In this document: one piece after another, positions 1 through 64,000 of the stretch | Layout: every line of letters begins with the position of its first letter | Numbering within the stretch: position 1 is the first letter of the stretch | NCBI GenBank assembly: GCA_036703275.1 | Contig: DATNPK010000020.1 | Location: 1-64,000, forward strand | Origin: Coleofasciculaceae cyanobacterium | GTDB lineage: Bacteria > Cyanobacteriota > Cyanobacteriia > Cyanobacteriales > Xenococcaceae | Direction of reading: 5' to 3' | DNA: 64,000 bases | Translations under genes and position numbers: made by a program | Notes under the pieces: model-generated | What the model was told of the DNA's origin: nothing | What the model saw: only the letters and a program-made list of their open reading frames with translations | Databases searched by the model: none

Positions 1-120
1 AGACATGATTAATTCCCAAGCGGGAAATATCTCACTTGCTTGGATTTTTGGAGAAATAAGAGTTAAAGGTTCGAGTTTGATGGACTATTGATCAGTGATA
101 CTCTCATTAACTCATATTTT

Positions 121-336
121 TAGCTTAACCGAACAGTATTGGGTACAGTCGAGCGAATCAGTTCGCAAATTAGTAAAAATGACGTTTTGGATAACGATCC
201 AGCAGCGGATGTAGATTCGAGGGTGATTGAAGTCAGAATTCGTCTTAACGAAGCAAGCAGTTCTTTGGTTGCCGATCTGATTAATTTGCAGGTTGATGTA
301 GAAATTGTGCCTGCCGATGTTTCCCTCAATCTTTAA
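121..336 (+). pseudogene. DevB-like membrane fusion protein, C-terminal remnant
   Basis: The frame carries about 65 residues typical of the extreme C-terminus of DevB/HgdB-family membrane fusion proteins (GTVERISSQ, then DPAADVDSRVIEVRIRL, then LQVDVEI). These proteins bridge an inner-membrane ABC exporter to TolC. A family protein is normally 400-plus residues. Here an in-frame TAG at 121 precedes the homology, and bases 1-120 show no DevB coding, so the 5' part of the gene is lost. A TTG at 139 is the only usable start and is unlikely to be real. The broken devC and devA follow at once, so this is the first gene of a degraded devBCA operon. The family call rests on remembered consensus. Confidence 0.7.
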
Positions 337-368
337 TTTACTCGATCTTTTAACAAGAGTTTCTACAG

Positions 369-1566
369 ATGTTTGGTTTAATTCCCCCTTTGGCATGGTT
401 GCAGTTAACTAGAGATAAAAACCCGTTTACTTGTGGCATTAGCTGGAATTGCCTTTGCGGTAATTTTAATGCTGATGCAGCTAGGATTTCGCGATGCGCT
501 GTTTGATAGTGCGGTGAGAATCCATCATCGATTGAAGGGAGACATATTTTTGCTTGGTTCTCAATCTCTTTCGTTGGTGGAGTTAAAGGAATTCTCGCAA
601 AAACGTCTATATCAATCTTTGGGATTACCAGATGTTGAGTCTGTTGGTTCGGTTTATATCGGCTATGGTTCGTGGAAAAACCCCCAAACAAACAAAACCC
701 GTAGCCTGATGACCATTGGCATCGACCCTGAAGATAATGTTTTAGCTCTGCCAGAAGTTGAGAAAAATTTAGCATTCTTGAGGGAATCTGACGTAGTTTT
801 ATTCGCTCGCGCTTCGCGACCAGAATTTGGTGACATTGCACAGTTGTTAACCCAAAAATCTCAAGTCACTACTAAATTAGAACAACGTCGAATTACCGTC
901 AAGGGTTTGTTTACCCTAGGGGCATCTTTTGGTTCTGATGGCACGGTAGTTACCAGCGATCTTAACTTTATTCGCCTCTTCGATCCACAAAGAACGAGCG
1001 GTTTAATTGATATAGGTGCGATCTCCCTCAAATCTGGTGCGTCCGTTGCCAAAAACATCCGACAATTAAAGCGAAGCTTGCCCAACGATATCCAAGTCTT
1101 GTCCAAAGCCGAATTTATCGCCTTAGAGAAAAGCTACTGGGGAGGAAGCACCGCCATTGGCTTTATCTTTACTCTCGGAACAATCATGGGGTTTGTAGTT
1201 GGGACAGTCATTGTCTATCAAATCCTCTATGCCGATGTTACCGATCAGATGATGGAATACGCCACCCTCAAAGCAATGGGCTATAGTAACTCATTTTGAT
1301 CTAGACTCGTCTTTCAAGAAGCAATTATTCTCTCAATTTTAGGATTTATTCCTGGATTTGCTTTGTGCTTGGGACTTTATGACAACGCCAAGGAAGGGTC
1401 TGGTTTGCCTCTGGCAATGACCTGGGAACGAGGTTTAACCGTTCTGATGCTCACCATTTTAATGTGCATTATCTCAGGATTAATAGCGATGCGTAAAACT
1501 CAATCTGCCGAGCCAGCCGATATTTTTAAAAACCATGCAACCAAATACAGTTGTGGCGATCGATAA
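369..1566 (+). pseudogene. devC: DevC-like ABC exporter permease, frameshifted and with an internal stop
   Basis: DevC is the permease of the DevBCA exporter, with a large extracytoplasmic MacB-like domain and four membrane segments. ATG 369 opens with PPLAWLQLTRDK, typical of DevC. One extra A in an A-run near 416-421 then shifts the frame. The correct frame resumes as LLVALAGIAFAVILMLMQLG, and the following LGFRDALFDSA is canonical. It reads to an in-frame TGA at 1297-1299, after which FQEAIILSILGFIPGFALCLGLYD continues in the same frame to PADIF near the end. Two lesions thus separate three recognisable blocks. Either the gene is dead or the sequence holds errors; the neighbouring devB and devA are also broken, which favours decay. 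Confidence 0.82.
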
Positions 1567-2225
1567 GCTAAATTATTTTCATGGTAAGGGTAATCTACGT
1601 AAGCAAATTTTATTTGATATTGATGCCAACATTAATGCAGGAGAAGTGGTCTTCTTGACTGGTCCTTCTGGCTCGGGTAAAACCACCTTACTAACCTTGA
1701 TTGGCGGACTGCGATCGCTTCAGTCAGGAAGCCTTGAAGTTTTAGGGTCAGAGCTAAATGGGTCATTCATCAAAGAAACTCAGGAATTTGCGTCGCAACA
1801 TTGGCTATAATATCTTCCAAGGGCATAATCTGTTGAATTCTCTAACTGCTAGGCAAAACGTACAGATGGCACTAGGTCTACATTCAGATATATCTCGCCG
1901 TGAAGGTTTAGAACGAGCGGAATTCCTCTTAAGTGCAGTTGGTTTGGCTGATTTTATCAATCAGCATCCTCATAAGCTCTCGATTGGACAACAACAGCGG
2001 GTAGCGATCGCTCGTGCTTTAGTCGCTCATCCCAAAATCGTTTTAGCCGATGAACCTACCGCTTCTTTAGATAAGAAATCTGGTTTAGAAGTGATCGAGC
2101 TGATGCAGCATTTAGCCCAAAAACAAAGCTGTACGGTAATTCTGGTAACTCATGATGTCCGCATTTTTGACTTTGCCGATCGCCGACTCAACTTAGAAGA
2201 CGGGCGTTTAACTGCTTCAGATTAA
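1535..2225 (+). pseudogene. devA: DevA-like ABC exporter ATPase, frameshifted
   Basis: This is the ATPase of the DevBCA exporter. The first frame (1535-1810) holds the Walker A motif GPSGSGKTT. A one-base insertion near 1755-1765 moves the protein to another frame, which runs to 2225 and holds the Q-loop region (IGYNIFQGHNLL, with an extra Asn against the usual IGYIFQ), the signature LSIGQQQRVAIARAL, Walker B VLADEPTASLD and the H-loop VTHD. The start overlaps the end of devC by about 30 bases, as in a translationally coupled operon. The frameshift separates Walker A from Walker B, so no functional ATPase can be made unless the indel is a sequencing error. Confidence 0.82.
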
Positions 2226-2285
2226 TTATTTATTGAAACTATTTAACTACTCAAAGCTGCAAATATCATCATCAAGTACAAAATA

Positions 2286-3950
2286 ATGAGTAATCTTCAA
2301 AAAATTTCTGCTGTTGGCGCAGGTACAGCTATCTTCTTAGGCAACACTATCTCAGCCAATGCCGAAAATTTACCTGAGCTTGAAGGCGATACGCCAAAAC
2401 GGATCAGCTTACAGCCGAACAGGTTGAAAGTTACTTTCTCGATGGCATCTTTGCCTGAGTTAAGTCAAACCAGTATCGCCAACCCAACTCAATTTTTAAC
2501 GGCTTCTACGTGGAATTTTTTACCTCTACAAAGCAAGCTAGCTCAATTATCCCCCATATCTCCAGAAGATAGACCGGGAGAAGAGCAGACGCTACCCTCG
2601 GTACTAAGATTAGATGTATTTAGCAATAGTGCCGATCCCTTACTACTTCCAACCCAACCCAATGAAGTAACTATTGATTTTGAGCAGCTTGTTACTTTAG
2701 AAGATGCTGTCTCAATAGCTGTGACTAACAATCAAGAGATAGAAATATCTCGATTAACCATCAATCGCTCATTGGCAGAATTACAAGAAGCCAGGGCTGG
2801 ACTATATCCCAGCCTAAATTCATCAGTGGGTTTTGACAATCGACTAACCGCAGGTGCAGGTGCAGGTGCAGGTATAGGTGCGCCAGAAGAACTCACAGTT
2901 GATAACTCTGCTACCAACACATTTGATAGTTCCTTATCTCTTAGTTACGATGTTTATGATGGTGGAGCTAGAGGCGCAAGTATTAATAGTGCTGAAAAAC
3001 AAGTCCGTTTAAATCAGTTACTTTTAGAGCAAACTATTGAAGACACTAGCTTACAGGTTGCCACAGACTACTACGTTTTACAGGGTGCCGAAGCCCAGGT
3101 AGAAATTGAACAGGCAACAGTAGAAGATGCGGCTCAAACTTTCAAAGATGCAGATCTCCTAGAGAGAGCGGGAGTCGGTACAGAATATGAAGTCTTGCAG
3201 GCAAAGGTTGCACTGGCTCAAGCACGACAAACGTTAAATCTTGAGCAAGCCAATCGAGATATTGCTCGAAGACAGTTAGCAGATACTCTAAATGTCGGGC
3301 AAAAAGTTGCTCTACAAACCGCTGATGAAATCGAACCAGCTGGTACATGGGAAAGTTCCCTACCAGAAAGTATTGTTATGGCATATGATAATCGTGCTGA
3401 ATTAAAACAATTTTTGCTGGAGAGAGAAATTAATGGTGAACAACGTCAAATTGCTTTAGCCGCAAATCGACCTCAAGTTAGTTTGGTTGCTAGTTACGAT
3501 CTTCAGGAAGAATTAGATGACGGCTCAGATCTTGCCGATGGCTATTCGCTTGGTGCAACTGTAAACTGGGCTTTTTTTGATGGTGGTGCAGCACGTGCCA
3601 TAGCTAGACAATCCTCAACAGATATTGAAATAGATGAGGCAGAATTCGCCAATCAACGAGATACAATTCGCTTTGAAGTAGAAAATGCTTATTTGAGTCT
3701 TAATGCCAATCAGGAAAACATTGATACGGCAGAGCAAGCTGTCGAACTGGCTCAAGAAAGTCTACGACTAGCAAGGTTGAGATTCCAGGCAGGTGTAGGT
3801 ACGCAAACTGACGTAATCGTCGCTCAAACAGAGCTAAGTACTGCTCGTGGTAATTTGCTTAGCGCTATTATCGATTACAACCAATCTTTTGCTGAATTAG
3901 AGAGAGCTATTAGCGATTTATCTGATGGTGATCCAGCAGATTTGTCATAA
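2286..3950 (+). CDS. TolC-family outer-membrane channel (HgdD-like)
   Basis: An intact 554-residue TolC-type outer-membrane efflux protein. It has a hydrophobic N-terminal stretch resembling a signal peptide (cleavage perhaps after ISANA) and a long proline-rich linker to about residue 140. Two outer-membrane-efflux repeats follow, rich in Ala/Gln/Glu heptads. The DGG-AR loops (YDVYDGGARGAS near 225, WAFFDGGAARA near 430) mark the two structural repeats, and AGVGTEYEV / AGVGTQTDV mark the turns. A short GCAGGT tandem at 2852-2873 encodes alternating Ala-Gly. It lies 60 bases after the broken devA, so it was probably the outer-membrane partner of that exporter. Its survival suggests that it now serves another exporter. 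Confidence 0.88.
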   Translation: MSNLQKISAVGAGTAIFLGNTISANAENLPELEGDTPKRISLQPNRLKVTFSMASLPELSQTSIANPTQFLTASTWNFLPLQSKLAQLSPISPEDRPGEEQTLPSVLRLDVFSNSADPLLLPTQPNEVTIDFEQLVTLEDAVSIAVTNNQEIEISRLTINRSLAELQEARAGLYPSLNSSVGFDNRLTAGAGAGAGIGAPEELTVDNSATNTFDSSLSLSYDVYDGGARGASINSAEKQVRLNQLLLEQTIEDTSLQVATDYYVLQGAEAQVEIEQATVEDAAQTFKDADLLERAGVGTEYEVLQAKVALAQARQTLNLEQANRDIARRQLADTLNVGQKVALQTADEIEPAGTWESSLPESIVMAYDNRAELKQFLLEREINGEQRQIALAANRPQVSLVASYDLQEELDDGSDLADGYSLGATVNWAFFDGGAARAIARQSSTDIEIDEAEFANQRDTIRFEVENAYLSLNANQENIDTAEQAVELAQESLRLARLRFQAGVGTQTDVIVAQTELSTARGNLLSAIIDYNQSFAELERAISDLSDGDPADLS

Positions 3951-4075
3951 ATGTTAGCTGTCTTTAATAGTATTAATAAAGTAGGAATTTAGTATTACTA
4001 AATTCCTACAAAAGACCAAAGAAGTTTCCTTGATATAAAATAAATTTATTATTAATTTAACTAGTATTTAAACTC

Positions 4076-4110
4076 AAAAAAATAATCTATATATTGATAG
4101 ATTATTTTTT
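4076..4110. terminator. Rho-independent terminator after tolC
   Basis: A perfect 10-base inverted repeat (AATAATCTAT at 4081-4090, ATAGATTATT at 4097-4106) has a six-base loop. It is preceded by A residues and followed by a T-run to 4110, so it could work in both directions. It lies in the 390-base gap between the TolC gene and the polysaccharide locus. The rest of that gap is AT-rich with nothing else recognisable. Confidence 0.65.
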
Positions 4111-4340
4111 CTTTATGTTTATCATACTCTATACAGATTGAACTTCTAGTTAGACATAATATGGTTTAGATAATATTGCTAATATACTCTTGTCACAATA
4201 AAGCTTTCAAATAAATATTGATTGTTCGCGATTAAAATCTATGGCAATTAAGATTTATCTTAGCCAGTTGTGTTAAACAACTTGGCTAAAAAGACTTTTA
4301 CACTTTCTAGCAATATTTAATTAAAATCGGCAAGTATATT

Positions 4341-5249
4341 ATGTCTTCAAACAGAAAGAATGCCAAGTATGAATCTTATAAATCAAAGTTTGACTCGGCT
4401 TATTTGCTCAATAGGAGAGTTGATTTGGTAACAAGTAATACAGTTATTGAACTAATTTGCCAAAGCTGTAGTAAAAAGCAAAAAATTATTATTTCTCACT
4501 ATAATATTCATGCTTTTAATTTATCGATGTTGTTACCGCAGTTTTTGGCATTTCACCAAGATGCTGACCTTACCATCTGTGATGGCATGGGGATGTTAAA
4601 AGGCTTGGAGTTGACGGGTATAGGTGTTTCATCTAAATACAGAGTGGCTTTAACTTCAATGATTCCTAAATTGCTTAATGAATGTGAGCAACATGAATTA
4701 TCAGTATTTATATTAGGTTCTAAACCTGAAAATTTAACCAAAGCTCTTAACAATCAAAAAGCCAAACATCCCAATTTAAACATAGCTGGTAATCATGGCT
4801 ATTTTGACCAAGAAAATTCAGATGAAAATCAAACTGTAGTTCAAAAAATCAATCAGTTTAAACCCGATATTTTAATTGTCGGCATGGGAATGCCTCGGCA
4901 AGAACTGTGGATTCAAAATAATTACCAAAATCTAGAAGCTCTGGTGATTATTCCTGGTGGTGCAATTATCGATCGCCTAGCAGGAGTAGTATCAAACTCT
5001 CCTAAATGGATGTCTGACGCTGGTTTAGAATGGCTCTATCGTTTGCTGAGAGAACCAAAACGTTTAGCTGCTAGATATATGTTGGGAAATCCACTTTTCT
5101 TGCTCAATCTTTTTTGGGCAAAGTATCATCAATTCGATTTCATTCAGACTACAAAAAGTGAAGTTGAGCCAGATATTTCTCCAGCTAAAGTTAATCAAAT
5201 AATCGACCCAAAAATTAAGACCCTCGACACGAAGATTAACTATTCATAA
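4341..5249 (+). CDS. WecG/TagA/CpsF-family glycosyltransferase (GT26)
   Basis: A glycosyltransferase of the family that adds ManNAc(A) or a similar sugar to a polyprenyl-pyrophosphate-linked primer at the inner face of the cytoplasmic membrane. Family hallmarks are DADLTICDGMGM near residue 75, the long central FKPDILIVGMGMPRQELWI near residue 180 and PGGAIIDRLAGVVSNSPKWM near residue 215, followed by the WLYRLLREPKR tail. The 302-residue length is a little above the usual 240-260 because of extensions at both ends. It heads the same-strand exopolysaccharide gene run and probably acts early in repeat-unit assembly. The exact sugar cannot be inferred. Confidence 0.88.
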   Translation: MSSNRKNAKYESYKSKFDSAYLLNRRVDLVTSNTVIELICQSCSKKQKIIISHYNIHAFNLSMLLPQFLAFHQDADLTICDGMGMLKGLELTGIGVSSKYRVALTSMIPKLLNECEQHELSVFILGSKPENLTKALNNQKAKHPNLNIAGNHGYFDQENSDENQTVVQKINQFKPDILIVGMGMPRQELWIQNNYQNLEALVIIPGGAIIDRLAGVVSNSPKWMSDAGLEWLYRLLREPKRLAARYMLGNPLFLLNLFWAKYHQFDFIQTTKSEVEPDISPAKVNQIIDPKIKTLDTKINYS

Positions 5250-5271
5250 CTTAATCAAGCAGCTATATATT

Positions 5272-6231
5272 ATGTCTACCCCGGAAATTTCTGTAGTCGT
5301 ACCTGCTTACAATGTTGAAGCATATATTGCCACAGCATTATTGTCCTTAGAACACCAGTCATTCAGCAATTTTGAAGTTTTGGTAGTTGACGATGGTTCT
5401 GGCGATCGCACTCCAGAAATAGTTAGATCTTTTAGCGATCGCGATTCTCGGTTTAACTTACTGCAAAAGTCGAACGGTGGTCTTTCTTCGGCTCGCAACT
5501 ATGGCATTCGGCGTGCTACGGGGGAATATATTGCTCTTTTGGATGGAGATGACGTATATGGCTCGGAAAAATTGGCTAATCACGTGGCCCGACTAAGATC
5601 TTCACCACAAGTTGGGATCGTCTATAGTGCTTCTCAAGCAATTCGCAATGATGGTACTCCTACCTTTATGCGCTTAAGTGGTAAACCAATTAACCCAGAT
5701 CCGCTGGTAGCCTTACTCTGTAAAAACTTTATCGGTCATGGTTCTAATGCCGTATTTCGTCGCTGCATCTTAGATGAGGTAGGAGAATTTGATGAAACTC
5801 TGCGCAGCTGTGAGGATATTGATTTTTGGTTGAGAATCGCAGCTACTAAAAAATGGCAGTTTTATCGTGAACCAAAAATTCATTCTTTTTACCGTGTTCG
5901 TCCCTCTGGACTTTCATTCGACCTAGAGGAAATGAAAGCTAGCCAACTGCGGGTAATTGTTGCCGCCTGTAAACGTTCTCCAGAATTAGTTGAGAGTATC
6001 TTACCTACTGCCTATGCCTACATGAATCGATATTTAGCGCGATTATCTTTGACGGCGGGAGACGTAAACTCAGCCAGAAAATTTATTGATCGCGCTCTGG
6101 CTGCGGAGCGCCAGATCTTTCTCCAAGACCCGCGATCGCTTTTAACCCTGATGGCGGTATATCTAGCACCCTTGTCGCAATTGGCGATCAAAGGTTCTCT
6201 TGGTTCGATCAAGTCAAAGGTTAGTAATTGA
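5272..6231 (+). CDS. Family 2 glycosyltransferase
   Basis: A GT-A-fold GT2 enzyme of 319 residues. The N-terminal ISVVVPAYNVEAYI and VVDDGSGDRTPE bind the nucleotide sugar. GGLSSARNYGIRRATGEYIALLDGDD carries the DxD metal motif near residue 93, and CEDIDFWLR near residue 185 holds the probable acceptor-side catalytic acid. No membrane segments follow, so it is a soluble or peripheral transferase adding one sugar to the lipid-linked repeat unit. It sits 22 bases after the GT26 gene and just before the flippase gene, so it is probably cotranscribed. Confidence 0.88.
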   Translation: MSTPEISVVVPAYNVEAYIATALLSLEHQSFSNFEVLVVDDGSGDRTPEIVRSFSDRDSRFNLLQKSNGGLSSARNYGIRRATGEYIALLDGDDVYGSEKLANHVARLRSSPQVGIVYSASQAIRNDGTPTFMRLSGKPINPDPLVALLCKNFIGHGSNAVFRRCILDEVGEFDETLRSCEDIDFWLRIAATKKWQFYREPKIHSFYRVRPSGLSFDLEEMKASQLRVIVAACKRSPELVESILPTAYAYMNRYLARLSLTAGDVNSARKFIDRALAAERQIFLQDPRSLLTLMAVYLAPLSQLAIKGSLGSIKSKVSN

Positions 6232-6232
6232 A

Positions 6233-7759
6233 GTGGCAAAATCTACTAAAAATAAATTACCCGATCTCAATAGGCAATTTTTTTGTACCGATCATTTAAA
6301 AACCGAGCTGAAGCAACGTTCTGTGCGTGGAGGAGCAGTCACGCTGGTAGCTCAAGCAATCAAGTTTATCTTGAGAATGGGTTCTACCGTAGTTTTGGCA
6401 CGTTTGCTCTCACCTGAAGATTACGGCTTGATTGGGATGGCAACTGTAGTTATTGGTTTTGTACAGTTGTTCAAAGATTTGGGGTTATCAGCAGCAACGG
6501 TGCAGAAATCCGAGATTAATCACCAGCAGGTTAGCACTCTATTTTGGATCAACCTAATTATCAGTTTGGCGATCGCTTTGCTAGTAATTGCCCTAGCTCC
6601 TCTAGTTGCCAGGTTTTACGATGAGCCACTTTTAAGGGGAATTACCATGGCTTTGGCGATTACTTTTATTTTTGGCGGTTTGACCGTTCAACATCAAGCA
6701 CTGCTGCAAAGACAAATGCGCTTTCTTGAGCTTGCCAAGATTGAAATCGTCTCAATGTTGGTTGGAGTCATAGTTGCCGTTGCTTCTGCCTGGTATGGAT
6801 TAGGTTATTGGGCATTAGTTCTCATGCAGATAGCAACAGTTATCACTAATGCGATCGCAGTTTGGCTGTCCTGTAGTTGGCGACCTGGATTTGCGAGCCA
6901 AGATTCGGCAATTAGATCGATGCTGGCTTTCGGAGGAAACTTAACGGGTTTTCGCTTAGTAAATTATTTTTCCCGCAATTTAGATAATTTACTAATCGGT
7001 CGTTACTGGGGTTCTCAACAATTAGGACTTTATGCCAAAGCCTATCAGCTAGTTCTTTTGCCCATCGAGCAGATCAATAGTCCTGTAAACAGTGTTGCTC
7101 TCCCTACTTTAAGTAGCCTCCAGTCAGAGCCAGAAAAATACAGTAAATATTACTACAAAGCTATTTTATTAATTACCACTTTGGGGATGCCAATTGTGGG
7201 ATTTATGTTTGCTTCGGCTGACAAAGTAATCCTGTTGATGTTAGGAGAACAATGGTTAGGTGTAGTTCCTATCTTTCAATATCTAATGCCAGCAGCCTTC
7301 ATTGGCACATTTAACGTGGCTGCGGGATGGGTTTATCAATCATTAGGAAGAACGGATCGTCAGTTTCGCATCGGCATGGTGATGGCGACAACAGACATCC
7401 TGCTTTTTTCGCTCGGTCTTCGCTGGGGCGCGGTTGGTGTCGCTGCATTCTATGGTTTATCTAGACCAATTCTGATGATTATTACAATTGTCTACTGTTA
7501 CAGGGGGACATTTCTGAAAGTAGCTGATTTTTTCCGAACAATATTTCGCCCTGTTTTTGCTTCGGTGAGTGCAGCGATCGCCTTAATAGGAGTTAATTAT
7601 TTTCTTGTAGCTAATCTTAATTTTTTAATTGCCTTATTGATCGATCTTTGCTTATATTTTTGCTTTTATCTATCGATTTGGATATTTATACCTGGAGGAA
7701 AATCGGAAATTAGAGAAATATTACACCTTTTAAAAACTTTGAAACCCAAAAGAAAATAA
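6233..7759 (+). CDS. Wzx-type polysaccharide flippase (MOP superfamily)
   Basis: A lipopolysaccharide/exopolysaccharide exporter of the WzxC/TuaB type, with about 12 hydrophobic segments. It flips the undecaprenyl-linked repeat unit across the cytoplasmic membrane. The N-terminal SVRGGAVTLVAQAIKF and VVLARLLSPEDYGLIGMA are typical. FSRNLDNLLIGRYWGSQQLG near the middle and the following AKAYQL are hallmarks of this branch. The frame is open from TTG 6200, inside the upstream GT gene, but GTG 6233 directly after that gene's stop is a more economical start and leaves the protein about 508 residues long. No frameshift is visible. Confidence 0.88.
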   Translation: MAKSTKNKLPDLNRQFFCTDHLKTELKQRSVRGGAVTLVAQAIKFILRMGSTVVLARLLSPEDYGLIGMATVVIGFVQLFKDLGLSAATVQKSEINHQQVSTLFWINLIISLAIALLVIALAPLVARFYDEPLLRGITMALAITFIFGGLTVQHQALLQRQMRFLELAKIEIVSMLVGVIVAVASAWYGLGYWALVLMQIATVITNAIAVWLSCSWRPGFASQDSAIRSMLAFGGNLTGFRLVNYFSRNLDNLLIGRYWGSQQLGLYAKAYQLVLLPIEQINSPVNSVALPTLSSLQSEPEKYSKYYYKAILLITTLGMPIVGFMFASADKVILLMLGEQWLGVVPIFQYLMPAAFIGTFNVAAGWVYQSLGRTDRQFRIGMVMATTDILLFSLGLRWGAVGVAAFYGLSRPILMIITIVYCYRGTFLKVADFFRTIFRPVFASVSAAIALIGVNYFLVANLNFLIALLIDLCLYFCFYLSIWIFIPGGKSEIREILHLLKTLKPKRK

Positions 7760-7782
7760 CCCATTTATTAGTAGATAAAACT

Positions 7783-8727
7783 ATGAAATCTCCCGTTTTT
7801 ATCGTTGGCTGCGATCGCTCTGGCACAACTTTATTACGCCTGATGCTTAATCAGAGTTCCGAACTCTACATTACTCCCGAAACCAAGTTTTTAATTCCTC
7901 TACAAGAAAACCAAACAATATACGGCGACTTTACTCAGCCCGCTCAACGTTATTTTTTTATTCGCGATTTACAAACCAATCGAGCAACTTCAAAAACTTT
8001 TACTTTTTCTGTCTTGGGTTTGACTATTGCCGAAGCCGAAACTGCTTTAGCTCAGGCCGCACCTACTGATTTTACAGGGGCAGCCGAGTCAATCTTGACT
8101 GCCGTAGCACGTAAACAAAACAAACAGCGTTGGGGGGACAAAACTCCTCATCAAGTACGAGATATATCTTCCCTAGCTGAAATGTTTCCCAATGCTCAAT
8201 TTATTCACATGATTAGAGATGGTCGAGGTGTGGCTGTTAGTATCCGTAAAGCAGGATGGCACAATGGCAATCTTTTAAAAATAGCCCAGTATTGGCAAAA
8301 ACAAGTTAGTGCAGCAATAAACGCAGGTAGAGCTTTAGATAGTAATAGGTACTACGAAATTTATTATGAAAAATTGCTCACTCAACCAGAAGTAACTCTG
8401 CGGAATTTGTGTAATTGGCTGGATCTTGAATACACGCCTCAGATGCTGGAATATTACCGTGATGCTAATTCTAATATTCAGCCAGAACATAAAGATCTTT
8501 TTAAGCTGAATCAAAAACCAATTGATGCTGGGAGAATCGATGCTTGGAAATCTCAACTATCTAAGCAGGATACAGCAGATTTTGAAAGTATCGCTGCCAA
8601 TATGCTTCAGAAACTAGGATACGAGTTAGACGGAGCGAAAATTGCTCCTGAGATCAAATTAACTCGCGCTTTGAAACACCGTTTTACGCCACTGCTTCAT
8701 GACCTCAAACAGAAATTACAGACTTAA
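7783..8727 (+). CDS. Sulfotransferase-family protein (PAPS-dependent type)
   Basis: A 314-residue protein with the 5'-phosphosulfate loop at the very N-terminus (PVFIVGCDRSGTTLLRLML). The 3'-phosphate-binding region follows near residue 140 (AQFIHMIRDGRGVAVSIRKA), in the pattern of the sulfotransferase_3 family. The catalytic base is probably in the WGDKTPHQ region. It should transfer sulfate from PAPS to a hydroxyl of the polysaccharide or its lipid-linked precursor. It lies 23 bases after the flippase gene. A second, different sulfotransferase lies 6 kb downstream, which suggests that the product is a sulfated polymer. The acceptor is unknown. Confidence 0.85.
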   Translation: MKSPVFIVGCDRSGTTLLRLMLNQSSELYITPETKFLIPLQENQTIYGDFTQPAQRYFFIRDLQTNRATSKTFTFSVLGLTIAEAETALAQAAPTDFTGAAESILTAVARKQNKQRWGDKTPHQVRDISSLAEMFPNAQFIHMIRDGRGVAVSIRKAGWHNGNLLKIAQYWQKQVSAAINAGRALDSNRYYEIYYEKLLTQPEVTLRNLCNWLDLEYTPQMLEYYRDANSNIQPEHKDLFKLNQKPIDAGRIDAWKSQLSKQDTADFESIAANMLQKLGYELDGAKIAPEIKLTRALKHRFTPLLHDLKQKLQT

Positions 8728-8831
8728 GCAAGGCAAAAGTCATTTTTAAAACACCAACAAAATGATCGCCAACGCCTTAATTTGTTCTTTCCAAACTATG
8801 CCAATTTGTACTTATAAAACCCAGATTAAAG

Positions 8832-9605
8832 ATGACTAGCTCAACTGAAGTTAAACAGTTTTACGACAACTTTACCAATACTAGAATGCTGCAATATAAG
8901 CTAGATGGTAATCCTCGCATTGACAAAGCAGTTAAGTTAATTTCAGGTTATTTAACCCCAGACAGTAATATTCTCGATATTGGTTGTGGAATTGGTATTG
9001 TCCCCGAACAAATTGCCAGACAACTTAAACAAGGGCGAATTTTAGCTTGCGACTTAGGAGAAAACAATATCAACTATGCTCGCCAGACTGTTAGCTCAGA
9101 CCAAATAGAGTTTTTTAACGTCAATGTGGTAGAAAACTTTGAGGCAATTCGTAATAAGTTATCTGCCCCAGTCGATCTAGTTACTATGGTGGACGTGATT
9201 GAACATCTACCACCCGATAGTTACGATGGACTATTTAATAATCTAAGTCAAGTAACTAGCGATCGCGCCAAACTGATTTTGACTTACCCTAGCCCTGAAT
9301 ATCAGGTTTATTTACAGCAACACAATCCCCAAGAGCTGCAAATTATTGATGAAGTAATTGAAATTAATAACTTAATGCAGTTTGCTGATAAATACGGCTT
9401 TACTTTAGCATATTTTACCTATATTGATGTCTGGAAAAAGAATCAGTATATCCATTGTGTGTTTAGTAAAAATATTGCTTGTACTCCAATATCAAAAAAA
9501 GGAGTTTCTCGAAAAATCCAGCGCAAAATAAAGCATTATAAATCAAAAATAATGATGCCTTTTCTCAAGGCTAAATACATCGATCTTCCTAGTAAATCAG
9601 ATTGA
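8832..9605 (+). CDS. Class I SAM-dependent methyltransferase
   Basis: A 257-residue Rossmann-fold methyltransferase. Motif I is ILDIGCGIGIVPE near residue 48, the acidic strand-2 motif is RILACDLGENNI, and VTMVDVIEHLPPD near residue 118 is motif II/post-I. The C-terminal third is basic and lysine-rich. Embedded between sulfotransferase and glycosyltransferase genes, it may O-methylate a sugar of the repeat unit; that is inference. A 104-base gap precedes it with no recognised element. Confidence 0.82.
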   Translation: MTSSTEVKQFYDNFTNTRMLQYKLDGNPRIDKAVKLISGYLTPDSNILDIGCGIGIVPEQIARQLKQGRILACDLGENNINYARQTVSSDQIEFFNVNVVENFEAIRNKLSAPVDLVTMVDVIEHLPPDSYDGLFNNLSQVTSDRAKLILTYPSPEYQVYLQQHNPQELQIIDEVIEINNLMQFADKYGFTLAYFTYIDVWKKNQYIHCVFSKNIACTPISKKGVSRKIQRKIKHYKSKIMMPFLKAKYIDLPSKSD

Positions 9606-9638
9606 GGGAAAATTATGTTCAAAATAAATAGGTGAAAC

Positions 9639-10874
9639 ATGAAAATTGCTATTCTTGCTGGGGGAGTTTTTCCCACTCTTTCTAAGACATTTATTATCGA
9701 TCAAATTACCGAATTAATCGATCGCGGGCATGAAGTTAATATCTATGCGACCGAACCTGATTCTCAAAATACAGTTCATCCAAATGTCGAAAAATACCAG
9801 CTTAAAAAGCATATTTATTACCATAAAGTGCCAGAAAATAGCTTAGTACGATTGCGGAAATTAACTGGTATCTGGCTGGCTAATTTTTCTAAAAATCCAG
9901 CCGTCATGCTTCGCACTTTAAACATCTTTAAATATGGTAAGAAAGCATTGTCATTGCGGTTACTATATCTGGCAATTCCCTATCTTGATAAACAGCCATA
10001 TGATGTAGTTCATTGTCACTTTGGTTACAACGGTCTTAAAGGTCAAGCTTTACGCGATCTTGGTGTGCTTCGAGGCAAATTGATTGTTACCTTTCATGGT
10101 GTAAGTATGTCGAAAGATCTTCAGGAAAAAGGCGTACAAATCTATAACAGATTATTTGAAAAAGGAGATCTTTTCTTACCCATTAGCGAACATTGGCAAC
10201 ACAAGTTGATTAAGCTGGGCTGCGACGAATCAAAAATCATCGTACATCGCATGGGCATAGACTGCCATAACTTTGCTTTTATGCCCCGCCAACCTTCTGC
10301 TGATGGCGTTACTCGACTGGTAAGCATCAGCCGATTAGTTGAGAAAAAAGGTATAGAGTATGGTATTCGGGCTGTTGCTAAATTAGCCAAAATCAAACCC
10401 GATCTTGAATACAACATTGTCGGTGATGGCTTATTAAAGCCCAAGTTGCAGGAATTAATTCAAGAACTAAACGTAGGTAATTTAGTAAAGCTACTTGGTT
10501 GGAAACAAAAAACCGAAGTGATCGATATTCTCAATAATTCCCATGTTCTCTTAGCTCCTAGCATAACAGCCAAAAACGGCGATCGCGAAGGAATTCCCGT
10601 AGCTTTAATGGAAGCAATGGCAATGGGACTTCCCGTAATTAGCAGTCTTCATAGCGGTATTCCCGAATTGGTAGCCGATGGCATTTCGGGTTTTTTAATT
10701 CCTGAACGGGATGTTGAGGGAATAGCAGCCAAGTTAAACTACTTAATCGAACATCCAGAAATGTGGCCACGGATGGGTAAAGCTGGGCGGGAAATAGTCG
10801 AAGCAAATTATGACATTGACAAGTTAAACCATCGCTTATTAGAAATTTATCAGGAGTTGTGTAGAGATGAATAA
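9639..10874 (+). CDS. Family 4 glycosyltransferase
   Basis: A GT-B-fold GT4 enzyme of 411 residues resembling colanic-acid-type transferases. The N-terminal domain opens MKIAILAGGVFPTLSKTFI. The C-terminal domain carries RLVSISRLVEKKGIEYGIRA, then GDGLLKPKLQELI, and the E-x7-E-like nucleotide site within EGIPVALMEAMAMGLPVISS near residue 320. It adds a sugar to the lipid-linked intermediate on the cytoplasmic side. The next gene starts inside its last codons (8-base overlap), which indicates translational coupling. Confidence 0.88.
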   Translation: MKIAILAGGVFPTLSKTFIIDQITELIDRGHEVNIYATEPDSQNTVHPNVEKYQLKKHIYYHKVPENSLVRLRKLTGIWLANFSKNPAVMLRTLNIFKYGKKALSLRLLYLAIPYLDKQPYDVVHCHFGYNGLKGQALRDLGVLRGKLIVTFHGVSMSKDLQEKGVQIYNRLFEKGDLFLPISEHWQHKLIKLGCDESKIIVHRMGIDCHNFAFMPRQPSADGVTRLVSISRLVEKKGIEYGIRAVAKLAKIKPDLEYNIVGDGLLKPKLQELIQELNVGNLVKLLGWKQKTEVIDILNNSHVLLAPSITAKNGDREGIPVALMEAMAMGLPVISSLHSGIPELVADGISGFLIPERDVEGIAAKLNYLIEHPEMWPRMGKAGREIVEANYDIDKLNHRLLEIYQELCRDE

Positions 10875-11775
10875 TTCTAAACCCTTTGTTTCCGTAATTA
10901 TTCCTGTTTATAATGATGCAGAACGCTTAGAAAAATGTCTGGCTGCATTGGATCAACAAACCTATCCCCAAGACTTATACGAAGTTATTGCGATCGATAA
11001 TGCTTCAGCCGAAAGTATTGTTGAGATTGTCAATAAATACCAGCAAGCATCTACTATCTATGAAGCAGAACCTGGTTCTTATGCTGCTAGAAATAGGGGA
11101 ATTACTGTTGCCAAAGGAGAGATATTTGCCTTTACCGATTCAGATTGTATTCCCGCTGCTAACTGGATCGAACAGGGCGTTAAAGCATTAATAGATAATC
11201 CCGACTGTGGCATTATTGGCGGTAAAATTAAGCTCTTCTTTCGCGATCCCAATCGTTTAACGGCTGTTGAATTATATGAGGACTTAACGGCTTTTCCGCA
11301 AAAAAGACATATAGAAAGAAATAACTTTACGCCTACAGCTAATTTATTTACTTATAAAGAAATTTTTGACGAACTAGGTAAGTTTAATCATCAATTAAAA
11401 TCAAATGGCGATCGCGAATGGTGTCAGCTTGTCTGTGGGCAAGGCTATGGTATTAAATACGCCGAGCAAGCGATGGTTTCTCATCCAGCAAGGTACTCAT
11501 TTAAAGAGATTTATCGTCGCTATTTGCGCATGGCAGGAGGGAGAGCTGATGCTTATCGAGCCAAATATCAGCAAAATTTATTTAGATTTAAAATTATTTA
11601 TGAGGTTGCTTCAAGCCTTTTGATAACTCCCAAAGACATTTTAGTCGTGGCAATCAAAGGCAATTACTCAGCAGTCCAAAGAGGAAAAATACTTTTAGTT
11701 TTATTTGCTTTGAAATGGGGACTAAACTCGGAAAAATTGCGAGTGATGATGGGAGGAGTATCCCATAATTATTAG
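10867..11775 (+). CDS. Family 2 glycosyltransferase
   Basis: A GT2 enzyme of 302 residues. It has FVSVIIPVYNDAERLEKCL, then AARNRGITVAKGEIFAFTDSDC with the DxD motif near residue 95, and NGDREWCQ near residue 180 as the acceptor-side acid. A basic region (IYRRYLRMAGGRADAYRAKY) near residue 225 is common in cyanobacterial relatives. The start codon lies within the end of the preceding GT4 gene, so the two are translationally coupled. A heptamer tandem repeat follows its stop. Confidence 0.86.
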   Translation: MNNSKPFVSVIIPVYNDAERLEKCLAALDQQTYPQDLYEVIAIDNASAESIVEIVNKYQQASTIYEAEPGSYAARNRGITVAKGEIFAFTDSDCIPAANWIEQGVKALIDNPDCGIIGGKIKLFFRDPNRLTAVELYEDLTAFPQKRHIERNNFTPTANLFTYKEIFDELGKFNHQLKSNGDREWCQLVCGQGYGIKYAEQAMVSHPARYSFKEIYRRYLRMAGGRADAYRAKYQQNLFRFKIIYEVASSLLITPKDILVVAIKGNYSAVQRGKILLVLFALKWGLNSEKLRVMMGGVSHNY

Positions 11776-11824
11776 CTAATAGCTATTAGCAATTAGCCAT
11801 TAGCCATTAGCCATTAGCCATTAA
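11770..11824. repeat. Short tandem heptamer repeat with palindromic AGCTAATAGCTATTAGC
   Basis: Four tandem copies of TTAGCCA (11793-11820) follow the palindrome-like AGCTAATAGCTATTAGC, directly after the stop of the upstream gene. This matches the short tandemly repeated repetitive (STRR) type known from cyanobacteria. Relatives of the palindrome occur at 25104, 52972, 54098 and 57285. Confidence 0.75.
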
Positions 11825-11867
11825 CTTTAAATTCCCCAGTTCATGTTTCCATATTAAATATAAAGTA

Positions 11868-12815
11868 ATGTTAGAACCAATTATTAGTGTAATTATACCG
11901 ACTCACGGGCGATCGCAGCTTGTTAAACGAGCCGTAGACAGTGCAGGCGCGCAAACGCTTCGAGACATCGAAATTATTGTAGTTATTGACGGTTTAGATC
12001 TAGCAACCGAGCAAGAATTAGCCAAGATTAACGATCCTCGTTTACGAATAGTTCAACTTCCAACCAGCAAAGGAGGTGCAGGGGCGCGTAATGCGGGAGT
12101 TGCAGCAGCCAAAGCAGCATGGATTGCTTTTTTAGATGATGATGACGAATGGCTGACTCGAAAATTAGAGTTGCAGCTAGCAGCAGCCAAAAAATCTCAG
12201 TACAAGTATCCGATTATTAGCTGTTCACTAACCGCTCGTACCCCCAAGGGCGAATTTATCTATCCTCGTAGATTTCTCAGGGCAGATGAACCCTTGAGTG
12301 AATATCTTTTGGCTCGAAATTCTCTTTCATTTGGGGAAGGATTAATTCAAACCTCCACTATTTTTACTCAGAAAGAGCTTTTAGAAAAGATTCCTTTCCA
12401 AGAAGGATTAGTCAAACATCAAGATTGGGACTGGTTGTTAAAAGTAAATACTTTAGCAGATGTCGAAATTAAATTTGTACCTGAAACTTTAGCCATATGG
12501 CATTGCTGGCAAGAACGACAAAGCACTAGTAGCACAACTAATTGGCAGCAATCTCTAGCTTGGCTTCGCGATAATCAAAATTTAGTCACTCCCAGAGCTT
12601 ATGCAGGCTTTATTATGACTCAGGTTGCTCCCCAAGCAGCCCAAGAAGGTCAATGGCAAGTGTTTTGGTCTTTACTAAAAGAAGCTGGCGATCGCGGAAA
12701 ACTTCAGCCGAGCGACTTAATTTTATATCTACTTATGTGGTTTTTGCCCAAAAATATCCGTCGTTCTCTCAAGACTTTATTCAAGGTAGAAACACAGCAA
12801 ATTAGTGGTGTATGA
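11868..12815 (+). CDS. Family 2 glycosyltransferase
   Basis: A GT2 enzyme of 315 residues. IISVIIPTHGRSQLVKRAV opens the protein, GGAGARNAGVAAAKAAWIAFLDDDDEW gives the metal-binding Asp cluster near residue 95, and KHQDWDWLLKV near residue 185 carries the likely acidic residue on the acceptor side. The C-terminal 100 residues look helical and hold a WFLPKNIRRSLK membrane-proximal stretch seen in many polysaccharide GT2 enzymes. It is followed after 13 bases by the polymerase gene. The sugar specificity cannot be read from the sequence. Confidence 0.87.
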   Translation: MLEPIISVIIPTHGRSQLVKRAVDSAGAQTLRDIEIIVVIDGLDLATEQELAKINDPRLRIVQLPTSKGGAGARNAGVAAAKAAWIAFLDDDDEWLTRKLELQLAAAKKSQYKYPIISCSLTARTPKGEFIYPRRFLRADEPLSEYLLARNSLSFGEGLIQTSTIFTQKELLEKIPFQEGLVKHQDWDWLLKVNTLADVEIKFVPETLAIWHCWQERQSTSSTTNWQQSLAWLRDNQNLVTPRAYAGFIMTQVAPQAAQEGQWQVFWSLLKEAGDRGKLQPSDLILYLLMWFLPKNIRRSLKTLFKVETQQISGV

Positions 12816-12828
12816 ATGGTAAAGACTT

Positions 12829-14145
12829 ATGCTAAAAGCGATCGACAACTCATTTCTGTTCAAACAAAAATATCTTCAATCAAAACTATCGCTTGCTGAG
12901 CGTATTCTCTACTTAGCCATTGTCTTAACTCCTTTGTGGTGGCTACTAGGAATACAGCCTTTATTTTATCCAGCAGTGGTTATCTGTTTACTAGCTTATT
13001 CATTTGATTTTGATAAGCCGATTAAACAACCTTTGCCGATGTGTGCCTGGGCTTGGTTAACTATGGCTCTGGTCATGTTGGCGACAGCACTACTTGGTCT
13101 GAGTGACGTCGGTTTTGAACCAATGGAAGTAGCCTCGACTCTAGTTACTTTTTTCAAGGGTTATTTTTTGATTTTTGCCTGTCTAGCACTTCCCTTTTGG
13201 CATAAAATCGACTCTGGCGTAATTACACGAGCAGTTGCTTGGATGGCGATCGGCTATTTGGTATTAATTTGCCTTCAGCTTATTTTGCTCGTTGCCGGAA
13301 TCAAAATCGGGGTATTTTATCCACCTCTAGCACGCCTGACCCCAGGCAACAAGCTCAGTTTAATGGTGAATCTTTCAGCCAGTCTCAAACCTTTCTTTGG
13401 GATTAATTTACCTAGATCTTCACTATATATGGGCGATCCTCCTATTCCAGGAATCTGTGGTCTTTTAAGCTTCGTTATTTGCTTAGGGGAATCCAACTCT
13501 CGTTTACGCAATCTCGCTTTAGCAGGTAGCTTGGGTGCGGTAGCTATAAGTCAAAGTCGTTTAGCTTATGTTTGTTTGGCGATCGCTATTATCACTAATG
13601 CCAGTTTTCAAAGTTTTGTGGCGCGTCAAGCCTATCTCTGGTTTATTGCTGCTCTTGCCCTGGTTTGCAGTCTGCGGGAGTGGACTATATCCGATCTAGT
13701 TAATCAACCACTAAGAATTTTCAACCAAGCTCGTCAAGCTTCATCAACAGACCGTGAATATGTTGTTCGTAAAACACTCGAAGCCTGGCAGGAATCGCCC
13801 TGGTTGGGATGGGGAATTGCTCAAGGCACGGCCAACTGGTATACCTACAAAATTGAACTCGGCTCTTTTTCTACCTATGCTGCTGTTCTATATTTACACG
13901 GTATTTTTGGCTTTATTTTCTTTATTTTTGCCCTGGCTATAACTTTATTCGATTTCTGGAAATTTGCCGTTGCCAAAAATCAACTTTGTCAACGAGCAGT
14001 GTCTAGCTTAGTCGCTTTATACATTTTTATTCAGGGTCTTCCTTTGTCTTGGATTTCGACATATATCTGGTTTTTCTTGATTTGGTTAGGAGCAGTGTTA
14101 TCAGAACAACAAAATCAGCAATCCAATTTAAAGAAAATATGGTGA
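12829..14145 (+). CDS. Wzy-like polysaccharide polymerase / O-antigen ligase family
   Basis: A 438-residue membrane protein with about 11 hydrophobic segments and a long periplasmic loop (about residues 295-345) containing RQASSTDREYVVRKTLEAW and ESPWLGWGIAQG. This loop-plus-GWG pattern is typical of the O-antigen ligase/polymerase (Wzy_C) superfamily. It would join flipped repeat units on the periplasmic face, which fits its place between the glycosyltransferases, the flippase and the Wzc-like gene. Sequence alone does not separate polymerase from ligase; the context favours polymerase. Confidence 0.78.
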   Translation: MLKAIDNSFLFKQKYLQSKLSLAERILYLAIVLTPLWWLLGIQPLFYPAVVICLLAYSFDFDKPIKQPLPMCAWAWLTMALVMLATALLGLSDVGFEPMEVASTLVTFFKGYFLIFACLALPFWHKIDSGVITRAVAWMAIGYLVLICLQLILLVAGIKIGVFYPPLARLTPGNKLSLMVNLSASLKPFFGINLPRSSLYMGDPPIPGICGLLSFVICLGESNSRLRNLALAGSLGAVAISQSRLAYVCLAIAIITNASFQSFVARQAYLWFIAALALVCSLREWTISDLVNQPLRIFNQARQASSTDREYVVRKTLEAWQESPWLGWGIAQGTANWYTYKIELGSFSTYAAVLYLHGIFGFIFFIFALAITLFDFWKFAVAKNQLCQRAVSSLVALYIFIQGLPLSWISTYIWFFLIWLGAVLSEQQNQQSNLKKIW

Positions 14146-14243
14146 TGATCAGATCACAGCTTAGCCGCTCTAAATAGTCAGCATTAAATCAAAATTTTTA
14201 ATCAAAAATCAATTTATCAAACTAGATATATTAAATTTCAATT

Positions 14244-15098
14244 ATGATTTTAAAACCAAAAACACTTTTAAAAATTAAAAGAGGCAAGTCAGTAATTCGA
14301 GATATTGCGCTTAAGTTAGATTTAATTCCAGGTCATCAAGACTACACTAAATTTATAATTTTGTGTCGCTCTAGAACGGGGTCTAATTTATTACTCAATC
14401 AGCTACAGTTTCATCAAAATATTAGAATGTTTTATGAAATATTTAGTCAAGATAATAGTTCTAAGGAATTTTGGGATTATATCAACTACGATCTCCAAAA
14501 TATTCGAGATTTAAAGCAAAATAATCCCCTTGAATTAGTCAATTCATTTGTTTATAGAGCAATGCCTCTTGAGGTAAAGGCAGTTGGATTTAAGTTGTTT
14601 TACTATCACGCTCGCTCTGGGAAACAACAAGAAATCTGGCAATATTTAAAAGATAGACAAGAAATAAAAATTATTCATTTAGTTAGGAGAAATCTACTAA
14701 AAACTTATGTGTCTCAGCAACTAGCTTTAACTACTAATAGCTGGTATAGCAAAGGCGATTGGACTATGTTCGGACTTGGCGATCGCCAAAAACATACTCC
14801 AGCTATTCAATTGAACTACGAAAAAACTTTAGCAGCTTTGGCAGAAACAAACAAGCTAGAGCAAAAAAATGAATATTTTTTTAAAGATCACCAATTACTG
14901 AAAATTTTTTATGAAGATCTAGTTGAAGATAATACCAAAGAAATGGCTAAAGTTCAAAATTTCTTGGAAGTAAAACCAACCTCTGTTTATATATCAACCA
15001 AAAAACAGTCGCCAAATTCTCTCCAGAAATCAATTCAAAATTATGCAGAGCTAAAAAATTGTTTTCAGGGAAGCCCTTACGCTTCTTTTTTTAAGTAA
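14244..15098 (+). CDS. Sulfotransferase, Stf0-like
   Basis: A 284-residue protein with a PAPS-binding loop FIILCRSRTGSNLLLNQL at residues 38-55 and an internal EIKIIHLVRRNLLKTYVSQQ at about residue 140, the 3'-phosphate-binding strand-helix of Stf0-type sulfotransferases. It is unlike the sulfotransferase at 7.8-8.7 kb, so the locus encodes two distinct sulfation activities. Codon use is notably AT-rich compared with its neighbours. It lies 98 bases after the polymerase gene and 71 bases before the Wzc-like gene. Confidence 0.82.
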   Translation: MILKPKTLLKIKRGKSVIRDIALKLDLIPGHQDYTKFIILCRSRTGSNLLLNQLQFHQNIRMFYEIFSQDNSSKEFWDYINYDLQNIRDLKQNNPLELVNSFVYRAMPLEVKAVGFKLFYYHARSGKQQEIWQYLKDRQEIKIIHLVRRNLLKTYVSQQLALTTNSWYSKGDWTMFGLGDRQKHTPAIQLNYEKTLAALAETNKLEQKNEYFFKDHQLLKIFYEDLVEDNTKEMAKVQNFLEVKPTSVYISTKKQSPNSLQKSIQNYAELKNCFQGSPYASFFK

Positions 15099-15169
15099 CG
15101 GCTATTGGCTTAAAAATTTTCTAGACCAATTTAATTTAATTAGTTTACCTTAAAGGAGCAAGAGCGATC

Positions 15170-17302
15170 GTGGATAAACTTACTTCAAAAATAAATAGAC
15201 ATTGGAAACCTTTATTATTATTCAACCTAGTTTTAGCTGTAGCTGTAGTTGGTAAAATTGTTTTTACCCCGAAAACTTGGGATGCCAACGCACAGTTAAT
15301 CTTACCTAGTACCAGCGGAAATTTAGATGCTGACTTAGGCACGCTCGGTTCTTTAAAAAATAGTAGCGTGGATTTTTCTAATACCATGGATCCACTATTG
15401 GCTCAAGAAGCCATTCTACTGAGCCATCCAGTCTTAAAACAAACTTTAGATTCAGACCCCGAAAAAAATCTTTTTCCCAGTGTTTCATCGTACGAAAAAT
15501 TCTTTGAAGTATTGCTTACCGAAAAAACCAATGCTTTTAATTTAATTGTTAGTGCTTCTAGTCCTGAGTTGGCTAGTCAAAGAGCAACTAACTGGATCGA
15601 AGCATATCAAGCACGACTCAATCAATTACGACAGGAAAATAATCGCAGTCGGCAAGAATTACAATCCAATCAACAACAAATCAAAGAAGCCAAACAAAAT
15701 TTAGCTCAAGCAGAGCAAGAATTAGCCAAATTCGAGCAAAGTTCACGACTGATTAGCAGCGAAGAACAAGTTAAAAGTATGGTTAAAGTAGTTGGCGACC
15801 TTACCTCTTTACAGCAGCAAGCACAAGCCGAAGCACAGGCAAATCAAAAACAAATTGCCGCAATTTCCCAAAGAATATCGCTTACGCCCGATGAAGCCAT
15901 TCGCTCTTTGAGTTTAGGAGAAAACAAAGATTATCAGTTTTTAAAAAATAAGCTGATACAAATAGAAAGCGTGTTGAATGGACTTCAAGCCAATTTTACC
16001 GATCGCGAACCGAGAATACAATCATTAATCCTAGAACGAGAAGAATTAAAACGTCAATTACAGCAATATGTAGATGATACAGGTGAAGCAGCCCAAATTG
16101 ACTCTACCATAACTAGCGAAGGTCAAGGAAGAGCTAGTTTAATTCAGCAATTAGTACTATTAGAAAGCGAAGCTGAAGCTAATCAAAAGCAAGCCGAGCA
16201 GTTAGAATCTCAGATTGAGCAAATCAACGTCAAGCTAGAAGCAATTCCGCAAAATCGAGCGCGATTATTAAAGCTAACCAGACAGAAAAACATCGCCGAA
16301 GGTGTCTATCAAGGTTTAGTTGCTCAGATACAGCAGGTTGGGATCAACTCTTTTGACACCTATCCCAATGTCCAGGTAATTGAACCAGCAGAGGCTAATT
16401 CTCAACCCTCTAGTCCTGATAAGCCGTTAATTCTGCTTGGTTCTTTATTGGCTTCACTTGTAGGTAGCACCGCACTTTTACTTCTTTTAGAAAGTTCCGC
16501 TCCTTTATTGGATGCCAAAGACCTCCAGTCATCAAATTTTCCCTTTGTGGTTAGCATCCCTAAATTTAAAAATTCAGATGTTGCGTTGTATTTACCGCCT
16601 TATGTAGAAGTAGAATTTGAGAAGTTAGCTTCGGCAATTACTTCTCAACCCCAATTTCAAAGAGCTGCTCGAGCCTCAAAATTATTACCTGGTACAGAAG
16701 CATCAGAATCAGCAAAAATAGCCTCGATTGATTCTCAGCCACAGAGCCATCGATTTCTAATTACTAGTGCAGCAACAGGCGAAGGGAAAACCACCGCAAC
16801 TATTGGCATAGGCAAGGCATTAGCCAACTTAGGCTTTAAGGTATTAATGGTAGATGGAGATTATCATAAAGCAGAATTAAGCCGATACTTCAACTACAAC
16901 CCAGAAGAAACACAACTCGAACAACCAATATCAATACAATCAAACCTCGATCTATTAGTTACTCGTTCTCCAGAAACGGGAACAACTGTCGCCTTAGTTT
17001 CTCAAGGACAATTCGAGCAAAGATTGAGAGCGGCAGAATTGTCAGGTAATTATGATTATGTCCTAATTGATACCTCTCCTGTTAGTGTTACCAGTGAAGC
17101 AGTGATCATGACTTCAATGATTTTAGATATTTTGTTTGTAGTTCGTCCAGGAATCAGCAAGCGTAACTTGGTTAACAGCAGCCTGGATCAACTGACTCAA
17201 AACAACTCTCGTATTTTGGGTTTAGTGGTTAATGGAGTGAAAAAGAACACCGAACAATATTCATATCGTTCTAATTATCTTCTGACATCTAAACTTGACT
17301 AG
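15170..17302 (+). CDS. Wzc-like polysaccharide co-polymerase with BY-kinase-type ATPase domain
   Basis: A 710-residue chain-length determinant protein. An N-terminal membrane segment (LLLFNLVLAVAVVGKIVF) is followed by a periplasmic Wzz domain with a long coiled coil (about residues 150-400, Gln/Glu-rich) and the PDKPLILLGSLLASLVGSTALLLL membrane segment. The cytosolic ATPase domain has Walker A ATGEGKTTAT near residue 540, Walker A' VLMVDGDYHKAELSRYF and Walker B YDYVLIDTSPVSVTSEA. The C-terminus ends in a small Tyr cluster (QYSYRSNY), so autophosphorylation is possible. Start: GTG 15170 with AAGGAG upstream. It would control chain length and export together with Wzy and an outer-membrane Wza not found here. 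Confidence 0.9.
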   Translation: MDKLTSKINRHWKPLLLFNLVLAVAVVGKIVFTPKTWDANAQLILPSTSGNLDADLGTLGSLKNSSVDFSNTMDPLLAQEAILLSHPVLKQTLDSDPEKNLFPSVSSYEKFFEVLLTEKTNAFNLIVSASSPELASQRATNWIEAYQARLNQLRQENNRSRQELQSNQQQIKEAKQNLAQAEQELAKFEQSSRLISSEEQVKSMVKVVGDLTSLQQQAQAEAQANQKQIAAISQRISLTPDEAIRSLSLGENKDYQFLKNKLIQIESVLNGLQANFTDREPRIQSLILEREELKRQLQQYVDDTGEAAQIDSTITSEGQGRASLIQQLVLLESEAEANQKQAEQLESQIEQINVKLEAIPQNRARLLKLTRQKNIAEGVYQGLVAQIQQVGINSFDTYPNVQVIEPAEANSQPSSPDKPLILLGSLLASLVGSTALLLLLESSAPLLDAKDLQSSNFPFVVSIPKFKNSDVALYLPPYVEVEFEKLASAITSQPQFQRAARASKLLPGTEASESAKIASIDSQPQSHRFLITSAATGEGKTTATIGIGKALANLGFKVLMVDGDYHKAELSRYFNYNPEETQLEQPISIQSNLDLLVTRSPETGTTVALVSQGQFEQRLRAAELSGNYDYVLIDTSPVSVTSEAVIMTSMILDILFVVRPGISKRNLVNSSLDQLTQNNSRILGLVVNGVKKNTEQYSYRSNYLLTSKLD

Positions 17303-17404
17303 GTTGGGTAGAATGCCATGAAACCCAAAAAATTGGCGATCGCGTTGTTCGAGTTAAGCCTTAGTCAAACCCTAATTAACCATTAATAATATTGGATTAC
17401 TGCT

Positions 17405-18754
17405 TTGGAAAGAAGAAGATTTTTGTACTTAACAACAGCAGGTGTGGCACTAAGTACATTAGCAGCTAATACCCAGCGGGCAAATTTGTTGTCTTCACAG
17501 GCTACAAATACTCCTGTTAATCTTAGCGTTGACTGGTCAACAGCAATATCTCAGACAACGCCTTTAGTTTTTGGCTCTAACGACTATGAAATTATGTATC
17601 TTAGTCATGCAACAGATCCACAATATCAAAGCTTGCTGGACAAACTCAATATTCCGCTGATTCGCATCCATCATGCCAAACTTAGTGAAAAATGGAGCGA
17701 TTCTGCTACTCAAAGTTGGGATGAAGCCAAAATAAAAGCCTGTTATGATGCTTCCTATGCTTATCAACCAGAAATAGTCCAGACAATTCCTCACTGGCCA
17801 AGCTGGATGAAAGACAGTAGTGGTTTACTCGCCTCCACGGAATACGATAACTACGCTAATTTCTGTGGCGAGTTAGTCAGAACCCTCAATAAAACTCAAG
17901 CTCGGCAAATTATTTACTGGGAGCCATTTAACGAACTAGATAAACCATATCAAGATGCAGGAAAACTAGACGAATTATGGACAATATACAACCAGGTTGC
18001 AACCAGAATGAAACAGATAGACCCGAAAATCAAAGTAGGAGGCCCAATTTTAACCTGGGATGATTCTCAAACACTAAATCATTTTCTCGATCGCTGTAGC
18101 CAAAACGTAGATTTTATTTCTTGGCATCGCTATGCTAGCGGGGATGTCGAAGATTCTACAGACAAGATTATGTCTTTTACGCCTAAATATGGCAAACAAA
18201 CCCGTAAATTTCGCTCAATAGTCGCCAAACATATTCCCGAACGCCAAATTCCTTTATTTCTTAGTGAATATAATATCAATTACGCTTGGGATTCAGGTGA
18301 AACTAGGCAAAATAACCACGTTGGTGCAGTTTGGTTTGCTTCGGTTTTAAAACACCTTGCTGAAGCAGAAATAGATATGGCGGCTTCTTGGCATTTAAAA
18401 GATGGTATTTACGGCATGATCGATTCCCAAAATAACCTTCGTCCAGCCGCAACAGTATTCGCCTGGGCAAATCAATTTTTAACAGGAAAGGTGATGGAAA
18501 ACCAGAGCGAGCGCAATTCTATTGAAGCTTTGCCAATTGAGCAAAAACATGGCGAACGTTCCCTTTTACTAATCAACAAATCAGCCGAATCTGCCCAGAT
18601 AAATCTTACCGAAAAACACGGCTCTTTTGAAGTTGGAAAAACGACAATACATTCCTTAGATGCTGAGGGAGTAAAAACATCTGATGCCGCAGCAAAAACA
18701 AATCTCAAGTCATTTACTTTAAATCCATATTCAGTTTTACTATTACATTCTTAA
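17405..18754 (+). CDS. Secreted GH39-like glycoside hydrolase
   Basis: A 449-residue protein. The start is TTG 17405, giving ERRRFLYLTTAGVALSTLAA, a twin-arginine-type export signal. The body is a TIM-barrel glycosidase of clan GH-A/GH39 type. WEPFNELDKPY near residue 178 supplies the predicted acid/base Glu and PLFLSEYNINYAW near residue 285 the nucleophile Glu. A beta-rich C-terminal domain (LLINKSAESAQINL onward) closes the protein. As the last gene of the polysaccharide locus, it probably trims or remodels the exported polymer outside the cytoplasm. The substrate is unknown. Confidence 0.8.
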   Translation: MERRRFLYLTTAGVALSTLAANTQRANLLSSQATNTPVNLSVDWSTAISQTTPLVFGSNDYEIMYLSHATDPQYQSLLDKLNIPLIRIHHAKLSEKWSDSATQSWDEAKIKACYDASYAYQPEIVQTIPHWPSWMKDSSGLLASTEYDNYANFCGELVRTLNKTQARQIIYWEPFNELDKPYQDAGKLDELWTIYNQVATRMKQIDPKIKVGGPILTWDDSQTLNHFLDRCSQNVDFISWHRYASGDVEDSTDKIMSFTPKYGKQTRKFRSIVAKHIPERQIPLFLSEYNINYAWDSGETRQNNHVGAVWFASVLKHLAEAEIDMAASWHLKDGIYGMIDSQNNLRPAATVFAWANQFLTGKVMENQSERNSIEALPIEQKHGERSLLLINKSAESAQINLTEKHGSFEVGKTTIHSLDAEGVKTSDAAAKTNLKSFTLNPYSVLLLHS

Positions 18755-18778
18755 GAGCTAAGAGCTAAAAGCTAACAA

Positions 18779-20020
18779 CTATTCAAGCAATACCCGTTGA
18801 ATACTTTTAAGTTGGCGAATAAAAATTAGCGCGCCCCCAATACAAACTAGTCCATTAAAAATAAAGGTATTAGTTACTCCAACCTGACTAGCTAACCAAC
18901 CTGAGAATAAATTACCAAAGGGAACTACACCCATAACCGCCATCGTAACTAAACTCATCAATCTGCCTAGTTTGTCACTATCAGCTATAGTTTGCAAGAC
19001 TGTATTGGTTGAAGCTAGCTGTAAAATTACGCTGAAGCCGATTAGTACCATAACAGGCAGAGAAAATAATAGAACCTTCGAGAAAGAGAAAACAATCAAG
19101 CCAATTCCGAGTAAGACAGGAGCGATCGCGATCGCTCTTTCTAAACCAAAAATATGCGATCGCGAACTGAGATAGACGCTAGCAATTAAAGCTCCTAAGG
19201 CAGAAGCCCCCATCAATAAGCCTAAAGTTTCCGCACCGCCTTGGAGAATATCGGCGGCAAAAATGGGCGTTAAAGTTACGTAGGGTAAGCCGACAAATCC
19301 TAGCAAAGATAGCAATAACAGCATCGAACGAATTGCCGAATTATCAAAAGCATAGTCAAATCCTTCTTTCAGCTTGTGGATGGTTGAGGTCGTACTAACG
19401 GCAATCTTCGTGGGAGGAACTTTCATCGCCAAAAAACCAGCGATTACTGCCAAATAACTAAGTCCATCCAGCAGAAAGCAAATTCCCGCACCAGCGCTAG
19501 CTACCAAAAAACCAGCTACCGCAGGACCAATTAGTCTAGCACTACTAACCAAAGAAGAGTTGAGGGCGATCGCATTGCCCAAGTCTTCTGGCTGCTCGAT
19601 TATTTCGTTGACAAAAGCCTGAAGCGTCGGCATATACAAAGCGTTAACTGTACCCTGGAACAGTCCTAAGACAATAATCTGCCAAACATTAATTATATTG
19701 CTAAAAGCCAATATGGCCAGCAGCAATGACTGCACCATCGATAAAATTTGCGTGACAATAATAATACGATGCCGTGAACCGCGATCGGCAATAACTCCAG
19801 CGATCGGCGAAAGAAACAAGGAGGGAATGCGACTAGCAAATCCAACTACACCCAATAAAAAAGCGGAGTCGGTTAATTGATAAACTAGCCAACTGGTAGC
19901 CAGCAGGGTACTCCAGTTACCAATTTGCGAAATTCCTTGTCCCATAAAGTAAAGACGATAATTCCGATAGCGAAAAGCGCGTAGAATTGGGAGTTTTTTC
20001 TCAATCTGTATTAGCTTCAA
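18779..20020 (-). CDS. MFS transporter (EntS/MFS_3-like)
   Basis: A 413-residue major facilitator with 12 predicted membrane segments. The N-terminal FRYRNYRLYFMGQGISQIGNWS is the hallmark of the MFS_3/enterobactin-exporter-like branch, followed by the loop-2/3 motif GVIADRGSRHRIII. It probably exports a small molecule; the substrate cannot be predicted. It is convergent with the polysaccharide locus and separated from the hydrolase gene by only 24 bases, so the two transcripts meet here. Confidence 0.87.
   Translation of the reverse strand: MKLIQIEKKLPILRAFRYRNYRLYFMGQGISQIGNWSTLLATSWLVYQLTDSAFLLGVVGFASRIPSLFLSPIAGVIADRGSRHRIIIVTQILSMVQSLLLAILAFSNIINVWQIIVLGLFQGTVNALYMPTLQAFVNEIIEQPEDLGNAIALNSSLVSSARLIGPAVAGFLVASAGAGICFLLDGLSYLAVIAGFLAMKVPPTKIAVSTTSTIHKLKEGFDYAFDNSAIRSMLLLLSLLGFVGLPYVTLTPIFAADILQGGAETLGLLMGASALGALIASVYLSSRSHIFGLERAIAIAPVLLGIGLIVFSFSKVLLFSLPVMVLIGFSVILQLASTNTVLQTIADSDKLGRLMSLVTMAVMGVVPFGNLFSGWLASQVGVTNTFIFNGLVCIGGALIFIRQLKSIQRVLLE
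19122..19135. repeat. Overlapping HIP1 octamers (GCGATCGC)
   Basis: Two overlapping HIP1 sites (GCGATCGCGATCGC) within the MFS gene. HIP1 occurs in many genes and spacers of the window and is the strongest compositional mark of a cyanobacterial chromosome here. Confidence 0.9.
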
Positions 20021-20071
20021 AAGTTTTATCCAGTTGGTTAATCGATCTTAGGGGCAAATTGTAATCCGTCC

Positions 20072-20971
20072 CTACAGCAGCAACAATGCGATTAATCGCT
20101 GCCACTCATCTATGTCACCATTATTACTAATTAAAATTTCATTGAGATCGTCAAAATCTCGATGAATACTATCTTGAAGTTGACTAGCTTTTTGCTCAAA
20201 AGCTTGAATTTTTTGCTGATTGGACTTACCTCTGAGCAAATATCGCCAAAAATAGTTAAATAAATCTACCAGAAGTTGAAAAGGAAAAGGAGCATTATCG
20301 TAGTCAAGCTCAGCCAAATACGACTCGTATTCACGATCCATGAGGCAAATAATTAAATATTCTAGATAGTTAAGTTTGACAAACGGACTTTTAGCAAAGT
20401 CTTGGAGTGCCTTCTGCATCAGTCTTAAAGATTGCTGCGATCGCCCTTCATTTAACAAAAACATTGCATAGCGTTTGATCGCCCAGGTATAAGCAGGATT
20501 GAGATGCAAAACTTGTTCGTAATAGCTTTGGGCTAATATACTTTGCTGGGTTTTTTCCAGAAAATAGGCGTAATGAGAAAGAGTCCAGAGATCGCGATCG
20601 TATCCCTCTTTTAATGCCTTTTGATACCAAATTTTGGCTCGCTCCATCTGGAAATTTCTTTCGAGAATATAGGCGTAGTAATTTGCTCCTGAACGGTTTG
20701 GTCTAAGATTGAAAGCTTTTTCTAAATGCCACAGAGCAAGGTTATAGTTATAAATCTTGCCGTAACACTGACCGATGCCATAATAATAGTCAGAGGTTTC
20801 TTGCTGTCTGAGTAAGTAGCGATACAAAGACATGGCTACATTGTAAACATCTTCCTCTCTGAGAAAATCTGCTACTTCGGTAACCGTGGTTAACGGGTAA
20901 TGCGACAGATTGTCGATGATTTGCTGATATTCTTTGTCGCGGGCTAATTCTAGTAGTTTGTTGTTAGTCAT
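20072..20971 (-). CDS. Tetratricopeptide-repeat protein
   Basis: A 299-residue soluble protein made almost entirely of TPR-like helical pairs. Repeats such as YNLALWHLEKAFNLRPNRSGANYYAYIL, RAKIWYQKALKEGYDRDLW and QSYYEQVLHLNPAYTWAIKRYAMF have the usual W/L-G-Y-A-P spacing. About five or six repeats span residues 40-210. It is likely a protein-protein scaffold; no partner can be inferred. It lies on the minus strand between the MFS gene and the glycosidase-like remnant and has no signal peptide. Confidence 0.8.
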   Translation of the reverse strand: MTNNKLLELARDKEYQQIIDNLSHYPLTTVTEVADFLREEDVYNVAMSLYRYLLRQQETSDYYYGIGQCYGKIYNYNLALWHLEKAFNLRPNRSGANYYAYILERNFQMERAKIWYQKALKEGYDRDLWTLSHYAYFLEKTQQSILAQSYYEQVLHLNPAYTWAIKRYAMFLLNEGRSQQSLRLMQKALQDFAKSPFVKLNYLEYLIICLMDREYESYLAELDYDNAPFPFQLLVDLFNYFWRYLLRGKSNQQKIQAFEQKASQLQDSIHRDFDDLNEILISNNGDIDEWQRLIALLLL

Positions 20972-21078
20972 TGTTATTTGATAATGAATATTAGTTGTTG
21001 GTTATTAGTCCACAGATAAACGCAGATAAACGATCGCTTATTAGTTGTTTATTTGTTTCCTTGAGACTTTGAACCTTG

Positions 21079-22041
21079 TTACTCACTACCAAGCCAAAAA
21101 GGATTAACTCCTTGTTCGGCTAATACTGCCCAGGCGGTTGCGCCAACGTGCAGACTACGGAAGTAGAGCCAAGGATTACCGTCAGGCTGGATAAAACCCG
21201 TTGTCAAGGTGCTGCGATCGCTGGTGGGCATTCCTCCAGATGCCTCTTTTCCTGCTTGAAGCATGGCTAATACTGCCTGAGCTTTTTGAGGTTGATTTGT
21301 TTCTTGATATGCTAATGCCATCTGTGCCGTACCCTCATACCAAACGCCATCTCGATCTTGATTGAAATCAAAACCTGCTGCTAATTGGTGGTGTTGTTCG
21401 GCATATTCAAGACATCGCCAGTATGGTTTGCCAGCTTGCTTAAGAGCCAAAGGTGTCCAGGCTTGAGCATCTAGGGGAATTACTTCTTGGTAAATAGTCG
21501 CACCATCGTCTTCTGTTCCCGTCCAAAATTTACCTGCATCTCGATCCCACATGGCAAAAACAAACTGTTTAGCATAGTTAGCTCGTTGTTGCCAAACTGG
21601 ATTTTTCGTGATCGAATAAAGTCTGGCAAAAGCTGCATACAGATCGAGATTATGTTCGCTAGATTTATAGTCCAGTCGTTTTGCTCGTTCTTCCCAGCCA
21701 GTAAAGCCACCTAAATATCCTCCAGCACCTCGCTCATCGCGGCAGTTGTCTTCGATCCATTCGCCCCAGGAAATCGCCGCTGCCAAATATTCTTCTTGAC
21801 CATAGCTTTCGTAATATCCCAACAGTGCCAGCATTGCCCAGGCAACATTACCCGTATGGGTGCTGACGTGAAACTCGCTTTCTTGCCAACTATTAGTCGC
21901 CTCGTCAAATTCGCCAGGAAGTAAAAAATGATTTGATTTTGGATCGATTCTACCGCCTTTGTAAGCATTACGAATCCGTCCATCTTGAAAGTAGCGATCG
22001 CGCTTTTGAGCAGCAACTAAAGTATCGACAATCTGTCTGGC
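21079..22041 (-). pseudogene. Six-hairpin glycosidase-like protein, 5' end lost
   Basis: The open frame runs 321 codons. ATG 21834 is the first ATG, but clear coding continues upstream of it (VAAQKRDRYFQDG, then PGEFDEATNSWQESEFHVS) to a TGA at 22042-22044. The repetitive Trp/Gly-rich helical pairs (GNVAWAMLALLGYYE, AGKFWTGTEDD, DGVWYEGTAQMALAY, WLYFRSLHVGATAWAVLA) resemble (alpha/alpha)6 six-hairpin glycosidase-fold proteins found next to cellulose-synthase-like genes in cyanobacteria. No start codon fits the homologous beginning, because its 5' end overlaps the truncated 3' end of the glycosyltransferase gene in another frame. A deletion joining the two genes is the simplest explanation. 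Function is inferred from fold and context only. Confidence 0.6.
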
Positions 22042-23503
22042 TCATTCTCGATCGCCTACCGCCAGTTAACCAGGAAAAAACTACGACAAAAGTAAGGTAA
22101 TAAGGCAAGAAAAAAAACAGCATCTCACTTAAGCTAGCCCTGATTGGTTCAATTCCCAACCAGAAAAAAGCCAGGGGCAAACTTAAAAATGCCACATAAG
22201 CCCCAGACTGAAACCAGTAGAGGATTCCTAAACCGTGAATAAAACGTTGCACAAGATTTAAACCAGCTAAGCTAAAGGGATTCGCCCGACAGAATAAAGT
22301 TTGAATTGTTCCCTGTCCCCAACGTAAACGCTGATCGATATAGCCACCAATATTTTCCGCAGCTAACCCCGCCGAAAGAGCTTCATTAAGATAAATAACG
22401 CGATCGCCTAAAGCCTGAATCTTGAGAGAAGTTACGAAATCTTCAGTCAGGGTTTCCGTAGGAATACCGCCAATGCGATCGAGAACCCGACGACGCACCA
22501 CAAAAGAAGAGCCACAGCAAATCACCGAATTAGCGCGATCGCGACCAGATAAAATCGAGCCAAAAAAGATATCTTCGTCGTTGGTAATGACGCTTTGTAA
22601 ACCCAAATTATGCCGAATTGGATCGCTATTATAATAGGCTTTGTGGGTCTGTAGTAATGCCGTTTCTGGCTGCTGAAAAAAGCCCACGGTACGAGTTAAA
22701 AAATTGCGGGTGGGAATAAAATCACAGTCAAAGATGACAATTAATTCGCCATGAGTATGCAGTAGGGCATGATTGATATTACCTGCTTTAGCATGACGGT
22801 TATCAGGACGAGTCAGATAATTACAGCCTAGTTCTTCAGCCAGATTTTTCATTTGCCAACGACGACAGTCATCGAGCAAATAAATACGCTTGTGAGGATA
22901 GTCCATTCCCTGACAGCCAATTATGGTGCGTCGCAACATTGTTACCGACTCATTATAAGTAGATACATAGACATCTACCCAGGGAAGATATTCACCCTGC
23001 AACACAGCCTGAGACATTCGGTCAGCTTCGATAGTGCGATCGCGTTCTAAGACGGCCAAAATCAGCGAAGAAAGACTTAAAATCCAGCCCAAAGCCTCTA
23101 CAACTAAGAGAGAAACGCTTAAAGTACCGTTGATGGGGTCAGTTAGATTGAGTGTGGCAAAAAGTCGCCAAAAAAAATAGCGTCCTAACAATAGAAGTAA
23201 AATCGAGATCACGGCTAATCGCAGCCATCTTGGGGGAGCAATCGGATATAGCTGAATAATTGCCAAGGTGCTGGCAACACCAATTAAACTAGGCAAAATG
23301 AGAGTATTAGTCGAAGTTGCAACGCTGCCAAAAGTAAACTGACCCCATTGCCAAAAGTTCAATACTTCCGTCAGCGTTCCTAATATTTCTAGCTTTTGAA
23401 TGAAAAGAAAGCATCCCCCGACTATTGCTAACGTCAGAAGTCCCTGTTCGACACGCTTGAACCAATCTAGCTTAAAATTATGCTTAAAATTATTTGCCAC
23501 CAA
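21968..23503 (-). pseudogene. Cellulose-synthase-like GT2 (BcsA type), 3'-truncated
   Basis: A membrane GT2 with several N-terminal membrane segments. All catalytic landmarks are present: YLLDD near residue 210 (first Asp), FDCDFIP (DxD), TETLTEDFVTS (TED) and QRLRWGQGT (QxxRW). Normal relatives are 650-750 residues with further membrane segments and often a PilZ domain. Here the protein leaves family sequence after FVVVFSWLTGGRRSR at about 22050 and reads out of frame into the downstream glycosidase-like gene for about 25 residues. Start is GTG 23503 behind GGAGG, 11 bases after the HlyD gene. It might still bind substrate, but the translocation channel is incomplete. Confidence 0.8.
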
Positions 23504-23514
23504 TCTTCCTCCAT

Positions 23515-24816
23515 TTAAATAGAACCTCGTTCAAAAACTACTTCAGCGCTACGTCCCACATCGCAAAACTGTACTGAATCAACCTCGGGTAACTCATTTA
23601 GCTTGACTCGCACTGCTACCTGGCGACGGACATTATTAGGAGGAGGAACGGCGATATCTTTTCCTGTTTCCACTCGTCCCGAACCTGCCCGAACCGATTC
23701 AATCGTGCCGCTAATAAACTGATTATTCTCTGTACCTAATAAACGTACACTTACAGGTCTACCAGAATAAAGTTTGTCAGTATTTTGCTCTGAGAAGAAG
23801 GCTTCTACCCAGCGATTTTGGCAGTTTAAGAGTTCTAAGATCGGGGTGCTAGGATCGGTATATTCTCCAGTCTTAGATTCTACCGACCAAATAGTTCCGT
23901 TAGTCGGACTGGTAATTACAGCCCGTTGATTGAGTGACAGCTGGCGATTAATTTTAGCCAATTCAGCTTCAGTAGTTTGTTGACGCACTGCTACCTCGGC
24001 TTTTTGCTGTTGCAGATCGCTAATTTCCGTCTGTAATTCTCGTTGACGAATTTCCGAATAGCTAAGAGTTTTAGAACCTTCTAGCTGTAGTCCAGCTTTG
24101 GCTGCTTCTATCTTCTGTTGAGCCTGTTTCAGTTGCGATCGCGCACTCTTCACCATATTTTGAGCGCGATTATAGTTCAACTGCGATCTTTCTACTTTAT
24201 CTTGAGCAATTACACCTTGATCGGCTAAAGCCAGTAGACGATCTTGGTCTTTTTGGGCAGTTTGAGCGACAAACAAGCTGTGATTGAGCTGATTTTGCAC
24301 AATTTCTAACTGTTGCATCTCATAATCTACTCCCAAGCTCTGTTGATTGTTGGCTTCTGCTTCTACCTGAGCAATTAATTGGCGGCGATTAGCAATTTGG
24401 GCATCAAGACTAACTAAAGTTTGTTTTGCCTGTTCGATCTGTGAAATCAAACCTTGTTTGGTTACCTCTAGTTCCGCCCCCTCTCGTAAATTTTTGATCG
24501 CGCCAATGTTTTCTCCTGAAGTAATTAATTGACCTGGTTGAAGATTTTTTAGCTGTAAATTACCAGCAATAGGATTGCGAACCGAGACAATTTCCGCATT
24601 AATAAACGCCTGACGACTACGTACTTGCGAGTATTGTTTAGTGGCAATTAATCCGACGGTAATTACTGCACTGAATGCCATTACCAAACGCAAAACACGA
24701 AATACTTTAACCTGCGGGGGAATTGGTGCAGATTTAGGTTCTACTTTTATTAAAGGTAGTTGCTCTAAATTCGTAATTGACGTAGATTTAGACTCAGGTA
24801 ATTTATGATTGAACAA
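23515..24816 (-). CDS. HlyD-family membrane fusion protein
   Basis: A 433-residue periplasmic adaptor with one N-terminal membrane segment near residue 45 (LRLVMAFSAVITVGLIATK). A lipoyl-like half-motif (IVSVRNPIAGNLQLKNLQPGQ) follows, then a long coiled-coil hairpin (about residues 115-290, Gln/Ala-rich), the second lipoyl half (ITSPTNGTIWSVESKTGEYT) and a beta-barrel region. It is the first gene of a two-gene unit with the cellulose-synthase-like GT2. HlyD-type adaptors paired with such synthases have been proposed in cyanobacteria to form a tripartite polysaccharide exporter with a TolC-type channel. An outer-membrane partner could be the TolC gene at 2.3 kb (inference). Confidence 0.85.
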   Translation of the reverse strand: MFNHKLPESKSTSITNLEQLPLIKVEPKSAPIPPQVKVFRVLRLVMAFSAVITVGLIATKQYSQVRSRQAFINAEIVSVRNPIAGNLQLKNLQPGQLITSGENIGAIKNLREGAELEVTKQGLISQIEQAKQTLVSLDAQIANRRQLIAQVEAEANNQQSLGVDYEMQQLEIVQNQLNHSLFVAQTAQKDQDRLLALADQGVIAQDKVERSQLNYNRAQNMVKSARSQLKQAQQKIEAAKAGLQLEGSKTLSYSEIRQRELQTEISDLQQQKAEVAVRQQTTEAELAKINRQLSLNQRAVITSPTNGTIWSVESKTGEYTDPSTPILELLNCQNRWVEAFFSEQNTDKLYSGRPVSVRLLGTENNQFISGTIESVRAGSGRVETGKDIAVPPPNNVRRQVAVRVKLNELPEVDSVQFCDVGRSAEVVFERGSI

Positions 24817-25183
24817 ACTTTTTTCCTATCTCCTAATTTATCTTGAAAAACTGTTTTGGATGGTTGCTAATCTCGCTACGCGGATTTCTAAAATTAAGAG
24901 TCAAAATTCCCAAGTCCCAAAAAGCACAGGTTTCTAAGTCGGCGTCAAACGACGCTCTGGGCATTCGCCCTACCCTGTATGGAGTAAAGTTTTAAGAAGT
25001 CTAAAGGTATTAATAGCGTGACTTTAAACGGTTTATTTTCGTCTGTTACTGCTTACTGATTGCGCTATTAGTAAATTTAGGTATGAAGAAAGGTTCATCA
25101 AAAGCCAATAGCTAATAGCTATTAGCTACGAACAGTCTTACTTTCGGCTTTATAGATTAAATTACCAACGGCTTAATTGCTGA
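24817..25183. other. Gene-free spacer
   Basis: This 367-base spacer lies between the divergent-side HlyD gene and the end of the reductase gene. It holds a copy of the palindrome-like AGCTAATAGCTATTAGCT at 25104-25125 and otherwise no recognised element. Promoter signals for the HlyD/GT2 unit presumably lie near 24817-24900 but none is distinctive. Confidence 0.5.
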
Positions 25184-26179
25184 CTAAGATAGTGAAGCTG
25201 TTTCGGCGAGACGATTTTGGGCATCAAAAAACTTTAGCTGTCGATAAAGCATCGATACCTGGGGCATTTGTACGCCAGCTTGCCAAGCTTTACGCAAAGG
25301 ATTGCCAAAAATCGCCTCTACTTCGAGCGATCGCCCTTGGTCGAAATCCACTTTCATACTGGTTTGGTAATGCTTCATGGTGGCGGTTTGTTTGAGCCGC
25401 TTCTGAATATAGAGTTCGGGAATTTGGCGATCGTATGCCGCAGCGGCTGTGACTATTTCTGCCATTAACTGTTCGATCGAGATCAGAACATCTGCATTCT
25501 CAATTAGTTCTTCGATAGCTGAATTTAAGATTACCGAAAGCCCGTTAAAAGGAATATTACAGATCAACTTTTGCCAACGCGCTAAAAATAAATCCTCATG
25601 TAGTTGAATCATCACATTAGCACCGCTAAAGTCGGCTGCAATCTGACACAATCTGGTCGTCACTCCCGTAGCAGTATAGTCAGGGGCATATTCGGCTAAA
25701 GTGATCAAACCATAGTCGAGATGGCGAATATGACCCGCACCCAACTTGTAGTTGAAGGTAAAACAAACACCTCCCATCAGGCGATCGCTACCCACTATTT
25801 GAGCGATCTCTTCCTCCATACCCCAGCCATTTTGTAGTACTAGCACTACACCATCCTCTTTGAGAACCTGGGGCAGAATTTGAGGCAAAAGATAATTATT
25901 AGTGGTCTTCAACGCGACAATAACGACATCACACTGAGGCATCTGATTTGCATCACGATATGCCTGAACCGAAGGTAGAGTAAAATCTCCATCGGGAGAC
26001 TCAATAACCAGCCCATGTTGGCTAACGTACTGATAATCACGATTGAAGAGAAAATGTACGTCAAAACCTGCTTTTTGCAAGCAAGCTCCGTAAAAACCGC
26101 CGATTGCACCAGTTCCAATAACAGCGTAGCTGCGTCGCGATCGATGGTCATTGCCAGTAAAATTTAATTGGGGTTTCAT
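25184..26179 (-). CDS. 2-dehydropantoate 2-reductase family protein
   Basis: A PanE/ApbA-family NADP-dependent reductase. The Rossmann motif SYAVIGTGAIGGFYGACLQKAG sits close to the N-terminus, followed by VVIVALKTTNN and VLVLQNGWGMEE, typical of PanE. The C-terminal helical domain holds KLICNIPFNGLSVIL with the Lys and Asn expected of the active site, and SMKVDFDQGRSLEVEAIFG, the usual SM-D-R-E-I-G substrate signature. The frame is open to 26266, but ATG 26179 puts the start at the normal distance and leaves out a palindromic repeat. Several cyanobacterial genomes carry such paralogues, so ketopantoate reduction is likely but not certain. Confidence 0.83.
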   Translation of the reverse strand: MKPQLNFTGNDHRSRRSYAVIGTGAIGGFYGACLQKAGFDVHFLFNRDYQYVSQHGLVIESPDGDFTLPSVQAYRDANQMPQCDVVIVALKTTNNYLLPQILPQVLKEDGVVLVLQNGWGMEEEIAQIVGSDRLMGGVCFTFNYKLGAGHIRHLDYGLITLAEYAPDYTATGVTTRLCQIAADFSGANVMIQLHEDLFLARWQKLICNIPFNGLSVILNSAIEELIENADVLISIEQLMAEIVTAAAAYDRQIPELYIQKRLKQTATMKHYQTSMKVDFDQGRSLEVEAIFGNPLRKAWQAGVQMPQVSMLYRQLKFFDAQNRLAETASLS

Positions 26180-26228
26180 AATCGGCGCAGGGTATATTAG
26201 TGCGTGGGGACAGAAGCTCTTGATTTGT

Positions 26229-26257
26229 ACAGGGCAAGGCAGTGCCTTACCCCTGAC
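26229..26257. repeat. Imperfect palindrome of the GGCAAGGCA family
   Basis: Imperfect inverted repeat centred near 26243 (AGGGCAAGGCA and TGCCTTACCCCT). It overlaps the end of the alpha/beta hydrolase gene region and the 5' side of the reductase gene. A close relative lies at 27062-27086. Confidence 0.5.
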
Positions 26258-26262
26258 TGACT

Positions 26263-27039
26263 TCAAACAGGCACACTTAACAAAAATTCTTCAATCTCTT
26301 TAGCTACTTTGCCAGGTTCTTCTACCTGTAGATAGTGACCAGCACCAGGAATATTAATCAGACGAGCATCGGGTATTTGCTTGAGCAACAGCATTGCTTT
26401 ACGGGGGGAAATAATTACGTCATCAGAACCAGTGATAATCAGAGTGGGAATCTGCAAAGATGCAACCTCATCACCGAGATCGACTTGACTAACCCCCATA
26501 AAATCATCCGCAGCTGAATCTAAACGAGTATGCTTAAATTCATTTAAGACTATATTTTTGGTCGGTTCTGGTACTTTAGGCGCAAAGCTTTGACGCAAAG
26601 TTGCTAAATCCCATTCACCACTCAAAGCCGAGGTGAGAAAGTCGGGATGAAGCCGAATTTTGGCTGAGGTTGCCATTACTACTAGCTGTTTTACTCTCTG
26701 GGGATAATTTAGAGCAAACTGTAGTCCAATTAACCCGCCTAAAGAATGACCAACGTAGTAAATTTGCCTGTCGATATTTAGTGAGGTTAAAAAACTGTCG
26801 AGAAATTCAGCAACCGCCTCAAAGTCATGAAGAACTGTTCCAGATGTCTCTCCGTGTCCTGGTAAATCCACCGCTACAGGGAAGATATCAGCATTAAACT
26901 GAGATAGCATGGGCAGCCAATGACGGCTACTCCCCCCTGCACCGTGTACCAGCAACATTATAGGTTCGCGATCGGATTTAGGTATTCCTCGAGGAGCTTG
27001 ATAATTGACGTTGAAATCAGCAACTTTAATTGATGGCAT
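26263..27039 (-). CDS. Alpha/beta hydrolase
   Basis: A 258-residue alpha/beta-hydrolase-fold protein. The oxyanion-hole region is LLVHGAGGSSRHWLPML, the nucleophile elbow is YYVGHSLGGLIGLQFAL (Ser in GHSLG), the acid is in LIITGSDDVIISPR, and the catalytic His is in IPGAGHYLQVEEP near the end. It is most like esterases and the MenH/BioH-type group; the substrate is unknown. ATG 27039 is chosen because the longer frame to 27069 starts inside a palindromic repeat. It is close to the reductase gene on the same strand. Confidence 0.82.
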   Translation of the reverse strand: MPSIKVADFNVNYQAPRGIPKSDREPIMLLVHGAGGSSRHWLPMLSQFNADIFPVAVDLPGHGETSGTVLHDFEAVAEFLDSFLTSLNIDRQIYYVGHSLGGLIGLQFALNYPQRVKQLVVMATSAKIRLHPDFLTSALSGEWDLATLRQSFAPKVPEPTKNIVLNEFKHTRLDSAADDFMGVSQVDLGDEVASLQIPTLIITGSDDVIISPRKAMLLLKQIPDARLINIPGAGHYLQVEEPGKVAKEIEEFLLSVPV

Positions 27040-27061
27040 AACTTTAAAAGATAAATCAGCT

Positions 27062-27086
27062 AGAGGCAAGGCAATGCCTTGCCTCT
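27062..27086. repeat. Perfect 12-base-arm palindrome
   Basis: AGAGGCAAGGCA and its exact reverse complement TGCCTTGCCTCT are separated by one base. It lies between the alpha/beta hydrolase and salicylate-synthase genes and could act as a weak terminator or be a dispersed repeat. Confidence 0.65.
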
Positions 27087-27092
27087 AAGACT

Positions 27093-27977
27093 TTAATTTC
27101 CAGACTCCATCACGATATTGGATAGCATGGTGTTCATTTTATTAACCGATTCGACGTATTCTTTTTCGGGAACAGATTCGCCGACTATACCCGCACCTGC
27201 GTTGAGGTAAACACTGTCACCATATTGATAAGCCGAACGAATCGCGATCGCTAAATCGGCTGTTCCGTCGCTGTCTACCCAACCAATACCACCCGCGTAA
27301 AGACCTCTAGGTTTATCTTCAAGGCGATCGATCCATTCTAGGGCTAGTTTTTTATTAATTCCCGATACGGTAATTCCAGGAAAGAGAACTTTAAGAGCGT
27401 CCCACAAAGATTTATCGGTTTTAAGTTGTCCGCCAACTCGCGAGGACAAGTGTTGCACAGTGCGATATTTTTTTACTTCCATAAAGTCAAATACCTGCAC
27501 GGTTTCCGGCTGACAAACCCGAGATACTTCTTCCTGTGCTAGCCAAACCGAAAGAGCGTGTTCTTTAACTTCTTTAGCATCAGTAAATAGTTCCTCGTGC
27601 AGCAGCGCGTCTTTAGCTGGATCGGCTTCGCGGTGTCTAGTTCCTGCTAAGGGATTGGTAATTACAAACCCGCTAGCATTTACCTCCATCAAAATTTCGG
27701 GACTAAAACCAACCGAACGCACATCACCCAATTTGAAACAGTAAGAACGAGCCGCATTGTTGCTAGCAGCTCCCAAAGTATAAGTACCTAAGACATCAAG
27801 ATCGCCTTTGACCTCTACAGAACGAGAAATAATTGCCTTATGTAGATCGCCTCGTTGAATTGCCGAGACTAAATCGCTGACTCTAGATTCATACTCTTGA
27901 TTATCCTCTGCTGCTACAGTTGGCGGAGTAGCGACATATTTTGGGCGCTCGGTTTCGGCTGATATTGCTTCTAATAC
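27093..27977 (-). pseudogene. Salicylate synthase-like chorismate-binding enzyme, C-terminal part
   Basis: About 290 residues match the C-terminal two thirds of MbtI/Irp9-type salicylate synthases, which convert chorismate through isochorismate to salicylate. Landmarks are ESRVSDLVSAIQRGDLHKAI, VGFSPEILMEV, ITNPLAGTRHR, the Mg-binding EVKEHALSVWLAQEEVSRV, VQHLSSRVGGQL, ALFPGITVSGI, the PRGLYAGGIGW loop and LNAGAGIVGES. Family members are about 430-450 residues. Roughly 150 N-terminal residues are missing because the frame meets the end of an IS630 element at 27978. The open frame extends to 28040 only by reading into the IS. Salicylate usually feeds siderophores or related metabolites. Confidence 0.82.
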
Positions 27978-28033
27978 TAAATCCGATTTGCAAAAAATAC
28001 TTATAATAAATGAGAAGAATAGAATAGTTATCA

Positions 28034-29152
28034 ATGCCAAAAAGAGCTTATTTAGCCCAACACCTTACTTCTTCTGAACTGAAAGAAAAATATAGAAAAA
28101 GCTCAGATGCAGTCGAATCAAGGAGGTGGCATTTATTATGGAAACTTTCATTAGGATGGACAGTCAAAAATAGTGCATTAGCAGTAGGATTAAGCTACCC
28201 TTATGCCAAAAGTATTATTAAGAGATACAACAATTTTGGTATAGCAGGAGTCAAAAACCAAAAGAATAAAACTAGCAATCATTCTAGAGGAAAGAAAAAA
28301 TTGCTATCTGCTCAACAATTGCAGAAATTGAGAGAACAAATCGAACAAAAATCGCCAGATGGTGGAATTTGGACAGGAGCAAAAGTGGCTCGCTGGATTG
28401 AAACAGAAACGGGGAGAAACAAGGTTTGGAATCAAAGAGGATGGGACTACCTAAAAAAGTTCGGTTACTCTTGGCAGAGTCCAAGACCAACACATAAAAA
28501 AGCGGATAAATTGGAGCAAGAAATATTCAAAGCCAACCTAGGGTCAAAAGTTAAAAAGTTAGAGGAAAAATATCCAGAAGCCAAGATAGATGTATGGTTT
28601 TTTGATGAGCATAGAGTCGGTTTAAAACCGATCCTAAAAAAAGTTTGGTCGCTTAGAGGAAAAAGACCAATAGCGACGGTTCAACATCGTTATGAGTGGC
28701 TGTATGTATATGGATTTGTCAAACCAAAAACAGGAGAAACTTTATGGTATTTAATTCCAAGAGTTAATACAAATTGGCTTAACGTTGTCTATCAAAACTT
28801 TGCCAAAGATGCTGGAATTTCGCCCAAAAAAAAGATTTTATTAATCGAAGATAATGCAGGGTGGCATCGAAGCAAAAAAGCGATAAGACCAGAAGGAATA
28901 AAAGTTGAATTTTTACCACCATACTCTCCAGAGCTATATGCCCTAAAGGACTAGCTGCGCGTCGCGAAGCGGTATCCTTTAGGACAACCTGCCGAAAGAT
29001 TATGGTCATTGGTAGATGAGCCATTAGTTAATCAACATTTTGAAACTATTAATGAAATTGAAGATGTATTGGTTGAACGCTGTTGTGTTTTGACACAAAT
29101 GAGAGATGAAATTTGTAGTTTAACTAACTATCATTGGTTTAAATTTCTTTGA
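28034..29152 (+). pseudogene. IS630 transposase disrupted by a 48-base mini-element
   Basis: The N-terminal helix-turn-helix region (WTVKNSALAVGLSYPYAKSI) is followed by the DDE catalytic core: WFFDEHRVGLK (first Asp), LLIEDNAGWHR (second Asp) and, after a stop, QPAERLWSLVDE (Glu). The frame stops at TAG 28952-28954. This stop lies inside a 48-base insertion (28937-28984) placed between PPYSPEL and QPAERLW, motifs that are normally contiguous. The insertion is a multiple of three, so the frame resumes and ends at TGA 29150-29152. The prematurely terminated product lacks the catalytic Glu and should be inactive. Confidence 0.88.
28937..28984. repeat. 48-base palindromic mini-element inside the transposase gene
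   Basis: The ends are inverted (CCTAAAGGA near the left, TCCTTTAGG at the right) and the core is GCGCGTCGCGAAGCG. Its boundaries are inferred from the interrupted protein. The same modules recur in the repeat clusters at 35.6-36.2, 54.1-54.4, 55.3-55.7 and 59.4-59.6 kb. Confidence 0.8.
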
Positions 29153-29180
29153 CTTTAGTATTTTTTGCAAATCGGATTTA

Positions 29181-30444
29181 GTATAATTGGCACTTGATAC
29201 GCCTGAGCGCCCAACACTGTTTTATAAGCATTGGTTTCAAAAACGTCATTTTGTGGTGTAGAACTACCGTGAGCGTTGATGTAATCTAGTTCTTCTGGGG
29301 CAACTTTACCCGACTCCATAACTTTCCTAACCACAGCTGCCATCGGAATACCATGATCGGGTAAATCGGTCATATGGAAAGCATTACTGACGCTAGAGTA
29401 GCTAACTACCTCGGCATAAATATGCGCTCCTCTAGCTAGGGCATGATCCAATTCTTCTAATACCAAAACCGCAGCAGCCTCACCAATTACAAAGCCACCC
29501 CGCTTGGCATCAAAAGGACGAGAGGATTTGGCAGGTTCACAATCGGCTACGGACAGAGAGCCAATTACATCCAAGGTAGCGTAGGTCAGGCTAGTCAAAG
29601 GGGCTTCAGTTGCGCCCGACATCATTACCGACATTTCTCCAGACTGGATTAATTCAAAGCTTAACCCCAGAGCATCTAACCCCGCAGTACAGCCAGTAGA
29701 GAGAGAGGTGCAATGACCTGGGAAGTTATACTTGCGTGCTAACAAAGCAGCGGAATAATTAAACATACCTGCGTTGTAGAAATTCTCTCCCGTCTCTACG
29801 TAGCTAATTTCTTCTGTACCTCGATTGGTACACTGCTGCAATGACTTAAGATCGAATGTCGCCTGTAGCTGAACGAACTTGGCGCCACAATTTATTTTGG
29901 CTTCAAGATGATCTAAGCTAGCCTCAAGATCTTCAGATTTTACTTCAGTAAATGCCACAGTTCCCATAAAAAAATCAGGGGTTAACATGATCTTTTCACC
30001 GTTAAACATACAGCCACGCTCGGTTAAATTATTAATAGCTGCGATCGCCTCAATGGTACTCATGTCCTGAGCATCTTTAGCCTGTGGGTCACTACCCCTA
30101 GAACAAGGATAACCACCAACTACTATCAGATTGCGAATTCCCAAAGCAGCTAAACCTAAAAGATCGCTTTGCAGGGCAATACGGTTACGATGCCTAAGAG
30201 TCATTTGCACGACTGGTTCTATACCTGCGTGCCAGACAAACTGAGCCGCAACTAAATTGGATAATCGCGCTTGGGCTAGGGCATTATCGTTGATTTGGAG
30301 CACGTCCATGTAAGCTTCTAGCCGATCGGCGATCGCCATTAATGGCCGTAAATTATGATGACGGGGTGGTGTTAGTTCGGCAGATAAAACGAAATGACCA
30401 GCAGCTAACAACGTTTGTAGGCGACACTTTTTTAGAAAGTCCAC
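29181..30444 (-). pseudogene. Chimeric MTHFR-like / beta-ketoacyl synthase frame, truncated by IS630
   Basis: Residues 1 to about 205 match the N-terminal half of methylenetetrahydrofolate reductases (HFVLSAELTPPRHHN, LQINDNALAQARLS, GIRNLIVVGGYP, GAKFVQLQATFDL). From about residue 215 the protein is a ketosynthase: FPGHCTSLSTGCTAGLDALG with the active-site Cys, SSRPFDAKRGGFVIGEAAA, and YINAHGSSTPQNDVFETNAY with the first catalytic His. The first 120 or so KS residues and the KS C-terminus (second His region) are absent. The frame then enters the IS630 end. No fusion of this order is known to me, so an internal deletion that happens to be in frame is likely. Neither half looks functional. Confidence 0.72.
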
Positions 30445-30468
30445 TTTACACGACTAAAAAATTTAATT

Positions 30469-31380
30469 ATGAAAACAGCGTGGGTATTTCCCGGACAAGG
30501 CTCTCAAAGTTTAGGAATGGGCGCAGATTTGCTCGATCTTGCTTTTGCCAAGGTAAGACTAAAACAAGCTCAAGCTATTCTAGGCTGGGATGCTTGCGAA
30601 ATTTGCCTCAATCAAGAATCAAAATTATCTCAAACACTTTATACACAACCCTGCTTATATGTTGTCTCAACTATTTTGGCAGACTTAATCAAGGATGCAG
30701 GATTTACGCCTTCTTTGGTTGCAGGTCATAGTTTAGGAGAATATGCAGCTTTATATGCAGCGGAAGTTTTTAGTTTTGAAACAGGCTTACAATTAGTTAA
30801 GCGTAGAGCAGAACTGATGACAAGTGCGCCTCACGGTATTATGGTAGCTTTAATCGGATTCAATCGCGATCGCCTTGAGGAAAAAATTTCGCAAGCATCA
30901 AACGTAGTTATCGCTAACGACAATCATAACGGTCAGATAGTAATTTCTGGTACTACAGAAGGAGTCAATGCAGTATTAGACAAGGTAAAAGTTAGACGTA
31001 TCGTACCACTTAAGGTTAGTGGGGCTTTTCATTCGCCATTGATGACAGAAGTATCGCAAGAATTTAACCAGATTTTGCAGGGGGTAACTTTTCAACCAGC
31101 TAAATTTCCAGTAAAGTCTAACGTTGAACCTCTAGCGGCTATTGAAGCAACAATCTTGAAAGAGCGTCTGATGAAACAGATGACTAGTCGAGTTCGATGG
31201 CGCGAAATTGTCGATCGCTTAGCTCAAAAAAACTTAGACAGAGTAATTGAAATTGGTCCTGGTAAAGTTTTAACCAACACAATTTTACGAATGTATCCCG
31301 ACATGAAGCTAGAAAATATTGGCAGTAATCTGGAACTGGCAATGTTTCAAAATGTAGATACATTAAAAGCTATTGCCTGA
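30469..31380 (+). CDS. Malonyl-CoA:ACP transacylase (FabD-like)
   Basis: A 303-residue acyltransferase. The N-terminal VFPGQGSQSLGMG, the nucleophile elbow VAGHSLGEYAALYAA (Ser near residue 90) and SGAFHSPLM (catalytic His near residue 195) are all present, as is the GQIVISGT strand. It loads malonyl groups onto acyl carrier protein for fatty acid or polyketide synthesis. It is divergent from the MTHFR/KS frame, with 24 bases between starts, so they may share a control region. Whether it is the housekeeping fabD or a pathway copy cannot be decided here. Confidence 0.88.
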   Translation: MKTAWVFPGQGSQSLGMGADLLDLAFAKVRLKQAQAILGWDACEICLNQESKLSQTLYTQPCLYVVSTILADLIKDAGFTPSLVAGHSLGEYAALYAAEVFSFETGLQLVKRRAELMTSAPHGIMVALIGFNRDRLEEKISQASNVVIANDNHNGQIVISGTTEGVNAVLDKVKVRRIVPLKVSGAFHSPLMTEVSQEFNQILQGVTFQPAKFPVKSNVEPLAAIEATILKERLMKQMTSRVRWREIVDRLAQKNLDRVIEIGPGKVLTNTILRMYPDMKLENIGSNLELAMFQNVDTLKAIA

Positions 31381-31459
31381 GATTAGTAATTTTAGGGTTG
31401 CTGATTCGAGTAGTAATAAAGTGTAAGTTATGTTTGATAACTTGGTAGAGAGTGAAAGT

Positions 31460-31545
31460 GCGATTGGGCTCCGCCCACGGACGCGCCTCCAGGCGAGATG
31501 CGAAGCGAATCCTTTAGGGCTAATCCTTTAGGGCTACGCGATCGC
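31460..31545. repeat. 86-base repeat element, copy 1
   Basis: This copy starts GCGATTGGGCTCCGCC and ends at a HIP1 site (31538-31545). It contains GGACGCGCCTCCAGGCGAGA and two TCCTTTAGGGCT units. It is identical to 36346-36431 except for one base (31536 A, 36422 C). Here it is bracketed by an inverted repeat, GTGAAAGTGCGAT and ATCGCACTTTCAC. Confidence 0.85.
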
Positions 31546-31588
31546 ACTTTCACGAAGACGATATTATTGCCGATCGCGATCGCTTTTT

Positions 31589-32527
31589 TCACCGATAATA
31601 AGTAGCTAAAATTTCTTTGAGTTTCCCGAAAAGCTCAACTGAAGCATCAATCTCATCTTGCTTAATAGAAACGCTTTCAACATTAATCCCCAAAGGAATC
31701 ATTGAAGGCTTAATCGACTCTAAAATTTGCCTTAAAGTCGAGCAACAAACTTCAACAGATTGCTGAATTGGCGACTGAGCCGAGAAAATTTTTCGTTCTG
31801 TTTCTGAAGGAAAATTTACTCCCAACCACTTTAAAAACTGTAAAGTCTTCAGATGCCCGCAAGGAGCAAAGGTCAAAATAATTCGCACAGGAGATACATT
31901 GAGTTCCTGACATTGTCGATCATAATCTTGAAGCAGCTTGATAGTTGCCTCAGGCTGATAAATTACTTGAGAAGTAAAAAAAATCATTCCCCAACGGGAT
32001 TTTTCAATTAATTTAAGATGTTCGCCCCCCTTGTCAAAATGACGTTCGGCAAGAGTTACGCCACCAAAAATCAAATCGTCCTGGTGTCTAACAGTCATTT
32101 GAGCAGCTTGGGTTACGGTTGGGCCTGGATAAGTCATTTTGGATGTAGAACCACCAACAAAAGTAAAATAGCGCAGACCAAACTGCTGCCAAGATTGGTC
32201 GAGCCAGGCTGAAAAATCTACTTTCGGATGATGAACAACACACTTATAATTGATAATTTCTTTGCCTGACAACTTGTTGAGGATTTGAGCGTATTCTCGC
32301 GAATCTACAACCGGCACAAAAGAAAAAGGTCTTGATATTTGAGTCCTGCCTACCTCATCCTGGATATCGTAAACGTTAATCGCGTCTGGATTCAGGTTAG
32401 ATAATCTTGCCGTTAATTTTTCGGCGATCGTGTGGAGTTTTTCTGATGATGAACCCTGGCGTGGAGGAGTCGTAGCGTAGAGATATAATCCTCTTTGAGT
32501 ATCTAGTAGTTTTGATTTTAATTCCAT
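31589..32527 (-). CDS. MTHFR-superfamily protein
   Basis: A 312-residue TIM-barrel protein of the methylenetetrahydrofolate reductase superfamily, distant from canonical MetF. Supporting segments are GLYLYATTPPRQGSSSEK, INVYDIQDEVGRT, RPFSFVPVVDSREYA, YFTFVGGSTSKMTYPGPTV, IFGGVTLAERHFDKGGEHL, GMIFFTSQVIYQPEATI and LGINVESVSI. The order of strands and the GG-VTLAERH motif are shared by relatives annotated as MTHFR-like. It may bind a folate or flavin; the reaction is unproven. It is the second MTHFR-type sequence within 3 kb, the first being the fused fragment at 29.8-30.4 kb. Confidence 0.6.
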   Translation of the reverse strand: MELKSKLLDTQRGLYLYATTPPRQGSSSEKLHTIAEKLTARLSNLNPDAINVYDIQDEVGRTQISRPFSFVPVVDSREYAQILNKLSGKEIINYKCVVHHPKVDFSAWLDQSWQQFGLRYFTFVGGSTSKMTYPGPTVTQAAQMTVRHQDDLIFGGVTLAERHFDKGGEHLKLIEKSRWGMIFFTSQVIYQPEATIKLLQDYDRQCQELNVSPVRIILTFAPCGHLKTLQFLKWLGVNFPSETERKIFSAQSPIQQSVEVCCSTLRQILESIKPSMIPLGINVESVSIKQDEIDASVELFGKLKEILATYYR

Positions 32528-32550
32528 AAGAGTGCAAACTAATTGAATTA

Positions 32551-32709
32551 GCGATCGTAGGTAATGCTCAAATAATTGTTACGGAAAATATCAATGATTT
32601 CAAGCGCTCGCAATTATTGTTCCCTCAGATCGAGATTCTCAACAGCGCGATTCTATATGCTGAGGAAACCTCAGCATATCTCGCACTCAAACCAGAAGAA
32701 ATAATATAA
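32551..32709 (+). pseudogene. PIN-domain toxin C-terminal remnant
   Basis: The frame translates to GNAQIIVTENINDFKRS, then LLFPQIEILNS. This matches the C-terminal part of VapC-type PIN nucleases, in which the GNA-IIVT-N-DF segment holds the last acidic/asparagine residues. Nothing upstream encodes the first half, and no start codon is available. An RHH antitoxin-like gene begins ten bases downstream. Confidence 0.5.
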
Positions 32710-32718
32710 AAGGTATTT

Positions 32719-32946
32719 ATGGGAGTTATGGTTCGTATTGCCGATGATAAACACGAAAGATTAAAAGAATTAGCCAAAGCCAGAGGAATGAGTCTTAATA
32801 AGCTGATGGAAGAATTAAGCACTATTGCTCTAGCAGAATTCGACGCAGAAAGTAGATTTAAGGCTATGGCAGCCCAAGGCAATCGAGAACGAAAAATTGC
32901 TATTTTAGACAAGCTCGATGCTTACTTTTCCAATCCTGAAGGGTAG
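32719..32946 (+). CDS. Ribbon-helix-helix antitoxin-like protein
   Basis: A 75-residue protein whose N-terminal half fits an RHH (CopG/HicB-type) DNA-binding fold: MVRIADDKHERLKELAKARG, then MSLNKLMEELSTIALAEF. The C-terminal third is charged (GNRERKIAILDKLDAYF). Such proteins are the antitoxin and autoregulator of toxin-antitoxin pairs. The adjacent PIN toxin fragment at 32551-32709 is upstream and truncated, so the antitoxin survives as an orphan. GTG/ATG choice: ATG 32719 is used, with the internal ATG four codons on as an alternative. Confidence 0.65.
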   Translation: MGVMVRIADDKHERLKELAKARGMSLNKLMEELSTIALAEFDAESRFKAMAAQGNRERKIAILDKLDAYFSNPEG

Positions 32947-32968
32947 ATTGATTGATAATTAAGTTTGT

Positions 32969-33012
32969 ACTCGTAAGTTAAAATAAGTATAGCCGTATTT
33001 TAACTTACGAGT
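32969..33012. terminator. 17-base-arm hairpin between convergent genes
   Basis: Perfect inverted repeat with arms 32969-32985 (ACTCGTAAGTTAAAATA) and 32996-33012. It lies between the convergent antitoxin gene and the broken gene at 33.0-34.3 kb, a position suited to a bidirectional terminator. There is no strong T-run. Confidence 0.55.
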
Positions 33013-34281
33013 GCCAGTGCTTCATATGCTCGGCATGGGTTTTTAAATAAGCTCCTGGCTTGTAGAACTTGTCATAAAATAGGTCTAAATGATGTGCCTG
33101 GAGATAGGTAATTAGGAAGATTGAGGGAACTGTACCTGGGAATTTGCCGAACGTATCTAACACATACTGAGCTTGAAGAGCTACGCAGTCTCTAAATTCT
33201 GCGCCATGAATCTCAGCAGCGATCGCGAACTTTCGCCGAGTCTTTCCAAGGACCAGGTGTTTCGGCATTGAACGGTCCGCCAGAACCAAATTTGCGATCG
33301 CACAGTGCCTCAACAGCAGCACGCATATCTGGATAATGAGGCGGACAAAAGCCTTCGATTACTCCTTCTAATCCAGTGGGATTTGGATAGGGCCAGCGAT
33401 CGCTGTTATCGTAACGAAAGCCCAACCCCGATACATCAGGCTCGCCACTCGCACCTAGCATCACAAATGGATCGATACCATCAAACATCCAGCCTCCCAA
33501 CCCCATCGCTTGTAGCATCAACGCACCAGCATAACAGCTTGTAGCTAGTTCGGTAGTGAGTTCCGCCATCGACCATTGCTCTAGAAACGTCAGCGGAAAA
33601 GAATTTTCCAGATCGGCAAGGTGGCTATACTTAGCTAATCCAGGAATTGAGCGATGATTTATATCATCATGGAAAACGACCCCGTTTTGCAGGTAGTAGC
33701 ATAGTCCAGCTAGAACGTGCTGTGCCAAGTCACCAACAGGAATGACCAGAAGCGTTCCAGGATGATTGACCACCCAAGTGTTGTGGGGTTCGACGAAAGG
33801 AACTTTTGGCGGTAATTTAAGCCGTTTATCCTGAATTTTTTCGAGCTGATTTTTAAGAACGTCCAAAACAACTTCAAGCTCAAGAGAACCATCTTCTGCT
33901 CGTTCGGGTAAGGCGATCGCATCGCGGTTGTCTAGCACATACACCCCTTCGTCATCGGTGAAAAATGTCATGCTGGTATGGAATCCCGCCGCCGAAGGAA
34001 AGGTGCGGTGCGTATTGCTCGGCGCGATAAATTAAATGATGCCAGCTAGTATTGCCCCCGCAGGCTGTCACTACAAGCAGTTTTTCTAATTCAGAAAGTG
34101 GCTCAATCTCATGTCGAGACTTGTAGGCGAGTACACCGTCGGGAATTTCTGCTCCCAGACGACCCAAGAGTGCTTCGAGCAAGCTAAATGCCTGCATATT
34201 TTGGAAGCCTTGAGGAACTGTTAGCTTTTCTTTGAGTGTTTTCATCAAATTCTCTGCATTTAATTGGTCTGTAGATGCCAC
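33005..34281 (-). pseudogene. Unrecognised protein with two frameshifts (possible nitroreductase-like fold)
   Basis: Three overlapping frames together make one protein of about 420 residues. The N-terminal part (start 34281 or ATG 34245) reads to AEQYAPHLS. A one-base shift near 33985-33995, in a GGCGGCGG run, moves to the frame holding FHTSMTFFTDDEGVYVLDN through ETPGPWKDSAKV. A second shift near 33222-33232, at a HIP1 site, moves to the frame holding AEIHGAEFRDCVALQAQYVL and the end. LSELEKLLVVTACGG followed by AAGFHTSM and LMLQAMGLGGWMFDG vaguely recalls nitroreductase/SagB-type proteins, but I do not recognise the family. It precedes no clear operon partner except the reductase gene upstream, 30 bases away. 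Confidence 0.6.
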
Positions 34282-34310
34282 TAAAGTTTGGACTGTTAAA
34301 ACGCTCGCGA

Positions 34311-35279
34311 CTAAGCGTTGTCGAAGCGATGGCGATCGTGCAGTTCGTCAAAATTGATAATTGGCCCTTTTGGTACGATTCGATTTGGATTAATCTCGCT
34401 CATGCTCATGTAATAGCTGCGTTTAGTATCGTCTAGATTACAGGTCACTTTGAATTCAGGACGCTGATATAAATCCTTGAGATAATTCCAGAGATTAGGA
34501 TAGTCGAGAATTCGCCGTAAATTGCACTTAAAATGACCGTGATACACTGAATCGAAGCGATATAAGGTAACAAACAGACAAACGTCAGCTTCGGTAAGGC
34601 GATCGCCGCACAAATAACGCTGCTTGCCTAGCACGGTTTCCCATCGATCTAAATTCTCGAAGAGTTTGGTCACCGCATCTTCGTAAGCTGCTTGCGAAGT
34701 CGCAAAACCAGAGCGATATACGCCAGCATTAATTGGCAGATAAATTGCCTCGATCGTTTCCTCAATCTTCTGTTGTAGATCGCATGGATATAAGTCTATT
34801 TGCCTGGTTGCCAATTCGGCAAACTCTACGTCCAACATCCGAACGATTTCACAAGATTTGTTGTTGACGATTGTTGAAGATTGCTTATCCCACAAAGCTG
34901 GAACAGTTATTCGTCCTGTATACTTAGGATCGGCTTTGAGATAAATCTCTTGCAAATATTGAGCGTGATTCACTAGATCGGGAATGGTCAGTGCTTCGGA
35001 AAACCTCCATCCCTTATCGCTCATAATTGGATCGACAATAGAGACTGAGATAACTTCATTCAACCCCTTGAGTTCTCGCATAATTAAGGTGCGATGCGCC
35101 CACGGACACGGCAAAGCAACATAGAGATGATAACGCCCTGCTTCTGCCTTAAACCCGCTCTTGCCATCGGCGGTCACGCGATCGCGAAACGTTGTCGCTG
35201 TCAGGTTGAACTTACCGTTGGCATCTGATTTGCTGCCGTCGGTTGTCCATTTGCCTTCGAGCATGATTCCTGAAGCCAT
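34311..35279 (-). CDS. Glutathionyl-hydroquinone reductase (Xi-class GST, YqjG-like)
   Basis: A 322-residue cytosolic glutathione-dependent reductase. The thioredoxin-like N-domain carries the catalytic Cys in YVALPCPWAHRTLIMRELKG near residue 58, the exact CPWA motif of Xi-class GSTs. TVPALWDKQS, NNKSCEIVRM and the helical C-domain CGDRLTEADVCLFVTLYRFD follow the family order. These enzymes reduce glutathionyl-(hydro)quinones and act in oxidative or xenobiotic stress. A copy of the shared promoter element lies about 230 bases upstream (35508-35547), which links it to the stress genes further right. Confidence 0.9.
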   Translation of the reverse strand: MASGIMLEGKWTTDGSKSDANGKFNLTATTFRDRVTADGKSGFKAEAGRYHLYVALPCPWAHRTLIMRELKGLNEVISVSIVDPIMSDKGWRFSEALTIPDLVNHAQYLQEIYLKADPKYTGRITVPALWDKQSSTIVNNKSCEIVRMLDVEFAELATRQIDLYPCDLQQKIEETIEAIYLPINAGVYRSGFATSQAAYEDAVTKLFENLDRWETVLGKQRYLCGDRLTEADVCLFVTLYRFDSVYHGHFKCNLRRILDYPNLWNYLKDLYQRPEFKVTCNLDDTKRSYYMSMSEINPNRIVPKGPIINFDELHDRHRFDNA

Positions 35280-35507
35280 AATTCCCTCTTAAACATAGTG
35301 TCACGAGTAGTAAGTAGTCAGTAGCGAGTAGCGAGTAATAAGTAAAGAAACTCATTACTCCATACTTATTACTTCAGCCCGAAGGGCATGGTAATCGGAC
35401 TGCTACATCCGCACAGCGTACGATTAATCTGGAACGTTTATTAATTATCCCGTTGTCGACTTTACGATCCGCATCATATTCACCGCTACTAGGCGTAATT
35501 AACTTAC

Positions 35508-35547
35508 TTTGAACAAAATTAAGCGCAAAATTTGAAGAACTTGTGAT
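35508..35547 (-). promoter_or_regulatory. Shared stress-promoter element, upstream of the GST gene
   Basis: On the minus strand: CATCACAAGTTCTTCAA, then AT-rich spacer, then GTTCAA. It is the least regular copy in the second half. It is oriented toward the gene starting at 35279. Confidence 0.5.
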
Positions 35548-35649
35548 GTTCTAAAAAAGTATTAAATTTCTCGACAAATATATAAAAATATAAAAAAATT
35601 TAGGCGCTGGTGATTTGATGTATGCCTTACAACAGCAAGACTTGCACAT

Positions 35650-36178
35650 TTGCCCGTGCATGATTCACGGATAAACCGCACTCCGCCCTTCGGTCTCGAA
35701 GCTTATCCGTGATAGACTAGCTTCTTACAAAAGTTGCTCATGGGGCGGCGGCTTTTGAGTAAGAATCTTCTTACTCAACCTCGACAGTTCCTATAACGGG
35801 GGGAACCCCCGCAACGGACTGTCTCGCAAAACGCGCCTTGCTTGCACCGCTTAGTTTGGTGGAAACCCCCAAGACCGCACTTTTGCCCTAAAGGATATGC
35901 CAATCACGGATTCACGGATAAACCGCACTCCGCCCTTCGGTCTCGAAGCTTCTTGAAGCAGTCCTAAAGGATACACCTTCGGATATCGCTATACTTGGGC
36001 AAAGCCCAAGACCGCCCTAAAGGATTAGCTCCTTACGTCGCGTCCGCTGCTCCGCTTATCATGCACGGACTAACTTCGTGTCGCGCTTCGCGTCGTCCTT
36101 TAGGACAGCCCCTCACGATCTGCGCGTACGCGCTGCGCTATTAGCCCTTCGCGTCCTCTGCGTCGTCCGTTCAGGGAC
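35650..36178. repeat. Cluster of nested palindromic mini-elements
   Basis: About 530 bases in the 1.25 kb spacer between the GST and nitroreductase genes consist of short modules. Unit A runs 35653-35715 (CCCGTGCATGATTCACGG, CTCCGCCCTTCGGTCTCGAA, TTATCCGTGATAG) and recurs in part at 35905-35952. TCCTTTAGGA-type palindromes, GCGTCGCG and GCTTCGCG modules and G-rich hairpins (35797-35809) fill the rest. Base composition is far more GC-rich than the surroundings. No coding frame is supported. Confidence 0.8.
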
Positions 36179-36229
36179 GCAACTGTCTCACTTTTAGCTT
36201 TTTTAACTTGAGGACAAACAGCATCTTTA

Positions 36230-36267
36230 CCCTCACAAGTTCCTCAGACTTTTGAACTAACTTCAAA
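36230..36267 (+). promoter_or_regulatory. Shared stress-promoter element, upstream of the nitroreductase gene
   Basis: CCCTCACAAGTTCCTCAG, 13 bases, then CTTCAA, oriented toward the gene at 36531. An 86-base repeat (36346-36431) sits between this element and the gene, which lengthens the leader. Confidence 0.6.
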
Positions 36268-36345
36268 GTGAACTCAAAACAATATCGTTACACAACTATT
36301 GAGCTATTGAGCTATTGAGCGTTGAGAAAAATAAATTATGGTGAT

Positions 36346-36431
36346 GCGATTGGGCTCCGCCCACGGACGCGCCTCCAGGCGAGATGCGAAGCGAATCCTT
36401 TAGGGCTAATCCTTTAGGGCTCCGCGATCGC
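36346..36431. repeat. 86-base repeat element, copy 2
   Basis: One mismatch against 31460-31545 over 86 bases, with the same ends (GCGATTGGGC and GCGATCGC). It is located between the shared promoter element and the nitroreductase start. Confidence 0.85.
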
Positions 36432-36530
36432 GGCATAAATAGCAGCACAAGCGTTCCTAATAACTTGCGTTTATTTGGATTATCAACAAGAACTAATCGA
36501 CTATGACTAATTTGACCTAGGAGAAATACA

Positions 36531-37571
36531 ATGTCCAGACTAACATTTGACGCTATAAAAATTCTAGAAGATGATTTTCCTGTAGCTGAATCGACAGCAG
36601 AAAAACTTAAATTTTTACTTAACTATGCAGTATTAGCACCATCGGGACACAATACTCAGCCTTGGATATTTAAAATAGTTGATGATGTTGTTGAACTATA
36701 TGCTGACAAAACTCGCGCTTTACTTGTAGCCGATCCAAATTATCGTGAACAAATTATAAGTTGTGGAGCAACTTTGTTTTATCTCCGCATTGCCATGCGC
36801 CACTTCGGTCATAGAGACGTAGTAGAAATTCTTCCCGAACATCTCAATCCTAATTTGTTAGCGCGTATTCGCTTAGGGAGCAAAAGAATTGTCCAAGTCG
36901 AAGAAAACTTTTTGTTTTGGGCAATTTCCCAAAGATGTACTAATCGTCGTCCTTTAGAAAATTGTCGGCTTCCTACATCTTTAATCTCAGAACTAAAATC
37001 AGCTACTAGTTCAGAAGGGGATTGGCTACAGATCTCGACACAGGTTATTCCTGAAGCTAGTCGTGAAGAAATCGTTAACTTAATTGCTCAAGGCGATCGC
37101 CTGCAAATGTCTAATCCGCTATTTCGCCAGGAATTAGCTCGCTGGATTCACTCTAGCAGAACTTCCCGTCATAATGGTCTAACCCCAGAAGCCCAAGGAA
37201 TCAATCCCAGATTAGAGGCGATCGCGCCTTTAATTTCGGCTATCCGCTCGTTCAATCTAGGTAAATCTCAGGCTAATAAAGACCGAAAATTGGTAGAAAC
37301 TGCACCTGTGTTAATTTTAATCAGCAGCAATGGCGACACTCCCCAAGACTGGTTAGCTACTGGGGAAGCTCTAGCACATTTACTATTAAGAGCCAGGGTT
37401 GACGATGTTTGGGCATCTTTGTTGAATCAACCAATTGAAATTCCCCAATTGCGATCGCGCCTACAGACCTTATTTCCCGAAAATGGCTACCCGCAAATTC
37501 TCCTCCGCTTAGGATATGCCAAAGACACCAAACCTACTCCGAGAAGAGCTGTCGATGAAGTGATGTTATGA
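36531..37571 (+). CDS. Acg-family nitroreductase-like FMN protein
   Basis: A 346-residue protein of the Acg family within the nitroreductase superfamily. The N-terminal FLLNYAVLAPSGHNTQPWIFKIVDD is the characteristic FMN-binding opening. SCGATLFYLRIAMRHFGH and FWAISQRCTNRRPLE follow, and TGEALAHLLLRARVDDVWAS corresponds to the C-terminal FMN-contacting region. Family members include the dormancy-regulated Acg of mycobacteria; they may sequester flavin rather than reduce nitro compounds. RBS AGGAGA precedes ATG 36531. A shared promoter element lies at 36230-36267, suggesting coregulation with the Usp, CBS and Hsp20 genes. Confidence 0.82.
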   Translation: MSRLTFDAIKILEDDFPVAESTAEKLKFLLNYAVLAPSGHNTQPWIFKIVDDVVELYADKTRALLVADPNYREQIISCGATLFYLRIAMRHFGHRDVVEILPEHLNPNLLARIRLGSKRIVQVEENFLFWAISQRCTNRRPLENCRLPTSLISELKSATSSEGDWLQISTQVIPEASREEIVNLIAQGDRLQMSNPLFRQELARWIHSSRTSRHNGLTPEAQGINPRLEAIAPLISAIRSFNLGKSQANKDRKLVETAPVLILISSNGDTPQDWLATGEALAHLLLRARVDDVWASLLNQPIEIPQLRSRLQTLFPENGYPQILLRLGYAKDTKPTPRRAVDEVML

Positions 37572-37658
37572 AGTCAGGCTAGGGACAATATCTTCACAGA
37601 CGCTACTTAACCCGCGAATCGCCCCTACTGATTACTAATCAGATTAAAGGAGAACAAA

Positions 37659-38537
37659 ATGAATTGGCGAAAAATTCGAGCTTTAATCTTAGCGTTTTTA
37701 GCAGCTTTCTTATTGATTTTAGTGACTGGAGTTGCGAGCGCAAAAAGTGAAGCCGATCTTCAGATTTTTAAGATGGGCAATAACGTTATAGTTCCCGCTG
37801 GACAAGTAATGACCGATGTAGTGGCTATTGGTGGCGATGTTACCATTCTCAATCAGGGACGAGTTACCAACGATGCAGTGGCTATTGGTGGCGACGTGAT
37901 TCTCAAGACCAATGCTAGTGTTGGTGGGGATGCGGTTGCTATTGGCGGACAAATTATCAAAGAATCAGGTGCGTTAGTTGGGGGTAACGAAGTAGTCGCG
38001 TTTAGTAACGCCAAAGTGTTATTAGATCGCTTCGGCTTATTTGGCACTATTTATTTAACCAATGTCTTATTTTTTCTCGTCTCTTTAATGGTCATCTTTG
38101 CTTTTGGTGTATTCTTGCTTTTACTACTTCCCGAGCGGATTAAAAGCATCACTGCAACTATGCACCAACATCCGTTTGAAAGTGGAATATGGGGTCTGGT
38201 TAGTATTGTGGCGATTACGCTATTTACCTCCCTATTTAGCGGTAGCGTATTTGGGTTTTTGCTTATTCCCATCGTTAATTTAGCCTTTTTTGTCGCTGGA
38301 TTACTAGGTGCGATCGCAACTGGTTTATGGATCGGTAAAAAAGTTTTGCCTCGTAAAGAAAACGCTTTTATTCCTTTCTTGGTAGGAATGTTAATTCTAG
38401 CCGTAATTGGTCTGATTCCCATTGCAGGACGATTAATTATTCTAATGCTTAATCTCTTTGGCTTGGGTGCAGTTTTGCGATCGCGAGTTGGTACGATACA
38501 GCCAGCAACTATTCAAAAACAACGCGATCGCACTTGA
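37659..38537 (+). CDS. Membrane protein with bactofilin-like repeats
   Basis: A 292-residue protein with a signal peptide (AFLAAFLLILVTGVASAKS). A short right-handed beta-helix-like section follows with a repeated VAIGGDV motif (residues 50-115, three turns: TDVVAIGGDVTI, NDAVAIGGDVIL, GDAVAIGGQII). The C-terminal half has about five membrane segments. The repeats resemble polymer-forming cytoskeletal/bactofilin domains but lie on the extracytoplasmic side. Function is unknown; a role in envelope integrity is plausible. It lies 87 bases after the nitroreductase gene, probably in the same transcript, with an RBS AAAGGAGAA. Confidence 0.7.
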   Translation: MNWRKIRALILAFLAAFLLILVTGVASAKSEADLQIFKMGNNVIVPAGQVMTDVVAIGGDVTILNQGRVTNDAVAIGGDVILKTNASVGGDAVAIGGQIIKESGALVGGNEVVAFSNAKVLLDRFGLFGTIYLTNVLFFLVSLMVIFAFGVFLLLLLPERIKSITATMHQHPFESGIWGLVSIVAITLFTSLFSGSVFGFLLIPIVNLAFFVAGLLGAIATGLWIGKKVLPRKENAFIPFLVGMLILAVIGLIPIAGRLIILMLNLFGLGAVLRSRVGTIQPATIQKQRDRT

Positions 38538-38618
38538 TGGTTCAACGCAACCATTAGGAGGATAATGAGCGATAATAACTGGTAGGGACATGAAAAGATT
38601 ATGCCCCCCAGATTAAAT

Positions 38619-39749
38619 TTAGGAATGAACCATTAAATATTGTCCATTTCCCAGAAAATTGCCCTGACCTGCTTCAAAATAAGCAATACACCATAAAAGA
38701 TATAGTCTCCACATCCGTCTAAATCTAGAATAGTCCATGCCAAAATCTAAGGTTTTAATTACATCTTGGTTATCATCAAAGTTTTTTAACCAAGTGCGTA
38801 AAGTTTGCGCATAATTCATACCATTGATGTACCATGTGTCGATTGTTTTAAGATCTTGATTACAATTAGGAATAAAGTCATAATGCCAAACTCGTGCATA
38901 GGGAAATATATATTTCTGAATAAAAGGAGGCCAGAAATTATGACTTAAGCTGGAGCTTATAATATGAATAAAAACTTTGCCTTCAGGCTTTAACAAAGAA
39001 GCAACTTTGGCCAAAGATTTGGTCAAGTTACCAATATGTTCAAACGCACCCAAGGTAATAACTTTGTCAAATTTATGAGTAAAAACAACATCATTAAAAT
39101 CTGCTTCACAAAGAGTAAATCGTTCTGAACTCAAAGGACTATTCTGGGTTCTAATTTGTTTACGAATATATTCGCATTGCCCATGGCTCAAATTCAAACC
39201 AGTTACCTTGACATTGGGGAATTTTTGCAAAATATAATTAGCAGCAGAACCCCAACCACAACCAATATCTAGTATTTCGTCTCCATCGACAATCTGCGCT
39301 TTTTCGAGCAGGTCATCTAGCATAGCAATTTGGGCTGCTTCTAAGTTTGTGGCTCCTTGTTCCCATAGTGCCATGGTATATTTAGGATACATTACATCAC
39401 TTTCACCCAGCATCAACTTGAACATTGTTTCTGGTTGATTGTATTGAATATCCATCAATTCCTGTGAACTTTCAGCAAGGAGATCGCTTTCTTTGGTAAC
39501 CCAATCATAAGCAATCATTAAAGAAGAAAGATTTTTATAGAAAAATGCCGTGGTATTGGTCAATAATTTTAGACACAATGCATCAGGTATTTTTAAGCCA
39601 TTAATATAGCTTTCAGCAAACAGCAGCTGTATTCCATTAATCGGTTTTACCATTAAAGGCTTATATTGCTTGCTAACAGAGTTTTGCTGAAGATTTTGAG
39701 CATTAACCGCTTGAGAGTCTAGCTGTTTAATATTGTTTGTAGAAGTCAT
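38619..39749 (-). CDS. Cyclopropane-fatty-acid synthase-like methyltransferase
   Basis: A SAM-dependent enzyme of 376 residues in the CFA/mycolic-acid methyltransferase group. YNQPETMFKLMLGESDVMYPKYTMALWEQG is the lipid-side N-domain. DGDEILDIGCGWGSAANYI is motif I, GLNLSHGQCEYIRKQI matches the CFA signature, and FDKVITLGAFEHIGNLTKSL holds the carbonate/catalytic Glu region. The sequence is closest in style to plant coclaurine-methyltransferase-like homologues. The frame opens at 39842, but ATG 39749 has GGAGAG at the right distance. It is paired with a membrane-protein gene upstream, so the substrate may be a membrane lipid or lipid-derived amine (inference). Confidence 0.8.
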   Translation of the reverse strand: MTSTNNIKQLDSQAVNAQNLQQNSVSKQYKPLMVKPINGIQLLFAESYINGLKIPDALCLKLLTNTTAFFYKNLSSLMIAYDWVTKESDLLAESSQELMDIQYNQPETMFKLMLGESDVMYPKYTMALWEQGATNLEAAQIAMLDDLLEKAQIVDGDEILDIGCGWGSAANYILQKFPNVKVTGLNLSHGQCEYIRKQIRTQNSPLSSERFTLCEADFNDVVFTHKFDKVITLGAFEHIGNLTKSLAKVASLLKPEGKVFIHIISSSLSHNFWPPFIQKYIFPYARVWHYDFIPNCNQDLKTIDTWYINGMNYAQTLRTWLKNFDDNQDVIKTLDFGMDYSRFRRMWRLYLLWCIAYFEAGQGNFLGNGQYLMVHS

Positions 39750-39874
39750 AGTTTGATTTTCTCTCCAAAGTATTTGCCTGAATTTAAACTGAAAGCTTGG
39801 ATTGTTTATTTGTGAGGCGAATAACAATTCTTCAAAACACATTTAAGAATGCTCTAAGCATCTGCTGTTTCTAG

Positions 39875-40675
39875 TTACTGCTCAACAGAAGATTGCTCGG
39901 GACAATTTCGACAGGAATGACCATACCAAGCTCTTTCTTCTTGAGCAGTTGTATACTTAGATGCTAATAATTCGGTAACATCTTCCATAGTTCCATCAGC
40001 TGCTACCCAACCATTGTCAACATCAGGAAAGTCTAGCTGACAATTTTCACATTTTTTCTCAGAATAAAAGCGAATTGGACACCAAAATGACTCGACATTA
40101 CGTAACATTTCTGTGGCTAATGACCATACTCCAGTCATCCAATCACAATACAAACACCAAATTAAATCGTAGCCGATTAATCCTTCAAACTTTTGTCGCG
40201 AAACATTTACCCAGTCTTTGGAGTTATATCGAGGTAGTTTCACTAACTTAGTTAAAGGAGGATAAACAATTACTTCAGTAAAACGAACTACCCAAAATAA
40301 AGGAATAGCTAAGGCAGTAATCCACATCGCTGCATGATTTTGCCATTTGCCGACTATATTACTCATTTGACGATGAATTTTAGCTCGCTCGCTTTGCTCT
40401 CGATGAGTCAATTCATGGCCAATTATCCATAACCATAAAGCAGTTAATTCGGCTAATAGTGCAATTCCCAAACCTTGCCATCCTAATGCAAGCATACCAA
40501 TGGTGAGTGGCATCAACATGAAATAGGCTAATGCCAAATCTATACCTGGTGCATAGCAAAACCAATCAGCAATTTTCTTTCCTCCTGAACCTAAGCGTGG
40601 AACTAAGTGCAGAAAACTTGCTCCGACAATCAATAATCCAACTAAATAACCATAAAGTAATATGAGTTGATTCAT
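39875..40675 (-). CDS. Unrecognised membrane protein with Cys-rich C-terminus
   Basis: A 266-residue protein with about five membrane segments in the first 150 residues (LLYGYLVGLLIVGASFLHL, LALAYFMLMPLTIGMLAL, LGIALLAELTALWLWIIGHELTH, AAMWITALAIPLFWVV). WIIGHELTHRE places His and Glu residues at a membrane edge, perhaps a metal site. The C-terminal domain has two Cys pairs (CENC near residue 210 and CRNC near residue 257) that could bind metal. It lies 126 bases upstream of the CFA-like gene on the same strand and probably works with it. I do not recognise the family. Confidence 0.55.
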   Translation of the reverse strand: MNQLILLYGYLVGLLIVGASFLHLVPRLGSGGKKIADWFCYAPGIDLALAYFMLMPLTIGMLALGWQGLGIALLAELTALWLWIIGHELTHREQSERAKIHRQMSNIVGKWQNHAAMWITALAIPLFWVVRFTEVIVYPPLTKLVKLPRYNSKDWVNVSRQKFEGLIGYDLIWCLYCDWMTGVWSLATEMLRNVESFWCPIRFYSEKKCENCQLDFPDVDNGWVAADGTMEDVTELLASKYTTAQEERAWYGHSCRNCPEQSSVEQ

Positions 40676-41297
40676 CGAAATATTCTCCTTTGATTTGGTG
40701 TTGAGAATCTGGAAATCGTAATGTACTTAATTAATCTCGATCGGGCTCAAAGTCCATATATCACTAGATTTGACCATAGATTCAGCGATTGTTTGCTGGT
40801 TAAGCCAATAGCTTTTAAAATATTTTTGATCGACTCTTATTTTTAATGAGCGATCGCCTTTGTATGTTAGTGTTGCTTTGTATTTTTAGTAGTTGACAAT
40901 TCTGCCTTTGATTAACTTGTCATTAATAGTCATTAATTATTGAGTTTATTAACTAAGGACACGTGGCAGTTATTTAACAACAATGCTAATACTAATAACC
41001 AATTATGAGAAAACTGTGAAGATAGATAGTAATAAAGATTTTTATAGTTTTATTAGGCTAAAAACCTTATGAAGTCTAACTTGCAGCATTTTAGCCTGGA
41101 CGTGCTGGTAGGTTGTCTTGAGCTGTAACTGTGTTTGCCCATCTATTAACTAGCTTTTGCTTCACAAGTTTCTCAAGTTTTAAAATTAAGTTGAAAATGA
41201 AGATGAAATGAAAATAAGTTTAGTGCAGGAGATTTGTCTTCAAAAGAAGCGATCGCAGCTTGAGCAAAACACAAATCAAGATTGAAGGAGGAGCAAG
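40676..41297. other. 622-base spacer with a possible coding remnant
   Basis: The minus-strand stretch 40727-40885 reads 52 codons that look protein-like (LKIRVDQKYF, SYWLNQQTIAESM, SSDIWTLSPIEIN) before TAA. It has no start codon and stops lie just upstream, so it may be a remnant of an unknown gene. The shared promoter element for the THUMP gene occupies 41160-41195. Nothing else is recognised. Confidence 0.4.
41160..41195 (+). promoter_or_regulatory. Shared stress-promoter element, upstream of the THUMP gene
   Basis: CTTCACAAGTTTCTCAA, 13 bases, then GTTGAA, oriented toward ATG 41298 about 100 bases away. Confidence 0.55.
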
Positions 41298-41843
41298 ATG
41301 CTTAACTGGAATGTAGTGGTTACCCTAGACGAACATAGCTTCAGTCAAGCTTATTTGCTACTAGAAGAATTGGGAACAGTCTATCAAAGCGACTTTGAAA
41401 ATGTTTTGCTGATGAAGGTCGAAAGTATTCCTCTATTTCTAGAAACTTTTAATAATAAACTAATAAAAGAGCCTAGTCTGGCTAAACTTGTATCTCGAAT
41501 AGTGCCTGTCACTGCAACTTTTTCTTTTCAATCATCAGCAGAATTTGAAATCAAAGCTAAAGAAATAGTCTTAAACTGGTTACCTACCTTAGCAGGTAAA
41601 AAATTCTCGGTTCGGATGCACCGTCGAGGTTTCAAGGGTCTTATTTCCAGTGACTACGAAGCAGGTTTTCTCGATCGAATTATCCTGGAAGAACTGCAAA
41701 CATTGGGCAATCCAGGACAGATCGACTTGGAAGACCCCGATGCAATAGTAGCTGTAGAAACTGTATCGCAACAGGCTGGACTCTCCTGCTGGATTCGCCA
41801 GGATTGGCAAAACTATCCTTGGTTAAGACTGAACCAACCTTGA
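41298..41843 (+). CDS. THUMP-domain protein
   Basis: A 181-residue protein that appears to be a stand-alone THUMP fold. NWNVVVTLDEHSFSQAYLLLEELG begins it. FKGLISSDYEAGFLDRIILEEL and DPDAIVAVETVSQQAGLSCWIRQDW correspond to the C-terminal THUMP core, in which a conserved Arg/His-rich strand (KKFSVRMHRRGFKG) binds RNA. THUMP proteins usually help modify tRNA, but no catalytic domain is attached here. Strong RBS GGAGG at 41287-41291. It has its own copy of the shared promoter element, unexpected for an RNA-modification-type protein. Confidence 0.7.
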   Translation: MLNWNVVVTLDEHSFSQAYLLLEELGTVYQSDFENVLLMKVESIPLFLETFNNKLIKEPSLAKLVSRIVPVTATFSFQSSAEFEIKAKEIVLNWLPTLAGKKFSVRMHRRGFKGLISSDYEAGFLDRIILEELQTLGNPGQIDLEDPDAIVAVETVSQQAGLSCWIRQDWQNYPWLRLNQP

Positions 41844-42043
41844 TGCTCTTTCTTATCCAACAAATTAGACGCAGTTACTTGTATTGTTGGTTTTAAGCAA
41901 TATTTCGCAATATATGTTCACGCTTGATTCAAGTTTTCATACATATAATATAAGTATTTATAACTAAATAAACAATAGTTGTAAATAAGAAATCATCGAT
42001 ATTTATACTTTAATGGCAATAACCTAGTAGGCATAGCATAGTC

Positions 42044-45000
42044 ATGCAGCAGAATAACTCAATCTCCTGGGAACAAGCAATCGAAAAAGAACTACTAGCT
42101 GTATCTCCTGAAATCCTACTAGAAGACGCGATCGCCTTAATGAGCCAAAATTGGACCAAAAGTTGTTTATTAACAGTTGAAGAGCGCATTGGTGAATCTG
42201 ATTTTCTCACCCCAGTCGATCGCAGTTGTGTTTTAGCGATCGCTAATTCTCAAATACAGGGTATTTTGACCGAGCAAGCTTTGACTCGTTTAATTGCCTC
42301 GGGAAAAAACATCAAAGGTATTACTCTAGGCGAGGTGATGAGCCGAGATGTGATTACTTTAACTTCTACGGGTTCACAAGATATTTTTACGTTACTAAAT
42401 TTATTTCGTCGATATCCAATTCATCATTTACCAATCGTCGATCAAAACCATTGCTTGCTAGGGTTAGTTACACAAAGTAGTTTGCGTCGAGCATTGCGAT
42501 CGGTTGATTTATTGAAATTCCGCACGGTTAAAGAAGTAATGTCTAGAGCAATCCACGCATTACCAGACGCTTCGGTGTTGTCAGTGGCTCAATTGATGAG
42601 TGATTATCAGGTAAGCAGCATACCGATCGTGGAAACTAATGATTTGCTCATCCCCTTGGGGATTATTACCGCAACAGATATAGTTCAGTTTAAATTACTA
42701 GAGTTGAATTTGGCAGAGATTCCAGCACGGGTAGTCATGAGTACTCCTTTGTTTCTCGCCCAGCCTGATGACTCTCTTTGGGAGGTGCATCAGCAAATGA
42801 ATCAATATCTCGTGCGACGCATAGTAGTAACTAGTGAACAAGGAGAACTACTGGGCATTGTTACCCAAGGTGGTTTATTACGAGCAATTAAGCTTAGCGA
42901 TCTGCATGGTTCTTGGTCAATATTACAAAGTCGTAATCTTGAGCTGGCAAGTCAAGTTGAGTTACAGGCAAAGGAATTAAAAGATCGAGAGCAAAAAGAG
43001 CAGGTAGTAGCAGAAATTGCCTTACGAATTAGGCAGTCTCTAGATTTAAAATTGATCCTCCAAACCACTGTAGATGAAGTAAGACAGTTGATCGAGGCAG
43101 ATCGGGTATTAATTTATCGTTTTGAACCAGACTGGATTGGTATTGTCAGCACCGAAGCAGTTAGTCAGCCTCAATGGTCGATTTTAGCTCGATTGATTAA
43201 AGACGCTTGTTTTGAACCAGCATGGATCGAACCTTATCAACAGGGACATATTTTTGCCGTAGCCGATATTCATCAAGCTAACTTGAGTCCATGTCATGTT
43301 GAATTTTTGGAAAATCTTCAGGTACAAGCCAATGTTGCCATACCAATTTTATTAACCGAGTCCAATGCTGAGGCAGATCGCCTCTGGGGATTATTAATTG
43401 TCCATCAGTGTTCTAACATTCGTCATTGGCAGGAGTCGGAACTAGAGCTACTCCAGCGTTTAGCTACTCAAGTTGCGATCGCCATCCAGCAAGGAGAACT
43501 GTATCAGCAAGCAAAAATTGAAGTCGAACAACGTCAGCAAGCAGAACAAAAGTTAAGAGAACGAGAAACACAACTAAGAACAGCCCTTGATGCGGCTGCC
43601 CTGGGGACATGGATTTGGGATATGACTACTAATAAGGTAATTTTATCCGAACGCTCCCAAGCAATTTTAGGTTTTACTCCTGGAGAATTTCCTGGCACTC
43701 TAGATGCAGTTTTAGAGCTGATCCATCCTGAAGATCGTAGCAATATCCATGAACAAACTACCAGGGCGATTAAGTCGGGCGAACTTTACGAAATTGAAAC
43801 TCGCATTAGTCTAGCCAATAAACAAGAGCGCTGGCTGACAGCTAGAGGTCATGCTTTGCTTGACGCTCAAGGGCTGGCGACGCAGATGAATGGTGTTCTT
43901 GCCGATATTACAGAGAAAAAACTTTTAGAAGAACAGTCTCGTCGTCACCAAAGATTAGAAAGCCTTGGCTCTTTAGCTGGTGGTGTGGCTCACGATCTAA
44001 ATAACATTCTGACGCCAATTTTGATGAGCGTGCAGCTTTTGCCTGTTACCCTACCTCAAATCGATCCTCGCTCTCGAGAGTTGATTCAAATGCTGGAAAA
44101 CAACGTCCAACGTGGTTCGGCTTTAGTGCAGCAGGTATTATCCTTTACCAGAGGTATTGAGTCAAAGCAAGGTGTTGTGCAGGTTAAACACTTAATTAGA
44201 GATATACGCCAGATTGCCAAGGAAACTTTTCCCAAGTCAATTGAAATTCAGACCAATGTACCATCTAACTTATGGACTGTTCGGGGAGATGCTACACAAA
44301 TTCATCAAATTTTACTCAATTTGGTAATTAACGCTAGAGATGCCATGCCTGATGGAGGACTATTAAATATCGTTGCGGCTAACTTATTACTTGATGAGAC
44401 ATCTGTTCGAGAATATCCTCAAGCCAAAGCAGGCTCTTATATAGCAATTTCAATTAGCGATACGGGATTAGGTATTGCACCTGACAATATAGAGCAGATT
44501 TTTCAACCATTTTTTACGACTAAAACAGAAGAGGGTGGTACGGGTTTAGGATTAGCAACGGTAATTAATATCATTCGCAATCATGGCGGCTTTATTAATG
44601 TGGTAAGTCAGATCGAACAAGGAACTCAGTTTGATGTGTTTATACCCGCGATTAAGATGGCTGAATCAGACTTGACTGAGAGTGGAACTATTCCTAAGGG
44701 CAAAGGAGAATTAATTTTAGTGGTAGATGATGAAGCGACAATTCGCGAAATCACCAAAGCCTCTTTGGAAACTCACAACTATCGAGTCATTACCGCCAAT
44801 GATGGTATCGAAGCCGTTGCCGCTTACGTCAAAAATCAAGCTGAGGTTGCCGTAGTATTAATGAATATGATGATGCCTGCTATGGATGGCACGACTGCTA
44901 TTCGCACCCTGCAAAAAATCAATCCCGATGCCAAGATTATTGCCGTTAGCGGGCGCAATTTTACTAGCCAAATATTTAGCGATCGCAATCTAAATATTAG

Positions 45001-45070
45001 CAGTTTTTTAGCTAAACCCTATACTACCAACGCTTTATTACAAAGAATTAGGGATGTGGTTAGTAGTTAG
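42044..45070 (+). CDS. Hybrid histidine kinase: CBS x4, CBCR-like GAF, PAS, kinase, receiver lacking Asp
   Basis: A 1008-residue soluble sensor. Four CBS domains (about residues 15-290) probably bind adenosyl nucleotides. A GAF domain (about 325-490) has phytochrome-superfamily features: ADRVLIYRFEPDWIG, Cys417-His418 in SPCHVEFL, and LWGLLIVHQC. The Cys-His pair is where cyanobacteriochromes attach a bilin. A PAS domain (about 515-630) precedes the kinase core, with His650 in GGVAHDLNNIL and ATP-binding NLVINARDAM, DTGLGI and GGTGLGLATV. The C-terminal receiver (about 888-1005) keeps DDE and the Lys in LAKPY, but Asn941 replaces the phospho-acceptor Asp in VVLMNMMMPAMDG. It may signal without internal phosphotransfer. 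Confidence 0.88.
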   Translation: MQQNNSISWEQAIEKELLAVSPEILLEDAIALMSQNWTKSCLLTVEERIGESDFLTPVDRSCVLAIANSQIQGILTEQALTRLIASGKNIKGITLGEVMSRDVITLTSTGSQDIFTLLNLFRRYPIHHLPIVDQNHCLLGLVTQSSLRRALRSVDLLKFRTVKEVMSRAIHALPDASVLSVAQLMSDYQVSSIPIVETNDLLIPLGIITATDIVQFKLLELNLAEIPARVVMSTPLFLAQPDDSLWEVHQQMNQYLVRRIVVTSEQGELLGIVTQGGLLRAIKLSDLHGSWSILQSRNLELASQVELQAKELKDREQKEQVVAEIALRIRQSLDLKLILQTTVDEVRQLIEADRVLIYRFEPDWIGIVSTEAVSQPQWSILARLIKDACFEPAWIEPYQQGHIFAVADIHQANLSPCHVEFLENLQVQANVAIPILLTESNAEADRLWGLLIVHQCSNIRHWQESELELLQRLATQVAIAIQQGELYQQAKIEVEQRQQAEQKLRERETQLRTALDAAALGTWIWDMTTNKVILSERSQAILGFTPGEFPGTLDAVLELIHPEDRSNIHEQTTRAIKSGELYEIETRISLANKQERWLTARGHALLDAQGLATQMNGVLADITEKKLLEEQSRRHQRLESLGSLAGGVAHDLNNILTPILMSVQLLPVTLPQIDPRSRELIQMLENNVQRGSALVQQVLSFTRGIESKQGVVQVKHLIRDIRQIAKETFPKSIEIQTNVPSNLWTVRGDATQIHQILLNLVINARDAMPDGGLLNIVAANLLLDETSVREYPQAKAGSYIAISISDTGLGIAPDNIEQIFQPFFTTKTEEGGTGLGLATVINIIRNHGGFINVVSQIEQGTQFDVFIPAIKMAESDLTESGTIPKGKGELILVVDDEATIREITKASLETHNYRVITANDGIEAVAAYVKNQAEVAVVLMNMMMPAMDGTTAIRTLQKINPDAKIIAVSGRNFTSQIFSDRNLNISSFLAKPYTTNALLQRIRDVVSS

Positions 45071-45123
45071 TAATATCTCTATTTGACCCACTCCCACGGC
45101 TATAAGCCGATGGGATTCGGGGT

Positions 45124-46295
45124 TCAGACAGCAATTGCAGTTTGAAACTGACTGACATCGCCTAACCCCAAGGTTGAAGCCCCAACCTTTTGAATTACTC
45201 GGCTAGCGTTTCTATCGCGTCCGTGTTTAGTAGAGCAACTCGGACAAACCCAATAACGCTCGTTTAAACCAATGTTATCAATTACAAAATTACACTCCGA
45301 GCAGGTTTTGGTAGAAGGATACCAACGGTCGATATAACTGACTGTCTTGCCTTTTTTAGTTGCTACCCAATCTAATATCTTTAGAAATTCGCTCATAGCT
45401 AAGTCGCCGATCTTACGACCCCATAGTCGCTGCATTGCTTTTAGATTGAGCGTCTCAAAGAACAAATAATCAAATTTGTCTGTTAACTTATGGGCAAACT
45501 TCCAGAACCAGTCTGAACGACGGTTAACTACTTTTTCGTGTACTTTAACTAGGTCTTGTCTAGCTTTTTCTCTAGACTTAGAACCTCGTTTTTTGGTGGA
45601 ATGATTGCGACTAGCTAACTTCAGCTGTCTCAAAGATTGCTTGAGAAACAATGGCGATTTAATTTCTGTGCTGTCGGAGCAACTTAGAAAAACCTTTAAT
45701 CGCAGCGCATTCGCGCAGAGCGTCGCTAGACGCGACTTGGGGCGATAGCCCCTGCATCAAAACCCGCGCTGTTACCCGTCATGATTGTTAATACTCGGTC
45801 TATAAAGTCTGTCACTACAAACAAAAATAATTCTCCTAGTGGATTACGTTTAACAGTGACAGTTTTAATGTTTCCTTCAATTTCTCGGCTTTTCCAGAAT
45901 TTGTAGATTCGCTTATTTATTTTTAATCGGTTGCCATCTAAAAACTTATAACCAGCTTGCTTTAGCGTGAAAGATTTATACTTGATTCTTTTTCTAAAAT
46001 TTGGCGGTTTTACTCCTTTCTTATGGTGCTTGAAGAATAGCTGGTACGCCCTATCTATCCGCTGCACGATATCTTGTACGGCTTGAGAGCCTACCAATTG
46101 CCAGTACTCATTTTTATTTCTGAGCTTGGCTATATGCTTCATTAACTTATTCTTGCTCAAGTGCTTGCCAAATAAGCTGTAGTAGCTTCTATGCAAAGCA
46201 ATGCAGTGGTTAAATATATTCCCCGCTGCATTTATCGTGCGTATAAGATGCCTGTTTCGCTTATGTTGGTAGAGCTTGAATTTATAAGTCTTCAT
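45124..46295 (-). pseudogene. TnpB (RNA-guided nuclease) disrupted by a mini-element
   Basis: TnpB is an accessory RNA-guided DNA nuclease, ancestral to Cas12. The N-terminal part (ATG 46295, TYKFKLYQHKRNRHLIRTI onward) runs to TGNSAGFD, the RuvC-I motif. It then enters about 54 bases of GC-rich palindromic sequence (45702-45755) with stops. The rest (from about 45700 down) has the RuvC-II Glu in YLFFETLNLKAM, the zinc ribbon (CSEC and CPSC) and the RuvC-III GRDRNAS. The usual RuvC-I DxG context and the reading frame are destroyed, so the nuclease is inactive. A guide RNA, if made, would come from the right-end region near 45080-45200. Confidence 0.85.
45702..45755. repeat. GC-rich palindromic mini-element inside tnpB
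   Basis: The stretch consists of GCGCAGAGCGTCGCTAGACG followed by the hairpin GGGGCGATAGCCCC. It interrupts TnpB immediately after GFD of RuvC-I. It shares GCGTCGC modules with the intergenic clusters. Confidence 0.65.
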
Positions 46296-46336
46296 GTGTC
46301 TATTGTACAATATTATAGACACCAATTAAATACGAC

Positions 46337-46735
46337 ATGGGACAAGAATATCGTCATAAAAATACTTCAGTCACATTAATCAACTACCACTTTGTCTGGT
46401 GTCCGAGAAGACGCAGAAAAGTATTGAAAGGATTAATCGAACAGCGACTAAAAGTTTTGATACACGAAGCTTGTCAAGACAGCGACTTAATTGTAGTAGC
46501 TTTAGAAGTGATGCCCGACCACGTTCATGCTTTCCTCAATTGTCCGCCTACAATTTCACCGTCTCAAGTGATGCACAAAGTCAAAGGCTATACTGCTAGA
46601 TATTTGCGACAAGAATTTACCGAGCTGCTAAAAATGCCCTCAATGTGGACTAGGAGCTATTTCTGTTCGACCGCTGGGAACGTCTCATCGGCTACGGTCG
46701 AAAGATATATTGCTCAACAAAAAACTCGTGGATAG
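46337..46735 (+). CDS. tnpA: IS200/IS605 Y1 transposase TnpA
   Basis: A 132-residue HUH endonuclease-type transposase that moves single-stranded DNA. The HUH motif is in VMPDHVHAFLNCPP, with the conserved VWCPRRRRKVL at the N-terminus. The nucleophilic Tyr lies in ATVERYIAQQKTRG at the C-terminus. Length is typical of the family. It diverges from the broken tnpB, with a 41-base gap to the tnpB ATG at 46295. The reading frame is complete, so it could still mobilise this element or related copies. Confidence 0.88.
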   Translation: MGQEYRHKNTSVTLINYHFVWCPRRRRKVLKGLIEQRLKVLIHEACQDSDLIVVALEVMPDHVHAFLNCPPTISPSQVMHKVKGYTARYLRQEFTELLKMPSMWTRSYFCSTAGNVSSATVERYIAQQKTRG

Positions 46736-46747
46736 ACCATCCCACGC

Positions 46748-47101
46748 CTAAAGGACGCTTCGCTCGTGGGCTTTCATTTGCTGTAATTCATATTGAGAAT
46801 TATCCAACTCAAAATTAGGAAGCTGTCGAGAGCGATTCATTTGTTCGATTAATTTTGGATCTATCTGAAGTAAATCATTGCTGCGATAGCGTTCTGGATG
46901 AGTAAATAGCTCTATTTCTCGTTCAAAATCTTCTCTACCCGCCTGGAAAAATCGATCGGATTGGGTTGGTGTAAATAATCCATCGATCACATCAAAATAA
47001 ACTTGTGCTTTTGCCGTAGTAATAGCAGCAAGCATGACCGCGATCGCCAATAATAAAGAATTGAAGCAGTTAAAAACGAAACCTGAAGTGTTAGTTTTCA
47101 T
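46748..47101 (-). pseudogene. Small exported protein, C-terminus cut by IS605
   Basis: The first 100 or so residues carry a signal peptide (NSLLLAIAVMLAAITTAKAQ) and a polar region (FTPTQSDRFFQAGREDFEREI, DPKLIEQMNRSRQLPNFEL). The last dozen codons (KAHERSVL region) read into the IS200/IS605 end at about 46780, so the original C-terminus is lost. It is the last gene of a minus-strand run with the four-helix membrane protein, Usp and the FAD enzyme. I do not recognise the family. Confidence 0.6.
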
Positions 47102-47136
47102 TTTGCCCTCCCTTAAACAGGATAGCTGAACTACTT

Positions 47137-47592
47137 TTATTGTAGAAAATATTTATTTGTAGCGCTTCTTTGCATCCATTGATAGGCAACAATATTTAAA
47201 AGAATGCCAATGACAAGTAATAGCACCATCAGGACAATTTGATACCAAGCAATAGGATCGACGATTAAATCGGCAACCAAATGAATAAAATTTAGAGTTG
47301 TGTATACCAACGTCAACCCAAAATGCAACCTTCGATAGCGTTTAAAACTATAAACAGCCGTAGTCATAATCGCTAGCATAGGGATGTTAAAAAAGCATAA
47401 CATTCCCCACAAAATAGGCTTTATCTCTGCCATATTTGCCGTTTCTTGATGACGATGAGCCATCATCGCCACATCGATACCATGAAACAAAGGCATCAAA
47501 GCTAATTGAGTATGAAATAGTATTCCCAAAAGAAACACCGTCCACAAAGCAATGATTTTTTCTTGATAGTTCAGAGAATTGATTCTTGCCAT
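47137..47592 (-). CDS. Small four-helix membrane protein
   Basis: A 151-residue protein with four clear membrane segments (IIALWTVFLLGILFHTQLAL, ILWGMLCFFNIPMLAIMTTA, FGLTLVYTTLNFIHLVADLI, QIVLMVLLLVIGILLNIVAY). Several His residues lie near the membrane edges (FHTQ, FHGID, HRHQ), which could bind metal or haem. It sits between the Usp gene and the truncated exported-protein gene, 24 bases after the Usp start side, in the same operon. Function unknown. Confidence 0.6.
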   Translation of the reverse strand: MARINSLNYQEKIIALWTVFLLGILFHTQLALMPLFHGIDVAMMAHRHQETANMAEIKPILWGMLCFFNIPMLAIMTTAVYSFKRYRRLHFGLTLVYTTLNFIHLVADLIVDPIAWYQIVLMVLLLVIGILLNIVAYQWMQRSATNKYFLQ

Positions 47593-47616
47593 TTCAAAAC
47601 CTCCAATGATTGACCA

Positions 47617-48174
47617 CTAAATTTCAGCCACATCCAGTAATTCGTTGGCTGGCGAGGTTTTATTGCCTTGAACTACCATAACCGAACAGGGGGCATGATG
47701 AATCACGTAATTGCTAACGCTGCCTAAGAGTATTTCTGATATGTTTCGATGTCCTCTACGACCAATAACAATTAAATCTGCACCCCATTCCTTGGCGCGA
47801 TCGCCGATGCCCAAATTACAGTTGCCTATCCGACATTCATATTTATAAGCAAGATTTTTACGTTTTTGAGCTTTTTTGGTCAGAGTTTCCAGCCAGTCTT
47901 GACTAGTTTCGACTTCTTTTTGCAGGCGCTGACGACTCCAATCATAGCTAGTCGTTGCTAGAGGAAGATCTTGTCCGATAGGCTGAGCGCCCGATAGATT
48001 AATATCGTATAAAGTACCAAAACCAATCCAAGGAGATACATCCTGCATCTGCCAATCAATGAAATGCAGCAGCAATACTTCACTCGTTTTTGGTTGAGCT
48101 ACAGATAAAGCAAAATCTAAAACTGACGCTGCTTCTAGAGAAAGATCTAACGCTACTAAAATTTTTTTAAACAT
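47617..48174 (-). CDS. Universal stress protein (UspA family)
   Basis: A 185-residue Usp. It opens MFKKILVALDLSLEAASVLD and contains the ATP-binding signature GADLIVIGRRGHRNISEILLGSVSNYVIHHAPCSVMVV (G-2x-G-9x-GS pattern). The insertion in the middle (SPWIGFGTLYDINLSGAQ) is shared with other cyanobacterial Usp proteins. It follows the FAD-dependent oxidoreductase gene by 67 bases. It is the first of four Usp genes in 7.4 kb, an unusual density. Confidence 0.88.
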   Translation of the reverse strand: MFKKILVALDLSLEAASVLDFALSVAQPKTSEVLLLHFIDWQMQDVSPWIGFGTLYDINLSGAQPIGQDLPLATTSYDWSRQRLQKEVETSQDWLETLTKKAQKRKNLAYKYECRIGNCNLGIGDRAKEWGADLIVIGRRGHRNISEILLGSVSNYVIHHAPCSVMVVQGNKTSPANELLDVAEI

Positions 48175-48241
48175 ATTAATTTTCTTTTGATGTTAGAAGT
48201 TACGCAACGCGAAGCTGCATTTAATTAGCCAGAATTTGCGA

Positions 48242-49789
48242 TTAACGACTAACCACTAACTGAGAACTGCGAATTGATTCACCTGTTAACAATTCCGTTA
48301 CATCCATGCCATTGCCAATTACGCCTGGAACGCTAGGGTAACCAGCAGTCGCACCTACTAGAAATAGATTAGCTAATTCGGTTTTATAACCCAGACGATT
48401 TAAACCAATTTGTTGAGGAATCAGTTTAGCACCATACATATTACCTTCAGGCTGTCCGAGATAAAATTCACTAGTAGTTGGTGTACCATAAATTTTCAGC
48501 CGAATATGCCGATCTAGATCGGGAATTAGATCGCGAACGCTGTTCATTAATTCTTGATACACGGCTCGTTTTTGAGCTTTATAGGCTGGTAAATCTGTTT
48601 GGTGGAGTTTTTTGAATGGTTCATAAGGACAGACGGTAGTAATTTCTAAAACATGATTCCCCTCAGGTGCCATTCCTGGTTGATTAGACTTTAATGTGGG
48701 ACAAGATAAGAAGATCCAAGGATGTGACAAATTTGCTCGAAGCTGCTGTTGATAAGCTTGATTCAGATTGCCGTCGGGATAGTACCAGATATTCCAGTTG
48801 CCGATACCGTAGTCATGAGGATCGAATTGTGAATCAAGACCAAGATAAATATTAAACGCACTAGCAGAGTATTCGTAATCAGTCAGGCGATGATGTTCCT
48901 GTTTGCTTAAAGCTAGAGAATTATGCATCAATTTGACCGTTAGTTTGGGATCGAGATCACTGATATAAGCGTTGTCTGCTTGATAGGTTTCGCTTCCTGC
49001 GGTTACGCTTACTACTTGATGATTTTCAACTTCAATGTGCTGTACTGGAGTAGAAAATTTAACTATCCCACCGCCTTCGATGATGACAGAGACAATACTA
49101 TCAACTAAGTGTTTAAAATGATGCTGAGGATAATAAGCACCCTCTGAATAGTCCCAAACCAGAGATGTATGGGTGATTAAAGCAATTTCTGCGGGTGGTA
49201 AACCATAATCGCCACTTTGTCCTGCTAATAGTGCCTGTAGCTTGGGTGATAATCCTGTGTGATCGTAAAGATCTTGTAGCGTCCAGTTTCGTCTGGTAAA
49301 TAGATGCCAATATTTCGGCAAAGATAACCAATCAGACCAATCTAAATCATACCAACGAACCTGTTGAGTTAACTGTCTTAGTTCTCGATGTAGCTGCTTG
49401 ATTTCGTCACAGTAAAGATTAATCCCCCTGGTTTCTTCGGGAAAAGTTGCTATGAGGCGAGCGCGTAATTTTTCCCAATTTAGAGGGATTCGAAAATCAA
49501 CCTCTGGAGTAATCACCCTATCGATACAGTCTGGATCGAGGGAATTAAATGGAACATCACGATCGATATAGTTCAAAAATTGTTTGACTGCTTGTCCGTC
49601 ACCACCTTGATAAATATAGTGAACATCGGCACAGAAACTATAGTCACCATAGCTAAAAGTATGGCAACAACCTCCAGGTAGATAGTGCTGTTCTAATACC
49701 GCTACTCGATATCCCTGGCGAGTCAAACAAGCTGCTGCTGAAAGCCCTCCCAGCCCTGCACCCAAAATTACATAATCAAAATTTCTCAT
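48242..49789 (-). CDS. FAD-dependent carotenoid-isomerase/desaturase-like oxidoreductase
   Basis: A 515-residue flavoprotein of the phytoene desaturase/CrtISO/RetSat superfamily. The dinucleotide-binding motif FDYVILGAGLGGLSAAACL is at the N-terminus, followed by VAVLEQHYLPGGCCHTF. The C-terminal FAD-binding segment is NLFLVGATAGYPSVPGVIGNG. The substrate may be a carotenoid or retinoid-like polyene, judged only from the family. It leads a minus-strand run that includes a Usp. No shared promoter element is visible in the upstream spacer, which instead holds short AGTAGC-type repeats. Confidence 0.8.
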   Translation of the reverse strand: MRNFDYVILGAGLGGLSAAACLTRQGYRVAVLEQHYLPGGCCHTFSYGDYSFCADVHYIYQGGDGQAVKQFLNYIDRDVPFNSLDPDCIDRVITPEVDFRIPLNWEKLRARLIATFPEETRGINLYCDEIKQLHRELRQLTQQVRWYDLDWSDWLSLPKYWHLFTRRNWTLQDLYDHTGLSPKLQALLAGQSGDYGLPPAEIALITHTSLVWDYSEGAYYPQHHFKHLVDSIVSVIIEGGGIVKFSTPVQHIEVENHQVVSVTAGSETYQADNAYISDLDPKLTVKLMHNSLALSKQEHHRLTDYEYSASAFNIYLGLDSQFDPHDYGIGNWNIWYYPDGNLNQAYQQQLRANLSHPWIFLSCPTLKSNQPGMAPEGNHVLEITTVCPYEPFKKLHQTDLPAYKAQKRAVYQELMNSVRDLIPDLDRHIRLKIYGTPTTSEFYLGQPEGNMYGAKLIPQQIGLNRLGYKTELANLFLVGATAGYPSVPGVIGNGMDVTELLTGESIRSSQLVVSR

Positions 49790-49949
49790 TTTTTTTTCCC
49801 TGTAATGACATCTGCTTTGCTCAAGTAGTCAGTAGCAAGTAAGATATTGTCAGGTTTTCAAATCAAACCAAAGCTAGACTTATTACTCATTATTTGCTCC
49901 GCTTATCCGTGATAGACTCATTACTCGCTACTCCTGAAGCCCACGCCTA

Positions 49950-50477
49950 CTAACAATCATCATTTCTCATGCTTCCATCGGGCATAATCGTCCTACAAAA
50001 CTTAGCACCACTCAAATTTGCACCCTCAAGGTTGGCATTATTTAAATTAGCTTTTCGTAAATTTGCCCATACTAAATGAGCGCGTTCTAAATTGGCTTGA
50101 CTCAAATTAGCTCCATGCAAATTGGCATGATTGAGAGTAGTATTGCTTAAGTTGGCTTTTTCTAAATTCGCCTCAATTAAACTAGCCCTATATAAATGTG
50201 CTTGCTGTAGATTTGCAGCATAAAGCAGCGCTTGGTTCAAAAAAGCGCGGTCAAGGTTAGCTTTAGTCAAAATAGCTCGATTAAGATAAGCATTGCTAAG
50301 ATTGATATCTGCCAACTGCGCTTTATGTAGACATACATTTAATAATTGCGATCGCGAAAAATCTCTTTGACCCGATTTATATGCTGCTTTGATTTTCTTG
50401 GCTGTCATTGAAGTCTGTTTTCCAGATTGGAGTTCATTTAGGACTACTAACACTTGCGCCATGAGTTTTAACCTCAC
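49950..50477 (-). CDS. Pentapeptide-repeat protein
   Basis: A 175-residue protein. After about 50 residues it is a continuous run of A(N/D)Lxx pentapeptides (LNVCLHKAQLADINLSNAYL through ANLEGANLSGAKF), about 20 repeats. These form a right-handed quadrilateral beta helix. The N-terminal RLKLMAQVLVVLNELQSGKQ resembles other cyanobacterial members. Its target is unknown; some relatives mimic DNA, many are uncharacterised. The C-terminus after the repeats is short (CRTIMPDGSMRNDDC). Confidence 0.85.
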   Translation of the reverse strand: MRLKLMAQVLVVLNELQSGKQTSMTAKKIKAAYKSGQRDFSRSQLLNVCLHKAQLADINLSNAYLNRAILTKANLDRAFLNQALLYAANLQQAHLYRASLIEANLEKANLSNTTLNHANLHGANLSQANLERAHLVWANLRKANLNNANLEGANLSGAKFCRTIMPDGSMRNDDC

Positions 50478-50570
50478 TAATTAACACTATTTGGACAAGT
50501 TTTATATTTCTATATTTTGCTTTTCTTACCTAGATTGAAAAATAACTTAGTTGAATAATATTGTTGCCTC

Positions 50571-50792
50571 CTAATCTTCTGACCATACATCTTTGGCTAA
50601 AAGATCGCAGATATGATCTCGCAATAGATAATCATTTCTTTCCAACTCACATTCAAGGCAAATCCATTCTCTTGGTGGAATAAACTGACAAAGAACATAG
50701 ATTGGCTGGTGGCAATTGACTTTGCCTGTTTCAACCAGCTGGCGAGCTTCATCTTTAATTTCACCGATAGAATAACCGACTTTGGCAAGCAT
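50571..50792 (-). CDS. DUF4327 small protein
   Basis: A 73-residue cyanobacterium-typical protein. VGYSIGEIKDEARQLVETG, QPIYVLCQFIPPREWICLEC and ELERNDYLLRDHICDLL match the DUF4327 pattern. Function is unknown. ATG 50792 with GTGAGG upstream is preferred over 50804. The shared promoter element lies only about 30 bases upstream of this start (50824-50860), the closest spacing of all copies, so the element may overlap the core promoter here. Confidence 0.75.
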   Translation of the reverse strand: MLAKVGYSIGEIKDEARQLVETGKVNCHQPIYVLCQFIPPREWICLECELERNDYLLRDHICDLLAKDVWSED

Positions 50793-50823
50793 TATGTACC
50801 TCACTGGTTAATTCGAGCTTAAA

Positions 50824-50860
50824 TTGAAGATAGTATTAAAGCTTGAAGAACTTGTGAGGA
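50824..50860 (-). promoter_or_regulatory. Shared stress-promoter element, upstream of the DUF4327 gene
   Basis: On the minus strand: TCCTCACAAGTTCTTCAA, then GCTTTAATACTAT (13 bases, partly overlapping in count), then CTTCAA. This is the clearest copy. Confidence 0.65.
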
Positions 50861-50871
50861 TTTTTTCAGAA

Positions 50872-51237
50872 CTAACGACTAACCCATTGCAAAGCTTTGT
50901 CTGTTTCATCGAAAGTAAAGTGTTTGACTTCAACCCCTGAAAATAAGCTATTGCCCACGGCTGCTAAACCTTCTAGCCATCGGCAATCGCTCACAATCGC
51001 TTCTTTGTCAAAATCTTGAAAGTGCTGTAAGCTAAATTTGACGTCTTGAATCAAAGCTCCTAAAGACATTCCCGACCAATTATTATGTACTTCAACATAG
51101 ATCCTCAACTTCTCTCCCTGCTTTAACCTGGTTTCGATCGATTTAGCGATGCGTTCCATATCTTCGGCATTAATCCAGCCATCAATGTCTAGAGCAACTA
51201 TCCGATCTGGTTGGTGAGGAATAAGTTTGATACTCAT
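50872..51237 (-). CDS. STAS/SpoIIAA-like protein
   Basis: A 121-residue single-domain protein of the SpoIIAA-like type. IVALDIDGWINAEDMERIAKSI and LRIYVEVHNNWSGMSLGALIQDVKFSLQHFQDF followed by EAIVSDCRWLEGLAAVGN fit the family. These domains may bind lipids or act in partner-switching. Stop and start distances show it as the second gene after a Usp (44 bases), probably cotranscribed. Confidence 0.78.
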   Translation of the reverse strand: MSIKLIPHQPDRIVALDIDGWINAEDMERIAKSIETRLKQGEKLRIYVEVHNNWSGMSLGALIQDVKFSLQHFQDFDKEAIVSDCRWLEGLAAVGNSLFSGVEVKHFTFDETDKALQWVSR

Positions 51238-51280
51238 AAGTAATTCTCCTGGTTTTTAGTACGCTATATTTAGGCATAAA

Positions 51281-51829
51281 TTAGGCATAAACTGTCGCTT
51301 TAAGATTTTCAGTTGCAGTTGATTCTTTGGCAACAGGAGTTTGAACCAATAATACTGAGCAGGGAGCATGATGAACGACATAGTTACTGACACTACCTAG
51401 AAGCATTTCTTGGAACCCTGAATGTCCCCGTCTACCAATGACAACCAGATCGGCATGACAAGATTGAGCGAAATCGCAGATCGTCGAACTAGGAACGCCA
51501 GTAATTTGACTAAACTCAATTTGCACCCCAGATGCCAGGGCTTTTTTGCTGTAAAATCGCAGTAATTCTTGGCCTTTTTGGCTAAATACCTTCCATTCTA
51601 GAGCAGCTACTTCGTTGACTCGGCGCATTATTGGGGGCGTGACATGAAGACAGCGATCTTTGGGTTGCACAAAGTAAGAAGAACTTATCGGACTGCCTGA
51701 TTCTTCGGCGGACAATACGTGGAGTAAGATTAGGTTGGCTGAGACAGCTTTGGCTAAAGCTAGGGCTTGGTCGAATACTTGTCGACTCACTGCTGAACGG
51801 TCAATTGCGACTAATATTCGAGTCAACAT
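51281..51829 (-). CDS. Universal stress protein (UspA family)
   Basis: A 182-residue Usp: MLTRILVAIDRSAVSRQVFD, then HADLVVIGRRGHSGFQEMLLGSVSNYVVHHAPCSVLLV with the full G-2x-G-9x-GS nucleotide motif. It is followed by the STAS gene. The upstream 160 bases carry part of a mini-repeat cluster (51944-51991) and no copy of the shared promoter element. Confidence 0.88.
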   Translation of the reverse strand: MLTRILVAIDRSAVSRQVFDQALALAKAVSANLILLHVLSAEESGSPISSSYFVQPKDRCLHVTPPIMRRVNEVAALEWKVFSQKGQELLRFYSKKALASGVQIEFSQITGVPSSTICDFAQSCHADLVVIGRRGHSGFQEMLLGSVSNYVVHHAPCSVLLVQTPVAKESTATENLKATVYA

Positions 51830-51939
51830 TTTATTACTCCTTTTGGTTTTTAGTGGTTAATTTGGCTGTTATACTATTGAGCAAAATTAATCAGATATTT
51901 AGTCGTGGATCGATCCGTCTGAGATCTTGCTGTATAAGA

Positions 51940-51991
51940 GTCCCCGTGCATGATTTGCGTCGCGAAGCGAGTCCCAAAGGATGCCGCTAGA
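51940..51991. repeat. Mini-element fragment (CCCGTGCATGATT / GCGTCGCGAAGCG)
   Basis: Short copy with the CCCGTGCATGATTTGCGTCG and CGCGAAGCGAGTCCCAAAGG modules, lying directly after the stop of the next Usp gene. Confidence 0.7.
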
Positions 51992-51992
51992 C

Positions 51993-52583
51993 TTATTGCA
52001 CTCTTTTGATATTTATCTCTTCAACTAATGCGCGAGAATTGATATTAACTGTAAGTTCTTGCTGATTAACGGTTTTTTCGGCTTCAGCAAATGTTTGCTC
52101 TGGTTGAGAATCTATGCCAGAACGGACGATGAAGACTGAACAGGGTGCATGATGGGTTACGTAATTACTGACGCTGCCCAGGAACATTTCTTTTAAGCCT
52201 TTTAGTCCACGACTACCGACTACAATTAGATCGGCTGACCAATTGTTGGCGAGTTCGCAAATCATTTGTCCTGTATTTCCACTCAATTGAGTATATTCTG
52301 TGTCTACTCCCGCTGCTGTGGCTTCTTGAGTTAGGTTATGGAGCAAATTTAACCCTCGTTGTCTATACTCTGCCAATTGTTTTTGATATGCGTCGTATTC
52401 ATGGTTGTCCACGATTGGATAATAGGTATAGGTGGGTAATATGGGATAGTCCGCTTCCGTGTTGGACATGACATGAAGCAGCATTAAGGTAGCGCCAGTA
52501 GTTTGGGCTAAAGATACTGCTGCGTCAAAGATAGGTATATTGTTTTCCGCATTTGCTACTGCTACTAAAATTTTGTTAATCAT
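51993..52583 (-). CDS. Universal stress protein (UspA family)
   Basis: A 196-residue Usp: MINKILVAVANAENNIPIFD, then SADLIVVGSRGLKGLKEMFLGSVSNYVTHHAPCSVFIV. The first motif has Asn-Ala in place of the usual Asp near residue 12, so ATP binding at that position may be altered. The shared promoter element is at 52862-52898, 280 bases upstream. A decayed copy of its C-terminal coding sequence seems to lie at 59720-59760. Confidence 0.87.
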   Translation of the reverse strand: MINKILVAVANAENNIPIFDAAVSLAQTTGATLMLLHVMSNTEADYPILPTYTYYPIVDNHEYDAYQKQLAEYRQRGLNLLHNLTQEATAAGVDTEYTQLSGNTGQMICELANNWSADLIVVGSRGLKGLKEMFLGSVSNYVTHHAPCSVFIVRSGIDSQPEQTFAEAEKTVNQQELTVNINSRALVEEINIKRVQ

Positions 52584-52998
52584 TAGAAATACCTCTTTTA
52601 ATCAAGTCACTGAGGAGTCGGGAGTTAGGTTTGAATTAAATTGGTCTGAGATATTGAAGCCTTATAGCACTCCAAGCAAAGATTAAGACACGTCGCTCAA
52701 AAGCTAATAGCTCGTTTTATAACTAACGTCCTAATCTATAGTTCACTGGCTATAGTTGTTGCCCGCGCGATCGCAGGGTGCGTAAAATCTTCGACCTCAT
52801 TGCTTATCTAACTTCGACCTCATTGCTTAGATAGGATTAGTAATATTTAAAGGTTAATAGTTCAGTTGTAAATAATTAATTTGAGGAACTTGTGAGGATA
52901 TTTAGTAGCTTTTAGCGCTATCTTATGACAATAGTTGGTTTATCTTAACTACGTAGGTTCTAGTTTAAGCTAATAGCTATTAGCTTTTAGCTAATTTC
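52584..52998. other. 415-base spacer with promoter element and palindromes
   Basis: Besides the shared promoter element (52862-52898), the spacer has a short direct repeat TTCGACCTCATTGCTTA at about 52793 and 52812. A palindrome-like AGCTAATAGCTATTAGCTTT is at about 52972. No gene is supported. Confidence 0.5.
52862..52898 (-). promoter_or_regulatory. Shared stress-promoter element, upstream of a Usp gene
   Basis: On the minus strand: TCCTCACAAGTTCCTCAA, 13 bases, then AACTGA. The second half is degenerate. Confidence 0.55.
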
Positions 52999-53493
52999 TC
53001 AACCACTACACCAATTGTCGTATTCTCCTTCCCAATCCACAATTTCCCATTCTTTTTCTATTGATTGATCTAGGGGCAATTCGGATGTTCGCTCAGAGAT
53101 AAATTTGGCTTTGTTTGAAGTTAAGCAATTGGTTTTGGTGATGATGTCGGTTATGGAGACAACGCCAAGTAGTTTGTCTTTGATTACAGGCGCAATGCGA
53201 ATTTTAGCTTGAGCAAATAAGTTAGCAATGTGTTCTACAGCCAAGTCGGGGTTGACCACAATACAGGGTTTGGTCATAATTTGGCAAACATAAGTTGTGG
53301 CTGGATCTTGGGCATTGGCGATCGCCTGTGAAATGTCCGTTGCCGTGACGATGCCATAAGCATCTTGCTCTGAGGCGCGATCAACAATTAAAGTCTTGAC
53401 ATGTTGCTGCTTCATGACTTTAGCAGCTTGGGTAATCGTCGCTAAACTATCAATAGTGACGACGTTGCGAGTCATAATATCTGCTGCTTTCAT
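52999..53493 (-). CDS. CBS-domain pair protein
   Basis: A 164-residue protein made of two CBS domains: MKAADIMTRNVVTIDSLATITQAAKVMKQQ with GIVTATDISQAI, then QIMTKPCIVVNPDLAVEHIANLF with LLGVVSITDII. Such stand-alone pairs bind AMP/ATP-like ligands and often regulate partners under low energy. The C-terminal EKEWEIVDWEGEYDNWCSG is unusual and acidic. It is probably cotranscribed with the two small genes upstream, starting within the end of the 87-residue gene (44-base overlap). Confidence 0.87.
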   Translation of the reverse strand: MKAADIMTRNVVTIDSLATITQAAKVMKQQHVKTLIVDRASEQDAYGIVTATDISQAIANAQDPATTYVCQIMTKPCIVVNPDLAVEHIANLFAQAKIRIAPVIKDKLLGVVSITDIITKTNCLTSNKAKFISERTSELPLDQSIEKEWEIVDWEGEYDNWCSG

Positions 53494-53713
53494 GGGTGTC
53501 TCTTGCGCCTATTTCTTGTCTGTAAGTTAGTAATTCAGACCAATATTCGTCAAAAAGATTACTTTTTATGTTTCTAACTCTTTGGTCAATAGATGCCTCT
53601 ATAGAATCATCGTCAGCGACTGCCGGGAAAGCTAATTTTTGGGCAAAGGACTCTTCGTAATCGGCTTTTGGCAATATCATGTAATCATTTTTGGTTTGAA
53701 TATTTGACCACAT
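53450..53713 (-). CDS. Small unrecognised protein
   Basis: An 87-residue hydrophilic protein (DYEESFAQKLAFPAVADDD, SIDQRVRNIKSNLFDEYWSE). The start at 53713 is plausible (18 bases after the DUF4278 stop side), and a nearby ATG at 53680 is an alternative. The last 15 codons overlap the CBS gene in another frame, so the C-terminus may be fortuitous. I do not recognise a family. Confidence 0.5.
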   Translation of the reverse strand: MWSNIQTKNDYMILPKADYEESFAQKLAFPAVADDDSIEASIDQRVRNIKSNLFDEYWSELLTYRQEIGARDTHESSRYYDSQRRHY

Positions 53714-53731
53714 TTTACTTAACTCAATTAT

Positions 53732-53914
53732 TTATTTGCTATAGTGAATGCCACGATACACTAATTCAGTATGACGTGGGGGAAGACGGTGCTGCTCTCT
53801 CATGCGATGTATTTTCCAAGGCACACCGCGATATTTACCACCTACCTCACCTTCAACTACTTGCCATTCAACATAAGGATCCTGATAATCTTGACCGTGA
53901 AAATGTAGTTTCAT
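53732..53914 (-). CDS. DUF4278 small protein
   Basis: A 60-residue protein with the cyanobacterial DUF4278 pattern: MKLHFHGQDYQDPY at the start, KYRGVPWKIHR in the middle and LVYRGIHYSK at the end. Function is unknown. RBS GGAGG lies just upstream. It is the first gene of a small operon with the 87-residue protein and the CBS pair, and the shared promoter element is about 95 bases upstream. Confidence 0.78.
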   Translation of the reverse strand: MKLHFHGQDYQDPYVEWQVVEGEVGGKYRGVPWKIHRMREQHRLPPRHTELVYRGIHYSK

Positions 53915-54006
53915 AATTACTTTCCTCCGAATTCAATAGATAAGCAAGAGCTTAGTAATCTCGTTGATACAGAGCGAAAAAAAGACTTTCTTGATTCTCT
54001 CTATAC

Positions 54007-54043
54007 TTCAAGATAGATAAATAAATTGAAGAAATTGTGAGGA
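54007..54043 (-). promoter_or_regulatory. Shared stress-promoter element, upstream of the DUF4278-CBS operon
   Basis: On the minus strand: TCCTCACAATTTCTTCAA, 13 bases, then CTTGAA. Confidence 0.6.
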
Positions 54044-54114
54044 AGTAGCAGTGACTGTGCTTTTGGGTTGAGTAGAATACACAAGTTTAATCTGAAAAGC
54101 TAAGAGCTAATAGC

Positions 54115-54352
54115 TAAAAAGCGAAGCAGCGCGGTGGACAGGTTCACGGTCAAGCCCGTGCATGATTCCCGTGCATGGTATATCCGTAGGTGTCTATAGC
54201 GGATACACCTTCGGATAAGCGCCTGGGGGCGCGTCCCGCACCAACGCCCTGGCATAAAGCGATATGCGAAGCGGTGACGCGACGTAAGGAGGACGCGACG
54301 TAAGGAGCTAATCATGCACGGGCTAATCCTTTAGGAATCCTTTAGGACTGCT
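54115..54352. repeat. Cluster of nested palindromic mini-elements
   Basis: Contains unit D at 54168-54220 (CCCGTGCATGGTATATCCG, then a GGTGT/ACACC stem at 54189-54209 with loop CTATAGCGGAT, then TTCGGATAAG). A tandem GACGCGACGTAAGGA pair is at about 54276-54305. CATGCACGGGCTAATCCTTT and TCCTTTAGGA units follow. No coding is supported. Confidence 0.8.
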
Positions 54353-54475
54353 TCAAGAACTAATCAATCAACAACGTAGTCTATCAAGCCAGGAAAACTG
54401 CTTGTATATTAAGCTAATTGCCGATTTAAAACTATCAGAAAAATTTTTAAATGATATCATCCGATGATGATCGCT

Positions 54476-55009
54476 TCAAGGGTTAAAAGAAGCTAACTGT
54501 GTTGCTTGTTGAGATGACTCAGAATTTAGCTTGGCAGTTTCGCGCAGCACTAAAACCGAGCATGGGGCATGGTGGGTTACATAATTACTCACGCTGCCCA
54601 GAAATATTTCCTTGACACCAGTTAGACCTCTACTACCGATTACAATTAGATCTGCTGACCATGTTTTAGCCAAGTCACAAATAGTACGTCGAGGATCTCC
54701 AAAGTCTTGAGTAAATTCAGCATTGACTCCTGTTGTTGCTGCTTCTTTGACAAGCGATCGCAGTGTTTCTAATCTTCTTTGTTTAAATTTTTCCCATTGT
54801 TCTTGATAAATTGTCCAAAGAGAGTCATTCATCGGTTCGGATTTAAAACCAGAATAGATAAAGGGATTAGGATAATTATTGGGCTCGGGTGAAATAATGT
54901 GTAACAACATCAATTTAGCTCCAGTTGATTGTGCCAGAGATAAAGCGGTGTTGAAGGCACTGTTATTTATTTCTGAAAGATCTATTGCCACTAATATTTT
55001 GTCAAACAT
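54476..55009 (-). CDS. Universal stress protein (UspA family)
   Basis: A 177-residue Usp: MFDKILVAIDLSEINNSAFN, then SADLIVIGSRGLTGVKEIFLGSVSNYVTHHAPCSVLVLRE with the complete nucleotide motif. It is closest in style to the Usp at 52.0-52.6 kb. The truncated hsp20 gene lies 84 bases upstream on the same strand, and the shared promoter element precedes that, so it may drive both. Confidence 0.88.
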   Translation of the reverse strand: MFDKILVAIDLSEINNSAFNTALSLAQSTGAKLMLLHIISPEPNNYPNPFIYSGFKSEPMNDSLWTIYQEQWEKFKQRRLETLRSLVKEAATTGVNAEFTQDFGDPRRTICDLAKTWSADLIVIGSRGLTGVKEIFLGSVSNYVTHHAPCSVLVLRETAKLNSESSQQATQLASFNP

Positions 55010-55092
55010 AAGCTAGATTCCACATTTTAAGCTTTAATCCGCGATCGCTAAAATTATCAACGCCCATGATCTAAGAAGTTTCCATTCTTTAA

Positions 55093-55206
55093 TCAAATTT
55101 TGAGCAGTCCATTGTCGCCCACACAAAGCATATCTTCAAATAAACGATCCATTTGCTTTCTCATGGTGCTCAGTTCATGAAATAGTTGCCATTTGCTGAG
55201 TGTCAT
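55093..55206 (-). pseudogene. Hsp20 small heat-shock protein, truncated N-terminus
   Basis: ATG 55206, behind AGAGG, opens 37 codons reading MTLSKWQLFHELSTMRKQMD then RLFEDML. This fits the N-terminus of Hsp20/HspA proteins (M-L-W-PF-E---LR--MDRLFED). The frame then diverges (CVGDNGLLKI) and stops, so the alpha-crystallin domain is missing. The N-terminal match is short but specific. The shared promoter element sits 46 bases upstream. Confidence 0.55.
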
Positions 55207-55251
55207 AATTAACCTCTATGTTTGTCTATTTGATAGCTTTGCAGCTTTGAC

Positions 55252-55288
55252 TTTAAACTATAAAAATATTTTGAAGATATTGTGAAGG
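55252..55288 (-). promoter_or_regulatory. Shared stress-promoter element, upstream of hsp20 remnant and Usp
   Basis: On the minus strand: CCTTCACAATATCTTCAA, 13 bases, then TTTAAA. A degenerate copy. Confidence 0.5.
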
Positions 55289-55309
55289 TTAGTGGACTAG
55301 TATCGCTAC

Positions 55310-55730
55310 GCCGAAGTCAGCCCTAAAGTACGACGCGGAGGACGCGAAGCTTATACTAAAGCCCGTGCATGATTCACGGATAAACCGCACTCCGCCCTTC
55401 GGTCACATTTGCCCTAAAGGATTCCCTTCGGTCTCGAAGCTTATCATGCACGGACTCGCTTCGCGTCCTAAAGGATTCCCGTGCATGGTATATCCGTAGG
55501 TGTATCCTTTAGGACACCTTCGGATAAGCTAGCGCGTCACGCGAAGCTAAGGCGCGTTTTGGGTCAGAAGATTCTGTCCCAAAAGCCGCCGCTAGTCATG
55601 CACGGGCTAGTCTATTACGGATTCCTAAAGGATTAGCCCGTGCATGATTAGCCCGTGCATGATTAGCTCCTTACGTCGCGTCCTCCTTACGTCGCCTCAC
55701 CGTTTCGCATATCCTTTAGGGCATAAAGTC
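55310..55730. repeat. Largest cluster of nested palindromic mini-elements
   Basis: Unit A occupies 55362-55455 and is interrupted by 29 bases (55404-55432). Unit D is at 55478-55530, with loop ATCCTTTAGG in place of the CTATAGCGGAT loop of other copies. Tandem CCCGTGCATGATTAGC units occur near 55636-55668, and CTCCTTACGTCGCGTCCTCC repeats lie next to them. The region is GC-rich against AT-rich flanks and has no credible gene. Confidence 0.8.
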
Positions 55731-56182
55731 AGAAGTCAGAAGTATTTAATTGCCGGGCTTCTGGGATTTACTAATGGTAGATTTATTTACGCCCACGTCT
55801 ATTAGTTGTTAGTGGTTTATTTGTTATACATCTCTCAAAAGTAATAAGAGACTTAGTATTAGCACTTCTAGGCTAAAATGCTGGGCTGATTCCCCGAAGC
55901 TTGGCGAGCGACCCCCTAAAGGGTGAGGGGGCCCAAATTAATTTTCAATACCCAACTAATTAATCTGGATGCGCTCTTTTGGTTGGGTTTTACGCTTTGT
56001 TCTACCCAACTAAGCCTTTTAATTGTTGGGTTTCGTACCTCAACCCCTACAACGTTTTTTTATCTTTCTAGCTAGTTGTTAATGGTTTATTTGTTAGTAG
56101 AATGTTCCTACTCCGATAAACCATTTAACATTGATTTCTACATAGTTTAGGTTAAGAGTCGGCGTTACACCATCTTCCGCGA
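55731..56182. other. Gene-free spacer with GTTGGG-type inverted repeats
   Basis: Contains imperfect inverted repeats of TTGGGTTTTACGC and TTCTACCCAAC (about 55981-56009), and GTTGGGTTTCGTACCTCAAC (about 56024-56043). It also has a short hairpin, CCCCCTAAAGGGTGAGGGGG (about 55912-55931). No gene is seen. Confidence 0.5.
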
Positions 56183-57064
56183 TTATTTAATAAATGATGC
56201 GTAATTATCAACAGACATTTTTGATTTTGCAGAAATCATTACCGCAAAGTATTCAGGGGGAATATTTTGAAACAAGTTTTCCAACTCATCCTTAGATAAC
56301 GCTTTTGTACCCCAGTAGTCGTGAGAAACTTTTTGCGAATCGAAATAATGCCCAGAGTTTTCTTTCAGAACTTGCTCCACAAAGACACCATAAAAAGTAT
56401 ATTCGGAAAAATACCAGCAGTTTGGAATAGATTCAATCCAAGATTTATCAGTCAATTGCTCGACGTATTCGTGCAGCTGTAAAACAGTATCTCGTTTCCA
56501 GGTAATAAAGTTACCTATATAATTGGTCACAAAATCTTGGTTGCTAAAACCCACAAATGGAGGCAAGTCTAATAATCAATGTGCTGTATTAGACCATTTA
56601 TATTGATCTGAAATTCCTTCTGATTGCCACTCTGATACAGGAACAGTCTCTCTAAACAGCCTGACTTTTCCATCTTTAACAAATTGATTATGATCGAAAG
56701 GACGAATAAAAGTAACGTCAGAATCAACAAAAATGAAAACATCTTGCTGAATCCAGTTAGCAATTTCTAATTTAACAATTTGCTGAATCAACCAGTTTCG
56801 GATGGGTAGCGTTTTCATGCTAAACCAACCATTTTGCAGCAAAGGAATTTTTTGAATCCACCAAGGAAGAACAGATTCAACCGTTAAAACCGTTCTATTT
56901 GAAGCTTCAAGTTGTTGAAACAATTTATAATCTTTTCGGTCTACGATTATATAGTGATGTATTGGAAAACAAGCAAATTTGTCAATGCTTTCAGCTAAGA
57001 GGCGGCATCTTTCAAAGTCTGGCTTAAAACTAGGAGTAATTATGCAGAATTTTAGTGGCGTCAT
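56183..57064 (-). pseudogene. DUF6492-like glycosyltransferase with one nonsense codon
   Basis: A DUF6492-type, GT-A-like protein of about 293 residues. LKFCIITPSFKPDFERCRLL starts it, HHYIIVDRKDYKLF and QDVFIFVDSDVTFIRPFD (a DxD motif) follow, and FVTNYIGNFITWKRDTVLQL, CWYFSEYTFYGVFVEQVL and HDYWGTKALSKDELE close it. An in-frame TGA at 56576-56578 splits it after SNTAH. The same frame resumes as LLDLPPFVGFSNQD. A CGA-to-TGA change is the simplest cause. The gene stands alone between repeat-rich spacers, so loss of function appears tolerated. Confidence 0.72.
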
Positions 57065-57473
57065 AAAAAAGTAATCTAAAATACATGAAAAGGTTGATGT
57101 TTTTTGACGGATTTTAAGATACCTGATAATAACACAAACAATATTTTGTTTGATTAAATCTGTATAAATTTTTAGTCAGTAAATATAAATTAGGCGTTAC
57201 TAGTTTTAGTCTTGTTAAATTTTTATTTTACAACTATACTACATAAAGCAAAATAATAATGTGCATAATGATTATGTTCGTAGCTAATAGCTATTAGCGA
57301 TTACTATTGTACTAACATTGTGCATTGCTAACGAAAAGATTAACGCAACCATGACTTACTGGCATAGCAAAATTGTAGCGTCAGTATGCACCATGCAGGG
57401 TATAACCACGATCGCGGTAAAGCTAAGAGAAACATCACGAAGATCATAGGGCGAACAGCCCTTACTGCTGACT
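57065..57473. other. Gene-free spacer
   Basis: An AT-rich 409-base spacer upstream of the DUF6492 gene. It holds a copy of AGCTAATAGCTATTAGCGAT at about 57283 and no other recognised element. Confidence 0.5.
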
Positions 57474-58436
57474 CTATAAAGGTTGTTGTATTGCTTGCCT
57501 GAGTTCCATGCGGGTTTTATCTTCGAGAAATTGTTGTTGTAAAATTTGCCATTCCAACCATTTTTGAGATCGAGCTTGGCGAAGTATTTCTGCTAGTTCG
57601 GGCATTTGCTCAGCGATCGCCGATTGGAAAATTTTTTCCAGTACTTGCCTTAAAACATAACAATCTTGGATGTGACCGAGAACTTCTTGAATCTTTTCTA
57701 TTTGCTCAAGATAGTAACCATAAGTCTCATCATAGAATTGAGAAAATAACTCTAGGTTATAGCGAGTTCTTTTTGCTTCTTTACGCAGATCGTGCAGAAT
57801 AGATTCTTCTCGTTCTAATAGTTGCTCAACTGCTTCAACGTTCGACATCTCAGGCAATTGAATTTGACCATTTTCTAGTTCTACTCCTACTAGCCAACCA
57901 GGATGCAGTAATAGTTGACTAATCTGGGGTAAAAGTAAATCTGGCAACGCGGGATAAATAGACAAGTTACTTATTGACTTATATTGTGGCTGTTTTAGCC
58001 AATTTTGTAGTCCTTGTTGAAGATTGAGATAAAGTTTGCTGTTGAGAGTTTTGCGAACCTGTTTGAGTGCTTCTTTACGTTGCTTCTTCAGGGATTTTAA
58101 AACCTTATCTAAGCTCTTTTGTTCGGCTGTTGTTAATAGCGGTCGATAATCATCTTTTAAAATAGCCAACAAAACATCTAAATCTCGCAAATTTCCCAAG
58201 GAATGACCGATTTTAGCAATATTTTTGTCCGTTACTGTCTTGGGTAAATCCAAAGCAACTGCAAAACCAGAGATTGCGCTACGTAAGCGTCGCATTCCAA
58301 CTCGCATTTGATGTAGGTCTTCTGGATCTTGATCTTGAAGTACTCCAGCTTCATATTTAAATGTTTTACGGGTGTGTTTGGCGATCGCTATATTTGCCCA
58401 TTCTTTTAAAGTAACCGCGTTATTTTTGTCGCTCAT
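57474..58436 (-). CDS. CHAD-domain protein
   Basis: A 320-residue alpha-helical CHAD protein. The hallmark basic helices are present: DPEDLHQMRVGMRRLRSAI near residue 38, LGNLRDLDVLLA near residue 90 and LRKEAKRTRYNLELF near residue 215. Conserved His, Arg and Lys residues bind inorganic polyphosphate. No CYTH domain is attached. Relatives locate to polyphosphate granules. It lies on the minus strand downstream of the DUF7219 remnant. Confidence 0.88.
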   Translation of the reverse strand: MSDKNNAVTLKEWANIAIAKHTRKTFKYEAGVLQDQDPEDLHQMRVGMRRLRSAISGFAVALDLPKTVTDKNIAKIGHSLGNLRDLDVLLAILKDDYRPLLTTAEQKSLDKVLKSLKKQRKEALKQVRKTLNSKLYLNLQQGLQNWLKQPQYKSISNLSIYPALPDLLLPQISQLLLHPGWLVGVELENGQIQLPEMSNVEAVEQLLEREESILHDLRKEAKRTRYNLELFSQFYDETYGYYLEQIEKIQEVLGHIQDCYVLRQVLEKIFQSAIAEQMPELAEILRQARSQKWLEWQILQQQFLEDKTRMELRQAIQQPL

Positions 58437-58449
58437 TTCTAATATTCGT

Positions 58450-58743
58450 CTATTCCTCAGGCGTAAAGTTGCTCTTGTCTAAAGATTCTTGCTTAGATTG
58501 CTTAAGCTGTTTCCAAAACTTTTTGATTTCATCGTAAGTATCTTTGCAGCTCATTTTACCATTAGCTTCTAAACCGCAGAAATAAGATACTTTTTGGGCA
58601 AACTGTTGCAAATTGGCATTGAAAGCCAGATTTCCTGGGGTAAATTCACCTCGATATTTACCAATGGGATATAAAAAGTTTTCTTTGGCGGCTTTGTCTT
58701 TACTGAACTTGTTAAATTCTTCTGTAATTGTTTGTTCTTCACC
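58450..58743 (-). pseudogene. DUF7219-like small protein without a start codon
   Basis: The open frame of 97 residues reads KAAKENFLYPIGKYRGEFTP, then NLAFNANLQQFAQKVSYFCG, then DTYDEIKKFWKQLKQSKQES. This matches the cyanobacterial DUF7219 pattern. A TAG directly precedes the first codon (58744-58746) and no ATG, GTG or TTG lies in frame before the conserved part. A frameshifted GTG (58742 region) could be the old start. It is 13 bases upstream of the CHAD gene, likely once cotranscribed with it. Confidence 0.6.
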
Positions 58744-59377
58744 CTAAATTAACTATAGACAAATAACTTCTTTACTACCAAAATGTTAAGCTCTCAACAT
58801 CCAAGTGCAGCAATTTTTCTAGTACCTAAGTCGATCTTGGAGCGAAAACTTACAAAAGTTATGATTAGTAAATATAACTGAAAATTCGAGCAAAACTACT
58901 TAACTCAAACTCTACACTTAACAGATGTGGCGGTTTTACTGTTGCGGGTAGTTGGACTATCGAGTTTAATTTTTGCTTAAATGCTTGCTAAAAATAATTA
59001 GGCGAAATATGAGCTTTTAACAACAACGCTCAAGCTATAATCACCAAGAGATTTCCTTTTATTAATTAGTTTAAACTAGAGCTTTACTGTTTAATATTAC
59101 AGTAAATTAACTCCCTTATTTCTATTTAAGGAAATATTAGTTTTTTAGTTGAGCGCTATTGTTATTGAACGAGACAGATATAAAATAAAACAGATTTTTT
59201 ACTCTCCTTAATTCAATGTGGATAAACCTGCTATTTCTGTCAGGGAAGCCTTTTGAACTTCAATTATTAATATATCATTGTTAAAGTTTGAAAATAGAAT
59301 ATGATACATAAATTTACTTGGAAACTAGATTTTAAACCTAAGTTTTTAGACAACTTATAAGATTACTAAAAAAGTGT
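58744..59377. other. 634-base AT-rich spacer
   Basis: No gene, RNA or repeat is recognised. One short plus-strand stretch (about 58924-58980) reads VAVLLLRVVGLSSLIFA and may be a fragment of a membrane-protein gene, but it is too short to support. Confidence 0.4.
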
Positions 59378-59612
59378 CTTCTAAAGGATATGCCCGTGCA
59401 TGATTCCCTAAAGTACTAGCCCGTGCATGATTCCCTAAAGGATACCGCTTCGCGTCCTAAAGGATTCCCGTGCATGGTATATCCGTAGGTGTATCCGCTA
59501 TAGACACCTTCGGATAAGCTAGCGCGTCACACGTAGTTAGTCCTAAAGGATATGCCCGTGCATGATTCACGCATAAACCGCACTCCGCCCTTCGGTCTCG
59601 AAGCTTATCCTT
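59378..59612. repeat. Cluster of nested palindromic mini-elements
   Basis: Contains CCCGTGCATGATTCCCTAAA units in near-tandem (59393 and 59420). Unit D at 59467-59519 has loop ATCCGCTATAG, the reverse complement of the loop at 54194-54204. Unit A is at 59554-59609, ending in TCCTTTAGGGCAT. Confidence 0.8.
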
Positions 59613-59719
59613 TAGGGCATATCGCACAGATAAACGCACTCTATAGCGGATGATTTATCTGTTTACCGACTAATTCTTGGTTTTGCTCGCTCGATGATAG
59701 TTAAGCTCGCTAAATTTGA

Positions 59720-59760
59720 CTATTTATCTCTCCAGCTAATGCGCGAAAATTGGTATGATT
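59720..59760 (-). pseudogene. Possible Usp C-terminal remnant
   Basis: About 34 of 38 bases match the 3' coding end of the Usp gene at 51993 (core CTAATGCGCGA, with AATTG following). The rest of the gene is absent. The match is short and could be coincidental, but both copies lie next to mini-element clusters. Confidence 0.35.
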
Positions 59761-60424
59761 ATTGAGAAAATTTTCTTTTCATCGGTACAAAATAAACAGG
59801 AATAGTTCTCTCTTCAATTATCTTGTCCTCTGTTTTGCTCAGCACCAATATTTCCTGATGCCACGTACCTACAGGAATAACCATCTTAGCGTTTAGTGCC
59901 AATTGGTCGAGCGGGTTTTGAGGTACGTATTCTGGAGCAGCAGTCACAATGATTGCATCGTAGGGAGCGTGTTCTATCCAGCCTTGATATCCATCATCAG
60001 TTTTTACTTCAATGTTATCGTAACCTAATTGACTAAGGGTTTGACGAGCTTTTTGAGCTAATTCGGGAATAAGTTCGATGGAATAGACTTGTTTAGCTAT
60101 CTCTCCTAGTATTGCTGCTTGATATCCACAGCCAGTTCCAATTTCTAGCACTGTATCTTCAGGAGAAATTTGGGCAACTTCGGTCATGTATGCAACGATA
60201 TAAGGTTGAGAAATAGTCTGATTATAACCAATCGATAAAGGGCGATCGCCATAAGCTAAATCCCTGTACGATGAGTCAACAAATTGGTGGCGCGGCACTT
60301 TAGACATCGCGGCTAAGACTCGTTTATCTTTAATGTTGCGATCGCGAATTTGATATTGCACCATTTGCTGACGCTGAAGCTCAAGCAAAGAAGGCTCACC
60401 ATGGATAAATTCGTCATTCGTCAT
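59759..60424 (-). CDS. pcm: Protein-L-isoaspartate O-methyltransferase
   Basis: A 221-residue Pcm, which methylates isoaspartyl residues in aged proteins and starts their repair. MVQYQIRDRNIKDKRVLAAM, VPRHQFVDSSYRDLAYGDRPLSIGYNQTISQPYIVAYM and the SAM motif VLEIGTGCGYQAAIL near residue 82 are diagnostic. YDAIIVTAAPEYVP completes the SAM fold. ATG 60424 is chosen because GGAGG lies seven bases upstream; the frame is open to 60478. A weak resemblance to the shared promoter element is seen at 60545-60568 but is not convincing. Confidence 0.92.
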   Translation of the reverse strand: MTNDEFIHGEPSLLELQRQQMVQYQIRDRNIKDKRVLAAMSKVPRHQFVDSSYRDLAYGDRPLSIGYNQTISQPYIVAYMTEVAQISPEDTVLEIGTGCGYQAAILGEIAKQVYSIELIPELAQKARQTLSQLGYDNIEVKTDDGYQGWIEHAPYDAIIVTAAPEYVPQNPLDQLALNAKMVIPVGTWHQEILVLSKTEDKIIEERTIPVYFVPMKRKFSQ

Positions 60425-60611
60425 GATTTTTACCTCCGTATTTTGAGTATTTGAGTAATTATCTGGAAACTGTGGCAATCTGGAGCTGTTAAACCTGTAG
60501 AATTAATGCAATCTTTAATCAATTTACACTTATAATTTTAGATCGATAATCTGAGAAAGTTGTGGCAGTCTAGTAGCCGTTTGCAACTAACTATTTTTGT
60601 TTGTACTTGCC

Positions 60612-61181
60612 ATGAATAGCAATTTGATTAATTTAATATCTCAAGCAGAAATTGCCAATGCTGTCAGGCGGTTGGGACTTGAACTAGAGAGAGATTATCA
60701 AGATCGCTCATTAGTGTTGATCGGTATTCTTAAAGGCTCTTTTATTTTTCTTGCCGATTTAGCGAGAGAGATTAATCTGACTGACACTAATATAGAATTT
60801 CTGCGATTGTCTAGTTACGGATCGTCAATGGTAAGTTCTGGTAGAGCAAAAATAACCATGAGTCCATCACCAAAAGCGATCGCTGGTAAAAATGTTGTTT
60901 TAGTCGAAGATATTGTTGATACTGGCATCACCACGAATACGGCACTGCAATATTTACAAAACTTTCAGCCTGCTTCTTTAAGATTGTGCGCCTTATTGGA
61001 TAAACCCTCACGTCGCCAAGTATCAGTCAAGATTGATTATTTAGGTTTTAAGGTAGAAGATTTGTTTATTGTGGGTTATGGGATTGACTTCAATCAAAAA
61101 TACCGACAGCTGCCCGATATTTATTATTTAGAAGAACATCCAAGCAATAACTTAGAGAGTCCGAACAACCCTATCGATTGA
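60612..61181 (+). CDS. hpt: Hypoxanthine phosphoribosyltransferase
   Basis: A 189-residue purine-salvage enzyme that makes IMP (and GMP) from hypoxanthine (guanine) and PRPP. VLIGILKGSFIFLADLAREI holds the cis-peptide loop. NVVLVEDIVDTGITTNTAL is the PRPP-binding motif near residue 100, and VEDLFIVGYGIDFNQKYRQLPDIYYL is the C-terminal purine-binding region with the invariant YRxLP-type element. ATG 60612 is preferred; the frame is open to an alternative start at 60597. It diverges from pcm. Confidence 0.9.
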   Translation: MNSNLINLISQAEIANAVRRLGLELERDYQDRSLVLIGILKGSFIFLADLAREINLTDTNIEFLRLSSYGSSMVSSGRAKITMSPSPKAIAGKNVVLVEDIVDTGITTNTALQYLQNFQPASLRLCALLDKPSRRQVSVKIDYLGFKVEDLFIVGYGIDFNQKYRQLPDIYYLEEHPSNNLESPNNPID

Positions 61182-61360
61182 GAAGTATCGGTCAATCATT
61201 AACTTTAATTCAAGCTTAAAGCTTATAGCCTAGAACTATTAATATCGTTCTGAAATATACTAATACTGTTAACGTTCTGAATTTAATCAAATACAAGTAG
61301 CTAAAATTACTGGCTGAGGAATTTGATTTTAAGATCGATATTGGTGACACTAATTTTGAT

Positions 61361-62920
61361 ATGCCGCGAAAAGTTATTCTTGCTTCCGATGCCCAAATTG
61401 TAGTCGATGCTGGTGCTGCCGTAGCTAATCGAGGAGGTAATGCGGTTGATGCAGCGATCGCTGCAACTCTTAGTTCTATGTGTACCAACTTGGGAATTGT
61501 CGCCCCAGGTGCCAGCGGTTTTATTACCATTTGGCGCGAGGGGGAGAACCCGATTGTCATTGATGCCTATGCAGAGATGCCTGGAAGAGGATTAGATTCA
61601 ATCAAGTTTGGCAGTGGCATGAAAGAAGCCTTTTTTAATTATGGTGGCGGTACGAAGACAATGGTAGGCTATGGTTCGGTGGCTACCCCTGGAATGTTTG
61701 CGGGATTAGGTTTGGCGGCAGAAAAATATGGTAATCTTCCTTGGTCAGAAATAGTTGCTCCAGCACAACAACAGGTAAAAGAAGGCTTTCCTCTCTCTGG
61801 AGTGGCTGCCGAATATTTTGCCTATACCCATCAGGTTATTTTTGGTTGGCATCCCGATAGTTATCGAGCTACTCATAAAGCCGATGGCAGTCATTTACAG
61901 TTAGAAGATCGAGTTTTTATCGCCGAACTGACTCAAAGTTTACAGCTTATTGCCGATCGCGGCGTAGATGTTTTGTATCGTGGCGAGTTAGGCGAGAAAA
62001 TTACCGCCGAAATTCAGGCTAATCAGGGATTGCTCACCGCTGAAGATTTGGCTCACTATCGAGCCATAGAGCGATCGCCAATTATGCTCGATTTCGGAGA
62101 TTGGCAAATTGCGACTAATCCTTCCCCCGCTGTTGGTGGAATTGGTTTGGCAGCAATGCTATTGTTAATCGACAAGCGATCGCTACACGAATGGAATGCA
62201 GCTACGGTTAGAGAAATAGCCGAGATCCAACAGGCAGTATTGCAGTATCGCAGCAACTATTTAGAAGGAGCAAGCGAGTCAGTTATCGATAGAGAAGCAG
62301 CCCGTTTACTAGAATTGGCAGCTCAAAATGACTGGAAGCAGTTAAGTAAATCACCTTCAACAATCCACATTTCAGCCGTCGATAGTGATGGTTTAGCCTG
62401 TTCGATCTCCGCTTCCTCTGGATATGGTTCAGGGGTGATGGCTGGAGGTACGGGTTTATGGCTCAACAACTCTTTGGGGGAAATTGAGTTACATCCTCAA
62501 GGTTTACATGACTTGTCTCCAGGTACTCGTCTCACTTCTAATATGGCACCAACGATATGTCGGCACTCCGATGGCAGGGTACTGGCAATTGGCTCTCCTG
62601 GGGCATCCCGCATTACTACCGCGATCGCTCAAGTCTTATTTAATTTTATTAGTTTAGATATGTCTTTAGAACAGGCAATATTTCATCCTCGACTGCATTT
62701 TGAAGTTTTTGATGATACCTCGGCGCTAAAATCACTCGGTAGCGCAATCGCTTGCGAAACTGGAATTAATATAGATGAACTAAGCTTGAATAACCGCCAA
62801 TTTGAGGGACTTTCTATGTATTTTGGCGGGGTGCAAGCTGCGCTGTATCATCCTACAGATGGTTTGTTTGCTGCTGCGGATCCGCGTCGTACTGGAGGTA
62901 TTGCTTGGGGGGAAAATTAA
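61361..62920 (+). CDS. Gamma-glutamyltransferase-family protein
   Basis: A 519-residue GGT-family protein without a signal peptide. The large-subunit part has GGNAVDAAIAATLSSMCTNLGIVAPGASGF and GYGSVATPGMFAGLGLA. The small-subunit start is near SPSTIHISAVDSDG (about residue 340), where Thr is the expected nucleophile for self-cleavage, but Ile follows where Thr is more usual. SGYGSGVMAGGTGLWLNN and PGTRLTSNMAPTI correspond to substrate-site strands. Family members hydrolyse gamma-glutamyl bonds or process other N-terminal nucleophile substrates. No clear RBS is visible; the gene follows a 179-base spacer after hpt. Confidence 0.82.
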   Translation: MPRKVILASDAQIVVDAGAAVANRGGNAVDAAIAATLSSMCTNLGIVAPGASGFITIWREGENPIVIDAYAEMPGRGLDSIKFGSGMKEAFFNYGGGTKTMVGYGSVATPGMFAGLGLAAEKYGNLPWSEIVAPAQQQVKEGFPLSGVAAEYFAYTHQVIFGWHPDSYRATHKADGSHLQLEDRVFIAELTQSLQLIADRGVDVLYRGELGEKITAEIQANQGLLTAEDLAHYRAIERSPIMLDFGDWQIATNPSPAVGGIGLAAMLLLIDKRSLHEWNAATVREIAEIQQAVLQYRSNYLEGASESVIDREAARLLELAAQNDWKQLSKSPSTIHISAVDSDGLACSISASSGYGSGVMAGGTGLWLNNSLGEIELHPQGLHDLSPGTRLTSNMAPTICRHSDGRVLAIGSPGASRITTAIAQVLFNFISLDMSLEQAIFHPRLHFEVFDDTSALKSLGSAIACETGINIDELSLNNRQFEGLSMYFGGVQAALYHPTDGLFAAADPRRTGGIAWGEN

Positions 62921-63045
62921 TTTGCCTAAGATTGACTGCTCACCGACTTAAAAGCTCATAGTTAAGAGCTAATAGCTCTTAAAAGTTTCTCAAGCAGAAC
63001 AATGTGACTTGTGTGTTCTACTCAACCGAAAAGCGCAGTAAATAA

Positions 63046-63879
63046 ATGATCGATCGAGATAAGGAGAGAACTTTCCAGGGTGCAAACGGAGTGGAATTGT
63101 ATTATCAAAGTTGGCATCCTCCAGCCTCAGCACGAGCAGTTTTAGCCATAGTTCATGGACACGGTGGGCATAGTGGCATTTTTACCAGGATGGTTGAATA
63201 TCTAACTGAGCGCGGTTATATCGTCTTCAGTTTCGATTTACGGGGACATGGGCGATCGCCTGGTCAACGAGGTTATATCAATAGTTGGGCAGAATATCGA
63301 GCCGATTTAATCGCCTTTTTAAAGCTAATCAAAACCGCAAAACCCAATCTTCCTTTATTTCTTGTCGGTCAAAGTATGGGTGGAACAATTGCTTTAGATT
63401 ATGCTTTACGAGAATCAAACCAACTACAAGGATTAATTTTAATCTCCCCAGCTTTAGGATTAGGCATTTCTCCCTGGAAATTATTCATGGGTAGGATGCT
63501 ATCTCGTGTTTGGCCCCATTTTGCTTTAAACGCAGGAATAGATATATCTGCGGCTTCTCGCGATCGCAAGATGATAGCTGCTAACGCTCAAGATCCTCTA
63601 CGTCATGGTCAAGGTACTGCTAGATTAGCTACAGAATTGCTTGAGACTATTGATTGGGTTAACGCTCATGCTAACCAATTACAAGTTCCTTTATTAATGC
63701 TTCATGGTGAGGCAGATCGAGTCACTTTAGCCGAAAACAGTCAAATTTTCTGGGAACGTTCGACCATAACTGACAAAGAAATGCAAAAATATCCTGATAG
63801 CTATCACGAACTGCACAACGATCTTAACTACCAGGAAGTACTCGCAGATATGAATGATTGGCTTAAAAGACATTTGTAA
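63046..63879 (+). CDS. Monoacylglycerol-lipase-like alpha/beta hydrolase
   Basis: A 277-residue serine hydrolase of the monoacylglycerol lipase/lysophospholipase type (Hydrolase_4). LAIVHGHGGHSGIFTRM is the oxyanion region, FSFDLRGHGRSPGQRGYINSW the classic MGL motif, LFLVGQSMGGTIALDYA the nucleophile elbow (Ser in GQSMG), MLHGEADRVT the Asp and YPDSYHELHNDL the His. The start has an upstream spacer with a palindrome (GAGCTAATAGCTC at about 62969). The likely substrate is a membrane-derived monoacyl lipid. A probable acyltransferase gene begins 50 bases downstream, consistent with a lipid-turnover pair. Confidence 0.87.
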   Translation: MIDRDKERTFQGANGVELYYQSWHPPASARAVLAIVHGHGGHSGIFTRMVEYLTERGYIVFSFDLRGHGRSPGQRGYINSWAEYRADLIAFLKLIKTAKPNLPLFLVGQSMGGTIALDYALRESNQLQGLILISPALGLGISPWKLFMGRMLSRVWPHFALNAGIDISAASRDRKMIAANAQDPLRHGQGTARLATELLETIDWVNAHANQLQVPLLMLHGEADRVTLAENSQIFWERSTITDKEMQKYPDSYHELHNDLNYQEVLADMNDWLKRHL

Positions 63880-63929
63880 TTTAGGCGGTCAGAAGTATCA
63901 ACTAATAACTAATAACTAACAATTAAAAT

Positions 63930-64000
63930 ATGCCTCGCGCCCAACCAAAACTAGATTTTATTCCTCCAGCTTTTAATCCTTTCATTCTACGTCTGGTTCA
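63930..64000 (+). CDS. Probable lysophospholipid acyltransferase, start only
   Basis: The window ends 23 codons into this frame (MPRAQPKLDFIPPAFNPFIL). This opening is reminiscent of cyanobacterial 1-acyl-glycerol-3-phosphate acyltransferase-like proteins (xxFIPPAFNP). The diagnostic HX4D motif would lie beyond the window, so the call is tentative. Confidence 0.4.
   Translation, partial: MPRAQPKLDFIPPAFNPFILRLV

Follow-up and report, generated by a model that had tools for sequence, protein, structure and literature searches.

A repeated element in the window (the whole 64,000-nucleotide stretch that was analysed) appears, from its sequence and distribution, to be a genuine promoter box that is common to many cyanobacteria. 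The box is likely to combine the operator and the -10 element of activated promoters read by a regulator of the OmpR/PhoB type, the likeliest being a hybrid response regulator encoded on contig C69, and to act as a dark/anoxic switch. A scan of the window allowing up to three mismatches to CCTCACAAGTTCTTCAA gave seven matches against 0.21 expected, and none of 100 shuffles gave seven or more. All seven elements of the preliminary description were recovered in this way, and in 7/7 copies the CCTCAC side lies away from the gene and the opposite side towards it, as it had stated. The boxes are as follows, with two weaker matches:

Box 1, 35516..35548, minus strand: repeats 35542-35548 and 35531-35537, -10 box TAATTT at 35516-35521; 28.6 bits; faces the glutathione S-transferase (GST) gene.
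Box 2, 36231..36263, plus strand: repeats 36231-36237 and 36242-36248, -10 box TAACTT at 36258-36263; 32.8 bits; faces the nitroreductase gene.
Box 3, 41160..41192, plus strand: repeats 41160-41166 and 41171-41177, -10 box TAAGTT at 41187-41192; 31.2 bits; faces the gene for a 181-aa protein.
Box 4, 50827..50859, minus strand: repeats 50853-50859 and 50842-50848, -10 box TATCTT at 50827-50832; 33.4 bits; faces the DUF4327 gene.
Box 5, 52865..52897, minus strand: repeats 52891-52897 and 52880-52886, -10-like TACAAC at 52865-52870; 25.8 bits; faces a universal stress protein (Usp) gene.
Box 6, 54010..54042, minus strand: repeats 54036-54042 and 54025-54031, -10 box TATCTT at 54010-54015; 31.7 bits; faces the DUF4278 and CBS genes.
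Box 7, 55255..55287, minus strand: repeats 55281-55287 and 55270-55276, -10 box TAGTTT at 55255-55260; 24.9 bits; faces an hsp20 fragment and a Usp gene.
Weak box 8, 40986..41023, minus strand: 14.8 bits; faces the gene at 39875-40675.
Weak box 9, possible, 60531..60564, minus strand: 17.2 bits, E 0.036 in the whole genome; faces the gene at 59759-60424.

Box 4 is the top-scoring site in a model search of the whole genome, and the -10-like hexamer of box 5 retains the TA and has lost the final T. In the relative G012, counterparts are found of box 2 (L124:4483, before a similar gene), box 4 (L125:2143 and 2539, before DUF4327-like genes), box 5 (L125:730, before a Usp-like gene) and box 6 (L124:18896, before DUF4278/CBS-like genes). 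The copy of weak box 8 before the orthologous gene of G012 (L124:9928-9965) scores 23.3 bits. The genes behind the seven boxes are:

34311..35279, minus strand: glutathione S-transferase family protein (Pfam GST_C_2, GST_N_2), downstream of box 1.
36531..37571, plus strand: nitroreductase-family protein (Pfam PF00881, 28.9 bits), downstream of box 2.
41298..41843, plus strand: 181-aa protein with no Pfam match, downstream of box 3.
42044..45070, plus strand: hybrid histidine kinase (Pfam CBS, GAF, PAS, HisKA, HATPase, receiver), second gene after box 3.
50571..50804, minus strand: DUF4327 protein (PF14217), downstream of box 4.
51993..52583, minus strand: universal stress protein (PF00582), downstream of box 5.
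53732..53914, minus strand: DUF4278 protein (PF14105), downstream of box 6.
52999..53493, minus strand: CBS-pair protein (PF00571), downstream of box 6.
54476..55009, minus strand: universal stress protein (PF00582), downstream of box 7.

The earlier gene names GST, nitroreductase, DUF4327, Usp, DUF4278 and CBS thus stand with Pfam, and the gene behind box 3, named THUMP, has no Pfam match at E 0.001. Of the hsp20/Usp pair placed after the site at 55287, the hsp20 frame covers, by eye, no more than some 40 residues, and the Usp gene follows it. The hybrid histidine kinase may be either a member of the regulon or a sensor.

In an alignment of sites, the half sites CYTCAMA-N4-CYTCAMA form a direct repeat with an 11-bp period. 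Columns -1 to 5 match their copy shifted by 11 at 0.71, while other shifts from 3 to 15 give at most 0.43 (61 sites). Among the exact core-only matches of the genome, TA is found at columns 26-27 in 10/10 (chance 6e-12) and no more than twice at every other column from 16 to 39, and the full TANNNT is found in 8/10. In this -10 box the TA is constant and the T at column 31 usual, and columns 17-25 are the gap that holds it at a fixed distance from the repeat. CTTCAA had been described as an independent second element; its letters overlap the TANNNT -10 box and are mostly that box. A period near 11 bp with repeats of about 7 bp, and a -10 box about 10 bp past the repeat end, are both as in class II promoters of the OmpR/PhoB type, and by this layout the box would be a promoter activated by such a response regulator. 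The -10-like box at a fixed distance, with an element over the -35 region, could also belong to a promoter with extended -35 and -10 elements used by an alternative sigma factor of group 2 or 3. This is improbable, as 18 bp of repeat at an 11-bp period goes well beyond the length of a -35 box and is symmetric in the manner of a tandem dimer site, and TANNNT is an ordinary -10 box.

A pattern scan of the genome with one mismatch gave 31 matches, compared with 13 for the reversed control. Several of the weaker matches overlap long reading frames, and a 44-column sequence model was therefore built instead, from 18 sites chosen by eye among the 31 as intergenic and gene-facing. At E<0.001 this model found 18 matches in the genome, which are the same 18 training sites (next best E 0.004). 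Because the sites were picked in this way, own-genome counts on them are circular, and the orientation counts quoted here are from other genomes.

A strict 32-bp pattern of the box is found in 102/388 genomes of the order and is absent from 286. In a species survey at least 117 stretches carry the box, and among the matches listed 117/117 are cyanobacterial by title. In relatives outside the model building, sites of at least 20 bits are all intergenic and face a same-strand gene (48/48); of nine distinct sites below 20 bits in the same 70-site set, seven are gene-facing, one is within a gene and one faces away. In a second site set from other genomes, 40/44 face a same-strand gene. Of the 123 sites in the 117 named-species stretches among the matches listed, the gene faced is on the same strand for 104 and on the opposite strand for 14, and five have no gene near; one of the 123 is inside a called gene, and the strand of the upstream neighbours is evenly split (54/56). 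When 29 genomes are each represented by their top-scoring site, the first gene is on the same strand in 24 and on the opposite strand in three, and in two there is no called gene in the stretch. Random orientation or a place within genes, named beforehand as the result that would speak against a regulator site or special promoter, is thus not the outcome in relatives outside the model, and the preference of the preliminary description for such a site over a dispersed repeat is borne out.

Several copies within one window could be expected of a mobile element or dispersed repeat without a part in regulation. However, the flanking DNA differs between copies, which argues against a mobile repeat, as similarity does not extend past the motif; sites stand before corresponding genes in relatives; and orientation is biased rather than random to genes, internal spacing is fixed, and the reversed control of the strict pattern is found in none of the 388 genomes. 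Given orientation and conservation, a dispersed repeat is very unlikely, with next to no probability left to it.

The targets in relatives, assigned by eye, include hoxE, hoxF, hoxU and hoxH of the bidirectional hydrogenase, hoxW and hyp genes, PFOR, PFK, PEP synthase and ADP-forming acetyl-CoA synthetase, as well as the anaerobic ribonucleotide reductase activase and a nar-type reductase cluster. Among culture-collection strains, the box is present in Chlorogloeopsis fritschii PCC 6912, Fischerella muscicola PCC 7414 and Sphaerospermopsis kisseleviana NIES-73, the last with a copy 178 bp upstream of a PFOR-like gene. A family scan of the first downstream proteins (n=95 of 104, the remainder being truncated at the end of a stretch or overlong) found HSP20 in 12, Photo_RC/psbA in seven, Usp in six, hydrogenase maturation protease in five and PFK in three. 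The upstream control set holds 88 of 110 proteins (92 complete, with four duplicates or shared genes dropped). Neither HSP20 nor Photo_RC is among the 25 upstream families listed (smallest count 2). Usp is nearly as common upstream (4/88) as downstream (6/95), as expected if sites sit within Usp clusters, and its frequency is then no proof of targeting. E333, D342 and the terminal LDLA are all missing from the D1 genes that follow the box. Taken together, the targets of the relatives suggest a regulon for dark, low-oxygen fermentation and dormancy, in agreement with the earlier guess of dark or anoxic stress. A part of the targets has no clear link to anoxia. The NiFe hydrogenase large subunit was not found by a Pfam search of the own genome and is present in 5/10 family genomes searched, so this genome would appear to lack the hydrogenase and to have retained the stress part of the regulon.

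A two-component regulator, seemingly an unstudied one, is the probable reader of the box. The candidate on contig C69 adjoins sites and carries a receiver, a winged helix, an Hpt domain and two further receivers (Pfam), and Trans_reg_C is present in all five regulators scanned. Among the matches listed, 13/76 Hpt-type regulators have a site within 5 kb, against 0.71 expected (P 9e-13, about 18 times chance); this count covers alignments that extend to residue 300, together with one Hpt case, uses strict sites in some genomes and model sites in others, and leaves out G305 and G383. In G161, G232 and G317, with two model sites each, one site is 335-528 bp from an Hpt-type regulator gene. In 16/27 genomes counted no Hpt-type regulator is found within 5 kb of a site, and G262, G291, G343, G070 and G257 keep one or two sites with no such regulator at E 1e-70. 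Within the own family, the candidate ortholog is absent in G024 and in G025 (81% complete), is only a fragment in G026 (76% complete) and is in two pieces in G023.

Hpt-type regulators are also found in genomes without the strict box, and their plain presence is no guide to whether a genome carries the box. In a first tree of 69 rows, the linked label shows only weak clustering (14 changes against a shuffled mean of 17.5, with 20/500 shuffles as low). When linked rows are set against rows labelled box-free, three changes are needed compared with 11.3 in shuffles; ten f1 rows, including the linked G010 and G019, do not enter this comparison. Except for one linked row (G145), the linked regulators fall in clades without box-free-labelled rows. 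This label denotes a genome that lacks a strict match and has at most one model site at E<0.001, or, for genomes outside that model search, the lack of a strict match alone, and several of the 15 rows so labelled keep weak model matches (for example G170, G229, G141, G097; G049 with best E 2.9e-5).

Another OmpR/PhoB-type regulator, such as RpaA, RpaB or an unlinked one, might instead bind the box, with the linked hybrids being targets or neighbours. The own genome has 19 Trans_reg_C genes, the solved structure nearest to the candidate by sequence is RpaA, some genomes have sites but no close candidate homologue, and 16/27 show no link. However, RpaA and RpaB are to our knowledge nearly universal in cyanobacteria, unlike the strict box, and the linkage of Hpt-type regulators to sites is far above chance among the matches listed. 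A reader of this other kind is thus rather unlikely, with some real weight left to it.

The repeat, the -10 box, their spacing, orientation, intergenic place, conservation, targets and linkage can be read from the DNA itself, and binding, activation and signal are what we infer. In the proposed mechanism, two head-to-tail 7-bp half sites, one helical turn apart and about at the -35 place, 9 bp before TANNNT, would be bound head to tail by a dimer of an OmpR/PhoB-type response regulator, which would recruit RNA polymerase with an ordinary sigma factor. The C69 hybrid regulator would be fed through a phosphorelay by nearby PAS/GAF/CBS histidine kinases, triggered when cells enter darkness and anoxia or become over-reduced. 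This regulator would then turn on fermentation and hydrogen genes and rogue/sentinel D1, along with dormancy-type protectors (Usp, Hsp20, CBS, nitroreductase, phosphoribosyltransferase and FtsH). It seems reasonably probable that several families (Myxosarcina-like, Nostoc relatives and others) share an undescribed anaerobiosis/dormancy regulon, functionally a counterpart of those of DosR or Fnr, in which a receiver-winged helix-Hpt regulator and CYTCAMA-N4-CYTCAMA control hydrogenase, PFOR and rogue/sentinel D1 together.

Outside Synechocystis, little is known of how cyanobacteria turn on fermentation, hydrogen production and the D1 form without manganese ligands during the night or in anoxic mats. 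As one box marks fermentation, hydrogen and D1 genes, the question of their control becomes testable. The box yields target lists in about 100 genomes of the order and a candidate regulator with phosphorelay domains, and may offer a promoter for dark, oxygen-free expression. It also places rogue/sentinel D1 and fermentation genes together, a combination for which a narrow literature search found no report. The literature searched, with few subscription papers, held no description of the box, and matches to the motif letters were not cyanobacterial by title.

In Synechocystis PCC 6803, hox and nifJ are under SigE/cyAbrB2/cyAbrB1/LexA control and are raised in dark microoxic conditions (PMC11368403, PMC13421787). 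These are the same fermentation genes under other kinds of regulators, and the available text of these sources names no direct-repeat box or such hybrid regulator. RpaA controls hox genes in Synechococcus elongatus, and RppA of Synechocystis has the motif AAMAWCTCYYWCCCC (PMC13421787). Both are OmpR-family cyanobacterial regulators too, and the RppA motif differs in sequence from the box. The HLR1 box of RpaB is likewise an OmpR-family direct repeat near promoters, with half sites of the GTTACA type rather than CYTCAMA, and its genes are those of photosynthesis.

Promoters of Crp, Fnr and NtcA have palindromic half sites centred near -41, in contrast to the direct repeat here. DosR and OsdR are response regulators of the NarL/LuxR type, whereas the five regulators scanned here carry Trans_reg_C, a difference that applies only if the regulator is among them. 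The regulons of DosR/DevR in Mycobacterium and OsdR in Streptomyces share Usp, nitroreductase, heat shock proteins and pyruvate phosphate dikinase, two-component control and a hypoxia/dormancy theme, and the OsdR box is a 16-nt palindrome (PMC5069765). The window genes and downstream families include Usp, nitroreductase and heat shock proteins, and a Crp-like gene (by eye) follows one site (L126:15718-16458); in the own genome this gene is spread over two frames. However, a DosR- or Fnr-type reader is most improbable, as DosR/OsdR boxes are palindromes of 16-20 bp and Crp/Fnr sites are palindromic too, and the repeat here is direct. A close likeness is to the pho box, in which 7-bp half sites with a 4-bp spacer and an 11-bp period stand upstream of the -10 box and replace the -35 box. 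These class II promoters of the OmpR/PhoB family share the repeat geometry and the place before the -10 box with the element described here; they differ in half site (CTGTCAT as opposed to CYTCAMA) and gene set, and the candidate regulator adds an Hpt domain and further receivers.

The preliminary description placed seven elements between positions 35508 and 55288 of the window, and a search allowing up to three mismatches recovered all of them (7 matches, 0.21 expected; seven or more in 0 of 100 shuffles), each aiming at a gene as had been stated. Alignment of 18 intergenic copies from the 5.62 Mb genome gives the consensus C-Y-TCACAA-N-TTCYTCAAATTT-n-TANNNT. The core is a direct repeat, CYTCAMA-N4-CYTCAMA, with half sites CYTCACA and CYTCAAA and a period of 11 bp; across 61 sites the repeat match probability is 0.71 at a shift of 11 and at most 0.43 at all other shifts from 3 to 15. 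The gene-facing CTTCAA-like element does not stand up as a separate unit. TA occupies columns 26-27 of the aligned box in 10/10 exact core-only matches (expectation 7.5%) and TANNNT is present in 8/10, which makes the second element for the most part a -10 box. Promoters activated by OmpR/PhoB-type regulators are laid out in this way, with a repeat across the -35 region at a fixed distance to the -10 box.

Random orientation, or a mostly intragenic location, had been named as the pattern that would speak against a regulatory element, and neither is seen with gene calls from a simple, purpose-written codon-usage caller. All 48 sites of at least 20 bits in the relatives are intergenic with a same-strand gene ahead (61/61 once 13 own-genome sites, mostly training sites of the model, are added). 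In 40 stretches from other families, none of 44 strict sites is intragenic and 40 aim at a same-strand gene. Among 123 sites in 117 stretches from named species, 104 face a same-strand gene, 14 face an opposite-strand gene, 5 have no gene nearby, and one lies within a called gene; their upstream neighbours are split 54 to 56 between the strands, as by chance. Four stretches (L280, L300, L307 and L372) carry a near-identical box, and the first called gene after it lies 470-750 bases away on the opposite strand; perhaps a small gene or RNA was missed there.

The 18 sites picked by eye for the sequence model lie on contigs C20 (bases 1-64000 of which form the window), C69 and C26, plus one each on C10, C11 and C102, and this sequence-only model found one additional own-genome site at E <0.01. 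Of 60 genomes scanned, the own one among them, the 27 family members each give 9 to 78 model matches (E <=1; best E 1.3e-5 to 5e-8), and 29 of the 33 from other families have none better than 1e-4. The strict 32-bp pattern occurs in 102/388 genomes of the order, including 27/27 in the family, and its reversed control in 0/388. A stricter pattern matched at least 117 stretches in a collection of 84,980 species, every one listed having a cyanobacterial title.

Genes behind the box
Window: GST; nitroreductase; DUF4327; Usp; DUF4278/CBS; hsp20 fragment/Usp
Window: 181-aa protein, then hybrid histidine kinase
Own genome outside the window: phosphoribosyltransferase then FtsH; DUF2949; pentapeptide protein; Hsp20; CBS pair; DUF3574; DUF1830; two further proteins with no Pfam match
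Relatives, hydrogenase (by eye): hoxE, hoxF, hoxU, hoxH, hoxW, hyp genes
Relatives, metabolic (by eye): PFOR, PFK, PEP synthase, ADP-forming acetyl-CoA synthetase
Relatives, other (by eye): anaerobic ribonucleotide reductase activase; nar-type reductase cluster

In the named species, 95 first downstream proteins include HSP20 (12), TIGR01244 (9), Photo_RC (7), Usp (6), hydrogenase maturation protease (5) and PFK (3), and 88 upstream neighbours include receivers (12), HATPase (11), CBS (8) and Usp (4). The NiFe hydrogenase large subunit was found in 5 of 10 family genomes searched and is missing from the own genome; among the matches listed, four of the five bearers (G004, G018, G020 and G022) have a site within about 5 kb of the hydrogenase and G011 has none near it. 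In L230 (genome G182, C506), a box precedes a unit whose genes include, by eye, one resembling a cytochrome gene and a large one resembling nitrate reductase. Box 7 is kept, yet the hsp20 frame after it (window 54700-55250) is a fragment of about 40 residues, followed by the Usp gene. Elsewhere in the window, ORFs at 45124-46735 resemble, by eye, an IS200/IS605-type element, with a TnpB broken in two and a TnpA-like frame. Short frames at 31428-31592 and 36296-36448 have the peptide stretch RSRSPKGLALKDSLRISPGGASVGGAQSH in common, and those at 54100-54315 and 55644-55805 have MISSLRRVLLTS, pointing to repeats scattered between the genes here.

The psbA genes downstream of the box encode unusual D1 proteins. 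With residues counted on the alignment to solved D1, the G326 copy has E189D, E333A, D342V and A344S and retains D170 and H332; E333, D342 and the LDLA end are absent from all six full-length copies in the named species, where another two copies are incomplete. In sequence, these copies fit the rogue or sentinel D1 (psbA4), described in the part of the source seen as lacking the LDLA motif and being expressed most highly in the dark, with a role left unsettled by a deletion strain (PMC9640542).

A candidate regulator is encoded on C69, where a box-driven unit (DUF2949 plus a second gene) sits between it and a kinase.

Candidate regulatory genes on C69
Histidine kinase, 1458 aa: PAS/GAF/CBS domains
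L033:8210-10048, candidate regulator, 612 aa: receiver, Trans_reg_C, Hpt, two more receivers

This gene order recurs in G012, a congener, and in G007. Homologues are found in 22/26 other family genomes (54-87% identity, nearly full length; that of G005 begins only at residue 65), and four box-adjacent regulators from other families share its first three domains. The 27 genomes counted have 76 Hpt-type regulators, and for 13 of them a site is found within 5 kb, against an expectation of 0.71; among the 17 regulators that resemble the candidate most, the number is 9. G161, G232 and G317, with two model sites each, have one site 335 to 528 bp from an Hpt-type regulator gene; in G367 a box on the regulator's own strand precedes it by 209 bp, suggesting autoregulation in that genome. 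The linked regulators of a 76-row tree sit, G145 excepted, in clades without rows labelled box-free. Against the candidate, 16 of the 27 genomes have no Hpt-type regulator within 5 kb of a site, five genomes with one or two sites have no close homologue, and within the family G024 and G025 lack it, G026 has a fragment and G023 has it in two pieces. By eye, the middle receiver of the candidate seems to have LYK at the expected phosphorylated Asp and may be a pseudo-receiver. Also on C69, a box is followed by a gene that looks Crp-like by eye and is split over two frames (L033 10423-10990); its G012 counterpart is longer and in a single frame (L126:15718-16458).

The most likely mechanism is one in which PAS/GAF kinases would start a phosphorelay in the dark or without oxygen, the candidate regulator would be phosphorylated by it and bind the repeat head to tail, and the bound regulator would activate the -10 promoter. 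What the sequences show directly is the repeat, the -10 box, the gene set and the linkage; binding, activation and signal are inferred from them.

A literature search for this cyanobacterial box found no paper on it. For hox and nifJ of Synechocystis, the sections seen of three papers name SigE, cyAbrB2, cyAbrB1 and LexA as regulators (PMC11368403, PMC13421787, PMC4463661), and RpaA is named for the hox genes of S. elongatus (PMC13421787). The gene set behind the box is similar to the DosR/OsdR regulons as far as these are covered in the portion seen of PMC5069765; the OsdR box given there, however, is a palindrome, whereas the box here is a direct repeat.
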